Below are positions 1-64,000 of a stretch of DNA of 64,000 nt, in pieces (position 1 is the stretch's first letter; the number at the start of each line of letters is the position of its first letter). Source of the DNA: Lepidostoma basale (Eukaryota > Arthropoda > Insecta > Trichoptera > Lepidostomatidae); NCBI GenBank assembly GCA_022606425.2, contig JAHDVF020001045.1, positions 310,001 through 374,000 of the forward strand. Direction: 5' to 3'. The position numbers were made by a program, and so were the translations under genes. Under the pieces are notes generated by a model that saw only the letters and a list, made by a program, of their open reading frames with translations, had not been told where the DNA came from and ran no database searches.

Positions 1-884
1 AGACGGAGGTGGCTCCACTGCCAACGTCTTCCCATGCTCTAAGTTTATAATTTAATATAATTAACTTACATAATAAGAAATAACGTTAAAGGTTGTAATG
101 AATGACGTGTTTTGCTTTGGTATTTTTACTGTATGAGGTAGAAGGCTTAGATATTGATTATGGAATCAATTATGGTCCCGATTCCAGACCGTTTTTATAA
201 AGATGAGTTACTGTTTTTCTTTTATATTAATATATATGCAAAAATTCTATGAATAAAATCAATTTTTTAGATGGAATATTAAAATAAGTCATGATTAAAA
301 AAAATCAAGTAAACATAAACAAGTTTATGAATGCCAAAAAATGCTTGATCTTGCAAATGGGAATAAAAAATATACCTCTTCTGGACTAATAGGTAGGGAT
401 CTAAATATAGCGTACGTCTACAATACATAAACATGACTTTTTAAAAAATCATAAAATTCCCTGATTCCGTGGAAGTAATTATCCGGCTAATGTTGGCAAC
501 TCTCCAGGGTCCGCCATCTTTCTTATTTCGTTTGCTTTAGTTACAAAAATACGTTTTGAGTCACTATCTCCTTTCGATATTATTTCTCAACCGTCTGGAA
601 AGGCGTTAATATAAGAATTTTTCAAATCAACCTGTTTCAAAGTGTCTCTAATTAAAATTAACTCAACGATTGAAGGATAAGCTAATTTCATAATGTGAAG
701 AGAAGTGGATAAGTAATTATTAAAGGTATTCAGACAAGGAAGTTGGCATTACTCCATGCGATGAGACATCTATGCCACGTGAGACACTACCACGTTACGT
801 AGAGAAACATGGAAAGATGACGATGTCCTGGAAAAAATAGAACATTCTGGATCAAGAATTCGATGTCACGTATTGTATGGATGT
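1..884. other. No gene recognised
   Basis: AT-rich DNA with no long open frame, splice-bordered coding block or repeat that I can match elsewhere in the window. It may hold old repeat remnants. Confidence 0.5.
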
Positions 885-1124
885 TAAGAATTAATTGTAT
901 CTCAATAGAGACGAAGATGTAAATTATTTGGAAACAGAATATGGTAGCCGAGGCGTTTACAGGACTCATGGCCTGTAATTGGTTGGGTTAAGAAACACAA
1001 TACAACATTCCCCATTCCGCCCTTCTTATGAACACCACGTCTGACAACGCTCGTTTAACCCAACCAAGCCGTAATGGGTAAAATCCAGAATTTGTCTACA
1101 AGTATTTGAATACATTAAAAAAAA
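885..1124 (+). mobile_element. SINE-C copy
   Basis: A copy of the dispersed SINE-C family. It starts with the TTAATTGTATCTCAATAGAG head and passes through the block ending GGTTGGGTTAAG. It ends with the tail block GGGTAAAATCCAGAATTTGT and an A-rich run. The same head and tail recur near 11.7, 20.1, 29.0, 35.8, 36.9, 43.0, 45.9, 52.3 and 52.8 kb. There is no coding capacity. Confidence 0.7.
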
Positions 1125-1529
1125 CAGAATGGATTTTAAGTTATTTACCATATTAACAGTTGTCTATCGATGCAGTCAGCCTCCATATGAATTGATCAAT
1201 TATCAATATTGTCACATTGATTTGGCTTTAGCTTTAATTGCACAAAATCAATAATAATAAAATATGCATTTTATTCCAAATTTCAAAGGCATCACTTTCC
1301 GAAATCTCAGAATGCAGTAATTGCAAAAACTCTTACTGCTAACCTCAAATGTTATAGGTACACATTATTAACACTTTGGCTGCGGTTAATTTCACATGCT
1401 TTACAGAGAACCTGAAAAGTAGCAAACTTTCGAAACCACAAAACTTTGTATTATATCTCATTTCTAAATAACAACAATTGTAGACATGCTGTAGAATATT
1501 TAGTTGGCAACACTGAAAGCATCACATGA

Positions 1530-1587
1530 ACACGGCTCCCGTGACCGACGCGGGGCTACCATTTTTGAATGGACACGGGAGCCGTGT
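1530..1587. repeat. GC-rich inverted repeat
   Basis: Arms ACACGGCTCCCGTG (1530-1543) and CACGGGAGCCGTGT (1574-1587) are perfect 14-bp inverted repeats around a 30-base loop. Each arm is itself nearly self-complementary, and both are followed by CCGACGC. It stands out against AT-rich surroundings. The function is unknown. Confidence 0.6.
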
Positions 1588-1639
1588 CCGACGCAGCGAT
1601 CGTGTTAAATGCATTTATTTAAAAAAAATATTTATTAAT

Positions 1640-1715
1640 GAGAGTGTTTTTGATGTTTGTGGTTGTAATTTTGTTAAACTCCATTATAGATTATAATATA
1701 TGCACGATTGTTTAA
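1640..1715 (-). repeat. HH-element boundary fragment
   Basis: Contains GTTAAACTCCATTATAGATT, a version of the boundary motif that accompanies HH hairpin elements. It most resembles the copies at 8885 and 11200. No hammerhead-like core remains here. Confidence 0.45.
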
Positions 1716-1737
1716 TAACAATTATCTTCTCTGCCTA

Positions 1738-2010
1738 GTTCATCTCACTAAGTCATCAATCTTGCAGGTTCTGTGAATCTCTTCGTTTGGTATCCTATTT
1801 CTAAGGGTTCAACCCACGATATATCGCAATGTATTCATTTCTGTCATTCTGAGGAGATGTTTCGTTCTGACAGTGTCTGTTCTTTCTTCGATTCCGCAAG
1901 TCATTATGGGTCAGTTGCATGTTTTGTAGATCCTGACTTTACTCTCCACTAGCATATGCTTATTGTCCCAAACAGTGTCACTTGCTGCTTTATTAGTTTG
2001 TTCTTTAACA
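1738..2010 (-). pseudogene. LINE RT-tail fragment
   Basis: Read on the minus strand with interruptions, this resembles the region after the reverse transcriptase domain in LINE ORF2, with words like KVRIYKTC, RTDTVRTKHLLR and TEMNTLR. The same words occur in better copies at 15895-16410 and 50341-50925. It is a decayed 5'-truncated fragment with stops. Confidence 0.55.
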
Positions 2011-2099
2011 TCATTCAGATCGCTGTAAAATGAAGTGAGTCCAGGGAAGATTTTTTTAAATTCCAATACCTCGATGTGTTCATTTATAAAACATAGATA

Positions 2100-2600
2100 C
2101 TTTGTATCTTCTTCCTCTTCTTCTCAATCACTACAATCCTTGGTGGGTCTTGGCCTCTTCCAAGAAACGTCTCCATCCCGTCCTGTCTCTGGCCGCTACC
2201 TCCCAGTCTTGCTGCTCCAGGACCCGACAATCTGCCACGGTACCATCGCAGTCTCGGCCTACCGATGCTTCTTCGCCCTGCTGGATTGTCATACAACACT
2301 TTTTGGGGGGCTCCAGATCTCCCATGCGGTGAAAGTGCCCTAGCCAGCGCAGTCTGTTAATCTTTATAAACTTGACCACGCTGACGTCCTGGTATAAATC
2401 GTAGAGCTCTATGTTTTATCTTCTTCTCCACGTCTGACCCTCCTTAATGGGTTCGAAGATTCTGCGGAGGATCTTCCTTTCGAAGCAGTTTATTTTGTTT
2501 TCATCCCGTTTAGTGAGCGTCCAAGTCTCCGAGGCATATGTTAGGACTGGTCTAATCAGCGTTTTATATATTGTGGTCTTTGTCTTTCTAGACAGTAAAC
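2100..2600 (-). pseudogene. LINE ORF2 C-terminal fragment
   Basis: The minus strand at 2131-2379 reads INRLRWLGHFHRMGD and ends WRRFLEEAKTHQGL. This is the RLRWLGH...RTGWRRLLEEAK pattern typical of the extreme C-terminus of LINE ORF2 proteins. Homology to the same reading direction extends to about 2600. It is a dead fragment with no complete catalytic domain, in the same orientation as the fragments on both sides. Confidence 0.6.
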
Positions 2601-2683
2601 GCGACTGTATCTATGAAGTAAAATATTTTTTTGGACTATTTTGCCACTCTCACTTGTAGATTTTTATATTAATATCTTATTTA

Positions 2684-3115
2684 ACTAACTAACTAATCAT
2701 CACGCCGTCTCCCTAAAGGGGTAGGCAGAAAGAATGGACTGCCAAACTTTTCTTTCCTGACATATTTCTCTCGCTTCCTCAACATTCATACATCGTGTCA
2801 TGCACGCGCGTCGATTTCTCTGACTCCTCACATGGCCGACATTCAAAATTTGATTTATTTGATCGTGCCACGTTTTCCTCGGTCTTCCTCTATTTCTGGT
2901 TCCATTTACATCATTAACATATAATTTTTTTACCGTTCTTTCTTCATTCATTCTTTCCATACGTCCAAACCATCTTAATGATCCTTTCATTATTTTGTTC
3001 ATGACACCATCATTCGCACCGCATTCACTTCTTATATCTTATATCTCATTTCTACTGCATTTATTCTACTTTCATCCTTCTTTTCCCAGTTCCATGCTTC
3101 TTAATTAATGGATAT
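2684..3115 (-). pseudogene. LINE-T 3' fragment
   Basis: The minus strand reads MNKIMKGSLRWFGRMERMNE, then GRPRKTWHDQINQILNVGH and ends LSAYPFRETA, followed by a (TTAG)n tail seen here as TTAACTAACTAACTAATC. This is the C-terminus and 3' end of the commonest LINE in the window. The upstream RT tail decays beyond 3002. It is 5'-truncated and non-functional. Confidence 0.8.
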
Positions 3116-3403
3116 TATAAATTTAAATTTGATCAAGGGCAAATCGAATAAAATTGCGGGAAACATAAATCCAAAGGAAATGTAAATAGACACTTGCTGA
3201 ATGATTAAATATAACCGGCGACCGCCGGCTGGAGGAAAAATACCGCGAAATTTGCGCGCGCAAAGTCCTCTGCTGACCACTGCAGCACTTCGCCGGGTTT
3301 TTCGAAGATGCTAGAATAGCGCTTCAATATTAAATAAGGAAATGAAATTGTATAAATATTGAGTGATTCGTGTCACAATTTTAAGTTGTTTTTTTTTGGA
3401 ATA

Positions 3404-3683
3404 AGGCCGTGCTACACTGTTTTAAACAAGCTCTCCACATCGGTCTCCACCGGCGGTTTTTAACTGTGTAGACACTTGTTTGAAACCAAAATTCGTTTGA
3501 CCTTCAACAAACTTTGTGGACGGACGCGCTTAGTATGCGTGTGGATCCACCGTTTAAACACGCATTCCACATGTGAAGAGCTTGTTTACAACAGTATGTG
3601 GACGCTACACCAACCGTGGGGTCCACAGCTCTCCACCAAGGTCACCCTGTGGAGAGCTTGTTTCAAACAGTGTGGCACGGCCT
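3404..3683. mobile_element. MITE with about 38-bp terminal inverted repeats
   Basis: The ends are near-perfect inverted repeats: AGGCCGTGCTACACTGTTTT at the left, and the complement of GTTTCAAACAGTGTGGCAC followed by GGCCT at the right. They continue inward through the complementary arms CAAGCTCTCCACA and TGTGGAGAGCTTG. ATA flanks both ends (3401-3403 and 3684-3686), consistent with a 2-3 bp target duplication. The roughly 280-bp body has no transposase. It looks like a non-autonomous DNA transposon of unknown superfamily. Confidence 0.7.
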
Positions 3684-3924
3684 ATAGGGTAATAAAAGAA
3701 TACATTCTAAAAAAAGGATAAAAATATCATTCATAATAAAATAAAAACGAATATTTTAAATCTCACTAAAATGGCACCAACGGTGACGTCACCATTGGCA
3801 AATTGTATCAGGGCTTTTTAAGAATCAAATCATTATTAAATCTTCTGGGACGCCACGCTATGATACCAAAATGTATTGTTTTATGTATTGTTATTTAGAT
3901 ATTTCTAACAAACTTAGAGGAGCT

Positions 3925-4345
3925 CACTCTCTCTCCCTCTCTCTCTCTAATCATCTCTACAATGCTGGATGCAGGCCTCTTCAAATTGTCTCAATCTTTC
4001 ACTATCTCGCGCGACTTTTACCCATCTTCTTCCAACTGGAATTATGTCGTCAGCCTATCATTTTGGGGTCGACTGATGCCTCTTTTCTATTTCCATGGTC
4101 TCCACATCTTTGGGTGCCTATTCCTTCCCTGTCTGGCAACATGACTTGCCCATTTCCATTTCAATTTACGGTATATCACATCGACAAGCTTTGTCTGGCG
4201 TCTGATTTCAATATTTTGTGTTTTGTCCCTCAGATTTACGCCAAGCGTTTGTCTCTCCATAGTCCGTAGAGCACGTTTCAAGTTGTATGTGGTGTTGGCT
4301 GTGAGAACTATAGTATCCAATCTACATGTTATCATAGGAAGGATA
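3925..4345 (-). pseudogene. LINE ORF2 C-terminal fragment with (GA)n tail
   Basis: The minus strand 4087-4335 reads LKRALRTMERQTLGVNLRDK, then IEIRRQTKLVD and KWKWASHVARQGRN, a LINE RT-tail pattern. Further downstream come ISRPQNDRLTT and RPASSI. The fragment ends at a CT run (3925-3950), which is a (GA)n 3' tail on the coding strand. It is 5'-truncated and interrupted. Confidence 0.65.
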
Positions 4346-4394
4346 CATATGTTTAATAGACATTTCTTTTCAGTTTAACGAAATATCTCTGGCC

Positions 4395-4560
4395 TTTAGT
4401 ATGCGATCTATGTGCTCTTCTTCCTTAGCTTTTATCTCTCTATTGCTGGATATAGGCCTATTCAATTTCACTCCACTCGTCCCTGTCTTGTCTCTTCCGC
4501 ATCCAGGTCATTCCAGCTAGACGGCCCATGTCATAAGTCCATCTTTTAGGAAATTACATT
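4395..4560 (-). pseudogene. Short LINE 3' fragment, related to 3925-4345
   Basis: The block running from TTGCTGGATATAGGCCTATT into TCCACTCGTCCCTGTC parallels the 3' part of the neighbouring LINE fragment and the one at 61960. It is on the same strand and probably a second copy or decayed piece. Confidence 0.4.
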
Positions 4561-5268
4561 TGCACAAAAATCTATTTCAGTTATTCAGAAATAAATTTTA
4601 ATATTTATATTGGCTCCTGAAAATTATTGGTTAAGTTTATTGAAAATAACAATAAAATAAAACTGTTTTTAGTTTTATTCAACCTGTTATAGTAGTTACG
4701 ACCGGTTTCAGATCGGCTCGCTACCATTTTATGGTCCACTTATTAAATCTTATTTGAAATATTTATATTAAAATTAAAAAAATCTAATTGTATTCCGGAT
4801 ATTAAAACACCAGTTGAAAAACCGTGTGACCCCAACTTATTAAATCCGTTCCATTTTCAAATCTCAATAAAGCTGCCCTAAGGACTTTTAGACATTTGTA
4901 AAAAAGGGTTTTATCAAACATGTGACAGAAAAAGGGCCGAATTTGGCAAAGTATGGCGCAGGCGGCTAATAAAATTATTGAACAAAGGGAATATAAATTA
5001 TTTTATCTGAACAGATAAAGTCGTTGAACACGCGCGAATAGAAAAATATGGCGCCCGAAATGTTTCCAAAAGTGAAAATATAAGCAAACTACGTATTTTT
5101 GCGAAAGTTTTATGATTTTTTGTATGTAATATTTATTTATTTTAAATATTACTATCGCAACGTATTGGTAATTTCTAGATTTAACATGAATTGGTTAATT
5201 AATAAATATTATATCTAGCCATGTCGAGCTATGAGTGACATTTGCATTGAAGCTAATAGTGGGAATTT
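4561..5268. other. No gene recognised
   Basis: AT-rich, low-complexity sequence without a usable reading frame. I see nothing I can assign. Confidence 0.5.
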
Positions 5269-5716
5269 TCGCGTTCGCGTTCGCATTCGCATTCGCATTC
5301 GAATTCGCATTCGCATTCACATTCGCGTTCGCATTCGCATTCGCATTCGCGTTCGCATTCGCGTTCGCATTCGCGTTCGCATTCGTGTTCGCATTCGCGT
5401 TCGCATTCGCGTTCGCATTCGCCTTCGCCTTCGCATTCGTATCCGCATCCGCATCCGCGTCCGCATATGCGTTCGCATTCGCGTTCGCATTCGCGTTCGC
5501 ATTCGCGTTCGCATTCGCGTTCGCATTCGCGTTCGCATTCGCGTTCGCATTCGCGTTCGCATTCGCGTTCGCATTCGCGTTCGCATTCGTTCGCATTCGC
5601 GTTCGCATTCGCGTTTGCATTCGCGTTCGCATTCGCGTTCGCATTCGTTTTCGCATTCGCCTTCGCATTCGCATCCGCATCCGCGTCCGCATTCGCGTTC
5701 GCATTCGCGTTTGCGC
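5269..5716. repeat. Hexanucleotide satellite (TTCGCR)n
   Basis: About 450 bp of tandem GTTCGC and ATTCGC hexamers, mostly alternating as the 12-mer GCGTTCGCATTCGC. Interior variant blocks with TTCGCC, ATCCGC and GTCCGC recur near both ends (5420-5465 and 5659-5690). It is CpG-rich in an AT-rich region. No hexamer phase contains a stop, so all six frames are open and give dipeptide repeats such as (Phe-Ala), (Arg-Val/Ile), (Ser-His/Arg), (Asn-Ala) and (Cys-Glu-Arg-Glu). These frames are a by-product of the repeat and not evidence of a gene. Confidence 0.95.
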
Positions 5717-6234
5717 AGGCTGTTGATTTAAATATGTTCATATTTAATTTTAAAATAGTGATGTATTGCTGACTCTTGACTCACAGATGCCGGTTGTGAA
5801 TGGCATTAAAACATGTTTCTTTTTTGTGCAAGTTTCGGAATATTTCAAAATGTCACCCATCTCCGATATAATGTCAATCAAGTCCGCGGCAGGTTCGCGG
5901 CCGTCACGATTCTATTTCCAGTAATAATAGCAGCAAAACAAACGAGCGTCTGTGTGATTCATCCCACGCCAATTCTATGACGTCATAACAAGATTTTGAA
6001 ATTTGACATTATATCCACTATTATCAATAAAGTCCAAGCACGATCTGCCAGGTACGAAAATTAAAAGGTAGTAAAATTTTAATTACCTGAAAACAATGTT
6101 TAAAAATATTCATATACATGTATTCAATCTTTTGGTATAGGGTTGGACAAATATAATATTATAATTTAATAAATAAATAAAAAGTACTCAATGCATTTTC
6201 AGACATCATTCATATTTTCACAATGCCACAGAAT
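5717..6234. other. No gene recognised
   Basis: Single-copy-looking AT-rich sequence with a slightly GC-richer patch around 5880-5950. No frame or RNA fold stands out. Confidence 0.45.
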
Positions 6235-6496
6235 AATTTTTTTTTTTTTTCTTTTTCTTTTATTTTTATGTATACAGCAGGTCGTTTTAACCCAATTACC
6301 GTGTACAATTTATTTTTTAGCTATTATATTGATTATCGTGATATGTGATGTTAGCCAATCTATCTCCATTTTATTGTCACGTGAATTCTACACCAGACCA
6401 AAGACAGTGTGACAATCATACTGCCATCGCCGGGAATAGAACCCGGAACCTTCGGTATGGAAGTCAGAGCTCTTACCACTCTGCCACGAAGGTCGT
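6235..6496 (-). mobile_element. SINE-A, near full-length
   Basis: On the minus strand it begins GACCTTCGTGGCAGAGTGGT, a tRNA-like head with A box TGGCAGAGTGG and B box GGTTCTATTCC. A body of about 190 bp follows and ends in an A-rich tail (the T run at 6237-6251). The head folds like a tRNA 5' half only approximately, and the element is a retroposon, not a tRNA gene. Other copies are at 12875, 26098, 37820, 40985, 50095 and 60795. Confidence 0.85.
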
Positions 6497-6664
6497 CATT
6501 TTATTGCTTTTACATTATAAACATTGTTTTTTCCACATGTACTTCCATTTGCCTAAGGGCTATGAAAGTGTACCAGCAAAATTCAAAAGCAAAATTCTGG
6601 ATATTAGAAAAAAATACTTTTCTAATGTGATTGAAAGGTCATTCGAGTGTCAATAATTTAATCC

Positions 6665-6850
6665 GCAGGTTCTGTGACTAACACTAAGGATTTATATCAA
6701 TGATATTACAATTTACGGTAAAATATTCAACGTTGGCAAAAAATAACTCATTATTATGAAGAAATAATCGGGATGTGTCCAGATTTGAACCAAAGCGTCC
6801 TGTTTCCAGGAGCCAAGCGTTCTATGCCCCAGACCATCACCCAGATGATC
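6665..6850 (-). mobile_element. SINE-B copy
   Basis: The minus strand begins near GGTCTGGGGCATAGAACGCT with tRNA-like A and B boxes (B box GGTTCAAATCT). It continues with TTCTTCATAATAATGAG and ATATCATTGATATAAATCC. The copy at 8008-8175 on the other strand matches over its whole length. Confidence 0.75.
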
Positions 6851-7200
6851 TTCTTATTTTCCCTCGCCTCTTCCCGTTACTCGGGTTCAGTTTTTTATCG
6901 TTTGGGCCCAGATGTTTCGCTAGTAGGCATATTCTTCCTTAAGGCATATAGAGTCTTCGTGTGTTTTCTCAGACAGGTGGTTTGGGTCTCTCTATCTATT
7001 TCTTCGTAGTAGTCAAGGAAAGGCAGTTTTTCACGACATGGTCATGGGGTTTTCTTAATATCGGAACGTACGTACGCGATGTTTTGAAATAAAATATTTC
7101 TGATTAATCATTGTTCCTATTATTTTTTTTAAATAAATTGTATATACATGATGATTATTTATAGATTATAAAGATCAGCATTTATGATTCATAACGTCGT

Positions 7201-7435
7201 TTCTGATGACGAATATTTTGAATATGACTAAATCAGAAGACGGCAGCGAGCTGCCGAAACCGGTCGAAGATACAAACATTAGTGGATTATATGTTTGATG
7301 TGTTTTTGGTTAACATCGTGTGATGACTCCTTCTCGACTTCTCGGTCAAGAAGGAGTTATCACACGGTGTTACCCAAAAACACATCAAACATATTGCTGC
7401 CAACCGTGAAAATCTACGCAATTATTAGTGGATTA
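7201..7435 (+). repeat. HH element with hammerhead-like motif plus long hairpin
   Basis: The hammerhead-like motif is at 7234-7265: core CAGAAGA, one extra C, helix II GGCAG/CTGCC around loop CGAG, GAAA, palindrome CCGG, then TC. Helix I is not evident. It is followed by a hairpin, 7289-7406, with outer arms TATGTTTGATGTGTTTTTGG and the complement of CCAAAAACACATCAAACATA, and inner arms CTCCTTCT/AGAAGGAG. Confidence 0.6.
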
Positions 7436-7444
7436 TAACTAAAT

Positions 7445-7680
7445 ATTGATTATAAAAAGGTTTTTGACATTTTATTTTCACTTTTATTCAGTTTAAAGAA
7501 ACATGTTTCGGGACACAGAATCCTTCCTCGTTGTAGAAATTTTAACAGTATAATTATACTTTTAAAATTTCTACACTTTTGTGTGTAGAAACAGGTTTGT
7601 AAAAGTATCCAAAAAGTGTTGTGAAAGTACTTTGTTTCCACAAATAATGAAAATAAAAATCTTTTTAAAATGTATGTTTA
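7445..7680 (-). repeat. HH element, GTGTCCCGAAACATG family
   Basis: On the minus strand a motif at 7499-7540 has GTGTCCC, GAAA, palindrome CATG and TT. The core is degenerate (CGAGGA). Arms with AAAAAGGTTTTTGAC on the left and AAATAAAAATCTTTTT on the right are imperfect inverted repeats. A boundary-like motif, TTTCCACAAATAATGAAAAT, sits just inside the right arm. The intact relative is at 18081-18122. Confidence 0.55.
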
Positions 7681-7746
7681 GTTAATATCCACCAATTTTT
7701 TTTATAATAATAATAATAAGGATTTTATATTATTTACAATGTATCT

Positions 7747-7815
7747 TTTTTATAAACTTTGTAAACAACAACACACACTTATACAAAGTGTGTGTTGTAT
7801 ACAAAGTTTATAAAA
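7747..7815. repeat. Imperfect hairpin
   Basis: The left arm TTTTATAAACTTTGTA plus ACAACACACACTT pairs with the right arm AAGTGTGTGTTGT plus TACAAAGTTTATAAAA around a 4-5 base loop. It is followed by the CCACAACACAAAGTTATGGC boundary block that also follows HH elements at 18.2 and 23.3 kb. Confidence 0.6.
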
Positions 7816-7944
7816 CATGAAACATTAAACATCCACAACACAAAGTTATGGCGAATATATAAGAGGTTATTTACAAATTTATTTTTATTTTTATTATTAA
7901 CAATGAACTTCTGCCATGAAATTTCAAATAACAGAATTAATTCA

Positions 7945-8005
7945 AAAAGTTATTCAAATGTGAATCCTCAACACAAAGTTAAGAAGAAGAAACGAATATA
8001 TATAT
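7945..8005 (+). repeat. HH-element boundary block
   Basis: TTCAAATGTGAATCCTCAAC followed by ACAAAGTTAAGAAG matches the boundary block of the HH families at 15.5, 18.2, 23.3 and 49.5 kb. No core is present here. Confidence 0.5.
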
Positions 8006-8007
8006 AA

Positions 8008-8175
8008 AACCGGTGGTGGTCTAGGGGATAGAACGCTTGGCTCCTGATCCAGGGGGCATGGGTTCAAGCCTGGACACGACCAGGTTCCTTCTTCATAATA
8101 ATGAGCTATTTTCTGCTCACATTGAAGATTGTAAAATAAATTCTAATATCATTGATATAAATCCTTGATGTTTGT
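8008..8175 (+). mobile_element. SINE-B, full-length with A tail
   Basis: The tRNA-like head GGTGGTCTAGGGGATAGAAC carries A box TGGTCTAGGGG and B box GGTTCAAGCCT. The body includes TTCTTCATAATAATGAGCTA and ATATCATTGATATAAATCCT, then a run of A. It matches the inverted copy at 6665-6850. The head resembles a tRNA but lacks a clean cloverleaf. Confidence 0.8.
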
Positions 8176-8884
8176 CTTTTAAAAAAAAAATATATATCGT
8201 GAATTACCTTTCAATTATACTTGTGCATACTGAATATTGAAGCAAATTTTGGTAACCCTAGCCAGATGCGATCTACTTCTTATAGCATTAACACGTTAAT
8301 AAACAACCTGCGCCATCTCACTTGGCGTAGGACGTATTATTAGCCGACACATTGGCATTCGGAGTCGCTTGCCCACTTTCGAAATTCCCTGTCTGCAAGT
8401 CGGACGCGGTAGGACTGTAGTTCGCATCCTCAGTTGCATTGCGTCCATCGAATTTAAGGATCGAACCGGTCATAAAGATCTGATACAAAAAAAAAACGGG
8501 TTGCGGCCATCTTGTCAGTTCTCTGCGTTTTGGCGCCCAACGTTGGACGTCTGCGCGCGAAAGTTACCTGTTCGGAAGTCGAATTTTTTTGTACGTAAAC
8601 CGTGTTTGTTTTCATTAACCTTGTGATTTCAACATTTTGCAGCAACAGTTTTGTCAATACTCGCGTTCGATTGTTTTCAAAAAGTAATTTTCAACGATTT
8701 GTCGCAAATTTTAAAATTTAAATATCATTATTATTTGTATTAAATGATATTACAATAAGTTTCTATAATTGTTGTGTATTTACATTTAAATTGTGTACCA
8801 ATTAAGTTCAAGGGTTGCAGCTTTATTTAAATTCAAGATATTAAAAATAGTGCACTATTAATCGAACTTAAATATTGTTTTTGA
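8176..8884. other. No gene recognised; GC-richer island
   Basis: 8270-8600 is richer in GC and CpG than its surroundings and not obviously repetitive. No splice-bordered reading frame is convincing. It may be an old repeat or low-copy non-coding DNA. Confidence 0.4.
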
Positions 8885-9112
8885 TAGTTGTGGTTTTAAT
8901 TTGGTAAAAATCCATTATAATAATAAAAAACTTGATTGTTTTTTTTTCGGTACTATTTTGATTTTTTATTATTTATATGTAAAAAATAATGTAAAGAATA
9001 GTGACAAATTTGTTGACTTGCGAGGGCATTTTGAAACTGCTGAGAATGCCCTCGCAAGGCGAAGCACATTTGTCACTATTATTTTTATAAAAACCAAAAA
9101 ACAATCCCGTTT
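8885..9112 (+). repeat. HH element, hairpin family D
   Basis: A boundary motif (GGTAAAAATCCATTATAATA, 8903-8922) leads into a hairpin: AATAGTGACAAATTTG at the left pairs with CATTTGTCACTATT at the right. The inner stem TTGCGAGGGCAT pairs with ATGCCCTCGCAA. The right arm has a degenerate hammerhead-like order: CTGAGAA, T, GCC/GGC stem, GAAG, then TTTGTC. Confidence 0.6.
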
Positions 9113-9118
9113 TTAATA

Positions 9119-9575
9119 CATAACTAACTAACTAACTAACCATCACGCCGTCTCCCCGAAGGGGTAGGCAGAAAGAATGGACTGCCACACTTTTCTTTCC
9201 TGACATATTTCTCTCGCTTCCTCAAAATTCATACATCGTGTCATGTACGCGCGTCGATTTCTCTGACTCCTCACATGGCCGACATTCAATATTTGATTTA
9301 TTTGATCCTGCCACTTTTTCTCGGTCTTCCTCTATTTCTGGTTCCATTTACATCATTAACATATAATTTTTTTACCATTCTTTCTTCTTTCATTATTTCC
9401 ATATGTCCGAACCATCTTAATGATCCTTTCATTATTTTGTTCATGACACCATCGTTCGCACCGCATTCATTTCTTATATTTTCATTCGACACTCTATCAT
9501 ACACAGAGTATCCACACTTTCGTCTAAGAGATCTCGTTTCTACTGTATTTATTCTACTTTCATCCTTCTTAATAC
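9119..9575 (-). pseudogene. LINE-T 3' fragment
   Basis: The minus strand reads YDRVSNENIRNECGANDGVM, then NKIMKGSLRWFGHMEIMKEE and GRPRK, and ends at a (TTAG)n tail (the TAACTAACTAACTAACCATC block at 9121-9140). It is about 90 percent like the copy at 2684-3115 by eye. It is 5'-truncated, with frame breaks near 9300. Confidence 0.8.
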
Positions 9576-10035
9576 ATACTCGTATTAAATATTGTTCCTA
9601 GTTTAATATAATTTTATAATTTACAAATGTATTTTAAAAAGACTTTTCAAATGTATTTATGAATATTTATAACTTTCATCTGTTATTTTATTTTGTTTAA
9701 AGATTCAAAGAGACCTCATAAGTAGCTTCCGCTTGAAATACAATAAGCAAGAGATACCATATTTTACATTACCAAAAACCCACGCAAATTTATTTGAAAT
9801 AGTATGAAGATCATATTTCAGTTATCCGGTTAATAATTGTTCTGATAAATGATTTTATTCTACTGCGAGAATACCTTGTCGAATATAAAATAAACATATT
9901 TGAAAATTATCAGGTAGACACGAATACATTTAATTTTTCGGGAGATGCCTATTGGTGGCGATGAGGTTCGCAACCCATTACACCGCGTTTCCCTCGGGTG
10001 CAAAAAGAGGAGAATGGAATACCGCATCGGTTAAA
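9576..10035. other. No gene recognised
   Basis: AT-rich sequence. A short GC-richer stretch, 9946-10030, leads into the LINE-T end that follows and may be its diverged extension. Confidence 0.4.
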
Positions 10036-10108
10036 GTGTGCCAGTCCATTATTTCTGCCTAGCCATTCGAGGAGACGGCGTGATGGTTAGTAAGTTAGTT
10101 ATGTTGCA
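10036..10108 (+). pseudogene. LINE-T 3' end only
   Basis: TGTGCCAGTCCATTATTTCT, then GAGGAGACGGCGTGATGGTT and a TTAG-type tail: the last 70 bp of LINE-T on the plus strand. It is an extremely 5'-truncated insertion. Confidence 0.65.
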
Positions 10109-10909
10109 TAAAATATATTGTCAAATTATAGACATGAATAGCTTCTAACGATGTATAAAACCAGAAATATTTTAGTATTTCAACGATCATAAATGTATTG
10201 AGATTTCTTTTTCAAATTAGGATGTCATTATAAAAATTCCACGTTTTCAGAATTTTTAATGGAGTTTTAAGTATTATCAAATAAAAATAATTATTTTAAT
10301 TTTACTGTATGTAAATTCTGTAGGTACCATATTGAAGTTTGTAAAAAATATCATTGATTACAAATATACTGTAACATAGTTATCCGATCACACTAAGATT
10401 GTTATAATCTATTTTATATGCCGGAATGCATATGTCATTTTGTGAAAATCAATTCTCGAGAAGCGTTTTTAGGTATCATAAAAACGTGTACACGTAATTC
10501 CGCCCCAAATCCATCAACTTGGTATTACCAAGCTTACTCTAAGGCCACACCGAAGTGCTTCACTTAGTGTTACCTTAAGTGCTACGCCTATCTTCTATAG
10601 CAGCGGTTCTCAAAGTGTGCTCGCGGAGTCCTGGGGGTAAGAGCAAAGGGTCAACAGGCAGTGCTTTAACCCTTATAGTGCGGATAGATATATTGGCAGT
10701 CCAAGAAAAATGTTTAGAACTCAGGCAGACTACATTTGCAGTTCATATTTAACATAAATGTATCTTATAAATCTTTTTACTTTAATTTATTACTACTAAA
10801 TTGTACGTAATATAATTATGAACTGAGACTATCTGTATGGACTGTAAATGTAGCCAACCACAGTTCGAGACCATTCCTTATACTGCAAATGAAGCCTGCA
10901 TAATGGTGA

Positions 10910-11115
10910 TTAAAGATCTTCTTCTTCTTTGTGTCATGCCGGGTCTCCCGACGTCGACTATCACTTGAGAGTACATGTCCCTGTCTTGTGAAGTTCTAAA
11001 TAGAGCCTCGGCTGTTTTAATCCTCATCTAATCAAATATGTTCCGGAACAAGGAGATCTGTCTTCTCCCCACACATCGACGACCCTTGAATTGTCCTTTA
11101 TGATTAGATAATCCA
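10910..11115 (-). mobile_element. Dispersed repeat, probable LINE 3' end
   Basis: Begins CTTCTTCTTTGTGTCATGCC and GGGTCTCCCGACGTCGACTA. An inverted relative is at 22985-23125 with the same CTTCTTC end and GTCTCCCTAACGTTGACTAT block. It is probably the 3' end of a LINE read on the minus strand, but no catalytic motif is visible. Confidence 0.4.
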
Positions 11116-11179
11116 TTGTTTTGGCCGAAACACTATGATACTTCAATATGACTAAATGTTTAAATTTGGAACACTGTTA

Positions 11180-11310
11180 TTACGAATCACATTTAATTGA
11201 TAGTTGTGGTTTTATTTTTGTAAAACTTCATTGTAAAGTATAATAAAAATATAAAAGTTAGTAAAAATATTCTCAAACTCTAGGCAACGTGAAGCAAATT
11301 TGTCACTTAT
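11180..11310 (+). repeat. HH element family D, decayed
   Basis: GTAAAACTTCATTGTAAAGT is the boundary motif. It is followed by AACGTGAAGCAAATTTGTCA, the decayed right-arm core region seen in the 8885 element. Confidence 0.5.
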
Positions 11311-11389
11311 ATTAATATTTTTAAATAAATACAAATCTTTGTACAACCAATTAAACAATCGCTTTGTCATAATTTATTTATATGAGTTT

Positions 11390-11455
11390 TGTCACGATAG
11401 TTGTATGAGTATATCCAACTTATGTTGGCATCATCAGGTTTTAAAAACAATTACG
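11390..11455 (-). repeat. HH element family E, partial
   Basis: The minus strand contains ACCTGATGATGCCAACATAA then GTTGG: a perfect CTGATGA core, one extra T and a helix II hairpin. The GAAA box is lost (ATAT follows). Better copies are at 35220 and 62830. Confidence 0.55.
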
Positions 11456-11574
11456 TTAAATATATGTGAAGATTTTTTTATGAATTAACAAAATTCACAA
11501 CACTTTTGAAAATAAAAATAAAATTGTGAAAAAATGTTTAAAAAAAATCATTATGGAATTCCACACACAAGTAA

Positions 11575-12015
11575 CTAACCATCACGCCGTCTCCTCGAAA
11601 GAATGAACCGACACACTGTTCTTTCCTGACATACTTCTCTCGTTTCCTCAACATTTTAATATCGTGCCATGCACGCACGTTGATTTCCCCGACTCCTCAC
11701 GTGACCGACATTCAATATTTGATTGTATCTCAATAGAGACGAAGATGTAAATTGTTTTTTGGAAACAGAATATGGTGGTCTTAAGTGATTAACCCGCAAT
11801 GGGTAAACCTGAAATGATTAACCAGCAATGGGTAAAATCCAGTATTTGTCTACAAGTATTGGTAACATTCAAGAATTCAATATTTGATTTATTTGATTGT
11901 GCCACGATATCCTCGGCCTTCTTCTATTTTTGTTTACATCGTTAACATATATTTATATATATTTTTTTACCATCCTTTCTTAATTCATTATTTTGACGTC
12001 CAAACCATTGTGAAG
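11575..12015 (-). pseudogene. LINE-T fragment split by a SINE
   Basis: The 3' half lies at 11575-11724 (ACCATCACGCCGTCTCC through ACATTCAATATTTGATT). It resumes at 11875 with ATTCAATATTTGATTTATTT, TGTGCCACGATATCCTCGGC and continues to about 12015. The two halves join as one LINE-T copy if the 150-bp SINE-C insert is ignored. The coding frame is badly decayed. Confidence 0.75.
11725..11874 (+). mobile_element. SINE-C inserted in LINE-T, 15-bp target duplication
   Basis: The insert begins GTATCTCAATAGAGACGAAG and ends with AGTATTGGTAACATTCAAGA. The 15-mer ATTCAATATTTGATT is present on both sides (11710-11724 and 11875-11889) and occurs once in intact LINE-T copies, so it is a target-site duplication. 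Inside, GATTAACCCGCAATGGGTAA is partly duplicated. Confidence 0.85.
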
Positions 12016-12053
12016 ATCATAAAAAATAAAAGAGTGTATATTTTTATTTGCAG

Positions 12054-12377
12054 GCAATCGATGGCATTGTTTTCGAGAATAGTCTCAATTTGACAAGTAG
12101 TGAGTGTCCCAAACAAATTGAGTCAGAGCTGCATATTCCCGGCGGTATAAATAGGATCTCGTGTGAGTGTGCCGGGGATAGAACCCGCGGACTATTCCTG
12201 GCCAGTTGTGTAACGGAAACTAAGGTGGTCGGGCTCGCCGAGGCGACTCGGCTTGCGAAATCGTCCCGCGAGTGCTGCGTGTTGGCCGCGAGACTCGGAG
12301 CGACTTGGCCGGCGTCCAGGCCTGTTTCTCCCTCTTCTAGAAACTTCCACGGGAGACCAGGACATGGCGGATTACAG
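12054..12377 (+). CDS. Possible exon of unknown gene
   Basis: A 324-base block is open in one frame (108 codons) and much richer in GC than its surroundings. It is bordered by TTTTTATTTGCAG at the acceptor side and GATTACAG followed by GTGAGA at the donor side. The predicted peptide is Ser/Arg/Ala-rich (for example LAARLGATWPASRPVSPS) and matches nothing I recognise. A TATAAATAG at about 12149 inside it could equally mark a promoter or be chance. Without a partner exon in matching phase this is only a candidate. Confidence 0.3.
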
Positions 12378-12874
12378 GTGAGAATTCCTCAACATTTATA
12401 TCAGGTTACTTTTCCGTTTCTACACAAACATAAAATCATTATCCACATTTATTTTTTATACTTTATGTGTCCAGGTATACTAGTGTGATTAAAAAATAGG
12501 TGAATTTTTCAATTAACCACCCTACGTATTTGAACGTACGTGATACGTACACTTTGACTGTACCATTCTGCGCTATCCCGTATCACGTACGCGCTTGAGA
12601 AAAAGTAATGTACCTAAAATGTACAAACTGTTAGAGATTTGAACTGGGAACACTTGAGTACAAGTCTTTATAAATATGATAGTTTTACGTTTCGTAATTT
12701 AAAAAAATAAAATGAATATATAATTTAATTTCATTAATAAAAAACCTGTTTTTTTTTGCACGGTTCTCGGAATATTACCTGAAGGTAGGGTGGCAAACTT
12801 CGCGGGTTCTATGAATTCTTAAAATATTTTAAATATAATTACCAAAAACTGTTAACAAGCAATATTATTATTTT
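12378..12874. other. No gene recognised; small inverted repeat
   Basis: Contains GTACGTGATAC and GTATCACGTAC (about 12537 and 12582), an 11-bp inverted repeat around roughly 35 bases. The rest is AT-rich sequence I cannot assign. Confidence 0.4.
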
Positions 12875-13075
12875 TTTTTGTATACAACAGGTCGTTTGAA
12901 CCGAATTACTGTATACAATATGTTTTTGAAGCTATTATATTGATTCTCAAGGAATATGATAGGTAGCTAAGCTATCGCCATTAGTCACGTGGATTCTACA
13001 TCAACCTTGAAATGTACAACAACCTGGAAATTGAACCTGGAATTTTCGGCGTCAAAGCCTTGTCACTCTGCCAAA
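12875..13075 (-). mobile_element. SINE-A copy, decayed head
   Basis: The minus strand body is collinear with 6235-6496: A-rich tail region (TTTTTTTTTGTATACAACAG), ACCTGTTGTATAC, CACGTG and the tRNA-like head ending near TTGGCAGAGTGACAAGG. The B box is mutated. Confidence 0.7.
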
Positions 13076-13504
13076 ATTATGAACAGACAAATCTTGGTAT
13101 GAACATCACGATAATACGCCACAAACGTGATCAATATCGTTCTACAATCAACGTATTCGCCTGATTTAGTTCAATAAACTAAAAAGACCGCTCTGGGGAC
13201 ACCGTTTTGACTAGATTGAGGAGATAAAAGCTGAATCGAATACATCATTGAAGGCCATCTCAGAAAAAGCTATCTGATTGTTTCGAGGATTAGAAAAACC
13301 GTTGAAATAAGTGCATTGTATCGGAGGGGGAGTACTTTGTATGCGATGAAATAGATTTGCAAGTATAAATACAGGTTTTTCAATTTAAAATTAAAGACAT
13401 CTTATTTTTTGTTCACAGTATTACATACTCTATAAAGGCATCAATGAAGCTAATATCTAGTGTTTTTAAGATAATCAAATGATTTTACTGAAATCTCTTG
13501 ATGG

Positions 13505-13815
13505 AAGTTCATTTTAAATAATAATTAAATAAAACGATGTTTTTTAACTACTTCCACTTTTGTCTTTATTTAGACAGCGACCGGTTTCGCCAGGTTCGCT
13601 GGCATCGACAGACTGGTGACACTATTGTAAACTTAGTCCTTTATATACATACATATCAGGGGTGGTAAACATGATTCTATACAAAAATAATCTTCAAATA
13701 TTTATGTAAAATTTTCTGAATTTAAATATTGGTATTACAGGTCTAAATAAAGTTGTCTAAATAAAGACAAAAGTGAAGTAGTTAAAAAACATCGTTTTAT
13801 TTAATTATTATTTAA
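13505..13815 (-). repeat. HH element family F, inverted repeat
   Basis: Arms at 13518-13576 and 13754-13813 are near-perfect inverted repeats (AATTAAATAAAACGATGTTT, AACTACTTCCACTTTTGTC). Boundary motif GAAGTTCATTTTAAATAATA lies at the left. The hammerhead-like motif on the minus strand is 13575-13615: helix I CAGT/GCTG, core CTGTCGA (A6 replaced by T), extra T, helix II GCCAG/CTGGC, GAAA, CCGG, TC. Only the left arm keeps the motif. Confidence 0.75.
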
Positions 13816-14644
13816 TATCTAGTGTATGTATATATTTTTTAAAATTAAGAACATTTTATAGGAATTATATAAAGTATGAGACAAATCATTGTTTACGTTT
13901 TTAATCATTTGCATAATTTTAATTTACGTATAAACCAAAATAAATATTTTAACAGTTCTGAGTAAATTCATGTTAATATGAAATAATTCATAATCAATTA
14001 TATAGTTTTTCGGATCCTTACCCTAATATGTCACAGAAAAAAATATGATAATTCAACGGGTTTGAGAATTTATCTTATGTTAAATTAAATTAAATCAAGA
14101 AATTTTCCACATTTCAGATACGAACTTTTAAGATATATTGTAATTAAACAAAAAAACATTTTTTCTTTATTTACAAAAGGCTTTTTTTTTATATTTTACT
14201 TTCGATTAAATTAGAAGTTTAATTAAATCAAAGATACAAAAACGATACATCGTATGCATGTAATATTACCATGGATTAATTATGAACTGTCCATCAATAA
14301 CGTTTAGTCATTGAAGCTATCATTTATTATCCCATCTGTCACAAGACACGTGACCATATGTTTTCGTTTTCCCTCTATAAACGAGACAACAAAATTGATT
14401 CATTATTTATGTAGCTATGACAATGAAAATAACAAACAAATTCAGATGAAAAATTCTCTTACTAAGTATATGTAAATATTGTTCTACTGAGTAGGTCTTT
14501 CAGGTTGGTATCATAAAGGATCTCATTAATTATAGCCGATTTAAGAAATAATTCTCAAACAATATGTTTATAATCTGATTCCAAATGCAATATTCATCTG
14601 GATTTTTACTTCAGTGATCTTATTTTATTAAATACAATACTTAT
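13816..14644. other. No gene recognised
   Basis: Very AT-rich. I see no reading frame, repeat or fold that I can support. Confidence 0.5.
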
Positions 14645-14800
14645 AATATAATAATATAAAGTTTAATAATAATTAATACGAATAAAAACGTAAGTTTTCT
14701 AGCAGTTTTATTATATTTTATGTGAATGACATGTTTCGCCCTTCTATGGCATTATCAAATGTGACGAAACTTCAACTCGTTGCAGTTTATATACACTAGT
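14645..14800 (-). repeat. HH element family G, one arm
   Basis: AATACGAATAAAAACGTAAG leads into GTTTTCTAGCAGTTTTATTA. A minus-strand motif at 14722-14759 has core TTGATAA, extra T, GCC/GGC stem, GAAA, CATG, TC. C3 and G8 are both changed (T and A), which keeps a pair. Helix I is weak (about 2 bp). The second arm is missing. Confidence 0.6.
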
Positions 14801-15894
14801 AAATGGAGCAGAATATGGTAAATAACGAAAATTGATGTGGCTTTTTTACATTTTTAACAAATAATTATTTGGGTAGGTCCAGAAGTATTGGAAAGTGTTC
14901 TCGTTAAGAAATTTTATGACAATGGTTACATATTATATAAATCAAAAATAAGTTACTTGAGGTAGGACGAAATAAAATGTTTCTAAGAAAAACTAATTTT
15001 TACAAATTGTTCACAAATGATTTTACATATTTAAGGTGACTAATGATTCTAAGTATTATATATAAAATAAAATTGCCATCCTGTGTGCGTACTTTCTGCC
15101 CTTTCTTTTTATTTTTAAATATGAAGATAAATAATTAGTTTTATGTTATTTCTAAAGCCATATTACGTTTTGAATGGATGTGATTAGCTTGTTAGGCAAT
15201 TAAAATAAAAAAAATTTAAGCATGTTCTTAATTATTAATAATACATGAAAACAACCAACAATTAAAATTAATTCAATAAAACAATTTATAAATTTCATTA
15301 AACGTAAAACAAAATCGGAGAATAGCTTACAATAGTTTAAATAAATAGAATAACATTTTGTATTTTCACAACCTTCTTCAATAATCAACTGTAAAAATGT
15401 GTGCATCGAATAAGGTGGGGTTACCATCGAAAAATAAAGTGTGGTGAAAATATGTACAAAGTGTTCTTTTATTCATTTAAATGTTAATTCACAACATAAA
15501 GTGAAGGTGAATATAGACGAAAGAGAACGTTTAAAAGAAAAATCCATTTTTTGGTTGTTTATCACACTGATGCCAAAAGGAAGAAGAGATTTTTCAGTTT
15601 GACATATTTACAAGTTTGATCAACTATTCTCAAACTACAGACTTGTGCGTGCTTATGTATGTTAGAACACAGGGGTCGTCGCATTGTACTCGAAATAGAA
15701 ACTTCGCGCAGTAGAAACAGTTGTTTGGTTTCATGTGCCAATCAGGTGCACGCGCCATTTTAAAATTATTTTAACGATTTGATTTGAATTCCAAAGCAAC
15801 ACACACTCCTTTGTTTGGGAACTTTGGGTAAGACTGAAATAAACGCCATACTATTGCTATATTGCTACATTTCAACAAACATAAAATAAATCTT
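14801..15894. other. No gene; boundary block at about 15475-15535
   Basis: Mostly unassigned AT-rich DNA. TTCATTTAAATGTTAATTCA then CAACATAAAGTGAAGGTGAA at 15472-15512 is the HH boundary block without its hairpin. Confidence 0.4.
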
Positions 15895-16410
15895 TTTCTT
15901 CTACTTCCTTATTGTAGACCTATGTGGTCTGTTCTCCAAAGTGTTGCTCCTCATGTGAGGTAGATTCCCAGCTGTCCTTCCATCTTTTAGGAGGTCTTCC
16001 ACGAGGACGAGTACCATGAGGTTGATTATGCAATGCAATATAGGGGAGTCTGGTGGTGTCCATTCTTTGAACATGACCGTACCAGTCCCTTTTTCGCTGT
16101 CTGTTCCATCTTATAATATCCTCAGTCTCACATTATTCTGGTGTTCCTCACGCGATCCCTCAGTGTCTTGCCTGCTATCGTCCTCAGTGTATTCATTTCG
16201 GAAGCCCTCAAAACTTGTTTGGTCCTTACTGTGTTCGCCCTTGCTTCGACGCCATATGTTATTATTGGTCTTACGCATGCTTTATAGATTCTCATCTTAC
16301 TCTTAATGGCCATGTCTTTGTTTTTCCATATTGTGGATTTTAGAGCCCCAGAGATTGCAGCTGCCTTGTTTACTTGGGTTTGTATTTCTTCCCGCCAATA
16401 AATATACATT
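15895..16410 (-). pseudogene. LINE ORF2 C-terminal fragment
   Basis: The minus strand (16128-16409 open) reads EEIQTQVNKAAAISGALKST, KMRIYKACVRPIITYGVEAR, RTKQVLRASEMNTLRTIAGK and LRDRVRN. This is the conserved region just after the RT catalytic motifs, before the C-terminal tail. Downstream pieces such as RRPPKRWKDSW reach 15895 after frame breaks. The YADD-box region is absent, so this is a 5'-truncated dead copy related to 50341-50925. Confidence 0.75.
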
Positions 16411-16499
16411 GTAATATTTTCGACAAATATTTGCTGGGACTCTATTTATTATTTCTTTAGTTCGAATTTATTTATTATTTCTTTAGTAAGGATGCAAAA

Positions 16500-16625
16500 T
16501 CCCAAATTCAATAATTAGTACGAATAAAAATATTTGATAATGCATTAATAAGGCAAAACATGTCATTCATATAAAGTATAATCAAACTTAGAGAAATCAT
16601 ACCTTTTCATTCGTATTAATTACAT
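16500..16625 (+). repeat. HH element family G, right arm
   Basis: ATTTGATAATGCATTAATAA then GGCAAAACATGTCATTCATA: core TTGATAA, extra T, short stem, AAAA in place of GAAA, CATG, TC. It ends with CATTCGTATTAAT, the outer arm of family G. Confidence 0.55.
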
Positions 16626-16929
16626 ATTATTTTAATTCTGAAGTATCTCAAGCAATTTCCTTAGATAACTTGTGTACCCCTTGTGTACCAACGGCATAAT
16701 TATTTATCAAAAAAAAACATTAAGAAGTAGTCGCATTGGAATAGTAAGAACTGTTTAAATTTTGTTGTTGTTAATTAAAAAAAAATGATCTTGTATTGTC
16801 AAGTCTAGTACAAGAAATACTATTCCGAGCTACCCTCGCTATAGTAAGGGTTAAGAAATATAAATGTTTTTCGTTCATAAACTAACCTCAAATATTAAAC
16901 AATACATGCCCAAGTTATACTTGTTGTAC

Positions 16930-17168
16930 TATTTATTGTTTTTTGAACAATGATATAAAAATCCATATTAAATAAAAGTCTGTTTTCTAGAAGTTTTACT
17001 ATATTTTGTGTGAATGACATATTTCATCTCTCTAAAGCATTATCAAACGTCATTTGATAATGCCCTTAGACAGGCGAAAAAATATTTTGATCAGAAAAAA
17101 TATAGAATCAGAAAAAAATATCTAGAAAACAGAAGTTTTAATTCGTATTAATTAAACATGTTTTTATT
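16930..17168. repeat. HH element family G, inverted pair
   Basis: Boundary ATGATATAAAAATCCATATT, then GTCTGTTTTCTAGAAGTTTT at the left and TCTAGAAAACAGAAGTTTTA with ATTCGTATTAATTAA at the right form an imperfect hairpin. The left arm (minus) and right arm (plus, 17049-17085) both keep TTGATAATGC, but the GAAACATG part is mutated to GAAAAAATA. Confidence 0.6.
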
Positions 17169-18060
17169 TAGTGTATATAATTATTAGTACATAGTATATT
17201 AAACAATTTGATCACCATGATAGTCATCCGCGATTGACATATCAAAACACCATAATAATCTAGTAAAAATTGTATTGAGTGTCGTTAAAAAAGCAAATTT
17301 TACTGATTTTCTAAGAATATTTAAAGAATTATTATATTAAATAATTTACTGGTTCATGGTTCTGGAAAAGAATTTTTTTTTAACTCGATTATTTTCTTAT
17401 TATTTAATTAAATCCATTCCTGAGGTCGTAACTTTTTTCTCTTTTCCTTAAATATTGGATAAAATTATTGTACATTTATCAGAGAAATATGATTACTTTA
17501 ACGGTGTTGCTGAAATGAAACAAAATATTGATCGAACATTTTTTTAGATATTTGCTTATGATGAAAAAGTTAGTTTTATACTAATTAAACTTGTACTGTA
17601 ATATCTAAGCAATGAAAATATATTGTCATTTAAAAAAAGGGAGTTAACAAATTGAAGTGCAACGATTTCTCGTCTTTCAACATAGGTAAAACAATGCGAA
17701 ATTTTAATTTAAGAATTAAAGAACACTTAGGATGCTTATTTCGGAATTTGCAAATCATCTCATTGAAAGAGATCATTCATTTAACAAAGATAACGGCGTT
17801 GAAATCGTACACATAAATAATAGAAATTTAACTTTACATAATCTAGAAATTTTGGAAATCAAAAAGGCCAACTAAACTTCTAAATAAATAAATAGCCAAA
17901 TAAATAACCAACCAAACTTAACTTCTAGTCCCATAATTGATTTATTTCCCCTGTCTCATAATTCCGAGTAAATAACAATTTATCCTACCACTAAATTTAA
18001 CATTTCCCCCCCCCTCCACTTTTTCACTCGTTATTTAGTATATAACTAATATCTTAATAT
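17169..18060. other. No gene recognised
   Basis: AT-rich, with an unremarkable C-rich run at 18006-18018. I see nothing to annotate. Confidence 0.5.
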
Positions 18061-18080
18061 CATTTAACTGTTAAAATTCA

Positions 18081-18215
18081 TACACTGAAGAAGAATATTT
18101 TGTGTCCCGAAACATGTTTGTAAAAAGTGCAAAAAGTGATAATACAATATTATAAAAAAGTTATTCAAATGTGAATCCACAACACAAAGTGATGGCGAAT
18201 ACAGAAGAAAAAAAA
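18081..18215 (+). repeat. HH element with good hammerhead-like motif
   Basis: At 18081-18122: helix I TACA/TGTA, core CTGAAGA (matches CUGANGA exactly), extra A, a loose stem GAATATTTTGTGTCCC, GAAA, CATG, TT. It is followed by an A-rich stretch and the boundary block TTATTCAAATGTGAATCCAC, AACACAAAGTGATGGCG (to 18198). The opposite arm is not obvious. Confidence 0.65.
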
Positions 18216-18924
18216 AGTTAAATTTCATTTAGGGTTATGGCTTCCCCCGCTTCGGCAGCACGCTGCTTCTTATGGTAATATCTAGTTTCACAGCATTGTT
18301 CAAGAAACAATTAAAACGTGTCCTACTTTTAACCCCAGACTTATAAAATCTTACGTATAACATTATGTGAGTGATGTAGCTAATATTGATATAAACAGAG
18401 GAATGTAAGTGAATAAATGTCCACAATGATATTTCACTTTTATATATACAAATTCCTCAAGTTTTTTATGGCTGACGGCCAAAGTACGGATATCCAGACA
18501 CTAAAAATCTTTTTAAAAATGAGTAATTTGAAAAAAACATAAAATTTAAAGAGAATTTAAAAAATGCGCGGTCCACTAGAAAATTGAAATTAATTTGAAA
18601 TAAACTGTAATGAAGGTTAAGATTGGTTTAAATATATTTTTCATAATGTTCAAAATGAAAATTCGAATACGAACGTTAATTGTATTTTTTTAGAAGTGTA
18701 ATCCATTTTGTGACAAAATATAAAAAGCTTGAATTGAATTTCTTGTGAAAAGAAAAAGAAAATTAGAAATAGCTCGTCTTCTTTTAACAAGTTTATATCT
18801 GGAAATGAGTAAGAATCATTGATTTACGAGCTCAGAGAAAAATGTCTGTTCAAACCACATGTTATTTCTGTAATCGCAACTATGCCTGATAATGAATACC
18901 TGTATATTGAATCTGATGACAGTC
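18216..18924. other. No gene recognised
   Basis: AT-rich DNA. A small hairpin-like CCCCCGCTTCGGCAGC patch at 18244 is unremarkable. Confidence 0.45.
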
Positions 18925-19215
18925 TCTTCTTCTTCTCCTTCTTTTTGTCCTGTCACACCTCCGTGGTGCAAAGAGCCTCAAGCATTGCATGCCTGATGCC
19001 TAACATCATCCCAAGTGAGGCCTGCTGCTTTAACCTCGTCCTGCAGGGCTCTTCTCCAGGTGGCTCTAGGTCTGCCTCGCTTCCTCTTTCCCCCCATAGG
19101 GGACCTGTCTAGTGCGCCCTAAGCGATGCAGGCTGGGTTCCGTCTCAGAGTGTGACCGATTCACTGACATTTGCGTCTAGCGACTTGTTCTCTAATTGGC
19201 TTTTCGCCTGCCATG
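18925..19215 (-). pseudogene. LINE C-terminal fragment (first of pair)
   Basis: The minus strand reads ATWRRALQDEVKAAGLTWDD, HQACNA, then LHHGGVTGQK: a LINE ORF2 C-terminal tail. A second, diverged copy follows at 19281. They share CCTGTCACACCTCCGTGGTG versus CCTGTCACATCTTCCACGGT on the plus strand, so this is a tandem pair of fragments. Confidence 0.55.
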
Positions 19216-19280
19216 GTCCAGAGAACGGCATTTGATCTGATGACAGTAGGAGTAAAAAAATATAAAACAAAGTGTAGTTA

Positions 19281-19510
19281 CTATATCTTCTTCTACTGGT
19301 CCTGTCACATCTTCCACGGTGAATAGGGCCTCAAAGATCATTCTCTACCCGAGTCGATCGCACGCCTAATGTCTAACACCATTCCAAGTGAGACCTGCCG
19401 CCTTTACCTCGTCCTGCAAGACCCGTCTCCAGGTCGCTTTAAGTTTACATCGTTTCCTCCTTCCATCCACAAGGGACCAGTCTAGTGCACCCTGATCGAT
19501 GCACGCTGGA
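19281..19510 (-). pseudogene. LINE C-terminal fragment (second of pair)
   Basis: Same type and orientation as 18925-19215, with ATTCCAAGTGAGACCTGCCG matching ATCCCAAGTGAGGCCTGCTG there. Stops interrupt it. It abuts a LINE-T copy at 19510. Confidence 0.5.
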
Positions 19511-19866
19511 TTTACTTAGATACTATATACTGGAGTTCTGGTCCAAACCCTTTTGTATGGAAGCGAAGCATAGAACTGGCAGAATAAAGATGAGAGCAGA
19601 ATAAATACGGTAGATATGAGGTCCCTAAAACGTATGTGTGGTAGAACGATGTACGACAGAATCTCAAATGCTGATATTAGAAAGGAATGTAGAGGGAAAT
19701 AATGTATAATGAACAAAACTATGAAAAAATCGCTGCGATGGTTCGGACATATGGAACGCATGGATGGAGAAAGAATGGTTAAGAAATTATACGTTAATGA
19801 TGTATGGAGGAGGTAATGCAAATGGAGAACGGAGTCGAGGTAGACCGAGGAAAACACACTTTATTA
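19511..19866 (+). pseudogene. LINE-T fragment
   Basis: The plus strand encodes, with frame breaks, the LINE-T block from TPVYSI...YGSEA through MRSLKRMCGRTMYDRI, KSLRWFGHMERMDGE and SRGRPRKT. It stops abruptly at 19866, where SINE-C-related sequence begins, so the 3' end is missing. Confidence 0.7.
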
Positions 19867-20250
19867 ACCAGATCTCCAGGCGTTATCTAGTAATGTATGT
19901 TAATGGCGGTAGCCTTTCACATTGCATTAATAAAGATCTTCTTACAACCAATCTTAGTAGATGGCGCTAGTGTAGATTGAACTAAAAATGTGAAGTGTAT
20001 CCCAACATTGTAGCAAATATACATCTTCAAAAATTTGTCAGACGTGGTGATCGTAAGAAGGACAGAATGGGGAATGTTGTATTACATAAAGCGTACGCTT
20101 AACCCAACCAATGACAGGTCAAAAGTCTTGTAAACGCCTCGACCACCATATTCTGTTTGCAATTTGTATCTTCGTCTCTATTGAGATACAATTAATCCTT
20201 AAAAATGGTAACCCGTAATGGGTAAAATCCAGTATTTGTATACATTCAAA
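19867..20250 (-). mobile_element. SINE-C-related repeat, long form
   Basis: About 385 bp. At the left is TCTCCAGGCGTTATCTAGTA, also found at 51907 and 63913. The middle includes TTTGTCAGACGTGGTGATCG and TAACCCAACCAATGACAGG. The right end holds, in minus orientation, the SINE-C head TCTCAATAGAGACGAAGAT and the GGGTAAAATCCAGTATTTGT tail block. It may be a larger parent element or a composite. No coding frame. Confidence 0.6.
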
Positions 20251-20269
20251 ATGTTGGATTATACGGTGT

Positions 20270-20345
20270 TTAAAATTCTCCTTCCAAATTAACAATGGAA
20301 TTCCACATTGTAAACGCTTCAAGCTTCTATAAAATAATTGATTTA
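20270..20345. repeat. HH boundary motif
   Basis: ACAATGGAATTCCACATTGT and AAACGCTTCAAGCTTC match the GGAATTCCACAGT...TTAACGCCTTGAG boundary of HH family I (53260). Confidence 0.5.
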
Positions 20346-20874
20346 TTCAATAAATCAGATTTGACAAATTACCGAAAAAATATCCACAACACCCAAAGAT
20401 TTATAAATCAGGAAATTTCTTCGGTTCGTGAAAGCATCTTAATCGTCTCGTAAAAAATACGGCTTTACAGGCAATTAGCGATAAGGTTTAGAGGGAAGTT
20501 GGCCGATAAAAAAGTTGGCGAATTAGGGCGGGCTGCGGTCCCAGGGGATCTACCACGCTCCCCCGTCCCTATCGCTTCGCCATTAGAGAAAACACCTTAT
20601 CATTTGGACTGCAAACTTGTGAATTCATCTTGGAGGGCCGCCAAGTCTCGCTCATAAACAATCCCAAGAAATATGTAGATATCCCGATGAATACGGACCA
20701 CTATTGCTATTATCTGCTAACTAAGGATTCGAATCTATTGAATGTTGGCGAGTGATGGGATCTCTAGATGGTTTAATAACGCAATTAAAATGCTTTCATT
20801 AACGGCATTTCTTTTGGGAATGCTCGGAACCAATTCTCTACAGCTTCGAAGAGATGGACATCTAATTACCCATT
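20346..20874. other. No gene; low-copy GC-richer island
   Basis: About 530 bp with balanced base composition and several GATA/TAAT-like words, matching no repeat elsewhere in the window. No splice-bordered frame is visible. It could be regulatory DNA or an old exon; nothing decides. Confidence 0.35.
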
Positions 20875-21112
20875 TCTTTAGATGAATTAGGGGATACTTC
20901 GAGAACTCGGCCGTACTGGAGGGTGCTCGGCTTTTTGTCCCCGATAGATATCTCCGACAGCGACAGCACAGATTGTTTTACCTACCGGCCGCCAGAACCA
21001 ATCTGCCTCTGGTGACACCGGTGGGAAGAGCAATTAGTCTGCTGAACGCGGTCTCCTCGGAGATCGACGTCTTTCATGTTAGTGAAAGTACGTCAGAAGG
21101 CAAATACTCTTA
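20875..21112 (+). pseudogene. LINE ORF2 C-terminus
   Basis: The plus strand reads ARLFVPDRYLRQRQHRLFYL, PAARTNLPLVTPVGRAISLL and ends IDVFHVSESTSEGKYS then stop. This is the LPxxRTNxxxxSPVxRAxxLLN pattern at the end of jockey/CR1-class ORF2 proteins, and the 29985-33575 element ends with the related YRTNYAQSAAVYR. It is 5'-truncated. Confidence 0.65.
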
Positions 21113-21239
21113 ATTCTGGAGAGTATCCTGTCTTCCTAATGTTGAACCATCTCTTATGCGTTTCTGGTAGTATACTATATATAATATATTATTTTACCTG
21201 TTCTCAATAGATGCCTTAAAAATAAAATTTGTAATGTCT

Positions 21240-21350
21240 GTTGATGAAATAAACTGATTTAATTTGATTTTATTAGTGTTGTGAAAACATTTGTATTCTT
21301 TATGAATAAACAAAAAAGACACATTCACAACACTTTTATAACACGTTAAG
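21240..21350. repeat. Short inverted repeat
   Basis: AGTGTTGTGAA and TTCACAACACTTT form inverted arms around about 45 bases. They resemble the arms of the HH family at 23.3-23.7 kb (AAGTGTTGTAAT) but no core is present. Confidence 0.4.
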
Positions 21351-21524
21351 ATCCTTATTCGATCCTTTTTCGATGCACAAGTTTTAACCTTTTTGACATT
21401 ATGAAAATTGTGTGTGAACAAAATAAGGACCGAGACATGACTGCAAATTAAAAAAAATTGTTTTGTGTAAATACGAAGTGATTTTCTATTTATTCAAATG
21501 TGAATCCAATAAATATGACCTTGT

Positions 21525-22212
21525 GATGAACGTGTCAAAGTCTAAAGTTATGGTATTTGAAAAATAAGAATGTATGACGGATTGTGACATAAGTGCGAAC
21601 GGTGAGAAATTAGAGCAAGTTAACGAATTTGTTTATCTGGGAAGCGTGTTTACAAGAGATGGAAGAATGGAGAAAGATATAGGAAGAAGGGTTGGAGCTG
21701 GAAACAAAATAAATGGTGCACTCAAAGTCATTACCGCAAATAAAAATATATCGACTGAAACAAATATGGTAGTGCACAATGGAGTTCTAGTCCCGACCCT
21801 TATGTATGAAAGTGAAGCTTGGAGTTGGCAGAAGAAGGATGAAAGTAGGATAAATGCCGTAGTAATGAGGTCACTAAGAGGAATGTGCGGAAAAACAATG
21901 TATGATAGAATATCTAAAAGAAAGGAATGTAAGGCGGATGAATGCGTGATAAATAAAATTAAGAAAGGGTCACAAATATGGAACTAATGGATGAGTAAAG
22001 AATGGTTAAAAATATATATACAAGAAGTGTGAATGGGAAAATAAGTCGAGGACAGCCAAGGAAGACATGGTATGACTAAATTAATCAATTACTGAAAGTG
22101 AATGTAGTGAATGTAGAAGAGGCGCGAGAATTATTCCAGGATAGAACAATTTGGCGATCCATCCTCTCTGCCTATCCCTCCGGGTAAACGGCGTGATGGT
22201 TAGTTAGTTATT
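21525..22212 (+). pseudogene. LINE-T, longest C-terminal copy
   Basis: KSKVMVFEK leads through a break into EKLEQVNEFVYLGSVFTRDG, GRRVGAGNKINGALKVIT, MVVHNGVLVPTLMYESEAW, SRINAVVMRSLRGMCGKTMY and KGSQIWN (21574-21987). Further broken pieces give GQPRKTWYD and SILSAYPSG, then the 3' end GGCGTGATGGTTAGTTAGTT. This is the RT C-terminal segment without the YADD catalytic box. It has several frameshifts and is dead. Confidence 0.8.
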
Positions 22213-22984
22213 AGTTCTAATAGATACCATTTTTATTTTAATTCATTTTAACGCTTTCCTTTTTTAGTGAACCGGTTGTCGTTAATTTATTCAATGTTTA
22301 TTTCGTCAAGTAACATAAATATTCACATACGAATAATATCACATTACGAACTTGAATTAACTATCACACAATGTGGTGAAGTATCATTATTAAATGTACT
22401 GCAAACCCACAACCGCGGAATACTCCTATCGACAATAGACAACCACTTACCGCGCTCCCACGTGGACAAACGTGTGCAAGTGTTATGTAAGTGAGTAACA
22501 AAATGAATTCAATACACATTCGTAAACAATCATTGCCAATAACGCGGCCCACGTGGGCGACTTCAGTGTCAAATTATTTAATTACACTCGGAGCGAATCT
22601 GTTTGTTTCTTGGACTCGAGCATTCGACCTCCAATCTTCGCATGGGTGTTGGCATTGAGAATGTACTCAAATGCTATTATTTTATACATATTATGAATGT
22701 ATTAAATAAGAATCATACGAGTTACTTATGAGTTAAACTCGTTTATTTAAACACACAAAGCGACTCACGGCATTGCGTACTTGTGTTTTGTGCATATTGC
22801 ATTTCGTAAGTGATTTCGAGTGTCACAATTTGGAACTGGTAGAGGAAGAAGCGAACCCCGGGCAATGTGGCACATATTACTAGTGCCATAGCAGATAGAG
22901 AGAGGACGAATGGCGAGCTTCCAGCGCCATAAAACTGAATACACCCAGCTAAGGGAAGGTAACCCCGACGGAAGTTACCTTCAA
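22213..22984. other. No gene recognised; low-copy DNA
   Basis: Unassigned sequence. A minus-strand GCGCGGTAAGTGG at about 22455 looks like a splice donor but has no supporting exon. No repeats from this window occur here. Confidence 0.35.
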
Positions 22985-23125
22985 TAATAATAATATACCT
23001 TCAAGTAATTAACTTACTAACCTCCAGAGAAGGCAAGGGGATACCACTCTGGATATTTTTCCCCAGGTCATCACCATGAGGCCTACTCAAGGGTGATAGT
23101 CAACGTTAGGGAGACCTGACAAGAC
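22985..23125 (+). mobile_element. Dispersed repeat, inverted relative of 10910
   Basis: Ends GGGAGACCTGACAAGACACA then GAAGAAGAAG, the reverse of the 10910-11115 block. It is probably the 3' end of a LINE in plus orientation. Confidence 0.4.
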
Positions 23126-23269
23126 ACAGAAAGAAGAAGAAGTTTAATGTCTTTTATCTATGTTCGCTTTTTTTTATATTCAATTTAGTTATAAACTAGT
23201 AGATTATTTTTTTATCTGTTAACATATTATTATTTAATAAAGTTTTTGTATATTTTGGCGTTCGTAGCA

Positions 23270-23760
23270 ACACTTGCACTTATAATTTCTTCTATATTCG
23301 CCTTCACTTTGTGTTGTGGATTCATATTTGAATAAATATAATTATACTTTGTATTACAACACTTTTTATTTTCCCTGAGCACAGACATGTTTCGGTTACA
23401 AGTAACCTTTATCAATGTATACAATTTTAACAATAAATAATACGGGGTGATCATTTACATACTAAAATGGGGTGGAGTTATGTATAAAAGTAGAGGGGGT
23501 TTAATTAGGATTGAGGAGAGGGGAGATGTAACGGGAAAATTTAGAACATGGGAACTGAATTTAAATTGAACAGGTTATTTTTTATTATTTCTTTAATTTT
23601 AATGAATTTTCTCATTTGTAAAATTTCTAAATTATTTGTTAAAATTGAGTACATTGATAAAGGTTACTTGTAACCGAAACATGTCTGTACTCAGTGAAAA
23701 AAAAGTGTTGTAATATAAAGTATTATATAATTATATTTATTCAAAGAAGTTTAATGTTGT
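23270..23760. repeat. HH element family H with two opposed hammerhead-like motifs
   Basis: Inverted arms at about 23325-23425 and 23645-23745. The plus-strand motif, 23647-23692: helix I GAGTACA/TGTACTC (7 bp), core TTGATAA (a T-A pair replaces C3-G8), extra A, helix II GGTTAC/GTAACC with loop TT, GAAA, CATG, TC. The minus-strand motif, 23377-23422, is the same with a 4-bp helix I. The outer left carries the boundary block (TTCACTTTGTGTTGTGGATT on the plus strand). About 220 bp of unrelated AT-rich spacer separates the arms. Confidence 0.8.
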
Positions 23761-23799
23761 TATTTGAGTTTTCATGTAACCAGTATATATACTTTAAAG

Positions 23800-24112
23800 A
23801 TATTTTTTTGTTTTCCATTTTTATTTCTGTCTTCTTCCGAGTGGCCGGTAGCCTAGCATCATTAGCAAGAAATCAGTCTGAAAGAACTACAGTAATATCC
23901 GTTCTCCCTAAGATAGAGGTAATGCAGATATTTTTTCTGCACCCTCTCCACCATCAGGGAATATCGAACCTCATGCGGCGCCCAAATAATGAAACAAAAT
24001 TCTTTTCGACTTCTCACAAGAGAATTATACAACAGCTTCAGCACCCGAACGTTACGAAAGATCTTGGCGTTTCTGATGACAAACCCAAACATTTTGAAGT
24101 TTTACACCTTCA
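23800..24112 (-). pseudogene. LINE RT-tail fragment, jockey/CR1 type
   Basis: The minus strand reads IFRNVRVLKLLYNSLVRSRK, FIIWAPH and LMVERVQKKYLHYLYLRE: the segment after the RT domain with LKxLYxSLVRSxLEY and IExVQKxFLxxL. The equivalent part of the 29985-33575 element is LKVLYTTMVRSLLEYVSPVW. It is a different, more diverged family. Confidence 0.65.
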
Positions 24113-24300
24113 TCATCCGGAAAATGGTATTAGTTTTGATGATTTTATAAACACCGAGATTATATCATTTTCTCGATGACGAAAGTGGGAAATATTTTAA
24201 ACGTATCGAGAAAAATAAACACAAAAGTGAATTAAGCAGTGTTTTAATTCATAAAATAATTTATCATTATGGAAATCTTCAATTTAACGCCTTAAGTTTA
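24075..24300. repeat. HH element family I, decayed
   Basis: TTACACCTTCATCATCCGG at the left and CTCGATGACGAAAGTGGGAA, then CGTATCGAGAAAAATAAAC at the right match the 53060-53290 element. It ends with the ATTATGGAAATCTTCAATTT and AACGCCTTAAG boundary. The hammerhead-like core is mutated. Confidence 0.6.
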
Positions 24301-24599
24301 AAATTTACTGTGATTGTTAAAAAATCCAACAGGTAGTTTGAAGTTGATTCAATGAACTAAGACAAGGGATGAAACTTACACGAAGTGTAAAAAGTTCCAT
24401 AATTCTGACTGCAGAAACTTGAATAACTCAGAAAAGCTGAAAGTTCAACGGTAACTCTCGGAGTTGGGTGACCTGGCATTTAATGGTATTGTAAAGTTAT
24501 TGTTACCACTATATTCTTGTTCTGATTTAAAGTTTTAAAGTGATTTTGATTACCAGATAAGAGCTGTTAAATTGTCACCAATTTATTTATTTTTTCTTG

Positions 24600-24810
24600 A
24601 ACAATGATGTTAAACTCCATATCAAATAATGAATACGAATGAAAACGTCAGTTTTCAGGAAGTTTTATTTTATTTTATGGGAAAGACTTGTCTCGCCCTT
24701 CAAAGGCATTATGAAGGCCTTAGAAGGCCGACACATGTCATTTCCATAAAATATAATAAAACTTCTAGAAAACTGACGTTTTCATTAGTATTAATTTTTG
24801 TCACCAAGTT
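24600..24810. repeat. HH element family G, hairpin
   Basis: Boundary GATGTTAAACTCCATATCAA (24606) is followed by arms AATACGAATGAAAACGTCAG and CTGACGTTTTCATTAGTATT, with AGTTTTATTTTATTTTATGG against CCATAAAATATAATAAAACT. The loop region is AAGGCATTATGAAGGCCTTA. The cores are damaged (GTCTCGCC, CCGACACATGTC). Confidence 0.65.
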
Positions 24811-25079
24811 ATATTATAAATTGAAAATTTTTCCTCGATGAGATGTCGTATTTCTCGGTTCATATACAATTTAATAATGCCGTTCCACTTGTTTTTATAC
24901 GTTATGTCATGTTCACAAAGGAGTTCTGGTTCCTACCCGTCTGTATGCAAGCAAACCATGGATGTGTGAGTAATTCATAAAAATGGCGCTCTATAAATTA
25001 TCCAATTTATTATTATTATTATTATTATTATGGAACTGCCCGAAGAATAACAAGAGCATGACAGAATTCAAATACCGCT

Positions 25080-25500
25080 ATCAAATGCGAGCATACACAA
25101 CAACGACAAATCATCACGCCATTTCCCCAAAGGGGTAGGCAGAGAGAATGGACCGTTGCACTACTCAATTCTGATACACGTCTCTAAATTCCTCCACATT
25201 CATACAGCTAGTCATACACGCACATCGATTCTACCATCTTCCTATATGTCCGACCAATTTGATTGATTTGGTCATGCCAAGTTTTCTTCGGTCTCCCACG
25301 ACTCCGGAATTCATTCACACCATTAACGTATACTTTCTTAACATTTCTTCCTTCATACATGTGTCCCATATGTCCAAACCAATGCAGTGATCCTTTCATA
25401 ATTTAGTTCATAATACTTTCTTCCGCTCTATATTCCTTCGAGAAAATCCGTCTTATATCGTATGTCTTAGGGATCTCATATACAATGCTGTATTTACAAA
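25080..25500 (-). pseudogene. LINE-T fragment, (TTTG)-tail subfamily
   Basis: The minus strand reads MKGSLHWFGHMGHMYEGRNV, KKVYVNGVNEFRSRGRPKKT and WHDQINQIGRT. The 3' end reads GGCGTGATGATTTGTCGTTG rather than a TTAG run, like copies at 42545, 53881 and 57056. It is truncated and frameshifted upstream. Confidence 0.75.
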
Positions 25501-25796
25501 TGAAAAAAGCGTACATGTAATGTTTTTACATTTCAATATTGTGATATAAAATTAATATACCCATATCCCATGACGACTAAGGAATTCCCGGAACGGATGT
25601 TGTTAAGATATTTCATTAAAGATTTCACAAGAATTTTGTCTATTATCTACCAACATAATCACATATGCATGTGTAAAAACTCAGGTACATGCGTCATATA
25701 TAATACAGATATAATTACATTTGTGGTGAGCCCCTACATAATAGTAAATATATATTAACATTATCTTCATTCTTATGACGTTTTTGTTGTTACTTA

Positions 25797-26005
25797 AATA
25801 ACGATGTAAAACTCCACATTAAGTATCTATTAATGAGGAAAACGTACATTTTCTAGAAGTTTAGAATATTTGGGATACAAGTAAATGACACCACCTTAAA
25901 AGGGCATAAAATATGTGTATTTTTTTATAATTCCTCATTAAGACGAATAATGTCACTTCTTATATCTTCTATAAAACTTCTAGAAAACATACGATTCCCG
26001 CAATA
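25797..26005. repeat. HH element family G, degenerate
   Basis: GATGTAAAACTCCACATTAA boundary, then AAACGTACATTTTCTAGAAG and, at the right, CTTCTAGAAAACATACG. The central cores are no longer recognisable. Confidence 0.5.
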
Positions 26006-26094
26006 GTTATTTGTAAAATATAAAAATAATAAAATCCCATCAAAAATATCTAAATCAATAAAATATATCAAATTTATAAATCGTAAATTATATG

Positions 26095-26270
26095 ATGCCT
26101 ACAAGATTCCCGGCGTTGGCAGTGTGATTGTCACACTATCTTTGCTCTGGTGTAGAATTCTCGTGATAATAAAATGGCGATAGATAAGTTACCTGTCACA
26201 TGTCATGAGAATCAATAGAAATTAGTATACAGTAACTGGGTTCAAATAACCTGCTGTATAAAAATGTGAA
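26095..26270 (+). mobile_element. SINE-A, head truncated
   Basis: Starts inside the B box (GATTCCCGGCGTTGGCAGTG) and follows the SINE-A body: GTGTAGAATTCTCGTG, AATAAAATGGCGATAGATAA and AACCTGCTGTATAAAAATG. The A-rich tail is short. Confidence 0.7.
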
Positions 26271-26754
26271 AAGCAACGGGAACTATCGCATTAAAGGCCC
26301 AAGTGGCATCCCAAGAACCGGCAAAAATGTAACACGTTGCTGCAAACCAATCTCTTAGATTTAGAATATAGAAAACTAGTGAAGAATAACAAGATTTGAA
26401 AAAATACCCCTGTTGCAATTTTGGAGATTTAATAACATTTGACACAATTATTTAATGTAATCAATTAAAATATAACACAAACCAATAGCAACTATAACCT
26501 GATTACCCTTTTAAATAAAGTTTTAATATAAATTATTTTATCTTTTATCCTAATAAAAATATTCTAAACTGAAATATCGTAAATTGATAAAGTCGATTGA
26601 TTTATTCGATTAGATCAAACTAACATGAAAACAACATACTCCACTTCATAAATAGTGGTATTTCAGAACCCCTCAGAGTTGAAAAAAATATTAAAAATTC
26701 TGAGTTCCGACGAAAAATATATCTAGCGAGTATTATTTTTCATACTTGCAATAT

Positions 26755-27045
26755 ATATTATTTAGGAAATATGCGAGGTCGAGGATGTCATTAGCTGGGG
26801 AAGGCATAGGAGAAGATACTGGTATAAACACGTGATGGATGGATCCATCCAGACTCCCCCTCATTGTGTTGCACGACCAAACCCAAGGCAAACCACCAAA
26901 GAGATGGATCGACAGCTGGAAGTCAACCTTGCAGAAGGCCAATTCCTCTTAAGAAACAGCCCACAAGGCCTACTAATCTCCAATCAATACAATACAAACA
27001 AGAAAATGTCTGATTATTTATGTCATCCAATATCAGAGTAAATAA
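26755..27045 (+). pseudogene. LINE ORF2 C-terminal fragment
   Basis: The plus strand reads EICEVEDVISWGRHRRRYWY, KHV, then after a shift MDPSRLPLIVLHDQTQGKPP, KRWIDSWKST. It continues the same LINE type as 50341-50925, which ends REICEVEDVVRWGR. Only the last roughly 90 codons remain. Confidence 0.6.
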
Positions 27046-27588
27046 AGACGTATTGTCGAAGTAACAAGTAATATTCATAATATTTCTAAATACATAAAAT
27101 ATTAAAATAAAAATCTTTCATTGGCAAATGATATTAATTAAATTGCGACTTTCACGACGACAAAGACGTTTTTTAATTTGCGAAGATATTTTTAAACATT
27201 AATCTGCAGAGTTGTTGGCTAAGAATAGTCCGGTGAGTGGGCGCCATCTTGCGCGTCATCTCGACATGAATTCAATAACAGGTGCACTGTCTCGCTTCAC
27301 GCGCCTCCTAGAGACGCTTACAGCTATTGTGATGTAGGAAGGTGTTACAATGATGTCTGCTGCGTGATGTAACGATAGCATTCTTCTGTTTTACGTGAGA
27401 TCGTTCTGTTTTATTTTAAATCAGTGAATTTATTGCATCGTTTGAAAAAAGAATTTACTCTAGAAATAAACGTTTTCTTTTTTGGGAAAAATAATTTATT
27501 TTCTAATATTTGTTTTTGAAAAATTACTTAAGTATTATCCGTCTTATATATTATACGAATATATCAGTCATATAGGGTAATATTATAT
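27046..27588. other. No gene; GC-richer patch 27200-27370
   Basis: 27200-27370 has CpG and palindromic words but no frame. Otherwise AT-rich, unassigned. Confidence 0.4.
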
Positions 27589-27748
27589 AACTAACTAATC
27601 ATCACGTCGTCTCTCTGAAGAGGTAGGCAGAAAGAAAGGACCGCCATGCAGTTATTTTCTGAAATACTTCTCTCGTATTCTCAACATTCATAAATTGTGT
27701 CAAGCACGCACGTCGATTTCTCGGACTCTTTACGTGGATGACATTTAA
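27589..27748 (-). pseudogene. LINE-T 3' fragment
   Basis: TAACTAACTAATCATCACGT then GAAGAGGTAGGCAGAAAGAA: the LINE-T 3' end on the minus strand, about 160 bp, decayed. Together with the plus-strand copy at 27895 it flanks an HH family G fragment. Confidence 0.65.
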
Positions 27749-27764
27749 TATAAATATGGTCATA

Positions 27765-27870
27765 TATTTTTTCTTGAAGAATGATGTGAAACTGTCTGAA
27801 ATATGTAATATTAATGAAAACGTCAGTTTTTTAGAAGGCTTCTTCAGATGTTTTATTATGTCTTAGAGTA
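27765..27870. repeat. HH element family G, left arm only
   Basis: GATGTGAAACTGTCTGAAAT boundary and AATGAAAACGTCAGTTTTTT, AGAAGGCTTCTTCAG. No second arm is present. Confidence 0.5.
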
Positions 27871-27894
27871 GAATGATAAACATATATTATATAA

Positions 27895-28115
27895 TATATA
27901 TATACAAGTAGTGTGAATGGAAAAAGAAGTTGAGGAAGGCATGGCATGACCAAATTAATCAATCGAAGTAGAAACAATCGACAAGCGTGCATGTCACGAT
28001 GTGTGAATGTAGAAAAGGTGCGAGAGTTATGTCAGGATAGAACAATGTGGCGATCCATTCTCTCTGACTACCCCTTCGGGGAAACGGCGTGATGGTTAGT
28101 TAGTTAGTTAATATC
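27895..28115 (+). pseudogene. LINE-T 3' fragment
   Basis: Plus-strand block ATACAAGTAGTGTGAATGGA, ACAAGCGTGCATGTCACGAT, ending GGCGTGATGGTTAGTTAGTT. It has multiple frame breaks. Confidence 0.7.
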
Positions 28116-28917
28116 ACTCGATTTTGATTATTGGTCAAAATAAAGTTTGCAGATTCAACTATCAAAATAAAGCTGATACGATACGAATTTAATGAACTAT
28201 CTGAAAATGAAAATAAGCACATGTTCAAATGATTATTTTTTAAGAATGCATATTCAGAAGTACATTGATTCATAAATAATTTGCGTGCATAAGTCTTACA
28301 TAAATAACTTGCTTAAAGCGGCACAAATCTACTCATCTGTACAGAGGAAATACTTAAGTATTACTCATGCACTTAAGCAGAATATATTTACAAAAGCTTA
28401 ACTTGTATAGTCACCCAAACACGATGCACGTTTGTAAATAGTACAGCGCCCTTGAGACGATTAATTCATACAACTAGCTCTTTATAAATCTTTGTTATTG
28501 TTCAATTATAAATAAGTGCACTTTGTACTTATTTTTTCGTTATTCCAACATAAAGCAATAAATAAAATGAAAAACAAAATGCCTATAAGAAAGAAATAAT
28601 ACATATTAAAAAAATCTTATCTCTTGGCAAAATGACATAAGACACACCCCTATTTGCTGATCTCCTAAATATCGAGATTTTTCAAAGATTTTTTTTAAAT
28701 TAAGGAAAACGTTCTTGACAAAATAATTTTAAAAAATATGAAATAAACACAGTTTTATTTTATCATTTATGATTTTTTAAACAAGATTTATTTAATTGTA
28801 TATATTTTTTTATTGGTTTTTCAGTTAATATAAAATTTATTTATTTGAAGAATAACGCAAATGTCTGGGATCGAATCGACGCAAATTGAATCATAATCAG
28901 TTTTGTTAATATTTCAC
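28116..28917. other. No gene recognised
   Basis: AT-rich with no frame or repeat that I can match. Confidence 0.5.
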
Positions 28918-29053
28918 TTTTTTTTTTGTGAATGTATACTTATACTTGTATACGAAATCCTGGATTTTCACCAAAGGGTGGTTAATTCAACCACCTTGAT
29001 CATCCATATTCAGTTTCCAGTTTGCGTCTTCGTCTCTATTGAGATACAATTAA
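28918..29053 (-). mobile_element. SINE-C short form with target duplication
   Basis: In minus orientation the element begins TTAATTGTATCTCAATAGAG, ends GTATACATTCAC and carries an A tail (the T run at 28918-28927). ATTTCAC flanks it at 28911-28917 and 29054-29060, a likely 7-bp target-site duplication. Confidence 0.75.
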
Positions 29054-29984
29054 ATTTCACGTTTTATTTTGTAATCTCTTCTTTTCTCCTTCAATCTCTC
29101 TCTACAAAATATTTTGTTTTAACACCACTTTATTTTGTTTTTTAACAATTCTATCCGATTTTGCTCTAAATGGCGTTCATTGGGATAGTAAAACAAACGG
29201 CTAGTTTTGTTACTTTATAAAGCTCCATTTACAGCGATTCCGGTTGGTAATGTTAAAAAAACAAAATAAAGTGATGTCAAAACAAAATGATAGTTTCTAA
29301 AATGTCACACAACAAATGAAATATTTTATACGAAAGTATGATATAATCTGACATTATTAAGGCATGGTTTTCAATGACATATGATACTGTTTGTAAAATT
29401 TCCACGTTAACACTCGTGACCATGTGTAAGATATAATTGAACACAGGTATACTCATATTTTTGGTAGAACCATTAAACTTTATGTGTCACCAAATAAAAT
29501 TGTTTAATATGAAATTATTGTTTGTGTTTGGAATCGATTACAAGCGCAGGCCTGTCATTATCGTTTATCGGTGTAACCAGGCGCAATCAATCATTGCCCC
29601 ATAACAAATATCCTTGTCTCGTGCGTCCTGTCCCTTGGAGGGCATCTTCAAATAATGGCGCTTCAGGGAGTATCACTTGTCTAAATGCAAATGGCGATTG
29701 AAGGGCGAGATGGTTGTCAATTACTGTGCAGATCGGTGATTAATGACGTCCATTAACAGTGATCAAGGCTTTGGCGTCGGGACGCCCACTGTGATTGCAG
29801 CGCTCGCATCATACTAAACTGACACAACTCAAATCTTGTTCAATTTATATCATAACATATAATAGCAGTTAACTACATAGCATTATCGCAATATTTTAAA
29901 TAACGGATTTATAATTTATGTGCAAATGCAAACAAAAAAAAAACGCTTTACTCGTGGACATAGTAGTAATATTTCTAACATTAA
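29054..29984. other. No gene; low-copy island 29530-29830
   Basis: 29530-29830 has balanced composition and homeodomain-like TAAT/ATTA words (GGTGATTAATGACGTCCATT), and is unlike the repeats around it. It is a candidate regulatory element; no exon is evident. Confidence 0.35.
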
Positions 29985-29993
29985 CATATTGGC

Positions 29994-30209
29994 GATTTGG
30001 GGATTTCTGGCTCTCCTGTGCCTCTCTTTGTCAACGAGCACCTCTCTATCCTTAACAAGCAAATATTCCATGCTGCACGTTTGAGATGTAAGGAAAAGGG
30101 ATTTCGCTATACCTGGACGAGGGGCGGCACAGTATTTGTTCGAAAGAGCGACGGTTCCCCGGCGATTGCAATCAAGAGTATCCAGTCCCTCGAGAGAAGC
30201 ATCATATAA
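29994..30209 (+). pseudogene. ORF1 C-terminal fragment of the LINE
   Basis: Encodes PLFVNEHLSILNKQIFHAAR, then KEKGFRYTWTRGGTVFVRKS and DGSPAIAI before a stop. The VNEHLxxxNKxxFxxAR...GxxYxWxxxGxxFVRKxDG pattern is the C-terminal domain of LINE ORF1 proteins, also seen in the FP protein of baculoviruses, and is thought to act in nucleic-acid binding. The N-terminal zinc-finger and coiled-coil part is missing, so this is a 5'-truncated ORF1. There is no real start codon (the first in-frame candidate is TTG). Confidence 0.7.
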
Positions 30210-30445
30210 TTTTAATTTTAACAGTTTTATCTTGATTTGTTTTTGCTCATTCCAATTAATATTTATATTACTACTTATATCTTTTTATAGCACCTCTTTT
30301 GCTCCATACATGTCCGGCATTCGTCGTCTCTGTGCGGTGGTTCCTGTAACAGCATCACCTTTCCGCAGTGTACTTGTGTCTTTATTACATTCAATGCATA
30401 CTTTATTCAATTTCATTTTCAAACTTCGGACTAGGCGAGGCCCTT

Positions 30446-33288
30446 AATATTTACCTGCAGAATACCAGGGGTTTGCGTACTAAAACTGATGTTTTTTCTC
30501 ACAATTTCTCAATTGGTGACTATTCCATTTTGGCTATATCTGAAACATGGCTTGGTCCTGACATCGCTTCTGGTGAACTCCTCGACTCCAGGTACAGTGT
30601 TTGGCGATGTGATCGCGGCTCGCGTGGTGGGGTGTACTGCTAGCATGCTTGTCCCACCTTAATCCCGTTGCTCGACCAGAGTGGACTTGTGACGCCGAAT
30701 CCATTTGGATATCACTAACACGTGGTGCGAGCGGCCTCCCTAGAAATAATCTAAACATCGCTTGTGTGTACATACCCAAGGGATCTAACTATGCTAATTG
30801 TGTTGACAGCTTCCTAAATTTACTCTCCAGGCTAGTTACTGACCGGCCTGAAGACGACTTTCTTATTCTAGGTGACCTTAATATGTCAGACATTGACTGG
30901 TCTTGTAACACAACCGACCAATCATTGCTTCCTTCCAATTTTTCCTCTACCTGCTCTACTTTACTTGTGGACTATATGTCTCTTCTCGGTCTTCACCAGT
31001 ATAATTCAATTAAAAACTCACTTAATCGTACCTTGGATCTTATACTTAGTACTTCCCATTTTGTCTCCGGAGTGTCTCGATCTGCTTTTCCACTTGTACC
31101 CGAGGATTTCCATCACCCAGCTATTGAATTAACTCTATCATTTGAACCTTCTCAGCTACTACGTGAACCCCAACGAGCCGTTCATCTTTTTAAACATGGA
31201 GACTATGAATCAATTAATATTTTTTTATCTGAGGTTAATTGGTCAAATATTCTATCCACATATCCCCTCAACGCTGCGGTAGATGCCTTTTATATCGTGT
31301 TGAATAACTCCATTGAGCAATTTATACCCCTCCGACATTTTAAGAGTAACTCCAATTTTCCAGTTTGGTACAATAGTTCCCTCATAAAACTTACCAAAGA
31401 AAAGATCAAATATCACAAGCGGTTTACCAAATATAAAAATTCCCTTGATTATCACACCTTTTCTTTGCTGAGAACTCGCCAAAAGCGTATGGCCAGGAAA
31501 TGTTTTTCTGAGTATATTCACTCTACCGAAATGAATATTACTAATAATCCAAACTCCTTTTGGCGATTCGTCAAGAGCAAGTACAAGAATAACTCCCTTC
31601 CAAAGATAATGTCTATTGATGATAATAAATCAATAAGTGGTGGCAGAAATATCAGCCATGCGTTCTCCACTTATTTTCATTCTGTCTTTGATTGTGACAC
31701 TACCCCCAGTACTATAAACTCCTACGAGCCCTCAAACACCACTAACATCGGAAGCTGTCTTACAGATAGGAACACACTCGCCAGATATTTATCAGGTGTC
31801 GACACCAACAAAGGTGCTGGAAGTGATGGAATACCGCCATTATACTTATTTAACTGTGCAAAAACCCTCGCTGAACCTCTTTCTATCCTTTTTACCCGTT
31901 CTCTATCTGAAGGTTGCTTTCCAGATAAATGGAAAGAAGCCTTTATTATTCCAGTTCACAAATCAGGACCCAAAAGCTTCATCAAGAACTATCGTCCAAT
32001 CTCCATTTTATCTGCCATTAGTAAGATTTTCGAGCGTATTGTATATGACCAATTATATCCCTCTCTTAAATGTGTTCTGAGTGATCAACAACATGGTTTC
32101 CTCCGTAACAAATCTGTTTTATCCAATCTGATACCGTTCACTGACTATATTATTTCGAACATGCACCGCGGACTCCAAACTGATGCCATATACACTGACT
32201 ACGCCAAAGCTTTTGATAAGGTAAACCACAGCGTACTCCTAGATAAACTTGGCAGACTTGGAATCCACGGTGACCTTCTAAGATGGATAAATTCATATAT
32301 CAAAAATCGAAGACAGGCTGTGGTAATTGGTGGCTTCAAGTCAGACTTCGTGGGAATTCCATCCGGAGTTCCTCAAGGCTCCCATCTGGGACCCCTCTTC
32401 TTTATTCTTTATATTCATGATATTGGCAACTGTTTCCTCTACTCCAAACACCTCCTTTTTGCTGATGACATGAAGGTCTTTCTGAATATTTCTGACATAT
32501 CCGATTGCCATAAACTTCAGTCTGATCTCGACAGACTCTCTGATTATTGTAAGATAAATAAACTGACCCTCAATGCTGACAAATGTCTCAAAGTTTCGTT
32601 TTCTCGTAAAATCAACCCGCACAATCATGACTATTTTATTAATAACACAAGATTATCTAACTCAGATCGCGTGCGTGATCTCGGAGTCACAATGGACTCG
32701 AAACTCACTTTCGTAAGTCACATTGATGGCATTTTAGACAAATCCTACAGGACATTAGGATTCATATTGCGTACATGCAAACCCTTTCAGAACATCACAG
32801 CCCTCAAAGTTCTTTATACAACCATGGTTCGCTCACTACTCGAATACGTATCTCCCGTTTGGTCTCCTTACTATGCAGCGCATATTCAACGCATCGAAAG
32901 AGTCCAAAAAATTTTCATTAAACACATTAATTTCAAAATGTGCAGGTCATTTGCGAATTATAATTCTGCCCTTAAATTTTATTCCTTGGACTCTCTCGAA
33001 AATAGGCGAACAATCAATGATATGATGTTGCTTCACAAAATCATTCACTTCAAAATAGACAACTCCGAACTTCTTAGTAAATTATTACTGAATACCCCTA
33101 TGCTTCGCACAAGACACACTGCGAACCAAATATTCCACCTTCCTGCTTATCGGACTAACTACGCTCAGAGTGCGGCGGTGTACCGGACGTGCGACACGTA
33201 CAATAAGTGCTTTAGTAACATCGATGTGTTCCATCTTAATGAAAGTGATTTTAAAAAAATGGTTGGAGCAACCCTTCGGGGCGAATGA
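30446..33288 (+). pseudogene. LINE ORF2: AP endonuclease and reverse transcriptase, one frameshift
   Basis: The N-terminal endonuclease starts NIYLQNTRGLRTKTDVFSHN and includes ILAISETWL. A one-base change in the G run at 30629-30632 breaks the frame. Reading resumes in the 30649-33288 frame (879 codons) with GVLLA just before it. There, ILGDLNMSDIDW (about residues 72-83) and a SDHHP-like DFHHPAIEL are endonuclease motifs. The RT motifs are TDYAKAFDKVNH (about 517-528), SGVPQGSHLGPLFF (about 571) and the catalytic FADD (604-607). The C-terminus holds TLGFILRTCKPF, MVRSLLEYVSPVW and RTNYAQSAAVYR. In life it nicks target DNA and copies its own RNA. It is otherwise intact and so fairly young. 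Confidence 0.88.
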
Positions 33289-33575
33289 AATTAGTTACTC
33301 TATTTTTTTTTTTCTTTTCTTGTCTTTTTCTTTTTTCTTTTACATTTTAAAATTGTATTTTATTTTTAATTCATTATTACTAATAGTTTTCTCTTTATCT
33401 TATAAAAGTGTTACTTTATTACTCTTATATATTTAACCTTATGTCAGTTGTTATATAATATTTGTGGTAGCATGTAATTGGCCTTGTTTTGTTGTCTCTA
33501 TGTGTTTATACTCATATACTGTAATTGCTGTTTGTTACCCTCGATAATAAAAAAAATAAAATAAAATAAAATTTC

Positions 33576-33940
33576 TTTTCTGATAAACTTAATGTTTTTT
33601 TGTATTTATAAATATTTTTTTTCTTAAAACCAAATCAGAACATTACTATTTAATAATTACAAAATTAATGATGAATTTACAGTACAAGAAATATACTAAA
33701 CTACTACTACTGAAACACATAATTAAAATTGACATTGAACTATCCATATACAGGCCTAGTAAAATGTTTGGTACATATTAAATTCATTATTTCATTATCA
33801 TCAATTACAGTGTATTACAATTACATCTTCCCACAAGCCACAATTAAATTCTCAATATAACCACATAATAACTCGCAAAATGTATTACGTACATAGTATT
33901 AGATTATTAAAGAAACACACTAAGGTACTAAATTGAGTAT
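33576..33940. other. No gene recognised
   Basis: AT-rich DNA between two mobile elements. I see nothing to assign. Confidence 0.5.
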
Positions 33941-34432
33941 AGGGTGTTTTTTTAGAGGTTTGGTTTTTAAACTAGCAACATTGTTTATACAGTATGTCAA
34001 TTTGACAGTTGACAGTTGGTTTGTAGTCAGTACGTTTTGCCATTTTATCATAAAGAGACTGACGTCAGAATAGCGCTTGCAAATTTATTTTGAAAATCAT
34101 GGGTCGGTTCGCCAAACTTATCGTGCACTACGTCTATTTTACGTCCAATCGTCCATCCGAGCAAGTTATTCGGAAGACCGTGAGTCGTTTTCGAACCACG
34201 TACAATCAAGTGGATAATACGCATCCCCAAAGACGACAATTGTCGAAAATTTGACTTCACGATTGCGCTTCATTTGAGCTAGCCGTGGCGCTCTTATGCC
34301 AGAAATTATATTTAAACAATAATGGCATAAAATTATCTATTCAATAAAGCCAATATCATAAACATTAAAATTACTTTAATTTGTTTTTTTTTTCATTTTG
34401 AATATGTATTAATACCTCTAAAAAAACACCCT
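33941..34432 (+). mobile_element. Internally deleted Tc1/mariner-type element
   Basis: Perfect 19-bp terminal inverted repeats AGGGTGTTTTTTTAGAGGT (33941-33959) and its complement (34414-34432), with TA next to each end. The plus strand between encodes NRPSEQVIRKTVSRFRTT, the helix-turn-helix region of an IS630/mariner-type transposase. Shortly after follows SRGALMPEIIFKQ and a stop, which looks like the extreme C-terminus. The DDE catalytic core is missing, so the copy cannot move by itself. A minus-strand frame over the same bases is an artefact. Confidence 0.75.
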
Positions 34433-34439
34433 TACATAT

Positions 34440-34890
34440 ATTTCTTCTTCTTGTTGTTTCTCTCCTATCGGAGGTTATGTACTCGTATATTTCTACCCTT
34501 GATACAGCAGCTCTAAACAGGGATGTTGTGAAAGTTTTCTAGCCAAGATTTTCTTCTTCTCCCGACACATCCTTTTCCGATAATTTTACCTTAGAAAATC
34601 AGCTGCAGCACTTTGTTTTTATCGTTTTTCATGATGATTGTGCTCGAAGTATTACAGTTTCCTGTGATTATTCTGCTTTCTTCATTCGCTGCAGGACTTC
34701 CTCGTTTGTGACTCTCTCTGTCTATGATATTTTAAATATTTATGTATATAACTTTTTAGTAATAGCTTTTGTCAAGGTCCATGTTTCTATATTGTAAAAA
34801 AAGACGAGTAGCACGTAACATCGAACTATTCTCATTCGCAATTCGATGGGTAAGTTTTGTTGCATAGAACCAGTTTCATTTTGAAGAACC
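34440..34890 (-). pseudogene. LINE ORF2 C-terminal fragment
   Basis: On the minus strand, with breaks: LPIELRMRIVRCYVLLVFFY, NIETWTLTKAITKKLYT, TERVTNEEVLQRMKK and GKGCVGRRRKSWLENF. This is the common LINE RT-tail pattern YGxETWTLxxxxxKKLxAFE...RVxNEEVLxRM. It is unrelated in detail to the LINE-T copy next to it. Confidence 0.65.
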
Positions 34891-34912
34891 TATCTTATAT
34901 AAAGTAAATATA

Positions 34913-35150
34913 ACTAACTAACTATCACGTAGTTTCTTCGGAGGCAGAGAGAATGGACCGCTATATTGGTTTATCTTGACAGCCATCGAGCTTCCTCTAC
35001 ATTCACACACTGCAATACGCACGCAAGTCAATTTTTCCGACTTTTAATGTGGCCGCCTTTTAGTAATTTATTAATTGATCAAGCCTTGTAATCCTCGGCC
35101 GTCCTCGGTTTCTCTTACTATTCACACTGCTTGTATACAATTTTATTTAT
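34913..35150 (-). pseudogene. LINE-T 3' fragment, decayed
   Basis: TAACTAACTAACTATCACGT, AGGCAGAGAGAATGGACCGC and TTGATCAAGCCTTGTAATCC follow the LINE-T 3' end in minus orientation. No frame survives. Confidence 0.6.
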
Positions 35151-35154
35151 AATA

Positions 35155-35365
35155 ATCTGTTAAATTAAATAAACTTTGTTTTATGTATCACAATTGTATT
35201 TTTATTTTACGCGACAGCTGCTCCGTCAACCTATGTTGACATCATCAGGTGTTACAATGATGTCAACATAGGTTGACAAAACAGCTGTCGCGTAAAGCAA
35301 AAATACAATTGTGATACATAAAACAAAGTTTTTTTTTTAATTTAACAGTTTATTATTATATATGT
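35155..35365. repeat. HH element family E, inverted repeat
   Basis: Arms AACTTTGTTTTATGTATCAC and GTGATACATAAAACAAAGTT, then TTTTACGCGACAGCTG and CAGCTGTCGCGTAAA. The minus-strand motif (35222-35255) is core CTGATGA, extra T, helix II GTCAAC/GTTGAC, damaged box (GGAGC), CAGCTG, TC, with a partly paired helix I (TTACAC against GCGTAA). The plus-strand arm has core AATGATG, AAAA, CAGCTG, TC. The two motifs nearly abut. Confidence 0.7.
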
Positions 35366-35459
35366 TAAAGTAATGTATCATGGTGTATCAGCCAAACAAT
35401 GGACTATTCAATTTTATTTATATAATCTGAACGTTGTATTTTTTAATTTACTCGTATAC

Positions 35460-35695
35460 AAGCTTGTTTGTTAAATAATTATGTAAAACTCCATATTAAG
35501 TTATTATTACGAATGAAAACGTCTATTTTCCAGAAGTTTTATTGCATTTATGTGAATGACATGTTTTGCCTGTCTTTGGCAAGACATTTGATAATGCTTT
35601 AGACTATACCATATATGTCATTCACATAAATTGTAATGAGATTTGTAGAAAACGGATGTTTTCATTCGTATTTATTATTATATCTAATAATTTAT
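35460..35695. repeat. HH element family G, inverted pair
   Basis: Boundary TTATGTAAAACTCCATATTA, arms ACGAATGAAAACGTC and GATGTTTTCATTCGT, and ATGTGAATGACATGTTTTGC against CATATATGTCATTCACAT. TTGATAATGC (35589-35598) persists, but the two arms have lost different core parts. Confidence 0.65.
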
Positions 35696-35727
35696 ATAAT
35701 TTCTGTAAAAACTAAACATTTGTATAA

Positions 35728-36330
35728 TAATTAAATAAAACGATGTTTTTTAACTACTTCCACTTTTTTTTTGTGAATGTATACTTAAACTTGTATACGA
35801 AATTCTGGATTTTCACCAAAGGGTGGTCAATTCACTTGATCATCCATATTCAGTTTGCGTCTTCGTCTCTATTGAGATACAATTAAACTTCCACTTTTGT
35901 CTTTATTTTGACAGCGACCGGTTTCGCCAGGCTTGCTGGCATCGACAGACTGGTGAGATTATTGTGAACTTAGTCCTTTATATACATACATATCAGGGGT
36001 GGTAAACATGATACTATAAAAAAATAATCTTCAAATATTTATTTAAAATTTACTGAATTCATAAATATTTGAAGATTATTTTTGTATAGAATCATGTTTA
36101 CCACCCCTGATCTGTATGTATATAAAGGATTAAGTTAACAACAGTGTCACCAGTCTGTCGATGCCAGCGAGTCTGGGGAAACCGGACACTGTCGAAATAA
36201 AGACAAAAGTGGAAGTAGTTAAAAAACATCGTTTTATTTAATTATTATTTAAAATGAACTTCCATCAAGAGATTTCAGTAAAATCATTTGATTATCTTAC
36301 AAACATTTGTAATTTAATCATATTGAATTC
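35728..36330. repeat. HH element family F, long inverted repeat
   Basis: The whole block is an inverted repeat centred near 36055, with arms of about 180 bp or more (AGGGGTGGTAAACATGAT versus ATCATGTTTACCACCCCT). The left arm's minus-strand motif, 35912-35952, has the family F order CAGT, CTGTCGA, T, hairpin, GAAA, CCGG, TC, GCTG. The right arm's motif, 36158-36200, is damaged (CTGGGGAAACCGGAC). The boundary ATTATTTAAAATGAACTTCC is at 36242-36261. A SINE-C copy is nested in the left arm. Confidence 0.75.
35768..35886 (-). mobile_element. SINE-C nested in HH element, 12-bp duplication
   Basis: In minus orientation it runs TTAATTGTATCTCAATAGAG to GTATACATTCAC plus an A tail. ACTTCCACTTTT occurs at 35756-35767 and 35887-35898. 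This string is single in other family F copies, so it is a target-site duplication and dates the SINE after the hairpin. Confidence 0.85.
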
Positions 36331-36829
36331 TCGTACTTAATTTTTTTTCTGGCTTACACTAGAGCTTCATGTTCAAAATTAGTTTCAATTTTCTATTTTC
36401 TGTGTTCCCAGAAGCACGATCGAGACCCAATTGATACTTCCAATAGTTCAATTTGAAATCAAGTGAAGACTCACAAAAGACCAGCTTTGCCAGTCGGTTC
36501 CATTTCTCTTCAGTAATTACACATTCTGAAAGCATTCTGCATATTCGCCGGGGAGCATTTACAGAAATGAAATTTGGCGGTTTTAGAAACAACAGCATAA
36601 AACGGTTCTGTTCGTATGGGGAACAGAGAAGTGCTGTGGAAACAAATTGATTTCACTAAATTAGATCTTAATGAGAAACGGTTCGCTCTAACGGGAAATT
36701 AGTAAATTTACATACTAAAATACTGGCTGTAGTACGTATTATAGAATTTACAAATTATTAATATATTGACATGTATAATATTGTTTAGGTAAACGATCTT
36801 AATGTTAATGTTGTTATTTAAATTTATTT
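36331..36829. other. No gene recognised
   Basis: 36360-36600 is open on the minus strand for 79 codons but has no recognisable motif or splice support. Otherwise AT-rich. Confidence 0.4.
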
Positions 36830-37262
36830 AAGGATTAATTGTATCTCAATAGAGACGAAGATGTAAATTGTTTTTGGAAACAGAATATGGTGGTCTAGAC
36901 GTTTACAGGACTTATGACCCGTCAGTGGTTAGGTTAAGCGATTGTTTTATATATTATAATAAAATATTTAATAGAACTAAAAAAATGTGAAGTGTTTCTT
37001 AACATAGTAGAATATATACATCTTTCAAAAATTTGTCAGACGTGGTGGTCATAAGAAGGGCGAATGGGGATATTGTTTTACATAAAACGATCGCTTAACC
37101 CAACCAATGACAGGTAATAAGTCCTGTAAACGCCTCGACCACCATATTCTGTTTCCAAAAACGATTTACATCTTCGTTTCTATTGAGATATAATTAATCC
37201 TTAAATGATTAACCCGCAATGGGTAAAATCCAGTATTTGTCTACTACAAGTATTTGCATATA
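36830..37262. mobile_element. SINE-C pair in inverted orientation
   Basis: A plus copy head at 36833-36960 (GATTAATTGTATCTCAATAG, GGAAACAGAATATGGTGGTC) faces a minus copy at 37075-37205 with the same blocks reversed. The right side continues to GGGTAAAATCCAGTATTTGT. Together they make a foldback unit of about 125-bp arms, as also seen at 45897-46165. Confidence 0.65.
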
Positions 37263-37294
37263 TTCAAAAAACAAAATTTTACATTTTTTTGCTA

Positions 37295-37560
37295 AATTTT
37301 AAATTATAATTAAATAAAACGGTGTTTTTTTAAACTATTTCCACGTTTATCTTTATTTATTTTACATAATTATTTAAAGATTATTTTTATATAGAATCAA
37401 TCAGTTTGCAATAGTGTCAGCAGTCTGTGATACTAGCGAGCCGGTCGCTGTCAAAATAAAGACAAAAGTGTAAGTAGTAAAAACATCGTTTCATATAATT
37501 TTTATATTTATTGTGTCTTGAAAAATTGTGTCAAACTCCATATAAAAAATAATACAAAAA
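37295..37560. repeat. HH element family F, decayed inverted repeat
   Basis: Arms TAATTAAATAAAACGGTGTT and AACATCGTTTCATATAATTT. The right arm keeps CTAGCGAGCCGGTCGCTGTC with the helix II and GAAA section deleted. It ends in a TGTGTCAAACTCCATATA boundary. Confidence 0.6.
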
Positions 37561-37739
37561 TAAAATGAAACGATACTGAGGGCTTGGGGGAAAATAGAAT
37601 AAAACAATGTTTTATTTTATACAAAGATTCGTCATCGTGGAGTACCATTCTATTAACGCTTTAAAAGTTTACAAAAAAATACTTCTCGTATAACCATAAA
37701 ACCATCAACGCAAGAAAATTATCTAAAAGTTTCACCGAT

Positions 37740-37985
37740 ATTATAATATTATTAATATTATTTTGCTGAATCGCTCTTTACACCATGACAGCATGAGCCA
37801 AATCGATGTAAAATGTAGTATAGCTATCATAGTGATTCTCGTGACACGTGATAGGTAGCTAATCTATCGCCATTTTTTTGTCACGTGAAGACAGTGTGAC
37901 AATCACACTGCCCTCGCCGGGAATCGAACCCGGAATCTTCGGAGTGGCAGTCAATGCACTATAATTCGGCCACGAAGGTCTCTTA
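37740..37985 (-). mobile_element. SINE-A copy
   Basis: The minus-strand head GACCTTCGTGGCCGAATTAT is mutated in the A box. The B box GGTTCGATTCC is intact and the body matches 6235-6496 (GTCACGTGACAAAAAAATGG region). An A-rich tail is not clear. Confidence 0.7.
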
Positions 37986-38963
37986 ACCGTCGTGTTGCCA
38001 TGTGGTCAATTGAGTTTCCACTGCCAATTTAAAGTTGATTTTCTTAAAACCTATGGACCCTAATATTATAAAAAAAATTGTAATCCTCCATTGAAGTGTT
38101 CTCAATATTTCGTAATAAAAAAAAAGCAAAAATTACTTCCTTCATCCCAAAAAAAAATATTTTCTAAGACTGCCCTCACCTTCATTCGTGTTAAGGTAGA
38201 ATTTGTTTTGCTAATATTTACAACTTTATCAAAAGTGACAAATACTTCCTCGCTGTTTTGAACGTATTATAAATTATATCTTTGGCCTTTTCAATAGGTA
38301 CGTAATAATACCGACTGTGGATGGAAACGCAGCACGCAAATTAATAATATCAGAACTGTGAAAATATTAACACTTTACCAAAAGGAACAAATATTAATAC
38401 GTACTCGTTGTCTTGAACGTACTATACATTTTGCCTAGGTGCCTTTATCATACGTAAAATCTCGTAAAGTCTCGCCCCGCCGGCCGCGGGCCGCGAGACA
38501 AGTTTATACTTGGTTTCCAGTTGCTCGTATGCTGTGTCGCATTCCATATCAGAAATCGCATGGTTCCAGAAAAAAATTAATAATGATATGTTTTTCAAAT
38601 AATCCATGTATGTTATAGATATTGATCGATTCCTAATGAAATTCCCTACAAGATGACATAAATTAAATTTTGATTCATCGAGTCATATGCTTGATATTTA
38701 GATAAAATTAGCGGTAAACTGAATTTACCACATGGGAGCGAGCGTTTTGTTTTGAACACGGTACGTTAAGGGTTAATGTCATATTTGTATTGAAATATTA
38801 GTACGCTAAGCGTAAAACTGATTGAATGATGAAACCTGAAAATGAATACTTCTTTAATTCCATCTGATAAACGCTAGTTTCAGTAAAAAAATAACTCACA
38901 GTTTACCTACTACATGTAACACAATTCTTAAATTACTATTTTGTACGAGAAGAAACTGAAAAT
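37986..38963. other. No gene; one GC-rich palindrome
   Basis: Mostly unassigned. At 38469-38499, GTCTCGC and GCGAGAC flank a GGCCGC-rich centre, a GC-rich dyad in AT-rich DNA. Confidence 0.4.
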
Positions 38964-39484
38964 TCACAATAACATCACGTATACAATACATTGTTCAGAA
39001 TCCCGCGAGCACCTCACGGATAGCGTATGATGTATGACTTTACCACAATATTTATCCATGTGTTGCCTCAGAATCTTGGCATCAGATTTTGCCAACATCT
39101 CGATCCGCTCGCGATTCGTAATCTCCTCGGAATGTTGACGAGCCGATGTGAGCTTGCACGAATCGGGGGTATTTTTAGGATATGACCTACACTCTTTCTG
39201 ATGAACTTGGCGCACTATTCCACAGAGAATGCACAGATCAATACAGATGGAACAAAACATTGAATCACCGTCTCATTCCGAATTCTCGAGAGCCCTTTAC
39301 GATTCTGCAACATGTGACAACGATATGACGCAATTAGACTTCTTTATTTACTAGTAATGCAAACGCGTTTTAGCAAAACATTTTACAATCTAAAGTAGAT
39401 TGAAATAGCTCATTCTTTCAAAGAAATATTATAAGCAAATGAATGAAGTCATATCGAATGTAGAGGTATTTATAAAAATATAAA

Positions 39485-39960
39485 ATAAATAATAAAAACT
39501 TTGTATTTAACCACGGTATGGTTATTTTAATTGATGCCAAATAGTTTCGCTTGAACCCAAGCTTCATCAGGGCAGTATAACGTTGAATCTAGCCGTCTCG
39601 GATTTGGACATTTTCAGTGTCAGTGAAGCAATATTCCTAAAAAAATATTACAAATTCTGGAAAGAGTACTGCCTCACTGACGTCTTTGTTTTGTTTTATC
39701 TTTTTATCTTTGTAACACCGTTTTGTGTCCAAATGAGTCGCCTAAATGTTTTTCGTTTGTTATGTCTCATTTGTGTATTATGTATAAATAAATAAATAAA
39801 TAAAAACAACATGTTGTTATTCTGCCCTGATATAAAAACAGTTCGGTCAAGCGAAACTAGTTGGCATCAATTATAATAACCATACCGTGGTTAAATACAA
39901 AGTTTTTTTTTAATTTATTTTATATTTTTAAAATGTCTAACCACGAAGTGAGTGCTTCAT
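39485..39960. repeat. HH element family J with perfect core
   Basis: Inverted arms (ACTTTGTATTTAACCACGGT, ATGGTTATTTTAATTGATGC versus their complements at 39865-39905) surround about 230 bp. The minus-strand motif 39535-39574 has helix I TGCC/GGCA, core CTGATGA, extra A, helix II GCTTG/CAAGC with loop GGTT, GAAA, CTAT, TT. The plus-strand arm (39823-39867) has a damaged core CTGATAT but the palindrome CTAG intact. The spacer has short broken frames only. Confidence 0.75.
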
Positions 39961-40014
39961 ATGAAAATTTTGATATTTATAAAATAAAATAAAATGTTTT
40001 ACTGATTTCGGAAA

Positions 40015-40095
40015 TATAATATTTTTATATTTCATAGAATGGATATGTTTCGCTTTGATAGGGTAATATCAAATGTCAACATGTCACTGGATTAA
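40015..40095 (-). repeat. HH-like fragment, family G relative
   Basis: The minus strand shows TTGATATTACCCTATCAAAG then CGAAACATATCC: core TTGATAT, a short stem, GAAA, CATA, TC. It is diverged from family G. Confidence 0.45.
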
Positions 40096-40439
40096 TATAT
40101 TTGAAAACAATATTTTTAATGGCAAAAAAGTAATTGTGAAAATGCTAATATTATATTGTAAAATAGTTAGTAATATAAATAATTATTTCAATTAACATTA
40201 TTTTATATCGAGATTTTAACCGTTGTTCAAGAAATAATAAATTCTACAACATAAATTAAAAAAAAATGTATCTATAAATCCTATACGGAATAAGTACCAA
40301 ATCGAAATGCATTTGTTTCATATTTGCGATGAAGCAATATTTAAAACATAATACAAATTTATTGTATAAACAAATTTATTGTATAAACAAAGCATTTTCA
40401 TTACTATTTACGGAGTAAGAAGTAAAAATCAAACATAAA

Positions 40440-40975
40440 CATATTTAAATTTATCCACTGAAGTAAAGATGGCAGTGCATAAAGGAGTTCTAATGCCAAT
40501 CCTTATGTATGAAAGGATGGCTTGGACCTGGCAAAGAAAGATGAAAGTAGGATAAATGCCGTTGAAATGAGATCACTAAGAAAAATGTGTGAGAAAACAA
40601 TACAAGATATAATACCGAAGTATGAAATAAGGAATAAATATAAGGCAGATGATTGGATCATAAATATAATTAAAAAAGGATACCTGATATGGTTTGGACA
40701 TATGGAATGAATGAATGGGAGGAGAATGATTAAAATTTTGTATACAAGCAGTGTGAGTAGAAATAGAAGCCGTGAAGACCAAGGAAAGCATGGCACGACC
40801 AAATTAATCAAATACTAAAAGGCGGCCATATTAGAAGTCGGAAAAATCGACGAGCGTGCATGTTACGATGTACCATATGAATATAGATGAAGCTAAAGAA
40901 GTATATTAGGATAGAGCAGTATGGCAGTCCATCCTCTCTGCCTGCGCCTTCTGATAAGCAGTAATTATTTAGTTA
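40440..40975 (+). pseudogene. LINE-T C-terminal fragment
   Basis: The plus strand 40522-40710 reads KKDESRINAVEMRSLRKMCE, KTIQDIIP and NIIKKGYLIWFGHME. Breaks follow, then the 3' end near TGATAAGCAGTAATTATTTA, a diverged TTAG-type tail. It lacks the RT catalytic part. Confidence 0.75.
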
Positions 40976-40984
40976 ATTAGTTAT

Positions 40985-41108
40985 TTTCGTATTTTTTTTT
41001 CCATAAACACAATACAATTTACAATAACACTGCCATCGCCGGGAATCGAACCTGGAACCTTCGGTATGACAGTCAGAGCTCTTACTACTCTGCCACGAAG
41101 GTCGTCGT
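40985..41108 (-). mobile_element. SINE-A, internally shortened, with short duplication
   Basis: The minus-strand head GACCTTCGTGGCAGAGTAGT and B box GGTTCGATTCC are well preserved. The body is shortened to about 50 bp plus an A tail. CGTATT occurs at both ends (about 40987 and 41106), a likely target-site duplication. Confidence 0.75.
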
Positions 41109-41183
41109 ATTAATTATTTCTGATGTTTGGTCATCCTTTAGATTATTATTCTTTCTATTTTGTTAATTATTTAGTATTAATGT

Positions 41184-41705
41184 ACATAAGGGTCGGCACA
41201 AGGTGTTCTTGTGCCGACCCTTATGTATGGAAGTGAAGCATAGAACTGGCAAAAGAAGGATAAAAGTTGAATAAATGCAGTAGAAATGAGATTTCTAAGA
41301 CGAATGTGTGACAGATCTGTATATATTATGATTGAGTGTCAAATGCAAGTATAAGAAGTGAATTTGGTGCGAATGAAAGTGCTATGAACAAAATAAGGAA
41401 AGGGTCATTAAGATGGTTTAGACACATGGAATGAATGAGTGAAGACAGAATGGTAAATAAGGTATATGTAAACGGCGTGAACGGAGCTAGAAATAGAGGA
41501 AGACCGAGGAAGACGTGGCCCGATCAAGCCAATCAAATATTGAATGTCGGTCACCTGAGGAGTCGGAGAAATCGACGTGCGTGCATGACAAGATGTATGA
41601 ATGTAGAGGATCGAGAGAAGTATGTCAGGACAGAACAGTGTGGCGTTTCGTTCTTTCTGCCTACCCCTTCGGAGAGACGGCGTGATGGTTAGTTAGTTAG
41701 TTTAA
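41184..41705 (+). pseudogene. LINE-T fragment with 5' snap-back
   Basis: The body, from about 41208, encodes with breaks LVPTLMYGSEA through HMSEDRMVNKVYVNGVNGAR, NRGRPRKTWPDQANQILNVG and RSRRNRRACMTRCMNVE. It ends GGCGTGATGGTTAGTTAGTT. Its 5' end is a perfect 19-bp hairpin: ACATAAGGGTCGGCACAAG (41184-41202) and its complement (41208-41226) around GTGTT. The right arm is ordinary LINE-T sequence and the left arm is an inverted copy of it. Confidence 0.8.
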
Positions 41706-41870
41706 TGTTATTTATTGACTCACGTGTTGTGTTTTATAGCGATAATTATAGATATTATTATATTAGTCGTATAGAATTCAGAGATCTGATACAATTCAAA
41801 GAAACATCGGATGTAATAAATCTGTATAGGAGCAGAAAATAGCTAAAACTCCCGAATTGTTCTGTTTCAG

Positions 41871-41949
41871 CCAAGGGGCCCCACCGCCCCCGCCTATGGG
41901 GGGCCTCCACAGCGGCCGGATTCCTAGCTTCAGAAATAACCACGGAGAT
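41871..41949 (+). CDS. Host gene exon (n-2): Gly/Pro-rich segment
   Basis: A 79-base GC-rich exon follows TTCTGTTTCAG and is followed by the consensus donor GTAAGT. Read so that a codon ends at 41949, it encodes QGAPPPPPMGGLHSGRIPSF, RNNHGD. The first base completes a codon begun in an earlier exon not seen here. It joins in phase 0 to the exon at 43251. Composition (Pro-rich, CpG) contrasts with both introns. I infer it is part of the same gene from phase agreement and similar composition. Confidence 0.75.
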
Positions 41950-42119
41950 GTAAGTTGCTTTCTCTTTGTAAACAATACTCACTCCAATCCAACGTTTTTC
42001 TTAAGATTCCTTAAATAATCGTCATAGAAAATAGTATTCCAAATTCAAATTGGCAGCTGAGTCAAATTAAAATAAATACTGTTAATTTCTTAGGAAACAC
42101 CTAATACGTGGTATGGCAT

Positions 42120-42275
42120 TATTAAAAATATAATTAATACAGTGCCACGTTTTCCTCGGTCTTCCTATATTTCTGGTTCCATTTACATCGTTAACATATA
42201 TTTTTTTTACCATTCTTTCTTCATTCATTCTTTCCATATGCCCAAACCATCTTAATGATTCTTTCATTATTATTA
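42120..42275 (-). pseudogene. LINE-T fragment
   Basis: The minus strand reads MKESLRWFGHMERMNEERMV, KKIYVNDVNGTRNIGRPRKT and W, then diverges. Both the 3' end and the RT part are absent. Confidence 0.75.
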
Positions 42276-42299
42276 TTATTTAAAAAAAAAAAAAGACTA

Positions 42300-42520
42300 A
42301 CACCAAAGATTTATTAGTTTTTCAAGCACTTTATTTTGTTACAACCAACCGGTTTCGCGCCCGCCGGAGCTTCTTCAGGGTTACAAAAGAATTCTAAGAG
42401 ATTTTGCTTAATTATCCAAAACCTTTTAAAGTGTATTTTGTAACCCCTTCGACGGGAGCGAAACCGGTTTGTTGTAACAAAATAAAGTGGTGTAAAAACT
42501 AATAAAAGTGTATTAATATT
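42300..42520. repeat. HH element family K, in host intron
   Basis: Inverted arms CACTTTATTTTGTTACAAC and GTTGTAACAAAATAAAGTG. The minus-strand motif 42343-42382 has helix I AACC/GGTT extended by G-T pairs, core CTGAAGA (fits CUGANGA), extra A, helix II near GCTCC/GGGCGC with one mismatch, GAAA, CCGG, TT. The plus-strand arm keeps GGAGC, GAAACCGG, TT, but its core is changed to CCTTCGA. The inner spacer is about 45 bp. Confidence 0.75.
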
Positions 42521-42544
42521 ATACACACAAATTTCTAAATTGTG

Positions 42545-42850
42545 AAAAAAAATGGATCGCTGCATTGATTCGGACATATGGAGCGCATGGATGGTAAAAT
42601 AATGGTTATGAATGTATACGTTAATGATGTAAATGCAGCACGGAGTCGAGGCAAACCGAAGAAAACATGGCATAACCAAATTAATAAACTTTTAAAGGTT
42701 GGTCATGTTAGAAGTCGGAAGAATCGACGTGGGTGTATGACTCGCTGTATGAATGTGGATGAAGCTAGATAAAGGTGTGCCAGGATAGAGTAGTGTGGCA
42801 GTCCATTCTTTCTGCTTACCCCTTTGGGGAAACGGCGTGATCGTTTGTTG
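42545..42850 (+). pseudogene. LINE-T fragment, (TTTG)-tail subfamily
   Basis: The plus strand 42578-42772 reads MERMDGKIMVMNVYVNDVNA, SRGKPKKTWHNQINKLLKVG and RGCMTRCMNVDEAR, then SILSAYPFGETA and the end GGCGTGATCGTTTGTTGTTG. It is 5'-truncated. Confidence 0.8.
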
Positions 42851-42949
42851 TTGTTTTTGTTGTGAAAATAAATATACGAGTATTTTCATGTTGCGGAAGT
42901 ATTTTTTATTTTGTATTTTAGATTCGCTAATACCCTTTATTTATTCAAA

Positions 42950-43065
42950 CATTATTCTGTTTCCAATTTGCATCTTCGTCTCTATTGAGATACAATTAAT
43001 CCTTGAATGGATAACCCGCAATGGGTAAATAAAATACAGTATTCGTCTACAAGTATTTGTATAAT
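42950..43065 (-). mobile_element. SINE-C fragment
   Basis: ATTCTGTTTCCAATTTGCAT and TCTCTATTGAGATACAATTA (head reversed), followed by CGCAATGGGTAAATAAAATA and CAAGTATTTGTATAATTCAA. It sits about 190 bases upstream of the large exon. Confidence 0.65.
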
Positions 43066-43250
43066 TCAAAATGTTGTCAAATAATGTTGTTTTTTCAAAG
43101 TAATATTTTAGTTTTTTATCGGAGGCTGACTGTCACTTTTTTATCCAGAGTTTTTATTATCCGACCACTCCGAAGATTCGAGAGTCTATTTTTTTTCTTT
43201 GATATTGTTTTTATGTCATTTATCTATAATTTTAATTAAAATGCTTTCAG

Positions 43251-45490
43251 AATTTCCAAATGTGTGGTCCAGAACCACCAGCTTGCGTCCAAAACGCCAT
43301 GATGACCAAAGACAAGAAACCGTTCACATATACGCCAGGAGGGTTGGATCTATCCCAGATTAGGACACCCAGCATGGCCCGGAGACTCAATAAGCAGCAG
43401 CAGCATCAAGAAGACTTAGAGAATCCTGCGTACTTCAGGCAACCAAGTGTCAATGGAGGACCCTCTGTGCCTGCTCCTCCTCCACCACCTCCCCCTGGAC
43501 CACCCCCGCCGCCGCCCCTAGTCATTAGTGTTAACAAACCAAATAAAGCTGTCAATGATGGAGAGAGGCCGGAGATTGTTATACCAGAAAATCCAATTGG
43601 AATGCTTCGCAAGACTCACAGTCCTTATCACTGGGAATCTGAGGAATCCAATAGACTCCAACAGGGATCTATTCCCAAGTTTATTGAGAAGTCTGCAACT
43701 CCTAGTCCTGTTGCCCCGCAAATGAGGAGACCTCCTCCGCAACAATTCTCTCAACAGGCGCCTCAGCCGTCGCCCCCTCATTTCAACCAACAACCCCCTC
43801 AATTTAACCAACAACCCCCTCAATTTAACCAACAACCTACACAACAGTTTTCCCCACAGTTATCCCAACAATCACCGCAGACTTATGGGCATCAGCAACC
43901 TAGTCCTCAAATATCATCACGATATGAAAATAATCTTCCACAACAAAATAATAAATCTGGCGCAGAAAGTCCAATTTGGAAACCTGAGCCAAAGTATCCT
44001 AATTCTCCAAAACCCAACAATGTATATTCTCCCGTTCCTAATGCACAACAAAATCAAACCCCTACTAAAGATACACTTCAAAGACAAGATTCACAATTCA
44101 ATCTCAGTCCATCTCCCTGGGGAAAAGAATCACCATTCTCGAATGCGTCATCTACAACTAGCAGCAGCAACAATCAAACATTATCGCCCAGTTGCGATAC
44201 AAGCAGCGTGAGGTCAACTCCAGTCTCATCTGCTAGTCCGTGGAAACAAGAAGTTCGGGGCTCTCCGATGCAAAACAATGTTAAATCTCCTGTACAATCA
44301 CCATACAATGATGGGTATAGGGTGACTCCTATTCACATCGAAGCGAGAGACATGCAGGTAAATCCAAATTCACCCGCACAATCGGTGAGAAGTCCTAATC
44401 AATCGCCTTATGTAGAGGTTCAGCAAAGCTCTCAGAATGCCCCTCCATGGAGGCAACAGCAAGCGGGAACACCGAATGTCCAACCAATGTCACCGGTGAA
44501 TAACGTGCGTGTTATAAATCAAAATCAACCTCGCAGCCCTACTTATGTTCAATCGCCTAGTTCGGCGTACATAGTCAAATCACCGAGTCCCCCAAAGAAC
44601 AATAACGTTTACTCCAATATGCAACCAGAATCCGACGAAGTTCGATATCAATCACACATGACCATTCCCGTTACACCGCGAAAGACCAGAAATGAGGATA
44701 TCCAAGAACAACCCGTCCTTAAGTTGGTGGAAAGCCCCAAGGAAAACTTACCTTGGGTGCGTGGCCAAAATACAGTCAACAAGGCAGTACCACCTCCGCC
44801 CTGGTGCCAACGATCAGAAAGCCGAAAAAGTCTTCCGAGAGACTCGTTTGACCAAAATGATGGCGAAAGTCCTCAAACTCCCTGGGGCCAAAGGACTTTA
44901 GATAATAGAAAAAGTCTTCCGAAGGAACCACCACAAAGTTCTGAACCACAACCACCTTGGGTTACAGAAAACCGAAGATATGAAACGTTACCACGCGCCC
45001 AACCTGGTAAAGTGTCATCGATATCTACACCGACCGGACAAATCATTCAGCACGTAAGATCTTGTGATAGCCCTGGTAGAGTTATCCCTATTCAAATGGA
45101 AGTAACCAAACAGGATATTTCACAGAATAACAACTCAGGTAACGCTCAAATAAAACAGGGGCCACAAGGCAGAAATCAGCAACAGCCACAACTTCGAATA
45201 ATCATCGATATGAACCAGCAAGGTCAACGCGGGCAGCCGGCACAGGGAGGCCCTAACATCTCCTTTCAACAAACACAGCCTCAAATGCAGCAAAATAAAC
45301 CCAATGTCTCAATGCAGCAGCCGCAACAGCACATCTCGAGGGTTCTAACTCCCCAACTGATGAAGATGGAAGGAGCGACGGTAGGAAGTCCGTTGAGGCA
45401 GGAGCCTTCGCCGAACTTTCAGCAGCAGCCAAAGACCAGGATTATTCCCATCCAAATGGAGCCATCAAGTCCCGTTGTTACATCGCCTAG
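43251..45490 (+). CDS. Host gene large exon: Pro/Gln-rich disordered protein, possibly Zasp/ALP-like
   Basis: A 2240-base exon open throughout. It begins in phase 0 after ATGCTTTCAG (NFQMCGPEPP) and ends at CGCCTAG before GTAAAT, leaving two bases (AG) for the next codon. If the intron were retained, a stop follows at once (45492-45494). Numbering from Met at 43260: KPFTYTPGGLDLSQIRTP (20-37), polyproline 71-86, a QFNQQPP tandem repeat (about 176-194), eight Trp motifs such as SPWGKE, SPWKQE, PPWRQQ, TPWGQR and PPWVTE, RKSLPRD/RKSLPKE, and three VIPIQME-like repeats. It is low in hydrophobics, so probably a disordered scaffold with short binding motifs. With the next exon's SRSFRVLQ tail it recalls ALP/Enigma (Zasp) Z-disc proteins, but no PDZ or LIM domain is present here. 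Confidence 0.9.
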
Positions 45491-48296
45491 GTAAATATGA
45501 TAATTCACACTTAAATAATACATTACAGATACATTTACAAATATTTCAGGGCAAACTTCTGTATTAACGGCAGTTGTATCAAAACGTTGTAATTTTATAA
45601 AGCTATGCAGCTACAGAAATTGTTATAACAAGTTATTTCAGTTAAAAAAAAAACTTTGAGTAGAGTTTGAGAGGCCTAAAAAAAATCAATTTTTTTAAAA
45701 AATGAAATGAAATTTATCTTCAATTTCACTTATTTGAGTAGCTATTTCGAGTGCTCGTAATATAATTAACATGTTTTTAATAATTATTCAAAGTGAATTC
45801 CGTATATTATACGCTTTGAAATTTATAAAAGAACATAGTAAATAAAATATACAGTCTAACTAATCACTCTACCGACGCGACAGTGACGTCATTTTTAAGG
45901 ATTGATTGTATCTCAATAGAGATGAAGATGTAAATTGTTTTTTGGAAACAGAATATGGTGGTCGAGGCGTTTACAGGACTTATGACCTGTGTTTGGTTGG
46001 GTTAAGCGATCGCTTTATGTAAACGCCTCGACTACCATATTCTGTTTCCAAAAAACAATTTACATCTTCGTCTTTATTGAGATAAATCAATTCTTAAAAA
46101 TGATTAACCCACAATGGGTATAATCCAGTATTTGTCTACAAATATTGGTTACATTTAAGGTGACGTCATTGTTGGCGCTGTTTTTATTGAAACTAAAATA
46201 TTTGTTATTTAATAGGTTCTTGATTATAAAGTGTTTTTCAAAATTTAAATTATTTTTCTTTGAATTGTTAGGGAGTCTATTAACGAAAGCATATATGAGA
46301 ATAAAATAAAAAATGCACTTCAAAAAATTTCCAGGTACAGATTCGAATGCCTCATGTGCTTGTCAATCATTCCCTCAGTGTCACCCGCACTTTCCAAGTT
46401 ACAACTAAACTCGTAATATCTTAAATGTTTAATGTTTGGTGGTCATTGCGTGTTTCTGGTGAAATGTCGTTTTGCTGGACTCTTCTCATCATCTGTGAAT
46501 GTTGTTTCCCTAATGAATGATCTGTTTCCTCTTTCAGCAGACGGAATTGACAGGCTGTCTTAAGCCGGGCCCCCTTACCGACCTACGAGAGGTGTTTTAT
46601 TTGTGCCTTAATCAGCTTCTAGTCGATGTTAAAACTAGTGCTTTGCTTCTAAAATATGCATACAGCCTTGTCATCGAATTTTGATTTAAATTATTACATA
46701 AATTTATTGAAATGTATACCATATGAGAAAAACAATTAAAATATACTAATATCACGTAAAAAAGTACTTAACATATCATTAATTTTAATGATATGTTAGA
46801 GGTGAATAAAACAATTATTGTTACGGTTTGCCGACAATATGACAGAAAATATTAAATTGTTTATAAAAAAATATCTGATATAACTAACATTAAATTACGA
46901 AAATGAGAATACGAAATAATATAATTTTTCAGAAATATTTTAAAGCTCAAATTTTACATTCTTGATTGGTACATCCAATAGACAATTGAGAAACACTCTT
47001 AAGCTGAAAAGTTATGCATAATTTTGCAGAAAAATGCTTATATTAGTATACATATTTTATTCTTAAATGGATTTTCAGCTAATTCGTTTATATAATTATA
47101 ATCGTAGCAGTGCTTTTCTACCTATGCACGAGCAATTTTTTTTGGAAGTTTCAGAAAAGTTGGCTCTTGATATTTACATAAATCATAAAATTAAATTGTA
47201 AATTTTCTATTCAGTGCATACATAGTATGCATACCTTACATAAAGACGTTTTTTAGATAATATTTTTTTAAGATAGGATTTTTTAATATTACTGTTTAGA
47301 ATTGTAAGATAGAACTTTTATGTTCAATTTGCATGTTTTCAAGTAATTGCTTGTATTGAAAACAAAATAAGTTTATTTACATTTTTCTATATTTATTAAA
47401 TGATTAATTCATTAATTTATAATGATAATAATAATTAGAATATTGAGCAGAAAAATGATTAATTAAATAATGAAAATTATATTTTACATATTGGTATACC
47501 TGTGATATTCTGACATGGAAGTAAATTTAATTATTTTTAAATAATATTCTTATTTGAAAATAATTAATAATTTAGCATATACGTGTTTAACTAAATATAG
47601 TTTCCTAAGAATAAATAATTCTGGAAATTTTACTTAAGCCATTGTGTTTGCTAAGAACACTAAGAGTTTTATATAAGCATTGTGTATTAATCAGTCGATG
47701 TTGTGTGTTTGTTTGAAAATAATTTAATGTAAATATGTGTGTTTATCATTTTTCATATTCCCATGCTTGTTTATTTCATCTTATTTTTCTGTTTGAATTA
47801 CTAATGTCATATTTATAATTTTTATTGACCATAAAACGATAAATTGTAAAATGTACAACATAAACTCAATTGCTCTCGCACGTTTTAAAACGATTTTTTA
47901 TTTATTTGAGGTTTGATATTGAACATATTTGAAATCAGAAGATTTACAATTGTTGATAAAAATCTGTGTACATTGCCTTTACGACCAAATTGATGCCGTA
48001 TGATATTAAATCACATAAAATTAACTGATATTTTTTTTATAAAACAATATAAAGATACCTATTGTACGAGTATACAACCCTATCAATTACATTTAAAAAA
48101 AATCTTAAGTATAACATATTTCATATTTAATATATAATAATACATACGTACAATAATTGAAAAGTAGTAAAAAATCACGAAATCATCATTTAAAAAAAAA
48201 GAATTAACCTTATTGATTTTCAAAAACTGTCCAGATTTTAAATTTCGAAAAAAAAAAATCAAAAACATTTATTTAATTAGTGCATTCATTTTTCAG
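45491..48296 (+). other. Intron of host gene
   Basis: A 2806-base AT-rich intron from GTAAAT to TTCATTTTTCAG. It contains a foldback SINE-C pair (45897-46165). A GC-richer patch, 46325-46630, includes CCTCTTTCAG but no supported exon. From 46630 to 48290 I see nothing. Confidence 0.65.
45897..46165. mobile_element. SINE-C foldback pair
   Basis: A plus copy (AGGATTGATTGTATCTCAAT, GGCGTTTACAGGAC) meets a minus copy (GTAAACGCCTCGACTACCAT, CATCTTCGTCTTTATTGAG) through a short ATCGCTTTAT centre, giving arms of about 95 bp. It continues to CAGTATTTGTCTACAAATAT at the right. Confidence 0.65.
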
Positions 48297-48432
48297 AATA
48301 ATCTACCACAAAGTCAACATGGAACCTCCGCGACAATCCAGGTCCTTTCGAGTTCTTCAAACAATAACCGGAACCGAAGAATCCGACGATATACAGGACA
48401 TGGAGCAATCTCATGGATACACTGATTTATAA
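48297..48432 (+). CDS. Host gene terminal exon: QSRSFRVLQ tail
   Basis: After TTCATTTTTCAG the first base completes the AG|A codon from the previous exon. The exon then encodes IIYHKVNMEPPRQSRSFRVL, QTITGTEESDDIQDMEQSHG, YTDL and a TAA stop at 48430-48432. The phase match is exact. The PRQSRSFRVLQ segment followed by an acidic tail resembles, as I recall it, the short motif that precedes the LIM domain in ALP-class PDLIM proteins. Here the protein ends without a LIM domain, as in some insect Zasp isoforms. The family call is an inference; the exon itself is well supported. Confidence 0.8.
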
Positions 48433-48457
48433 TGTAATTGATTTAGTTATTTAAATG

Positions 48458-48463
48458 AATAAA
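48458..48463 (+). promoter_or_regulatory. Poly(A) signal
   Basis: AATAAA 26 bases after the stop codon, within TTAAATGAATAAAAAAT. It would give a very short 3' UTR. Other A-rich signals downstream could give longer ends. Confidence 0.5.
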
Positions 48464-48574
48464 AAATATTAACAATTATTAGCAATACTTAAATATTCTT
48501 ATTTTGAATAATTAAAAAAAAATTGCATACGAAACATTATTTCACTTTTCACAGACATAATACACAGAGTTTAT

Positions 48575-48690
48575 ACCATAGGTTCCCAAAGCGGGCGGTA
48601 CTGCCTCTCGGTGGGTGCTGGAGGGGGCGGTAGAAGTTTAAGGGAGGGAAAATGGGGGCGGCCGTGATGTAACTCTCTGTGAAATTCATA
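48575..48690. mobile_element. Possible hAT-type remnant end
   Basis: ATAGGTTCCCAAAGCGGGCG and the following GC-rich stretch resemble the CAGNGGTTCCCAA start of hAT transposons. A second similar start, GCAGCGGTTCTCAAAGTGTG, is at 10604. No opposite end or transposase was found. Confidence 0.25.
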
Positions 48691-48959
48691 ACAAAAACAC
48701 TGTTTTAATTATTTTCATTTTATATGTATCAATATAACATTATAAGTGTAATGAGCAATTTAAAAAAAAAATACATTCAGTATGCGTATACCTAATTCAG
48801 TTCTATATTTTCGTTGACAAGTTCTTCCAAGACGGTAAGCAAAGACGCAATTTATGCAATCAAACATTAAAAGGTAGATTTCAGTTTGCAAAACACTGCA
48901 TATTTTCAACTTAAATTTATTAAATATTTTTACATATTTTTTTATAAAGTGTAAGTATA
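48691..48959. other. No gene recognised
   Basis: AT-rich. CAAAAACACTGTTTTAATTA at 48693 resembles an HH outer arm but has no partner I can identify. Confidence 0.4.
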
Positions 48960-49135
48960 TATCTGTCTTATTTTCAGTTATATACAATACTTACACCTGA
49001 AGATGGAGGTCACCTCCGAAACATTGTCGTGTTTTAATATTTATTTTTATAAAGATATTAAATTGGAATATATACAGTATTGTTTTTCAAATCATAATTT
49101 ACAATGGAGTTCCACAGTTTTAACGCCTTAACTTT
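48960..49135 (+). repeat. HH element with perfect hammerhead-like core (family L)
   Basis: Motif 48993-49032: helix I ACAC/GTGT, core CTGAAGA, extra T, helix II GGAGG/CCTCC with loop TCA, GAAA, CATTG (3-bp helix III), TC. Every conserved hammerhead position is present. It is followed by an AT-rich stretch and the boundary TTTACAATGGAGTTCCACAG, TTTTAACGCCTTAAC (49090-49124). It lies 560 bases after the host stop codon on the same strand. Confidence 0.75.
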
Positions 49136-49165
49136 CAATAAAATGTATAAAATTGTTATAATATT

Positions 49166-49485
49166 TGGTATCACTTATAGTAGAATTTTTATTCCATCCA
49201 AAGGGGATGATGGTTCAGAAAAGGTTGGGAATTTATGGTTTATATGTTAGTTATTACTTGATAAAAATATAATGTAGAAGGATGAGAATCATCCAAAACA
49301 TGTCTGTGAAGAGTGTAATAAAGAGTGGTATCACTTATAGTAGAATTTTTATTCCTTCCAAAGGGGATGATGGTTCAGAAAAGGTTGGGAACTTATGGTT
49401 TATATATTAGTTATTACTTAATAAAAAATATAATGTAGAAGGATGAGAATCATCCAAAACATGTCTGTGAAGAGTGGAATAAACT
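49166..49485 (+). repeat. Two direct 160-bp HH monomers in tandem
   Basis: Units 49166-49325 and 49326-49483 are about 95 percent identical. Each carries core ATGTAGA, extra A, helix II GGATGA/TCATCC with loop GAA, AAAA (GAAA mutated), CATG, TC, then TGTGAAG. A downstream boundary block TTATTCAAATAAGAAATCTC, AACACAAAGTGAAGG lies at 49513-49547. This is the only direct tandem array of HH units in the window. Confidence 0.8.
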
Positions 49486-49549
49486 AAGAAAACACAATGC
49501 TTTTTTTAGTTATTCAAATAAGAAATCTCAACACAAAGTGAAGGTACTT

Positions 49550-50094
49550 AAACCTTATGGAAGAAACTTAAATATTCCGTTGGAAATCGTTTAATTGTAT
49601 TTTTTTCAATCTGCAGGAATCATAATAGTATAATTATAAGAAACACATTGAATTCGTTTGATAAATCTTTATAATGTAAAGACTCATAAAATATACGAGT
49701 AGTAAGTGGGTCAACTGCCAAAGATTCTGATTCGAAAAAGTGTTTTTATGTTAGATTAATCTTAAATATGATTTAATGAATCAATTAGCTATATTAAACG
49801 TAAGATATTTAATGTAAGATATTTAAACTAATTAACGTAAAATATTGTGTTTGAGTGTTGTGATAAATAAACTATTATATTTTTTCTAAGTTAATAAAAC
49901 GGATGTGAGATTCTAGTCAATACATGAAATCTATTTTGCTGCTTTTTTATATTTATTTATTTATATAATTTAATGTAATTGTTTGTTTATATAATAAAAT
50001 ACAATAAGTTATAATAAACTTGAATTTGATAACGCTTTTACACTTACATAGCTCGTGCATAAACAATGTAATGTTGACTCTACACAATCTTAAC
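49550..50094. other. No gene recognised
   Basis: AT-rich sequence. Short direct repeats TAAGATATTTAA at 49801-49826. Nothing else supported. Confidence 0.45.
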
Positions 50095-50235
50095 AGCGGA
50101 GCGTCAACAGCTATGATTGCCACATCGAAGGTCAATAAAATGGCGATAGATTAGCTACATTAAACATGTCATGAGAATCAATATAATAGTTATGATCTTT
50201 GAATCGATTTGGTTCACACTGCAATGATGTAAATA
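50095..50235 (+). mobile_element. SINE-A, strongly decayed
   Basis: CATCGAAGGTCAATAAAATG, GCGATAGATTAGCTAC and ATGTCATGAGAATCAATATA follow the SINE-A body. The tRNA-like head is deleted apart from its end. Confidence 0.5.
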
Positions 50236-50340
50236 GCTATTTAACAAAATGATTTTAAAAATAAATAGGAATATCAATTACTTGTCAAAGTAATTTTATT
50301 ACGTAATTTTGTCTTATAACTTATTTGCAGAATTGTAATA

Positions 50341-50925
50341 TGTATACCCATAAATATCTTCTTCTTCTTATTATTCACTTTTGATAGACTCGGGAGTCTG
50401 TTATTTCAGGCGGGTCCTCTTGAGACGCTGAACTCCAGCTTTCTCTCCACCGTTTCGGGGGTCCTTCCTGGTCGGCGTTGTTCGTTTGGCGTTCCATGGA
50501 GAGCTATGTATGGTATCCTATTTGAGCTCATTCTTTCTACATGTCGATACCAGTATCGCCGCCTTTAACGTCCCCATCTGACCACATCTTCAACCTCGCA
50601 GATTTCTCGGATTGCTGTATTCCTAACTCGATCACGTAGGGTTTTGCCAGCTATAGCTCGGAGTGTTTTCATCTCGGTTGTCCTGAGCATGCTCTTTGTC
50701 TTGACAGTGTCTGCCCTCGATTCAATGCCATATGTGAGGATTGGTCGCACACAGGTCTTATAGATGCGTACTTTGCTGTCAGTCCTCGTGTCCTTGTTTC
50801 TCCATATGACATCTTTCAGACAGCCTGCAACCGCTGCAGCCTTATCTATCTGTGACCTTACTTCTCTGGGGAGGTCATTAGAGTTGGTTACTTCGCTTCC
50901 GAGATATCTAAATCGCTTCCATAAC
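50341..50925 (-). pseudogene. LINE ORF2 C-terminal fragment
   Basis: Minus strand: RPILTYGIESRADTVKTKSM, LRTTEMKTLRAIAGKTLRDR, REICEVEDVVRWGR. Upstream QIDKAAAVAGCLKDVIW-like words follow, and downstream, after a break, YWYRHVERMS. It is the same LINE type as 15895-16410 and 26755-27045. A poly(GAA)-like tail (TTCTTCTTCTT at 50356) marks the 3' end. No YADD box. Confidence 0.75.
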
Positions 50926-51515
50926 TATCTGAAGTCATGAATCAGTATCGAACACAATGTAAATTCCAAATTATGTGTTTGGAAGAAATATCATATCTTT
51001 CTCGTTTGGTGTGTGATCTAGAATTATTTTGTAAACTAAAAATGGATAAAATATAGTCTATGTCACAAATATTATTAATGTGTTATTTAAATTCTCGTTT
51101 GAATTCGATTTGTGCTATGTATTATATGATTTTGTGATTTGCTTTACTATATTTGTATGTGATTCTGTATTAAGAAAACAAAGCTTAATTATTAAGTTAA
51201 GTTTATAAATATATATTTTTATTTTATGAAAACATTGTTAGCGTCTTAAGGTTTATATTTATAAATGAAATATGTCATACTTTTACAATATATTATATTT
51301 TTAAATTATGCTTTAGAAAGATTACCAAATCGTGTAGAATTATTTAATAAATAAAATGATTTAAAAATAAACGCGTTTGTTTAATTATTAAAATAAACAG
51401 TGCTGCATAAAATCGTTGATAGTGTGATAACTATTGTAATAATTAAATGTTTAAAATAATTTAATTTGGAAGAAAATATGGTAACAAGGTTTGAAAACGT
51501 AAAATTGATTAGAAT
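50926..51515. other. No gene recognised
   Basis: AT-rich, nothing to assign. Confidence 0.5.
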
Positions 51516-51600
51516 GGCGAAATCGGTCGTCGTCAAAATAAAGATAATAAGTGAAAGTAGTTAAGAAAAAACATGTAATATTTCATTATTATTTAAGAGG
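51516..51600 (+). repeat. HH element family F, right half only
   Basis: GAAATCGGTCGTCGTCAAAA, AAGTAGTTAAGAAAAAACAT and TTTCATTATTATTTAAG match the segment from the GAAA box to the boundary in family F. Confidence 0.5.
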
Positions 51601-51780
51601 GAAATCAAACGAAGAGAAATATTTTAAAATGTTTTTAACGGCGTAACAATTATTTTTTTAATTTTTGAAAACTAATTTAAAGTTCCTATAAGGTTCGATT
51701 ATAATAATTTTTTCATACAGTTTTTAATAAAATTTAATTATGAGCATTATAAAATTCTGCAAAAACAAATATAATTACAA

Positions 51781-52355
51781 TTGAATCATGAATTGATAAC
51801 CCGCAATGGTTGAAATCCAGTATTCGTATACAAGTATATGTATACATTCAAAAAAATATTGTAAACATATCTGGTCTAAGTTTGGCATATAGATAGGAGT
51901 GACATCTCCAGGCGGCTTCTAACAATGCGCTAATGGCGGAGTAGCCTTTCACATTGTGTTAAAAAGATGTTCTGCTTAATGCATAATAAACATAAATCTC
52001 CATAGATGGCGTTAGTATGTAGATTATATAGAGTAATCTTAGAGATTAACATATATAATCAAATCTTCATAGATGGCGTATTGAAACTGACATGTGAATT
52101 CTGGTGTTGGACTTTAACATATATACAACTTCTAAAAATTTGTCAGACATGGTCATAAGAAAGGTGGAATGGGGAATGTTGTAATTAAATAAAGCGTGCG
52201 CTTAACCTAACCAATGACAGGTCATAAGTCCTGTAAACACCTTGATCAACCATATTCAGTTTCCAATTTGCATCTTCGTCTCTATTGAGATACAATTAAA
52301 TCATGAATTGATAACCCGCAATGGGTGAAATCCAGTATTCGCATACAAGTATATG
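51781..52355 (-). mobile_element. SINE-C-related repeat, long form
   Basis: The left half repeats the GATAACCCGCAATGG and TCCAGTATTCGTATAC tail, then CTCCAGGCGGCTTCTAACAA (as at 19867), TTGTCAGACATGGTCATAAG and CAACCAATGACAGG. It ends with TCTCTATTGAGATACAATTA and a second tail block. It is collinear with 19867-20250, with an extra tail copy at the left. Confidence 0.6.
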
Positions 52356-52379
52356 TATGTATACATCCAAAAAAAAATT

Positions 52380-52565
52380 TATCAATTAAAAAAATATTTA
52401 AGTACTTTATTTTTACGCCTCTCGCGTGAACTTTATCAGTGTTATAAAAACAAACTGTTTTTGAAACCGTGATGAAACTGCGGTAGGATCGAAACCGGTA
52501 GGTTCGATTAAACAACATAAAATTGTGTAAAAACAATATACACAAGTATTATAAATATTTTTTTT
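52380..52565. repeat. HH element family N
   Basis: The plus-strand motif 52465-52504 has helix I AACC/GGTT, core GTGATGA, extra A, a weak stem, GAAA, CCGG, TA. The left arm on the minus strand keeps CTGATAAAGTTCACGCGAGA. The arms AGTACTTTATTTTTACGC and ATAAAATTGTGTAAAAAC pair only loosely. Confidence 0.55.
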
Positions 52566-52611
52566 AAAAGTGACACTACAAATAAATTACTTCCTACGAA
52601 AGAAAAATATT

Positions 52612-52760
52612 AACTAACTAACTAATTAACCATCACACCGTTTCCCCGGAGGGGTAGGCTGAGAGGATGACATAAATCTTGAGCCTCTTCTACATTCACA
52701 CATTGTGACATACACGCTCGTCGATTGTTTTTACTTTCCAGTGTATTTTCCTCTACATCA
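52612..52760 (-). pseudogene. LINE-T 3' fragment
   Basis: TAACTAACTAATTAACCATC, ACACCGTTTCCCCGGAGGGG and CGCTCGTCGATTG: the LINE-T end on the minus strand, short and decayed. Confidence 0.65.
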
Positions 52761-52814
52761 TTACATCTTCGAAACCATCCAATAAAGCCGAATATTATGA
52801 ATTAAAACACTATT

Positions 52815-53060
52815 ATTTCAAGGATTGATTGTATCTCAATAGAGACGAAGATGTAAATTGTTTTTTGGAAACCGAATATGGTGGTCGAGGCGTTTACAGG
52901 ACCTGTCATTGGTTGGGTTAAGCGATCGTTTTTTATGTTAACAACATTCCCCCACACCGCCCTTCTTACGAACACCACATCTGCCAAATTTTTGGAAGTT
53001 GTATATATGCTACTATGTTGCACCACACTTCACATGTTATTAGTTCAATCTACACTAGCG
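52815..53060 (+). mobile_element. SINE-C-related repeat
   Basis: GATTGATTGTATCTCAATAG head, GGCGTTTACAGGACCTGTCA, CATTCCCCCACACCGCCCTT and AATCTACACTAGCGCCATCT. It is the reverse of the core part of 19867-20250, so the long form exists in both orientations. Confidence 0.7.
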
Positions 53061-53290
53061 CCATCTATTAAGAACTATTTTTTTTTCATTTTTGGGAAGG
53101 CTTACACCTTCATCATCGGGAGAACGATAAAACTTTATATCGTTTTCCCGATGATCAAAGTGTAAGCCTTCGAAACATGTCGAGAAAAATAAACTCAAAA
53201 TTGGAAAAAACAGTGTTTTAATTAATAAAAATTCGTCATTATGGAATTCCACAGTATTAAGTTAACGCCTTGAGTTGATCTTAAATCAGT
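53060..53290. repeat. HH element family I, inverted repeat
   Basis: Arms GAAGGCTTACACCTTCATCA and TGATCAAAGTGTAAGCCTTC meet near 53132. The plus-strand motif 53143-53186 has helix I TTTTC/GAGAA, core CCGATGA (U4 is C), extra T, helix II CAAAG/CCTTC (GAAGG in the left arm gives 5 bp), GAAA, CATG, TC. It is followed by AAATAAACTC and the boundary ATTATGGAATTCCACAGTAT, TAAGTTAACGCCTTGAG. Confidence 0.75.
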
Positions 53291-53880
53291 CAATAAAGTT
53301 TAAGAAGAAAAATCATTGTTTTAATAAAACAAAATAAAAATTAAAGTGATGAAATATAACTGCGTCAAAATCAGTACATCACTTTATGCCAGCCACACCT
53401 AATACTAGACTGAGCTTTATTCAAAACTACCTCTGTACTACGGTAGCTTAGTTCGTGGGAATAAGCGTCCTGGACTCCCATATTGTGTGGCTGGGAAATT
53501 TATATGGTGTATGATGGCTTTAGCGCAGGCAGCGATAATAATATGCACACTTTATTGCTCGCTGCTACCTGCATCTAAGATTGCGAAGGCTGCTCCGTTC
53601 TCGCTCTCCCGGAACATGCGAGGGATGGAAATTGGAGCAAATGTTTCAATTTACTTGGATCGCGGTGTTACAAGATTTAATCTGTTTATGAATCTGGAGC
53701 GGCTGTTGTCAGTTATATACAATATTTTTAAAATTGATAGAATAAAAGTTATTATCATATTTTCTACAACAAAAAATAGAAATGATTTCGTTTGAATTCT
53801 CATATAAAGCACTCACATTATGGTTAGATATTTTATTTATTTTTTTATTATTAAATTTTATTCTTTATTATAACAAACAA
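53291..53880. other. No gene; possible tRNA-like SINE head at 53444
   Basis: GGTAGCTTAGTTCGTGGGAA has an A-box-like sequence but no B box follows, so no tRNA gene is called. The rest is unassigned. Confidence 0.35.
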
Positions 53881-54575
53881 ACAAACTGTCACGCCGTTTC
53901 TCCGCAGGGGTAGGCAGAGACAATGGACCGCCACACTACTCTATCCTGGCAAACCTCTTTTAGCTTCCTCTACATTCATACAACGAGTCATACACGCACG
54001 TCGATTCCTCCGACTTCTAACATGACCAACCCTTAAAATTTGATTAATTTGGTCATGTTATGTTTTCGTCGGTCTGCCTCGATTTCGTACCCCATTTACA
54101 TCATTAACGTATACTTTCTTAACCAGTCTTTCTCCATCCATGCGTTCCATATGTCCGAACCAACGCAACAATCCTTTCATAATTTTATTCATAATACCTT
54201 CTTCCGCTCTACATTCCTTTCTTATATCAGCATTTCAGATTCTGTCGTAAATCGTTATACCATACATACGTTTTAGGGACCTCATCTCTACCGCATTTAT
54301 TCTGCTCCCATCCTTCTTCTGCCAGTTCCATGCTTCGCTTCCATACATTTGAGTTGGGGGACCAGAACTCCATTGTGAACGGCCGTTTTCGCTTTCATTG
54401 ATAAAATCTTGTTTCCAATAACTATTTTTAAAGCTCCATTCACTTTGTTACCCGCTCCAACCCTTCTTTCGACGTCACTATCCGTTCGGCCATCTGCTGT
54501 GAACATGCTACCTAAATACACAAATTCCCTCACCTGTTCCAAGTTCTCTTCGTTCACACTTACATAATTTAATTA
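53881..54575 (-). pseudogene. LINE-T, long C-terminal copy, (TTTG)-tail subfamily
   Basis: Minus strand: NEENLEQVREFVYLGSMFTA, DGRTDSDVERRVGAGNKVNG, ALKIVIGNK and KAKTAVHNGVLVPQL, then after shifts SRINAVEMRSLKRMYG, KGLLRWFGHMERMDGE and RGRPTKT. It ends GGCGTGACAGTTTGTTTGTT. It is collinear with 21525-22212 but from the other tail subfamily. The catalytic RT part is absent. Confidence 0.8.
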
Positions 54576-54819
54576 TATAATAAATATAATTAAATTAAAA
54601 ATTTAACAACATTTTGAAGTTCTTGCTAGAGTTAGATTGTTTTGAGTGCCGAATTACAGTTATTTAAAAGAACGGTGGATATGTGGAAAATAAATTAAAT
54701 AAACACAAAGTCCGGATCGTCCAGCTGACAACATGTGCAAAATTTAAAATAACATTTTGTGTCAAATTATTTTAATTTTAAATCATTGTATTATATATTA
54801 TTTGTTTTAGAATTATTTA

Positions 54820-55070
54820 GTGGTTGTTGGACAATCGAGGTGTGCCATCACACCGACATTCACAATCTTCCGTGAAACTCCTTTGCGAATGAGAGTTGAC
54901 CAGATTGAAGTCCACGGTATTGTATCGTAGGCCTTTTCAAAGTCGACGAACGTTAGGTATATGCTGTACTGCCATCCAGAGGCCTCCTCATTTATGGTGC
55001 GGAGTGTGTTTATGTGCTCAACGCAAGACCGGCCACTTCAGAAGCCTTCGGATAGTTATGTATAATAGTA
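54820..55070 (-). pseudogene. LINE reverse transcriptase core fragment
   Basis: The minus strand, with a frame break, reads GRSCVEHINTLRTINEEASG, WQYSIYLTFVDFEKAYDTIP and WTSIWSTLIRKGVSRKIVNV. FVDFEKAYDT is RT motif A with a catalytic Asp. This is the only LINE fragment besides the 30-33 kb element that includes part of the catalytic palm. The clade is probably RTE-like. The YADD box is not included. Confidence 0.65.
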
Positions 55071-55329
55071 TTATTTTGTTTTAGAATTACTTAACTCTAA
55101 TTATAATTAATTTTAGTTTAAAATAATCGTTAGCATTTTATCCCCATTAGCAATCCAAAGCTACACGTTATTTTGGAGATACCAGAAGACAACAGGGAAC
55201 TTCCAAAACCGGTCGGAGCTAGAAGAAGAATTCGTGGAATAAAATTAAATACTTGTCACTCGTATTAAACATCAAGAAAACGAACCTTTTTATCAAACCT
55301 TCTTATTAAAGTTATTAATGTTAACGCTG

Positions 55330-55365
55330 TTTTCAGTATATATATATATATATATATATATATTT
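55330..55365. repeat. (TA)n microsatellite
   Basis: A run of about 13 TA units at 55338-55363, directly next to the 3' side of the R1-like LINE. It may be that element's tail. Confidence 0.8.
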
Positions 55366-55369
55366 TAAA

Positions 55370-56715
55370 GGAACATAGAAGTTCCTGCCACATACCCGAG
55401 GCTGTTATATCAACCTCGCTCGCACACTCCCCGGGCCTGTCCCCGGTCCATCCGGGACTTACATGTAAATTCGGCAACAACAAGGGGGTGCCAGACCACA
55501 TTTAATCTACTCAATCTCACTTCTATGCTCCGCTGCACTTTATTGAATAAATAAGTAAGCATAATATATAATACATGAACATTTTAGGAACATTATATTA
55601 AAGATAAAAATAATGATACACCACAGGAATATACAGCGGGAAGAACAGGAGAGGCAGAGGAGACAAATGCGGGATGGGAAAAAAATAAATAATAATTAGG
55701 ACAAAGGACGAGGTTTAGGAAGCATTTCATAATATTAAATAAATAAATAAAACCACTGCACAAATTATTATGGCCAAGAGGGAGAGGAACGAGACCCGTC
55801 ACAGAGGGGCAACCTCCCTCTCCCAGCTGGAAAACAGCGCACCCTCAGAGGGCAAGAAACAGCACAAATTCCGGTGAATTCCGGTGGGGTAGACAACCGT
55901 AGAATCCCCTCTATCCAAGAGCAGCAGCCCCAGCATCCTTATATACGTGGAGGCCGGCTAAGTGTCGGCCTCGGCAAATGCATTAATCCACGCTCTCACG
56001 AACACTTTCAAACACCCAAAGTTATGTTAACTCTCCGTCAGATCTGAGTTCCAGACCGGGCGGACAGCCACTTTTACATCATCTATCATCCGATTCCGTG
56101 CGCTCACCAGGGAACTACACTCCCAGAGGATGTGGAAGGCCGTCTGGGGCCCCCCGCCGCATGTACACTCCGGGTCCGGCACCAGACCAAAATCATGGAG
56201 CCTGGCACGGAAGTTGCCGTGGCCCGAGAGCATCTGCACAACGTGGTGATCCAAGGCGATCCACTCACTGCTCATCCTTCTTCTCAAGGAGGGAAAGAAA
56301 GAGTGGGTCCACCTCCCTCTGGGCGATTCGTCCCATCTCTTTTGCCAATCACACATGGAAGCCTCCCTTATCCTTCCGCGCAAGGCTGTAAGTCCGTCCT
56401 CTTCAGGGTCAAGAGTGAGGCCCAGATGGGCCTCTCGTCGAGGCGTTTCCTGGCAACCGCCTCCAGCACCTCCAGATCGGCAGGGAGAACCCCTCCAATT
56501 ACCGGAAGCGCCACCGAGGCGGCAGTCCTGTAGGCACCGGTCAGAGCTAAGAGGGGCACGCGTTGGCCCCTCAGCAGTGCGGAGGACACCGTCCGAACCG
56601 CTAGACGACCACACACCCGCCGCGTACGTGATTCGGGGCACATACACGGCTTTGTATAGTAACCGAGTCGCCGGCGCCCGAAGGCCCCACGCCGCAGTGC
56701 TGAGGCGCCTGTTTT
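55370..56715 (-). pseudogene. R1-like LINE: ORF2 C-terminus and 3' UTR
   Basis: Minus strand 56715 to 56027, across two frameshifts: LYKAVYVPRITYAAGVWSSS, VSSALLRGQRVPLLALTGAY, RTAASVALPVIGGVLPADLE, then RWDESPRGRWTHSFF, LDHHVVQMLSGHGNFRARLH and CTCGGGPQTAFHILWECSSL. The last is the CxC...H...C zinc knuckle at the end of R1-clade ORF2. The stop is just after TES near 56027. 55370-56025 would be 3' UTR. GC content is much higher than in its neighbours. The RT catalytic domain is missing. Confidence 0.75.
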
Positions 56716-56764
56716 CAGTATAATGAAAAGAATATCGATCTTACAGAATATATCACACAGAGTA

Positions 56765-57600
56765 TAGACAGGTGAGGGAATTTGTGTATTTAGGTAGCAT
56801 ATTCACAGCAGATGGCCGAACGGATAGTGACGTCGAAAGAAGGGTTGGTGCGGGTACCAAAGTGAATACAAATTATTTATGTTGTTGATTGAAATTTCTT
56901 GGTAGAAGTTCATTGTAAATAATGAAAATAAAAAAAAATTATGAGAATTTTTCTATGTTTATTTTTAGTGTAAAATCTACTTATTAATAAGTAGATTTTA
57001 CCCTAAAAATAAACATAGAAATTTTTTTAGTATTTTTATTTTATTTTCATTATTTAAAGTGAATACAGCTTTAAGAATAGTTATTGGTACCAAAAATGTA
57101 TCAATGGAAGCGAAAACGGCCGTTCACAATGGAGTTCTGGTCCCATCCCTAATGTATGGAAGCGAAGCATGGAACTGGCAGAAGAAGGATGAAAGCAGAA
57201 TAAATGCGGTAGAGATGAGGTCCCTAAGACGCATGTGTGGTAGAACGATATACGTCAGAATCTCAAATGCTGATATAAGAAAGGAATGTAGAACGGGAGA
57301 AGGTATTATGAACAAAATTATGAAAGGATCGCTGCGATGGTTCGGACATAGAGAAAGAATGGTTAAGAAAGTATATGTTAATGATGTAAATGGAGTACGG
57401 AGTCGTGGCAGACCGAGGGAAACATGACATGACCAAATTAATCAAATTTTAGAGGTTGGTCATGTTAGAAGTCGGAGGAATCGACGTGCGTGTATGACTC
57501 GTTGTATGAATGTGGAGGAAGCTACAGAGTTTTGCCAGGATAGAGTAGTGTGGTGGTACATTCTCTCTGCCTAATCCTGCGGGGAAACGGCGTGATGATT
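56765..57600 (+). pseudogene. LINE-T split by a 185-bp HH hairpin
   Basis: 5' part 56765-56870: QVREFVYLGSIFTADGRTDS, DVERRVGAGTKVNT. It resumes at 57056: VNTALRIVIGTKNVSMEAKT, AVHNGVLVPSLMYGSEAWNW, INAVEMRSLRRMCGRTIYVR, GSLRWFGHRERMVKKVYVND and SRGRPRET, then 3' sequence ending GGCGTGATGATTTGTATG. Without the insertion this is one of the best LINE-T copies. It is 5'-truncated. Confidence 0.85.
56871..57055. mobile_element. HH-type hairpin element with 12-bp target duplication
   Basis: Flanked by AAAGTGAATACA at 56859-56870 and 57056-57067. It begins AATTATTTATGTTGTTGATT, includes the boundary motif GAAGTTCATTGTAAATAATG (56913-56932), then a near-perfect hairpin of about 60-bp arms (AAAATCTACTTATTAATAAG at its centre), and ends TTTTCATTATTT. 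The cores are lost, but the boundary identifies the superfamily, giving exact ends for one member. Confidence 0.85.
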
Positions 57601-58204
57601 TGTATGTTCGTTTGAGTATAGGAAAAGATAATGGCTATTACAACCAATTGCCTCGGACGCAGTCAAACATGATCATCATAACTCATTTTGGCCAAATTTT
57701 CACTTACGACTTCATGGCTCTCAGGTGCAGATAAGAAATGTTCCATCTAATAATATTTATTCAAAACTACGCCGTATGAAGCATTACCTGTTATCTGGTA
57801 ATTGGATGTATTGAGAAGATTCTCGGTGCCCTGTAGTTTATTTTCCAATCATTTGTATCGAGGCAGGGTGCCCAACGGCAGGGTAATAGTCTGGCAGATG
57901 GGAACTGAAGAGAATAATGTGTGTGCATGTTACCAAATTAGATTCATGCAACGAGTTTATCCCCGAAGACTGTTCCGATCTTGTCTTCCTCAGAGAAATC
58001 ATTAGGAGCATCTAACTAGACGGTTCTCCGCCGCTCGCAGCCACCCCAGGGAAAATATTATTATTCATTCAATGAGCACACAGAATTAAGTAACTCCTCC
58101 TAAAATACTGCTTCCAATGCTTCCAGCGCAGTTATGCACTGAAATTGCTTTATTTCACTACGTATTTAAAAGGGCGTAAAAGCTAAAGCGATATTTATAT
58201 AAAG
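57601..58204. other. No gene; low-copy island
   Basis: About 600 bp of balanced composition with TAAT, CAGGTG and TTATCTGG words, not repeated elsewhere in the window. It is a candidate regulatory region. An ORF at 57802-58005 has no support. Confidence 0.35.
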
Positions 58205-58455
58205 ATAATTTCAATTAATTGTGTCACTAAGACGGTTGAAAGAATGGACTGCCACACTTTTCTTTCCTGACATGTTTCTCTCACTTCCTCAACATTCATA
58301 TATCGTGTCATGCGTGCGCGTTGATTTCTCTGACTTCTCACGTGGCCTGGCGACATTAAATATTTAATTTATTTGATCGTGCTGCGTTTTCCTCGGTCTT
58401 CCTCTTTATTTAGTTCGATTTAAATCGAACATATCCCTTTTTAACCATTCTTTTT
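58205..58455 (-). pseudogene. LINE-T 3' fragment with altered tail
   Basis: Minus-strand LINE-T. Its 3' side reads TTTCAATTAATTGTGTCACT, AAGACGGTTGAAAGAATGG instead of the normal CATCACGCCGTCTCC start. The same altered junction appears at 58916. It breaks at 58455, where a plus-strand LINE-T begins. Confidence 0.7.
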
Positions 58456-58912
58456 TCATTCATGCAAAAGAAGGATGAAAGTAGAATAAATGCAGTAGAA
58501 ATGAGATCTCTTAGACGAATGTGTAGATACTCTGTGTATGATAGAGTGTCGAATGAAAATATAAGAAGTGAATGCGGTGCGAATGATGGTGTCATGAACA
58601 AAATAATGAAAGGATCATTAAGATGGTTTGGACATATGGAAAAAATGAATGAAGAAAGAATGGTAAAAAATTATATGTTAATGATGTAAATGGAACCAGA
58701 AATAGAGGAAGACCGAAGAAAACGTGGCACGATCAAATAAATCAAATATTGAATGTCGGCCATGTGAGGAGTCAGAAAATCGACGCGCGTGCATGACACG
58801 ATGAATGAATGTTAAGGAAGCGAGAGAAATATGTCAGGAAAGAAAAGTGTGGCAGTCCATTCTTTCTGCCTATCCCTTCGGGGAGACGGCGTGATGGTTA
58901 GTTAGTTAGTTT
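58456..58912 (+). pseudogene. LINE-T fragment
   Basis: Plus strand: KKDESRINAVEMRSLRRMCR, YSVYDRVSNENIRSECGAND, GVMNKIMKGSLRWFGHMEKM and NEERMV, then RNRGRPKKTWHDQINQILNV after a frameshift. It ends GGCGTGATGGTTAGTTAGTT. It is sandwiched between two minus-strand copies. Confidence 0.8.
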
Positions 58913-58915
58913 TTT

Positions 58916-59750
58916 ATTTCAATTAATTGTGCCACTAAGACGGTTGTAAAGAATGGACTGTCACACTTTTTTTTCCTGACATACAGGAAAGGCGGACATT
59001 TCACGTGGCCGACATTCAATATTTCATTTATTTGATCGTGCTGCGTTTTCCTCAGTCTTCCTCTTTTTTAGTTTTCCTTCCATTTAGCTTTCATTTAAAT
59101 CGTTAAAAAATCCCTTTTTAACCATTCTCTCTATGGGTCCAAACCATTTAAATTAAAGAGTATTTAATTGTTTTTTTTACGTTTCGTTAACATATATTTT
59201 TTTAGCATTCGTCATTTATTCTTTACATGTGTCCAAACCATCTTAACGATCATTCGCACCGCATTCACTTCTTATATTTTAATTCGACACACTATCATAC
59301 ACAGAGTATTCACACATTCGTCTAAGAGATCTCATTTCCACTGCATTTATTCTACTTTCATCCTTCTTTTGCCAGTTCTATGCTTCGCTTCCATACATAA
59401 GGGTTGGTACAAGAACACCATTGTGCACTGCCATTTTAGCTTTTTTGGATTGGTTTTTGTTTGCGATGACAACTTTAAGTGCACCATTCACTTTGTTGCC
59501 TGCCCTAACCCTTCTTTCAATATCTCTCTCCTCTCCACCACTCCCAAATACACGAACTCATCTACTTCCTCCAAATTTCCACCATTCACGCTAATGTTGC
59601 AGACTGTCATGATTTCTTCTCTTTCAAAAATCATTCCCTTGGACCAATTCACATTCATCATTTCGCATGTATACCTGATACATACTATTCATCAGGACTT
59701 GTAGTTCATGCTTGTTGTCAATGATTTGTTCCTTTTGTCCCATAATTGTA
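58916..59750 (-). pseudogene. LINE-T fragment, longest upstream reach
   Basis: Minus strand. It has the altered 3' junction of the 58205 copy, then a broken middle, then from 59270 to 59750 SVCDRVSN, NGSLMYGSEA-like words, GNKVNGALKVVIANK and, near 59620-59700, EEIMTVCNISVNGGNLEE and FELVQGND. It extends 5' of most copies, to about 59750, where an HH family F element starts. Confidence 0.7.
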
Positions 59751-59752
59751 AT

Positions 59753-60000
59753 AATTATTAAATAAAACGATGTTTTTTTAACTACTTCCACTTTTGTCTT
59801 TATTTCGACAGCGACCGGTTTCGCCAGGCTCGCTGGCATCGACAGACAGGTCCAGTCAGACTGGTCCAGACTGGACCAGTCTGTCGATGCCCGTTTTTTT
59901 AATTATTATTTAAATTATTATTTAAAATGAACTTTTATTTAATTATTATTTAAAATGACCTTCCATCAAGAGATTTCACTAAAATTATTTGATTACCGTA
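59753..60000. repeat. HH element family F, rearranged
   Basis: The left arm (AATTATTAAATAAAACGATG, ACTTCCACTTTTGTC) carries the intact minus-strand motif 59803-59850 (GCTG, TC, CCGG, GAAA, GCCAG/CTGGC, T, CTGTCGA). The middle has a perfect dyad GACTGGTCCAGACTGGACCA and GTC. The right arm is mostly deleted, leaving two boundary copies ATTATTTAAAATGA. Confidence 0.7.
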
Positions 60001-60099
60001 ATTGTAATTAACAATAAACCCTTCCTCTAAAATTGATTCCTCCCCCTTTTTATTTATTTTTTCGTTTACTATATAAGTAACGAATTTGTCTCATTTCAT

Positions 60100-60225
60100 T
60101 GAAAATAGTGCATGCCACGATATATAGTATGAATATAGAGAAATCTTTATAAGTATGTCAGGACACTAAATTGCGACAATTAATCCTCTCTGCTTACCCC
60201 TTTGGTGAAAAATAAGATATTTATA
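60100..60225 (+). pseudogene. LINE-T 3' fragment
   Basis: GTGCATGCCACGATATATAG, AAGTATGTCAGGACACTAAA and CTCTGCTTACCCCTTTGG follow the LINE-T end. The tail is lost. Confidence 0.55.
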
Positions 60226-60794
60226 ATTATACAGCCAATGTATTCTTATAATAATGCGCTAGTGGTAGATACATTATGCAGCTGTGCAGTCATTTATGCG
60301 AGCAACTGGCGACTAACTTTTATTAATATGTGAAATCTTAAATTAGCGAGGCAGTCCATCTCCTCGAGACGAAAGCTGCTATGTTTATCATATATGCTCG
60401 CGAGTGTTCCAACAGACGAGCAAAGATAGAACATCTAAATCGTTTATATTATACATACAGTTATTTATTTATTTACTAAATCAATAACATATTTTGTAAA
60501 TTAGAAAATGTAAATTAAGGCTATGCTACCATAATTATAAATAAATATAATAATAAACAGATGACAGTATGAAACCAGATTGAAGTTAAACTAAGACAAA
60601 TGAAAAAAAAAGTTATAAACAAATGTTTTTAAGCAAACAAGAAATGCTGTCAAAAACTATTAAGATATTTTTTTTGTCTTAAATTATAAAATTTTCAGAA
60701 ATTTAAAATCAATAAAAATAGATTAAAATAAGGAACTAAATATACAGTAAACAAAAGTCTAGGGACATAAGTTAAAAACGACTGCTATTTGGCA
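60226..60794. other. No gene recognised
   Basis: AT-rich. Nothing supported. Confidence 0.5.
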
Positions 60795-60985
60795 GATTGG
60801 CAACAGCAATGACTGCCACATAGAAGGTCCCGTGTTCGATTCCGGCGCTTTGCTACGTTGTCTTTAGTCTGGTTGAATTCATTTGACAATAAACAAGGCG
60901 ACAAACCTATGACATGAAAATCAATAACTAAAAGTGTATACATTAAATAAAATAATCTGTAGCATACAAAAATGTGGAAAATAAC
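60795..60985 (+). mobile_element. SINE-A, diverged
   Basis: AATGACTGCCACATAGAAGG, B box GTTCGATTCCGG, TTGACAATAAACAAGGCG, ATGACATGAAAATCAATAAC and AATCTGTAGCATACAAAAAT keep the SINE-A order with many changes. The A box is mutated. Confidence 0.55.
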
Positions 60986-61320
60986 AAAATTCCATATCCG
61001 ACCTTATTTAACATAACCTGTGTGAAAACAGTCTAATCTTTATTCATTTAATTTTTATCTTAATCTAAGCTTACCTAAGCTGTTCAAATGAATGTTATTA
61101 TTTTCGAATCGAAAACCGTTAAATCCAAATTTAAAACCATTTAAATTATGTTTTCAATTCACTAAATTAATACTATCTTATGTGTATTATTTATAGCACA
61201 TGAAGCTATCTACTATCTACTACTATCTTATGTGTATTATTTATAGCATATTTATAGCACATATTTATAGAATTGCACTTAAAGTTTTAATCGCAAACAA
61301 AAGTATATCCAAAAAGGCCA
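60986..61320. repeat. AT-rich with short direct repeat
   Basis: ACTATCTTATGTGTATTATT followed by TATAGCA occurs twice (61168 and 61222), a recent local duplication of about 30 bp. No gene. Confidence 0.5.
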
Positions 61321-61460
61321 CCCGAGGGTAGGTGAAATCGAGGTGTGTGCATGATTCTATGTATGAGTGTGTAGGAAGAAAGGAAAACATGTCAGGAAAG
61401 GACAGTGTGGCAGACCATTCTTTCTACCCACCTCTTCGAAAGGACGGCATGATGGTAAGT
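61321..61460 (+). pseudogene. LINE-T 3' fragment
   Basis: AGGTGTGTGCATGATTCTAT, GAAAGGACAGTGTGGCAGAC style words and AAGGACGGCATGATGGTAAG: the LINE-T end on the plus strand, diverged. Confidence 0.55.
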
Positions 61461-61699
61461 TTATTTTTTTTAAATTGTAGTGTATATAAAAATTGGTTGC
61501 TTTTTATTGTCTGCACTTTAAGACTTTTGAATTATTGTGCTAATGCATGCTTCACATAAACCACTCGGGGAACGATTTTACGGAGAGTTGTGGGTGACGT
61601 TTCAGACGGATAAAATTATTATAACGCGGTAGTCATTTGTGCCTCGTGAGTTGATCAAGACGAAAAATATTATTCATCGAATACGAAATCACTTTTTTT

Positions 61700-61935
61700 T
61701 GTAATAATTAAATAAAAGGATGCTTTTTAACTACTTCCACTTTTGTCGTTATTTAGACAGCGGTCGGTTTCGCCAGGCTCGCTGGCATAGACCACTCTGT
61801 AGATGCCAGCGACCCTTGCGGAACCGGTCGCTGTCGAAATAAAGACAAAAGTGGAAGTATTTAAAAAACATCGTTTAATTTAAGTATTATTTAAAATGAA
61901 GAGATTTCAGTAAAATCATTTGATTACTTTTTTGG
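61700..61935. repeat. HH element family F, compact inverted repeat
   Basis: Both arms are present with almost no spacer. The plus-strand motif 61794-61835 has CTGTAGA (free position 7 differs from other family F copies), T, GCCAG/CTTGC, GGAA, CCGG, TC, GCTG. The minus arm has GAAA but CCGACC for the palindrome. The boundary ATTATTTAAAATGAAGAGAT (about 61888) has a 9-10 base deletion. Confidence 0.75.
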
Positions 61936-61959
61936 GAATTTTTTTTCCATCTTATTTGA

Positions 61960-62135
61960 CATATTCGTCTTCTTCTCCAGCCTCGATCTCTCCACAGCTG
62001 GATACATACCTCCTTCAAACGTTTCCACTCCTTATTCACTGTCTAGATATTGAGGTTACGCCATCGGCCCATCTTTTCTGTGGTCTTCCAAAACCTATTT
62101 TGTTTTGGTCTATGGTTTCTTTTTGATTAACCCGG
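61960..62135 (-). pseudogene. LINE C-terminal fragment, related to 3925
   Basis: CGATCTCTCCACAGCTGGAT, CCACTCCTTATTCACTG and CATCGGCCCATCTTTTCTGT match the minus-strand LINE tails at 3925 and 4395 (words like RWADG and CIQLWRD when translated). Confidence 0.5.
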
Positions 62136-62469
62136 GTCTCTATTTGTTTATTAGGGCGCACCGACGCTTATTCTTCAGCCTCGCTCGTTAACTCCTTAGA
62201 CCTGTCCCTCGCCCACCTAGGACTGATTTTATTAGTTATTTCATTTAAGCAAATCAAAAGCGACCATATTATATTTAGTAAAAGCAAATAAAAGCGATTT
62301 GGTACTACATATAATATTTGGGGGTGTGGTGAGAGTTGAAAGACGGTGGGTAGGCGGGAGGGAGTCCGATATCCCTCGTGACGTAGCTTTGATAACGTAG
62401 ACTCGTGTCGGTTAGAAGAAAATTCCCTCACCAAATATGTATAGTTTCGTATGAATCACGATTCCCAGT
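62136..62469. other. No gene recognised
   Basis: A CTCGCTCGTTAACTCCTTAG, ACCTGTCCCTCGCCCAC stretch at 62180 resembles part of the R1-like 3' UTR near 55415. Otherwise unassigned. Confidence 0.35.
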
Positions 62470-62560
62470 TATGACAGGCAGAACGTATGGACGGGCGCAC
62501 TGTTCTATTCTGTCTCACTTCTCGATCTTCTATATTCATATATCGTCACACACATACTGA
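62470..62560 (-). pseudogene. LINE-T 3' fragment, very decayed
   Basis: ATGACAGGCAGAACGTATGG, CGCACTGTTCTATTCTGTCT and TTCATATATCGTCACACAC loosely follow the LINE-T 3' end on the minus strand. Confidence 0.4.
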
Positions 62561-62594
62561 TTATTTGGCATTCTCTTGTGGATATTTATTCATA

Positions 62595-62690
62595 TTTTTT
62601 TATAAACTTAAGGCGTTAACACTGTGGGATTCCATTAAAAAATTAAAAAAACAATGTTTTAAATCATAAAAAAATGTTCATTGAAACAAG
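62595..62690. repeat. HH boundary motif, family I type
   Basis: ACTTAAGGCGTTAACACTGT then GGGATTCCATTAAAAAATTA and CAATGTTTTAAATCATAAAA: the family I boundary in reverse, without the hairpin. Confidence 0.5.
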
Positions 62691-62734
62691 TTTGTAGTTC
62701 ATTGTTTTTTTCCGAAACACTATGATACTTCAAC

Positions 62735-63010
62735 ATTATTAATTGTTAAATAATAAAACACTGTTTTTATAGTATCACAATTAAAATTTTTTCATTTTTC
62801 TGTTTCTTGCAACAGCTTTTTCGTCAGCCTATGTTGACATCATCAGGTGTAACAATAATTTTTACAGCTCTCTAAATTAATTTGCTTGATATTTCGAACC
62901 TTAATGTTTATTTGAAAGTTAATTTTAGCAGCTGACAAAAATTTTGTAACACCTGATGATATCAACATAGGTTGATGAAAAGCAGGGTTTTACCATATAA
63001 CTTAACAGTT
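62735..63010. repeat. HH element family E, two opposed motifs
   Basis: The minus-strand motif at about 62828-62866 has CTGATGA (perfect), extra T, helix II GTCAAC/GCTGAC, GAAA, then AAGCTGTTGC. The plus-strand motif at about 62949-62990 has CTGATGA, extra T, helix II ATCAAC/GTTGAT, GAAA, AGCAGG. Both have TTGTAACAC or TTGTTACAC before the core. The stems differ but stay paired. Confidence 0.7.
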
Positions 63011-63054
63011 ATTTTTTTAAAATGAAAAACAATGTATAAATCATACATGTATCA

Positions 63055-63305
63055 TATCGTCGGTTCAAAGGTAAAACTCATTAAGTGACATTTAAATTTT
63101 TTTTTTTGTAATTTCTGTATCAGACTTGTGAATTCTACGTCAGAAAATAATCACCAAGTGTATTTATTAAAGAATAACAGTTATTATTTAATAAAAACAC
63201 TTGATGATTATTCTCTGACGTAGAATTCACAAGTCTGATACAGAAATTGCAAAAAAAAAAAAATAATGTCACTTAATGAGTTTTACCTTTGAACCGATGA
63301 TATAA
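63055..63305. repeat. Long near-perfect inverted repeat
   Basis: CATCGGTTCAAAGGTAAAAC (right arm, read as the complement) matches CGTCGGTTCAAAGGTAAAAC at 63058. The arms, about 63058-63175 and 63185-63300, pair through ACTCATTAAGTGACAT and TCAGACTTGTGAATTCTACG around a loop of roughly 10-15 bases. No hammerhead-like box is seen. It is probably a young foldback element or a snap-back duplication. Confidence 0.75.
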
Positions 63306-63905
63306 TCATGTTTTACGTATAAAAGTGTTTTTAAATGATTTTTAGAAAGGATTTTAACATACTTTTTAGTAAATTGAAAATTCGGGGTGAAACTTTTCTC
63401 CGCCGCCACTGAAACTGTGAATAGTGCATTAGCAAAAATCGTCGGTACTCGCAGCAAAGTCCGCGGTCAAAGTTTGTCGACCTGCGCAAAATTCAGCGGG
63501 TCAAGTTGCTGAAATTCGTTTTCGCCCTCTAATAATGTGGCAACTCGCCGCAGTTTACCGGTGGCATTTAATTTTAATATCAAATATCGTTTGGATTCGG
63601 AACTTTTAGCTTTCCTAGCGCCAGAGTTCGCCCGACAGGCTTTTATACTAATTTCGTAGTAGTATCGAAATACACGCCGAGCCGAGATTAAATAATAATA
63701 TGTGACTTCGTATTACTCTAAGTGGATATGCTTTTAATTACTAAATCGCTTAGGAAAATAAAATATATGAATAATATGGTTTTCGTCTTTAGTAATGTGT
63801 CTGTAGTTAAATAGAAAAAATAAATAATTAATACGAATTAAAACCTCTTTTTTTTAGACATTTTGTATTCATTAAAAACCAAAGTTAAAAGCATATAAAA
63901 ATTGG
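63306..63905. other. No gene; GC-richer patch and family G remnant
   Basis: 63390-63620 is CpG-containing low-copy DNA. 63820-63870 (AATAATTAATACGAATTAAA, ACCTCTTTTTTTTAGACA) resembles the outer arm of HH family G. Confidence 0.4.
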
Positions 63906-64000
63906 AGAGTTTTCTCCAGGCGTTATCTAGTAATGTGTGATAATAGGGTTGATAGCCTTTCACATTACATAATTAAGGATTTTCAGCTTAATGTTTACAT
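63906..64000 (+). mobile_element. SINE-C-related long form, cut by window end
   Basis: TTCTCCAGGCGTTATCTAGT and GATAGCCTTTCACATTACAT repeat the left part of 19867-20250. The rest lies beyond the window. Confidence 0.6.

Follow-up and report, generated by a model that had tools for sequence, protein, structure and literature searches.

Hammerhead-like motifs of Lepidostoma basale as ends of Penelope-like retroelements inserted in head-to-head pairs

The hammerhead-like motifs in the window, the whole 64,000-nucleotide stretch of Lepidostoma basale DNA that was analysed, are ends of Penelope-like retroelements (PLEs) inserted as head-to-head pairs. Copies were often found in such pairs with the ribozymes facing outward and with two alternative 3' ends approximately 45 nt apart, and in 60 of 69 evaluable pairs one long end was combined with one short end. 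Two-sided target-primed reverse transcription by PLEs is favoured as the overall explanation, with a probability of roughly 0.78. PLEs with hammerhead motifs in their pLTRs were reportedly described by Cervera and de la Pena in 2014 and by Lunse et al. in 2017; the minimal hammerheads of PLEs were known before and the pair geometry is the less expected part. On how PLEs insert, self-priming was the route favoured in the 2013 rotifer study (PMC3846280), and in the part of the 2024 anole study drawn on here the later insertion steps were left unvalidated (PMC11167929).

Hammerhead-like motifs in the window and the genome

A covariance model (R1) matched 20 window sites at E<0.06, representing about ten variants. 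Four of the sixteen R1 training sequences came from the window (7228, 13573, 23648 and 39533) and therefore match by construction, while 16 of the 20 matches were outside the training set. All seven intervals named in an earlier note on this DNA were matched, which confirmed that the recurring hammerhead layout is real, and its claim of at least ten families is true if variants of the motif are counted, the window having A', C, D, E, G, H, I, J, K and L. Rfam hammerhead models gave no matches to the window even at E<=10. The window features were as follows.

7228..7271, + strand: variant G hammerhead-like motif (R1 33.9 bits, E 2e-6; training set)
7494..7536, - strand: weak hammerhead-like motif that faces the variant G copy (R1 22.3 bits, E 0.0026)
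13451..13463: left copy of a target-site duplication (TAATATCTAGTGT), identical over 13 nt to 13813-13825
13464..13812: variant C head-to-head pair, long left/short right, by arm alignment to the L066 reference
13471-13588, - strand: left arm of this pair, with hammerhead (end 118, L066 reference)
13573..13617, - strand: variant C hammerhead-like motif, CTGTCGA (R1 E 1e-6; training set)
13754-13815, + strand: right arm of this pair, short end (end 75, L066 reference), its start lying close to or at the predicted cleavage site
13813..13825: right copy of the target-site duplication, exact match to 13451..13463
14722..14764, - strand: variant H hammerhead-like motif, TTGATAA, U3-A8, TATATAAA upstream (R1 E 3.1e-6)
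16465..16622: variant H pair, long/short (ends 115/68; motif 16528-16570, + strand, E 0.012)
16930..17154: variant H pair, long/short (ends 111/68)
18079..18124, + strand: variant K hammerhead-like motif, sharing its tail with J by J-K tail alignment (R1 E 8.3e-5)
23282..23745: variant J head-to-head pair, long/short, TTGATAA in both arms (ends 112/67; R1 motifs 23378-23421, - strand, and 23648-23691, + strand, the latter E 5.8e-8 and in the training set)
24580..24799: variant H pair, long/short (ends 115/70; motif 24702-24745, + strand, E 0.013)
25787..26013: variant H pair, long/short (ends 105/72)
35153..35407: variant D pair, short/long (ends 70/114; motif 35207-35254, - strand, E 0.0096)
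35464..35679: variant H pair, long/short (ends 105/70)
35724..36295: variant C head-to-head pair, short/long (R1 motifs 35910-35954, - strand, and 36149-36193, + strand), with an insertion that interrupts the left arm at about 35768-35886
37296..37505: variant C pair, exceptional in being short/short (ends 78/71)
39469..39932: inverted repeat of variant E, its hammerhead at 39533-39576, - strand (R1 E 1.9e-7; training set)
42312..42523: variant I head-to-head pair, evaluable at a single end (ends 44/66; motif 42341-42384, - strand, E 7.9e-7)
48991..49034, + strand: variant A' hammerhead-like motif, CTGAAGA, CATTG helix III (R1 E 4.1e-7)
53142..53187, + strand: variant L motif, CCGATGA, A-like tail (R1 E 0.053, the weakest of the seven intervals)
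59750..59995: variant C pair, short/long (ends 72/117; motif 59807-59851, - strand, E 8.9e-6), right arm without ribozyme
61702..61926: variant C pair, short/long (ends 70/117)
62805..62852, - strand: variant D motif (R1 E 0.048)

A first descriptor scan of the window gave five core-plus-stems matches, one of them probably due to chance, whereas 20 Markov sequences averaged 0.35. Descriptor matches scoring at least 10 numbered 34 in a 288-kb set (the window, 200 kb of loci at round coordinates and 24 kb from loci retrieved because of the motif) as compared to 0, 1 and 1 in three controls. The very high copy number was evident genome-wide, where CTGANGA..GAAACNNGTH occurred 32,412 times and the reversed pattern 70 times.

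Helix II was evaluated without selection on pairing in 100 genome rows among the matches listed, 83 of which were distinct. When one unpaired nucleotide was placed after the core (3' of A9), 88.4% of the first three cells in the distinct rows were paired, as against 43.4% and 47.4% with zero or two such nucleotides, and shuffling of the 3' halves gave a mean of 60.5% and a maximum of 70.7%. Sixteen representatives, taken from a scan that itself rewards pairing, had 87.5% of cells paired compared to 57.0% after shuffling; helix I was paired in only 76.6% of cells. The CUGANGA and GAAA core with helices I and II identifies these as type I hammerheads, the order proposed earlier, and the minimal palindromic helix III was also correctly described; palindromic helices III would act in dimers. 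Any activity of the motifs as ribozymes is putative.

Pair geometry and 3' ends

The 3' ends were bimodal. In variant A they fell at 70-83 in 23 of 51 copies and at 119-127 in 12, and in variant C they fell at 67-78 in 24 of 52 rows and at 115-121 in 21. The 69 evaluable pairs, drawn from 79 typed pairs of nine variants, comprised 60 long/short, nine short/short and no long/long pairs, whereas independent ends would give 34 mixed and 13 long/long pairs (P~5e-11). Loci at round coordinates together with the window gave the same picture (31 long/short, five short/short and no long/long among 36 evaluable of 41 typed), and the long/short geometry was found in eight of the nine typed variants, the exception being K with one pair. 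Outer ends were fixed while inner ends differed from copy to copy.

Several choices define these counts. Variant H pair L045 (ends 67/62, the right end being the edge of the fetched DNA) was omitted; its inclusion as short/short gives 60, 10 and 0 of 70 pairs (P 1.4e-10). The ends of ten variant A pairs were taken instead from a separate variant A end measurement, and without these replaced ends the counts are 55, 8 and 0 of 63. The pairs of variant C were selected by eye from the arm table, and L088-L092, fetched for back-to-back GIY-YIG matches, are inverted pairs by choice with ends not a criterion. Some pairs could be segmental duplicates. In 16 pairs the tailed arm reached further upstream in nine and the tail-less arm in two with five ties (sign test 0.065), and no difference is claimed.

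The tailed and tail-less pattern suggests that both target DNA strands are used to start copying. Self-priming, in which an inverted repeat arises because one nucleic-acid strand bends back at a palindrome and serves as its own template, is the account favoured for rotifer PLEs in the portion of PMC3846280 used here, where an antisense RNA template was proposed; in another form the first cDNA folds back. Near-symmetric palindromic centres beside the ribozyme in many pairs (L052, L054 and L055), high arm-arm identity such as 99.8% in L091, unequal arm lengths compatible with a fold-back loop and the nine short/short pairs are all consistent with it. A fold-back copy stops at the beginning of its template strand, however, and equal 3' ends are therefore expected on both arms, while the ends were different and discrete in 60 of 69 pairs and never both long. 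Self-priming fits this rule poorly and is considered unlikely, while two start sites used once each fit it. The one-tailed-end rule, seen here in one genome, offers a simple count by which two-sided priming can be told from self-priming, and any PLE-bearing genome would serve for such a comparison.

Flanking repeats and 5' starts

Flank repeats of 12-14 nt were common to both sides in eight of 15 tested pairs, and among 210 mismatched flank comparisons none exceeded 9 nt. Seven of these repeats were present with the pair ends as initially placed, and the 13.5-kb window pair (13 nt) was added after end correction. Target-site duplications are a PLE trait. A repeat of at least 12 nt was absent in the other seven pairs, some of which had uncertain ends or adjoining insertions.

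Among the 31 variant C rows beginning within the reference, the start coincided with that of helix I, 30 nt downstream of where TATATAAAG begins, in five and was at most 4 nt away from it in eight. Across 51 variant C rows, 20 of which run past the L066 reference, one started at the predicted cleavage site and another 2 nt after it, and ribozyme-cleaved RNA is therefore not supported as the usual template or main route.

Association with PLE open reading frames

L066 and L067, selected for open frames, each contained an open frame flanked by outward-facing variant C hammerheads, that of L066 having 758 codons with RVT_1 (1.4e-13) and GIY-YIG (6.6e-5) matches. Thirteen of the first 20 GIY-YIG sites listed had a same-strand hammerhead 359-824 nt downstream (E<0.001), with variant A or C at 359-593 nt in 12 and a variant D motif at 824 nt in the thirteenth (L072); no other variant was linked to a PLE ORF among these 20 sites. 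Variant A had a same-strand GIY-YIG match upstream in L071, L081, L083, L084 and L085, known there from the GIY-YIG part alone, and L063 and L064 each had two variant A ends in one direction. Variants A and C thus place hammerheads in the terminal region at PLE 3' ends. No sense promoter was seen ahead of the ORF in L066 and L067, where the upstream arm points outward, and no source copy of these inverted ORF-bearing loci was found. The window ORF at 30613-33285 was ruled out as a PLE because its RVT_1 domain is paired with Exo_endo_phos_2.

The earlier note had described a diverse non-autonomous superfamily of unrelated families built mostly as inverted repeats and had mentioned small hammerheads of PLEs. 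Its fold order, helix III, PLE connection and, for many copies, inverted-repeat build held. Unrelatedness did not, as alignment showed 3' tails common to J/K, B with J and K, F/I and H/M, and variants A and L probably share one. A common A-H tail gained no support from alignment, and a G-H tail match was left uncounted because it may be a nested H copy. A separate retrozyme-like superfamily, with PLE kinship limited to the motif, would account for the short copies without an ORF and for the near absence of ORF links beyond A and C. Against it, A and C end PLEs with RT and GIY-YIG domains, and the long/short geometry extends through all typed variants except K (one pair). Moreover, adjacent matches at most 600 nt apart in 264 kb were divergent in 12 cases, convergent in three and tandem in three of 18 (strand-shuffle p 1e-4), while metazoan retrozymes are reported to be arranged in tandem (PMC7229834). 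This reading is quite improbable.

MITE-like DNA transposons, having terminal inverted repeats with a hammerhead-like string by chance, would agree with the short inverted repeats and with target-site duplications in about half of the tested pairs. They are hardly credible given the systematic difference of ~45 nt between the two ends, the fixed outer and variable inner ends, and RT and GIY-YIG rather than a transposase between the L066 arms.

Proposed insertion mechanism

Under two-sided target-primed reverse transcription, transcription would start at the hammerhead or just upstream, a position that we infer together with priming by both strands. The PLE protein (RT plus GIY-YIG), presumably supplied in trans where a variant has no linked ORF, would make a double-strand cut with a stagger of ~12 bp, and both target 3' ends would prime cDNA on the element RNA. 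One cDNA would begin ~75 nt after GAAA, while the other would use a start site ~45 nt beyond and so take in the tail. The two would join head to head, leaving an inverted pair that faces outward and carries the tail at one end only. Many of the motifs, which lie near the 3' end, are in short copies without an ORF. The optional 3' tail with two discrete ends is a PLE trait; by analogy with the Anolis PLE the two ends may be RT start sites, since in the portion of PMC11167929 drawn on its protein cleaves and extends both target strands in vitro and the tail is bounded by two adjacent internal sites of RT initiation. No difference in start site between the strands was reported there, and the per-insertion rule therefore needs further explanation. 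Counting against the overall explanation are the nine of 69 short/short pairs, the seven of 15 pairs without a 12-nt flank repeat and the restriction of the ORF link largely to A and C.

It is an even call whether PLE integration is obligately two-sided with the long start site used at most once, which would forbid long/long pairs. Both cDNAs being made on one RNA, with each start site holding one protomer of an RT dimer, would be a simple cause. Short hammerhead-start transcripts would then suffice for very many ORF-less head-to-head copies, and, as insertion would need no cleavage, the core of the ribozyme may be free to drift (A6U, U4A).

Comparison with known systems

The PLE pLTR hammerheads in the consulted part of PMC7761336 are likewise minimal and type I, lie close to the PLE end and have a reduced helix III; their dispersed copies number in the thousands and are presumed to work as dimers, whereas here tens of thousands of motif copies occurred in one genome, many as outward pairs, with U3-A8 (H, J) or A6U (C) cores. 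Rotifer Pen2a_Av and relatives share inverted pLTRs, a TATA plus initiator, an optional tail (31 bp there) on one inverted pLTR and a target duplication (9-10 bp there; PMC3846280, in part), compared to the ~45-nt tail and ~12-bp duplication here; those were single elements and not a per-insertion rule over 69 pairs of nine variants. Anolis Poseidon PAc similarly has an RT plus GIY-YIG ORF, and its hammerhead lies where pLTR and ORF meet; the sections of that in vitro study drawn on do not take up inverted pairs (PMC11167929). PAc has its start codon within helix II, and signs of such a PLE start codon here were suggestive only: CTGAAGATGGAGG was intact in 31 variant A copies and the frame was open through the tail in two (L008 and L043). 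Metazoan retrozymes are also non-autonomous with type I hammerheads, some with a weak helix III, and form tandem 150-450-bp repeats and circular RNAs (PMC7229834, in part), whereas the copies here are head-to-head with two variants at PLE ends.

Core variation

The same data provide natural hammerhead families with altered cores, in hammerhead numbering. Variants C (CTGTCGA, A6U) and G (CAGAAGA, U4A) break the core consensus and the ribozyme name is therefore a claim of fold for them rather than of demonstrated activity. The A6U variant adjoins an open-ORF PLE and poses directly the question of whether the ribozyme is needed. In variants H and J the core was of the TTGATAA type (U3-A8), a compensatory change from C3-G8 that was active in vitro according to the part of PMC3088659 used. 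Here U3-A8 was the rule in the high-copy variant H, being present in 50 of 61 readable cores from 74 arms examined while C3-G8 was present in none.

Hammerhead-like motif and its variants

The order claimed in the earlier note (CTGANGA-like core, one nucleotide, hairpin, GAAA, short palindrome, T plus H, strand complementary to the bases preceding the core) was seen on reading at most of the seven places it named, although helix II was weak at 18081 and the place at 53143 was the poorest of the seven. A 44-position covariance model, trained on 16 representatives of which four were window sequences, matched all seven, which were among 20 window matches at E<0.06. The model gave 57 matches at E<0.01, 11 of which were training rows, in the 264 kb formed by the window and twenty 10-kb loci at round coordinates. 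Across the 769-Mb genome GAAACATGTCGTGT occurred 6,064 times versus 2 for the reversed letters, and the looser CTGANGAN{9,20}GAAACNNGTH occurred 32,412 times versus 70 for the reversed pattern.

Helix II was examined in 100 listed rows of the looser pattern (83 distinct), for which pairing was not a selection criterion. With one nucleotide left after the core, 88.4% of the first-three cells were paired in the 83 distinct rows, compared to 43.4% with none, 47.4% with two and a shuffled mean of 60.5% (maximum 70.7%). Among the 16 representatives 87.5% of cells in the whole structure were paired versus 57.0% after shuffling, with 39 double-sided changes versus 12.9, although the unselected helix II test is the cleaner because the representatives came from a scan that rewarded pairing.

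Hammerhead-like variants (core, palindrome and following bases where noted) and long/short pairs among evaluable pairs
A: ACAC CTGAAGA, CATG, TC; 13/14
B: CTGAGGA or CTGAAGA, CATG; 4/4
C: CTGTCGA, CCGG; 15/17
D: CTGATGA, CAGCTG; 2/2
E: CTGATGA, CTAG-like; left out of typing
F and I: CTGACGA and relatives, CCGG, TT; 2/2 and 2/2
G: CAGAAGA, CCGG; left out of typing
H and J: TTGATAA, CATG; 21/26 and 1/1
K: CTGAAGA, CATG; 0/1
L: CCGATGA; left out of typing
M: CTGATGA, CCTG; left out of typing

Variants H and J featured a joint change at positions 3 and 8 from C-G to U-A, with U3-A8 in 50 and C3-G8 in none of the 61 readable variant H cores (74 arms reaching the ribozyme). This change is known in nature with cleavage still possible, according to PMC3088659, where a natural A6C hammerhead is described as slow. 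Conserved core positions were altered in variant C (A6U) and variant G (U4A).

The families had been described as unrelated, which was not borne out, as several of their 3' tails were joined by local alignment of the 135 nt past the ribozyme. Alignments well above shuffles were J-K, B-J, B-K, F-I and H-M, and a TATGGAATTCCACAGT stretch was common to variants A and L. The lineages are therefore fewer than the variants. Nested insertions and tandem matches were also observed:
L030 (a locus fetched elsewhere in the genome, as are all L handles), 321-1001: H and D copies between inverted variant K arms
Window 49266-49310 and 49427-49471, +: two weak hammerhead-like matches in tandem, spaced by 161 nt, inside a direct repeat

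Association with Penelope-like open reading frames

A genome search for GIY-YIG, with 150 of 542 candidates scored, identified at least 62 places. Loci L066 and L067 carry one element (99.6% identity over 3,295 bp) with an open frame of 758 codons that includes RVT_1 and GIY-YIG in L066, as in Penelope-like retroelements (PLEs). Inverted arms of ~450 bp flank the frame, and an outward-facing variant C hammerhead sits in every arm, the lower-scoring copy in L067 reaching 29.2 bits. Homologues of the L066 frame numbered 1,343 at E<=1e-3 among 7,995 scored; the few that were organism-named among the 120 matches listed were insects, the best of these being Phthorimaea operculella at 43% identity.

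In the 1,054 nt downstream of each of the first 20 GIY-YIG places, a same-strand hammerhead was located at 359-593 nt in 12 (E<0.001), seven of variant C and five of variant A (L071, L081, L083, L084 and L085). L072 featured a same-strand variant D motif at 824 (8.5e-6) and a weak variant A one (0.019), while the motif in L082 was visible by eye with a model E of only 0.41. Within the same 1,054 nt there was no covariance-model match in L068, L069, L070, L078 and L086, and the sole match in L077 was on the opposite strand. Variants beyond A and C are putative PLE members by shared geometry and motif; linkage to a frame was established for A and C.

Two long open frames were located in the window:
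30613-33285, +: 891 codons with RVT_1 (2.3e-27) and Exo_endo_phos_2 (2.3e-8), rejected as a PLE; this is a non-LTR retrotransposon
43236-45491, +: 752 codons, no match in Pfam

Paired copies and their 3' ends

Neighbours at most 600 nt apart in the 264 kb were divergent in 12 cases, convergent in 3 and tandem in 3 (strand-shuffle p 1e-4). Outer (3') ends of copies were fixed while inner (5') ends were variable. When 51 variant A copies were mapped onto one real copy, 3' ends lay 70-83 nt after GAAA in 23, 119-127 nt in 12 and elsewhere in 16; for variant C they lay at 67-78 in 24 of 52 rows, 115-121 in 21 and elsewhere in 7. L007 and L036 are one place on genome contig C2 fetched twice, and L036 was included in the 51 variant A copies and left out of pair typing and the variant H core reading. 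This two-ended pattern agrees with the PLE "tail"; according to PMC11167929, the tail of the anole element corresponds to the stretch between two reverse transcriptase start sites.

Same-family head-to-head neighbours of nine variants were typed by their ends, long or short, ~45 nt apart. Among 69 evaluable pairs, which may include segmental duplicates, 60 were long/short, 9 short/short and none long/long, with a further 10 of the 79 not typable; independence would give 33.9 mixed and 13.0 long/long (P 5e-11). Ends for ten variant A pairs were taken from the 51-copy mapping because a second reference broke the alignments, and without this replacement the counts were 55, 8 and 0 of 63. The L045 pair was left out as its right end coincided with the limit of the sequence retrieved; including it as short/short changes the counts to 60, 10 and 0 of 70. 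The round-coordinate loci and the window alone gave 31, 5 and 0 of 36 (41 typed). The rule was derived from one genome. For single elements, PMC3846280 describes a tail carried by one member of the inverted pLTR pair, and no comparable per-pair count was found in the open-licence literature searched. In L009 (3354-3960) three variant C pairs occur in a row; the central pair is short/short and has diverged more.

Insertion mechanism

Target-site duplications were recognisable in 7 of 15 pairs (L088, L089, L091, L092, L052, L056 and L057), whose own flanks matched exactly over 12-14 nt, while the longest common stretch among 210 mismatched flank combinations was at most 9 nt. Boundary correction of the window pair at 13.5 kb, the only one of the 15 whose boundaries were re-set, gave a 13-nt repeat TAATATCTAGTGT and hence 8 of 15. 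L066, which lies in a (TA)n run, was left out of this comparison.

If the element contributes a 3' end to each genomic junction, both target 3' ends would have primed cDNA on element RNA. The anole PLE protein extends both strands in vitro, according to PMC11167929. Self-priming of a single strand would also make an inverted pair, but predicts equal ends whereas most pairs have unequal ends. Two-sided target-primed reverse transcription is the most probable explanation for the pairs.

Compact palindromic copies would result from the end-to-end joining of two full-length cDNAs of a short RNA that began near helix I. Of the 31 variant C rows beginning inside the reference, 5 had their first base precisely at helix I, which lies 30 nt downstream of where TATATAAAG begins, and 8 began at most 4 nt from it, as if this were where the RNA started; 15 of 51 variant A copies began 7-15 nt upstream of helix I. 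That a single RNA was the source of both cDNAs is a guess. Arms of L088 were 99.3% identical to each other versus 97.1-98.0% to L066, and those of L091 99.8% versus 98.3-99.0%, which fits a common source and does not prove one molecule. Arms of L092 were not closer (97.6% versus 97.6-97.7%).

Ribozyme mutants still insert in the anole system, as reported in PMC11167929. Only one of 51 variant C arms started exactly at the predicted cleavage site and one 2 nt after, and the A6U core was attached to nearly identical copies of the open frame. These sequence features point weakly in the direction of the anole mutants.

Other window features

Inverted repeats and tRNA-like matches of low score were also present in the window:
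63092-63266: inverted repeat, microRNA-model score below cut-off
35887-36216 and 61695-61896: inverted repeats, likewise below cut-offs, the matches probably reflecting hairpin shape only as both lie inside variant C pairs
6422-6493, -: tRNA-like match near threshold by ARAGORN and Rfam (29.0 bits)
37909-37979, -: tRNA-like match near threshold by Rfam only
The two tRNA-like matches are possibly tRNA-derived repeats.
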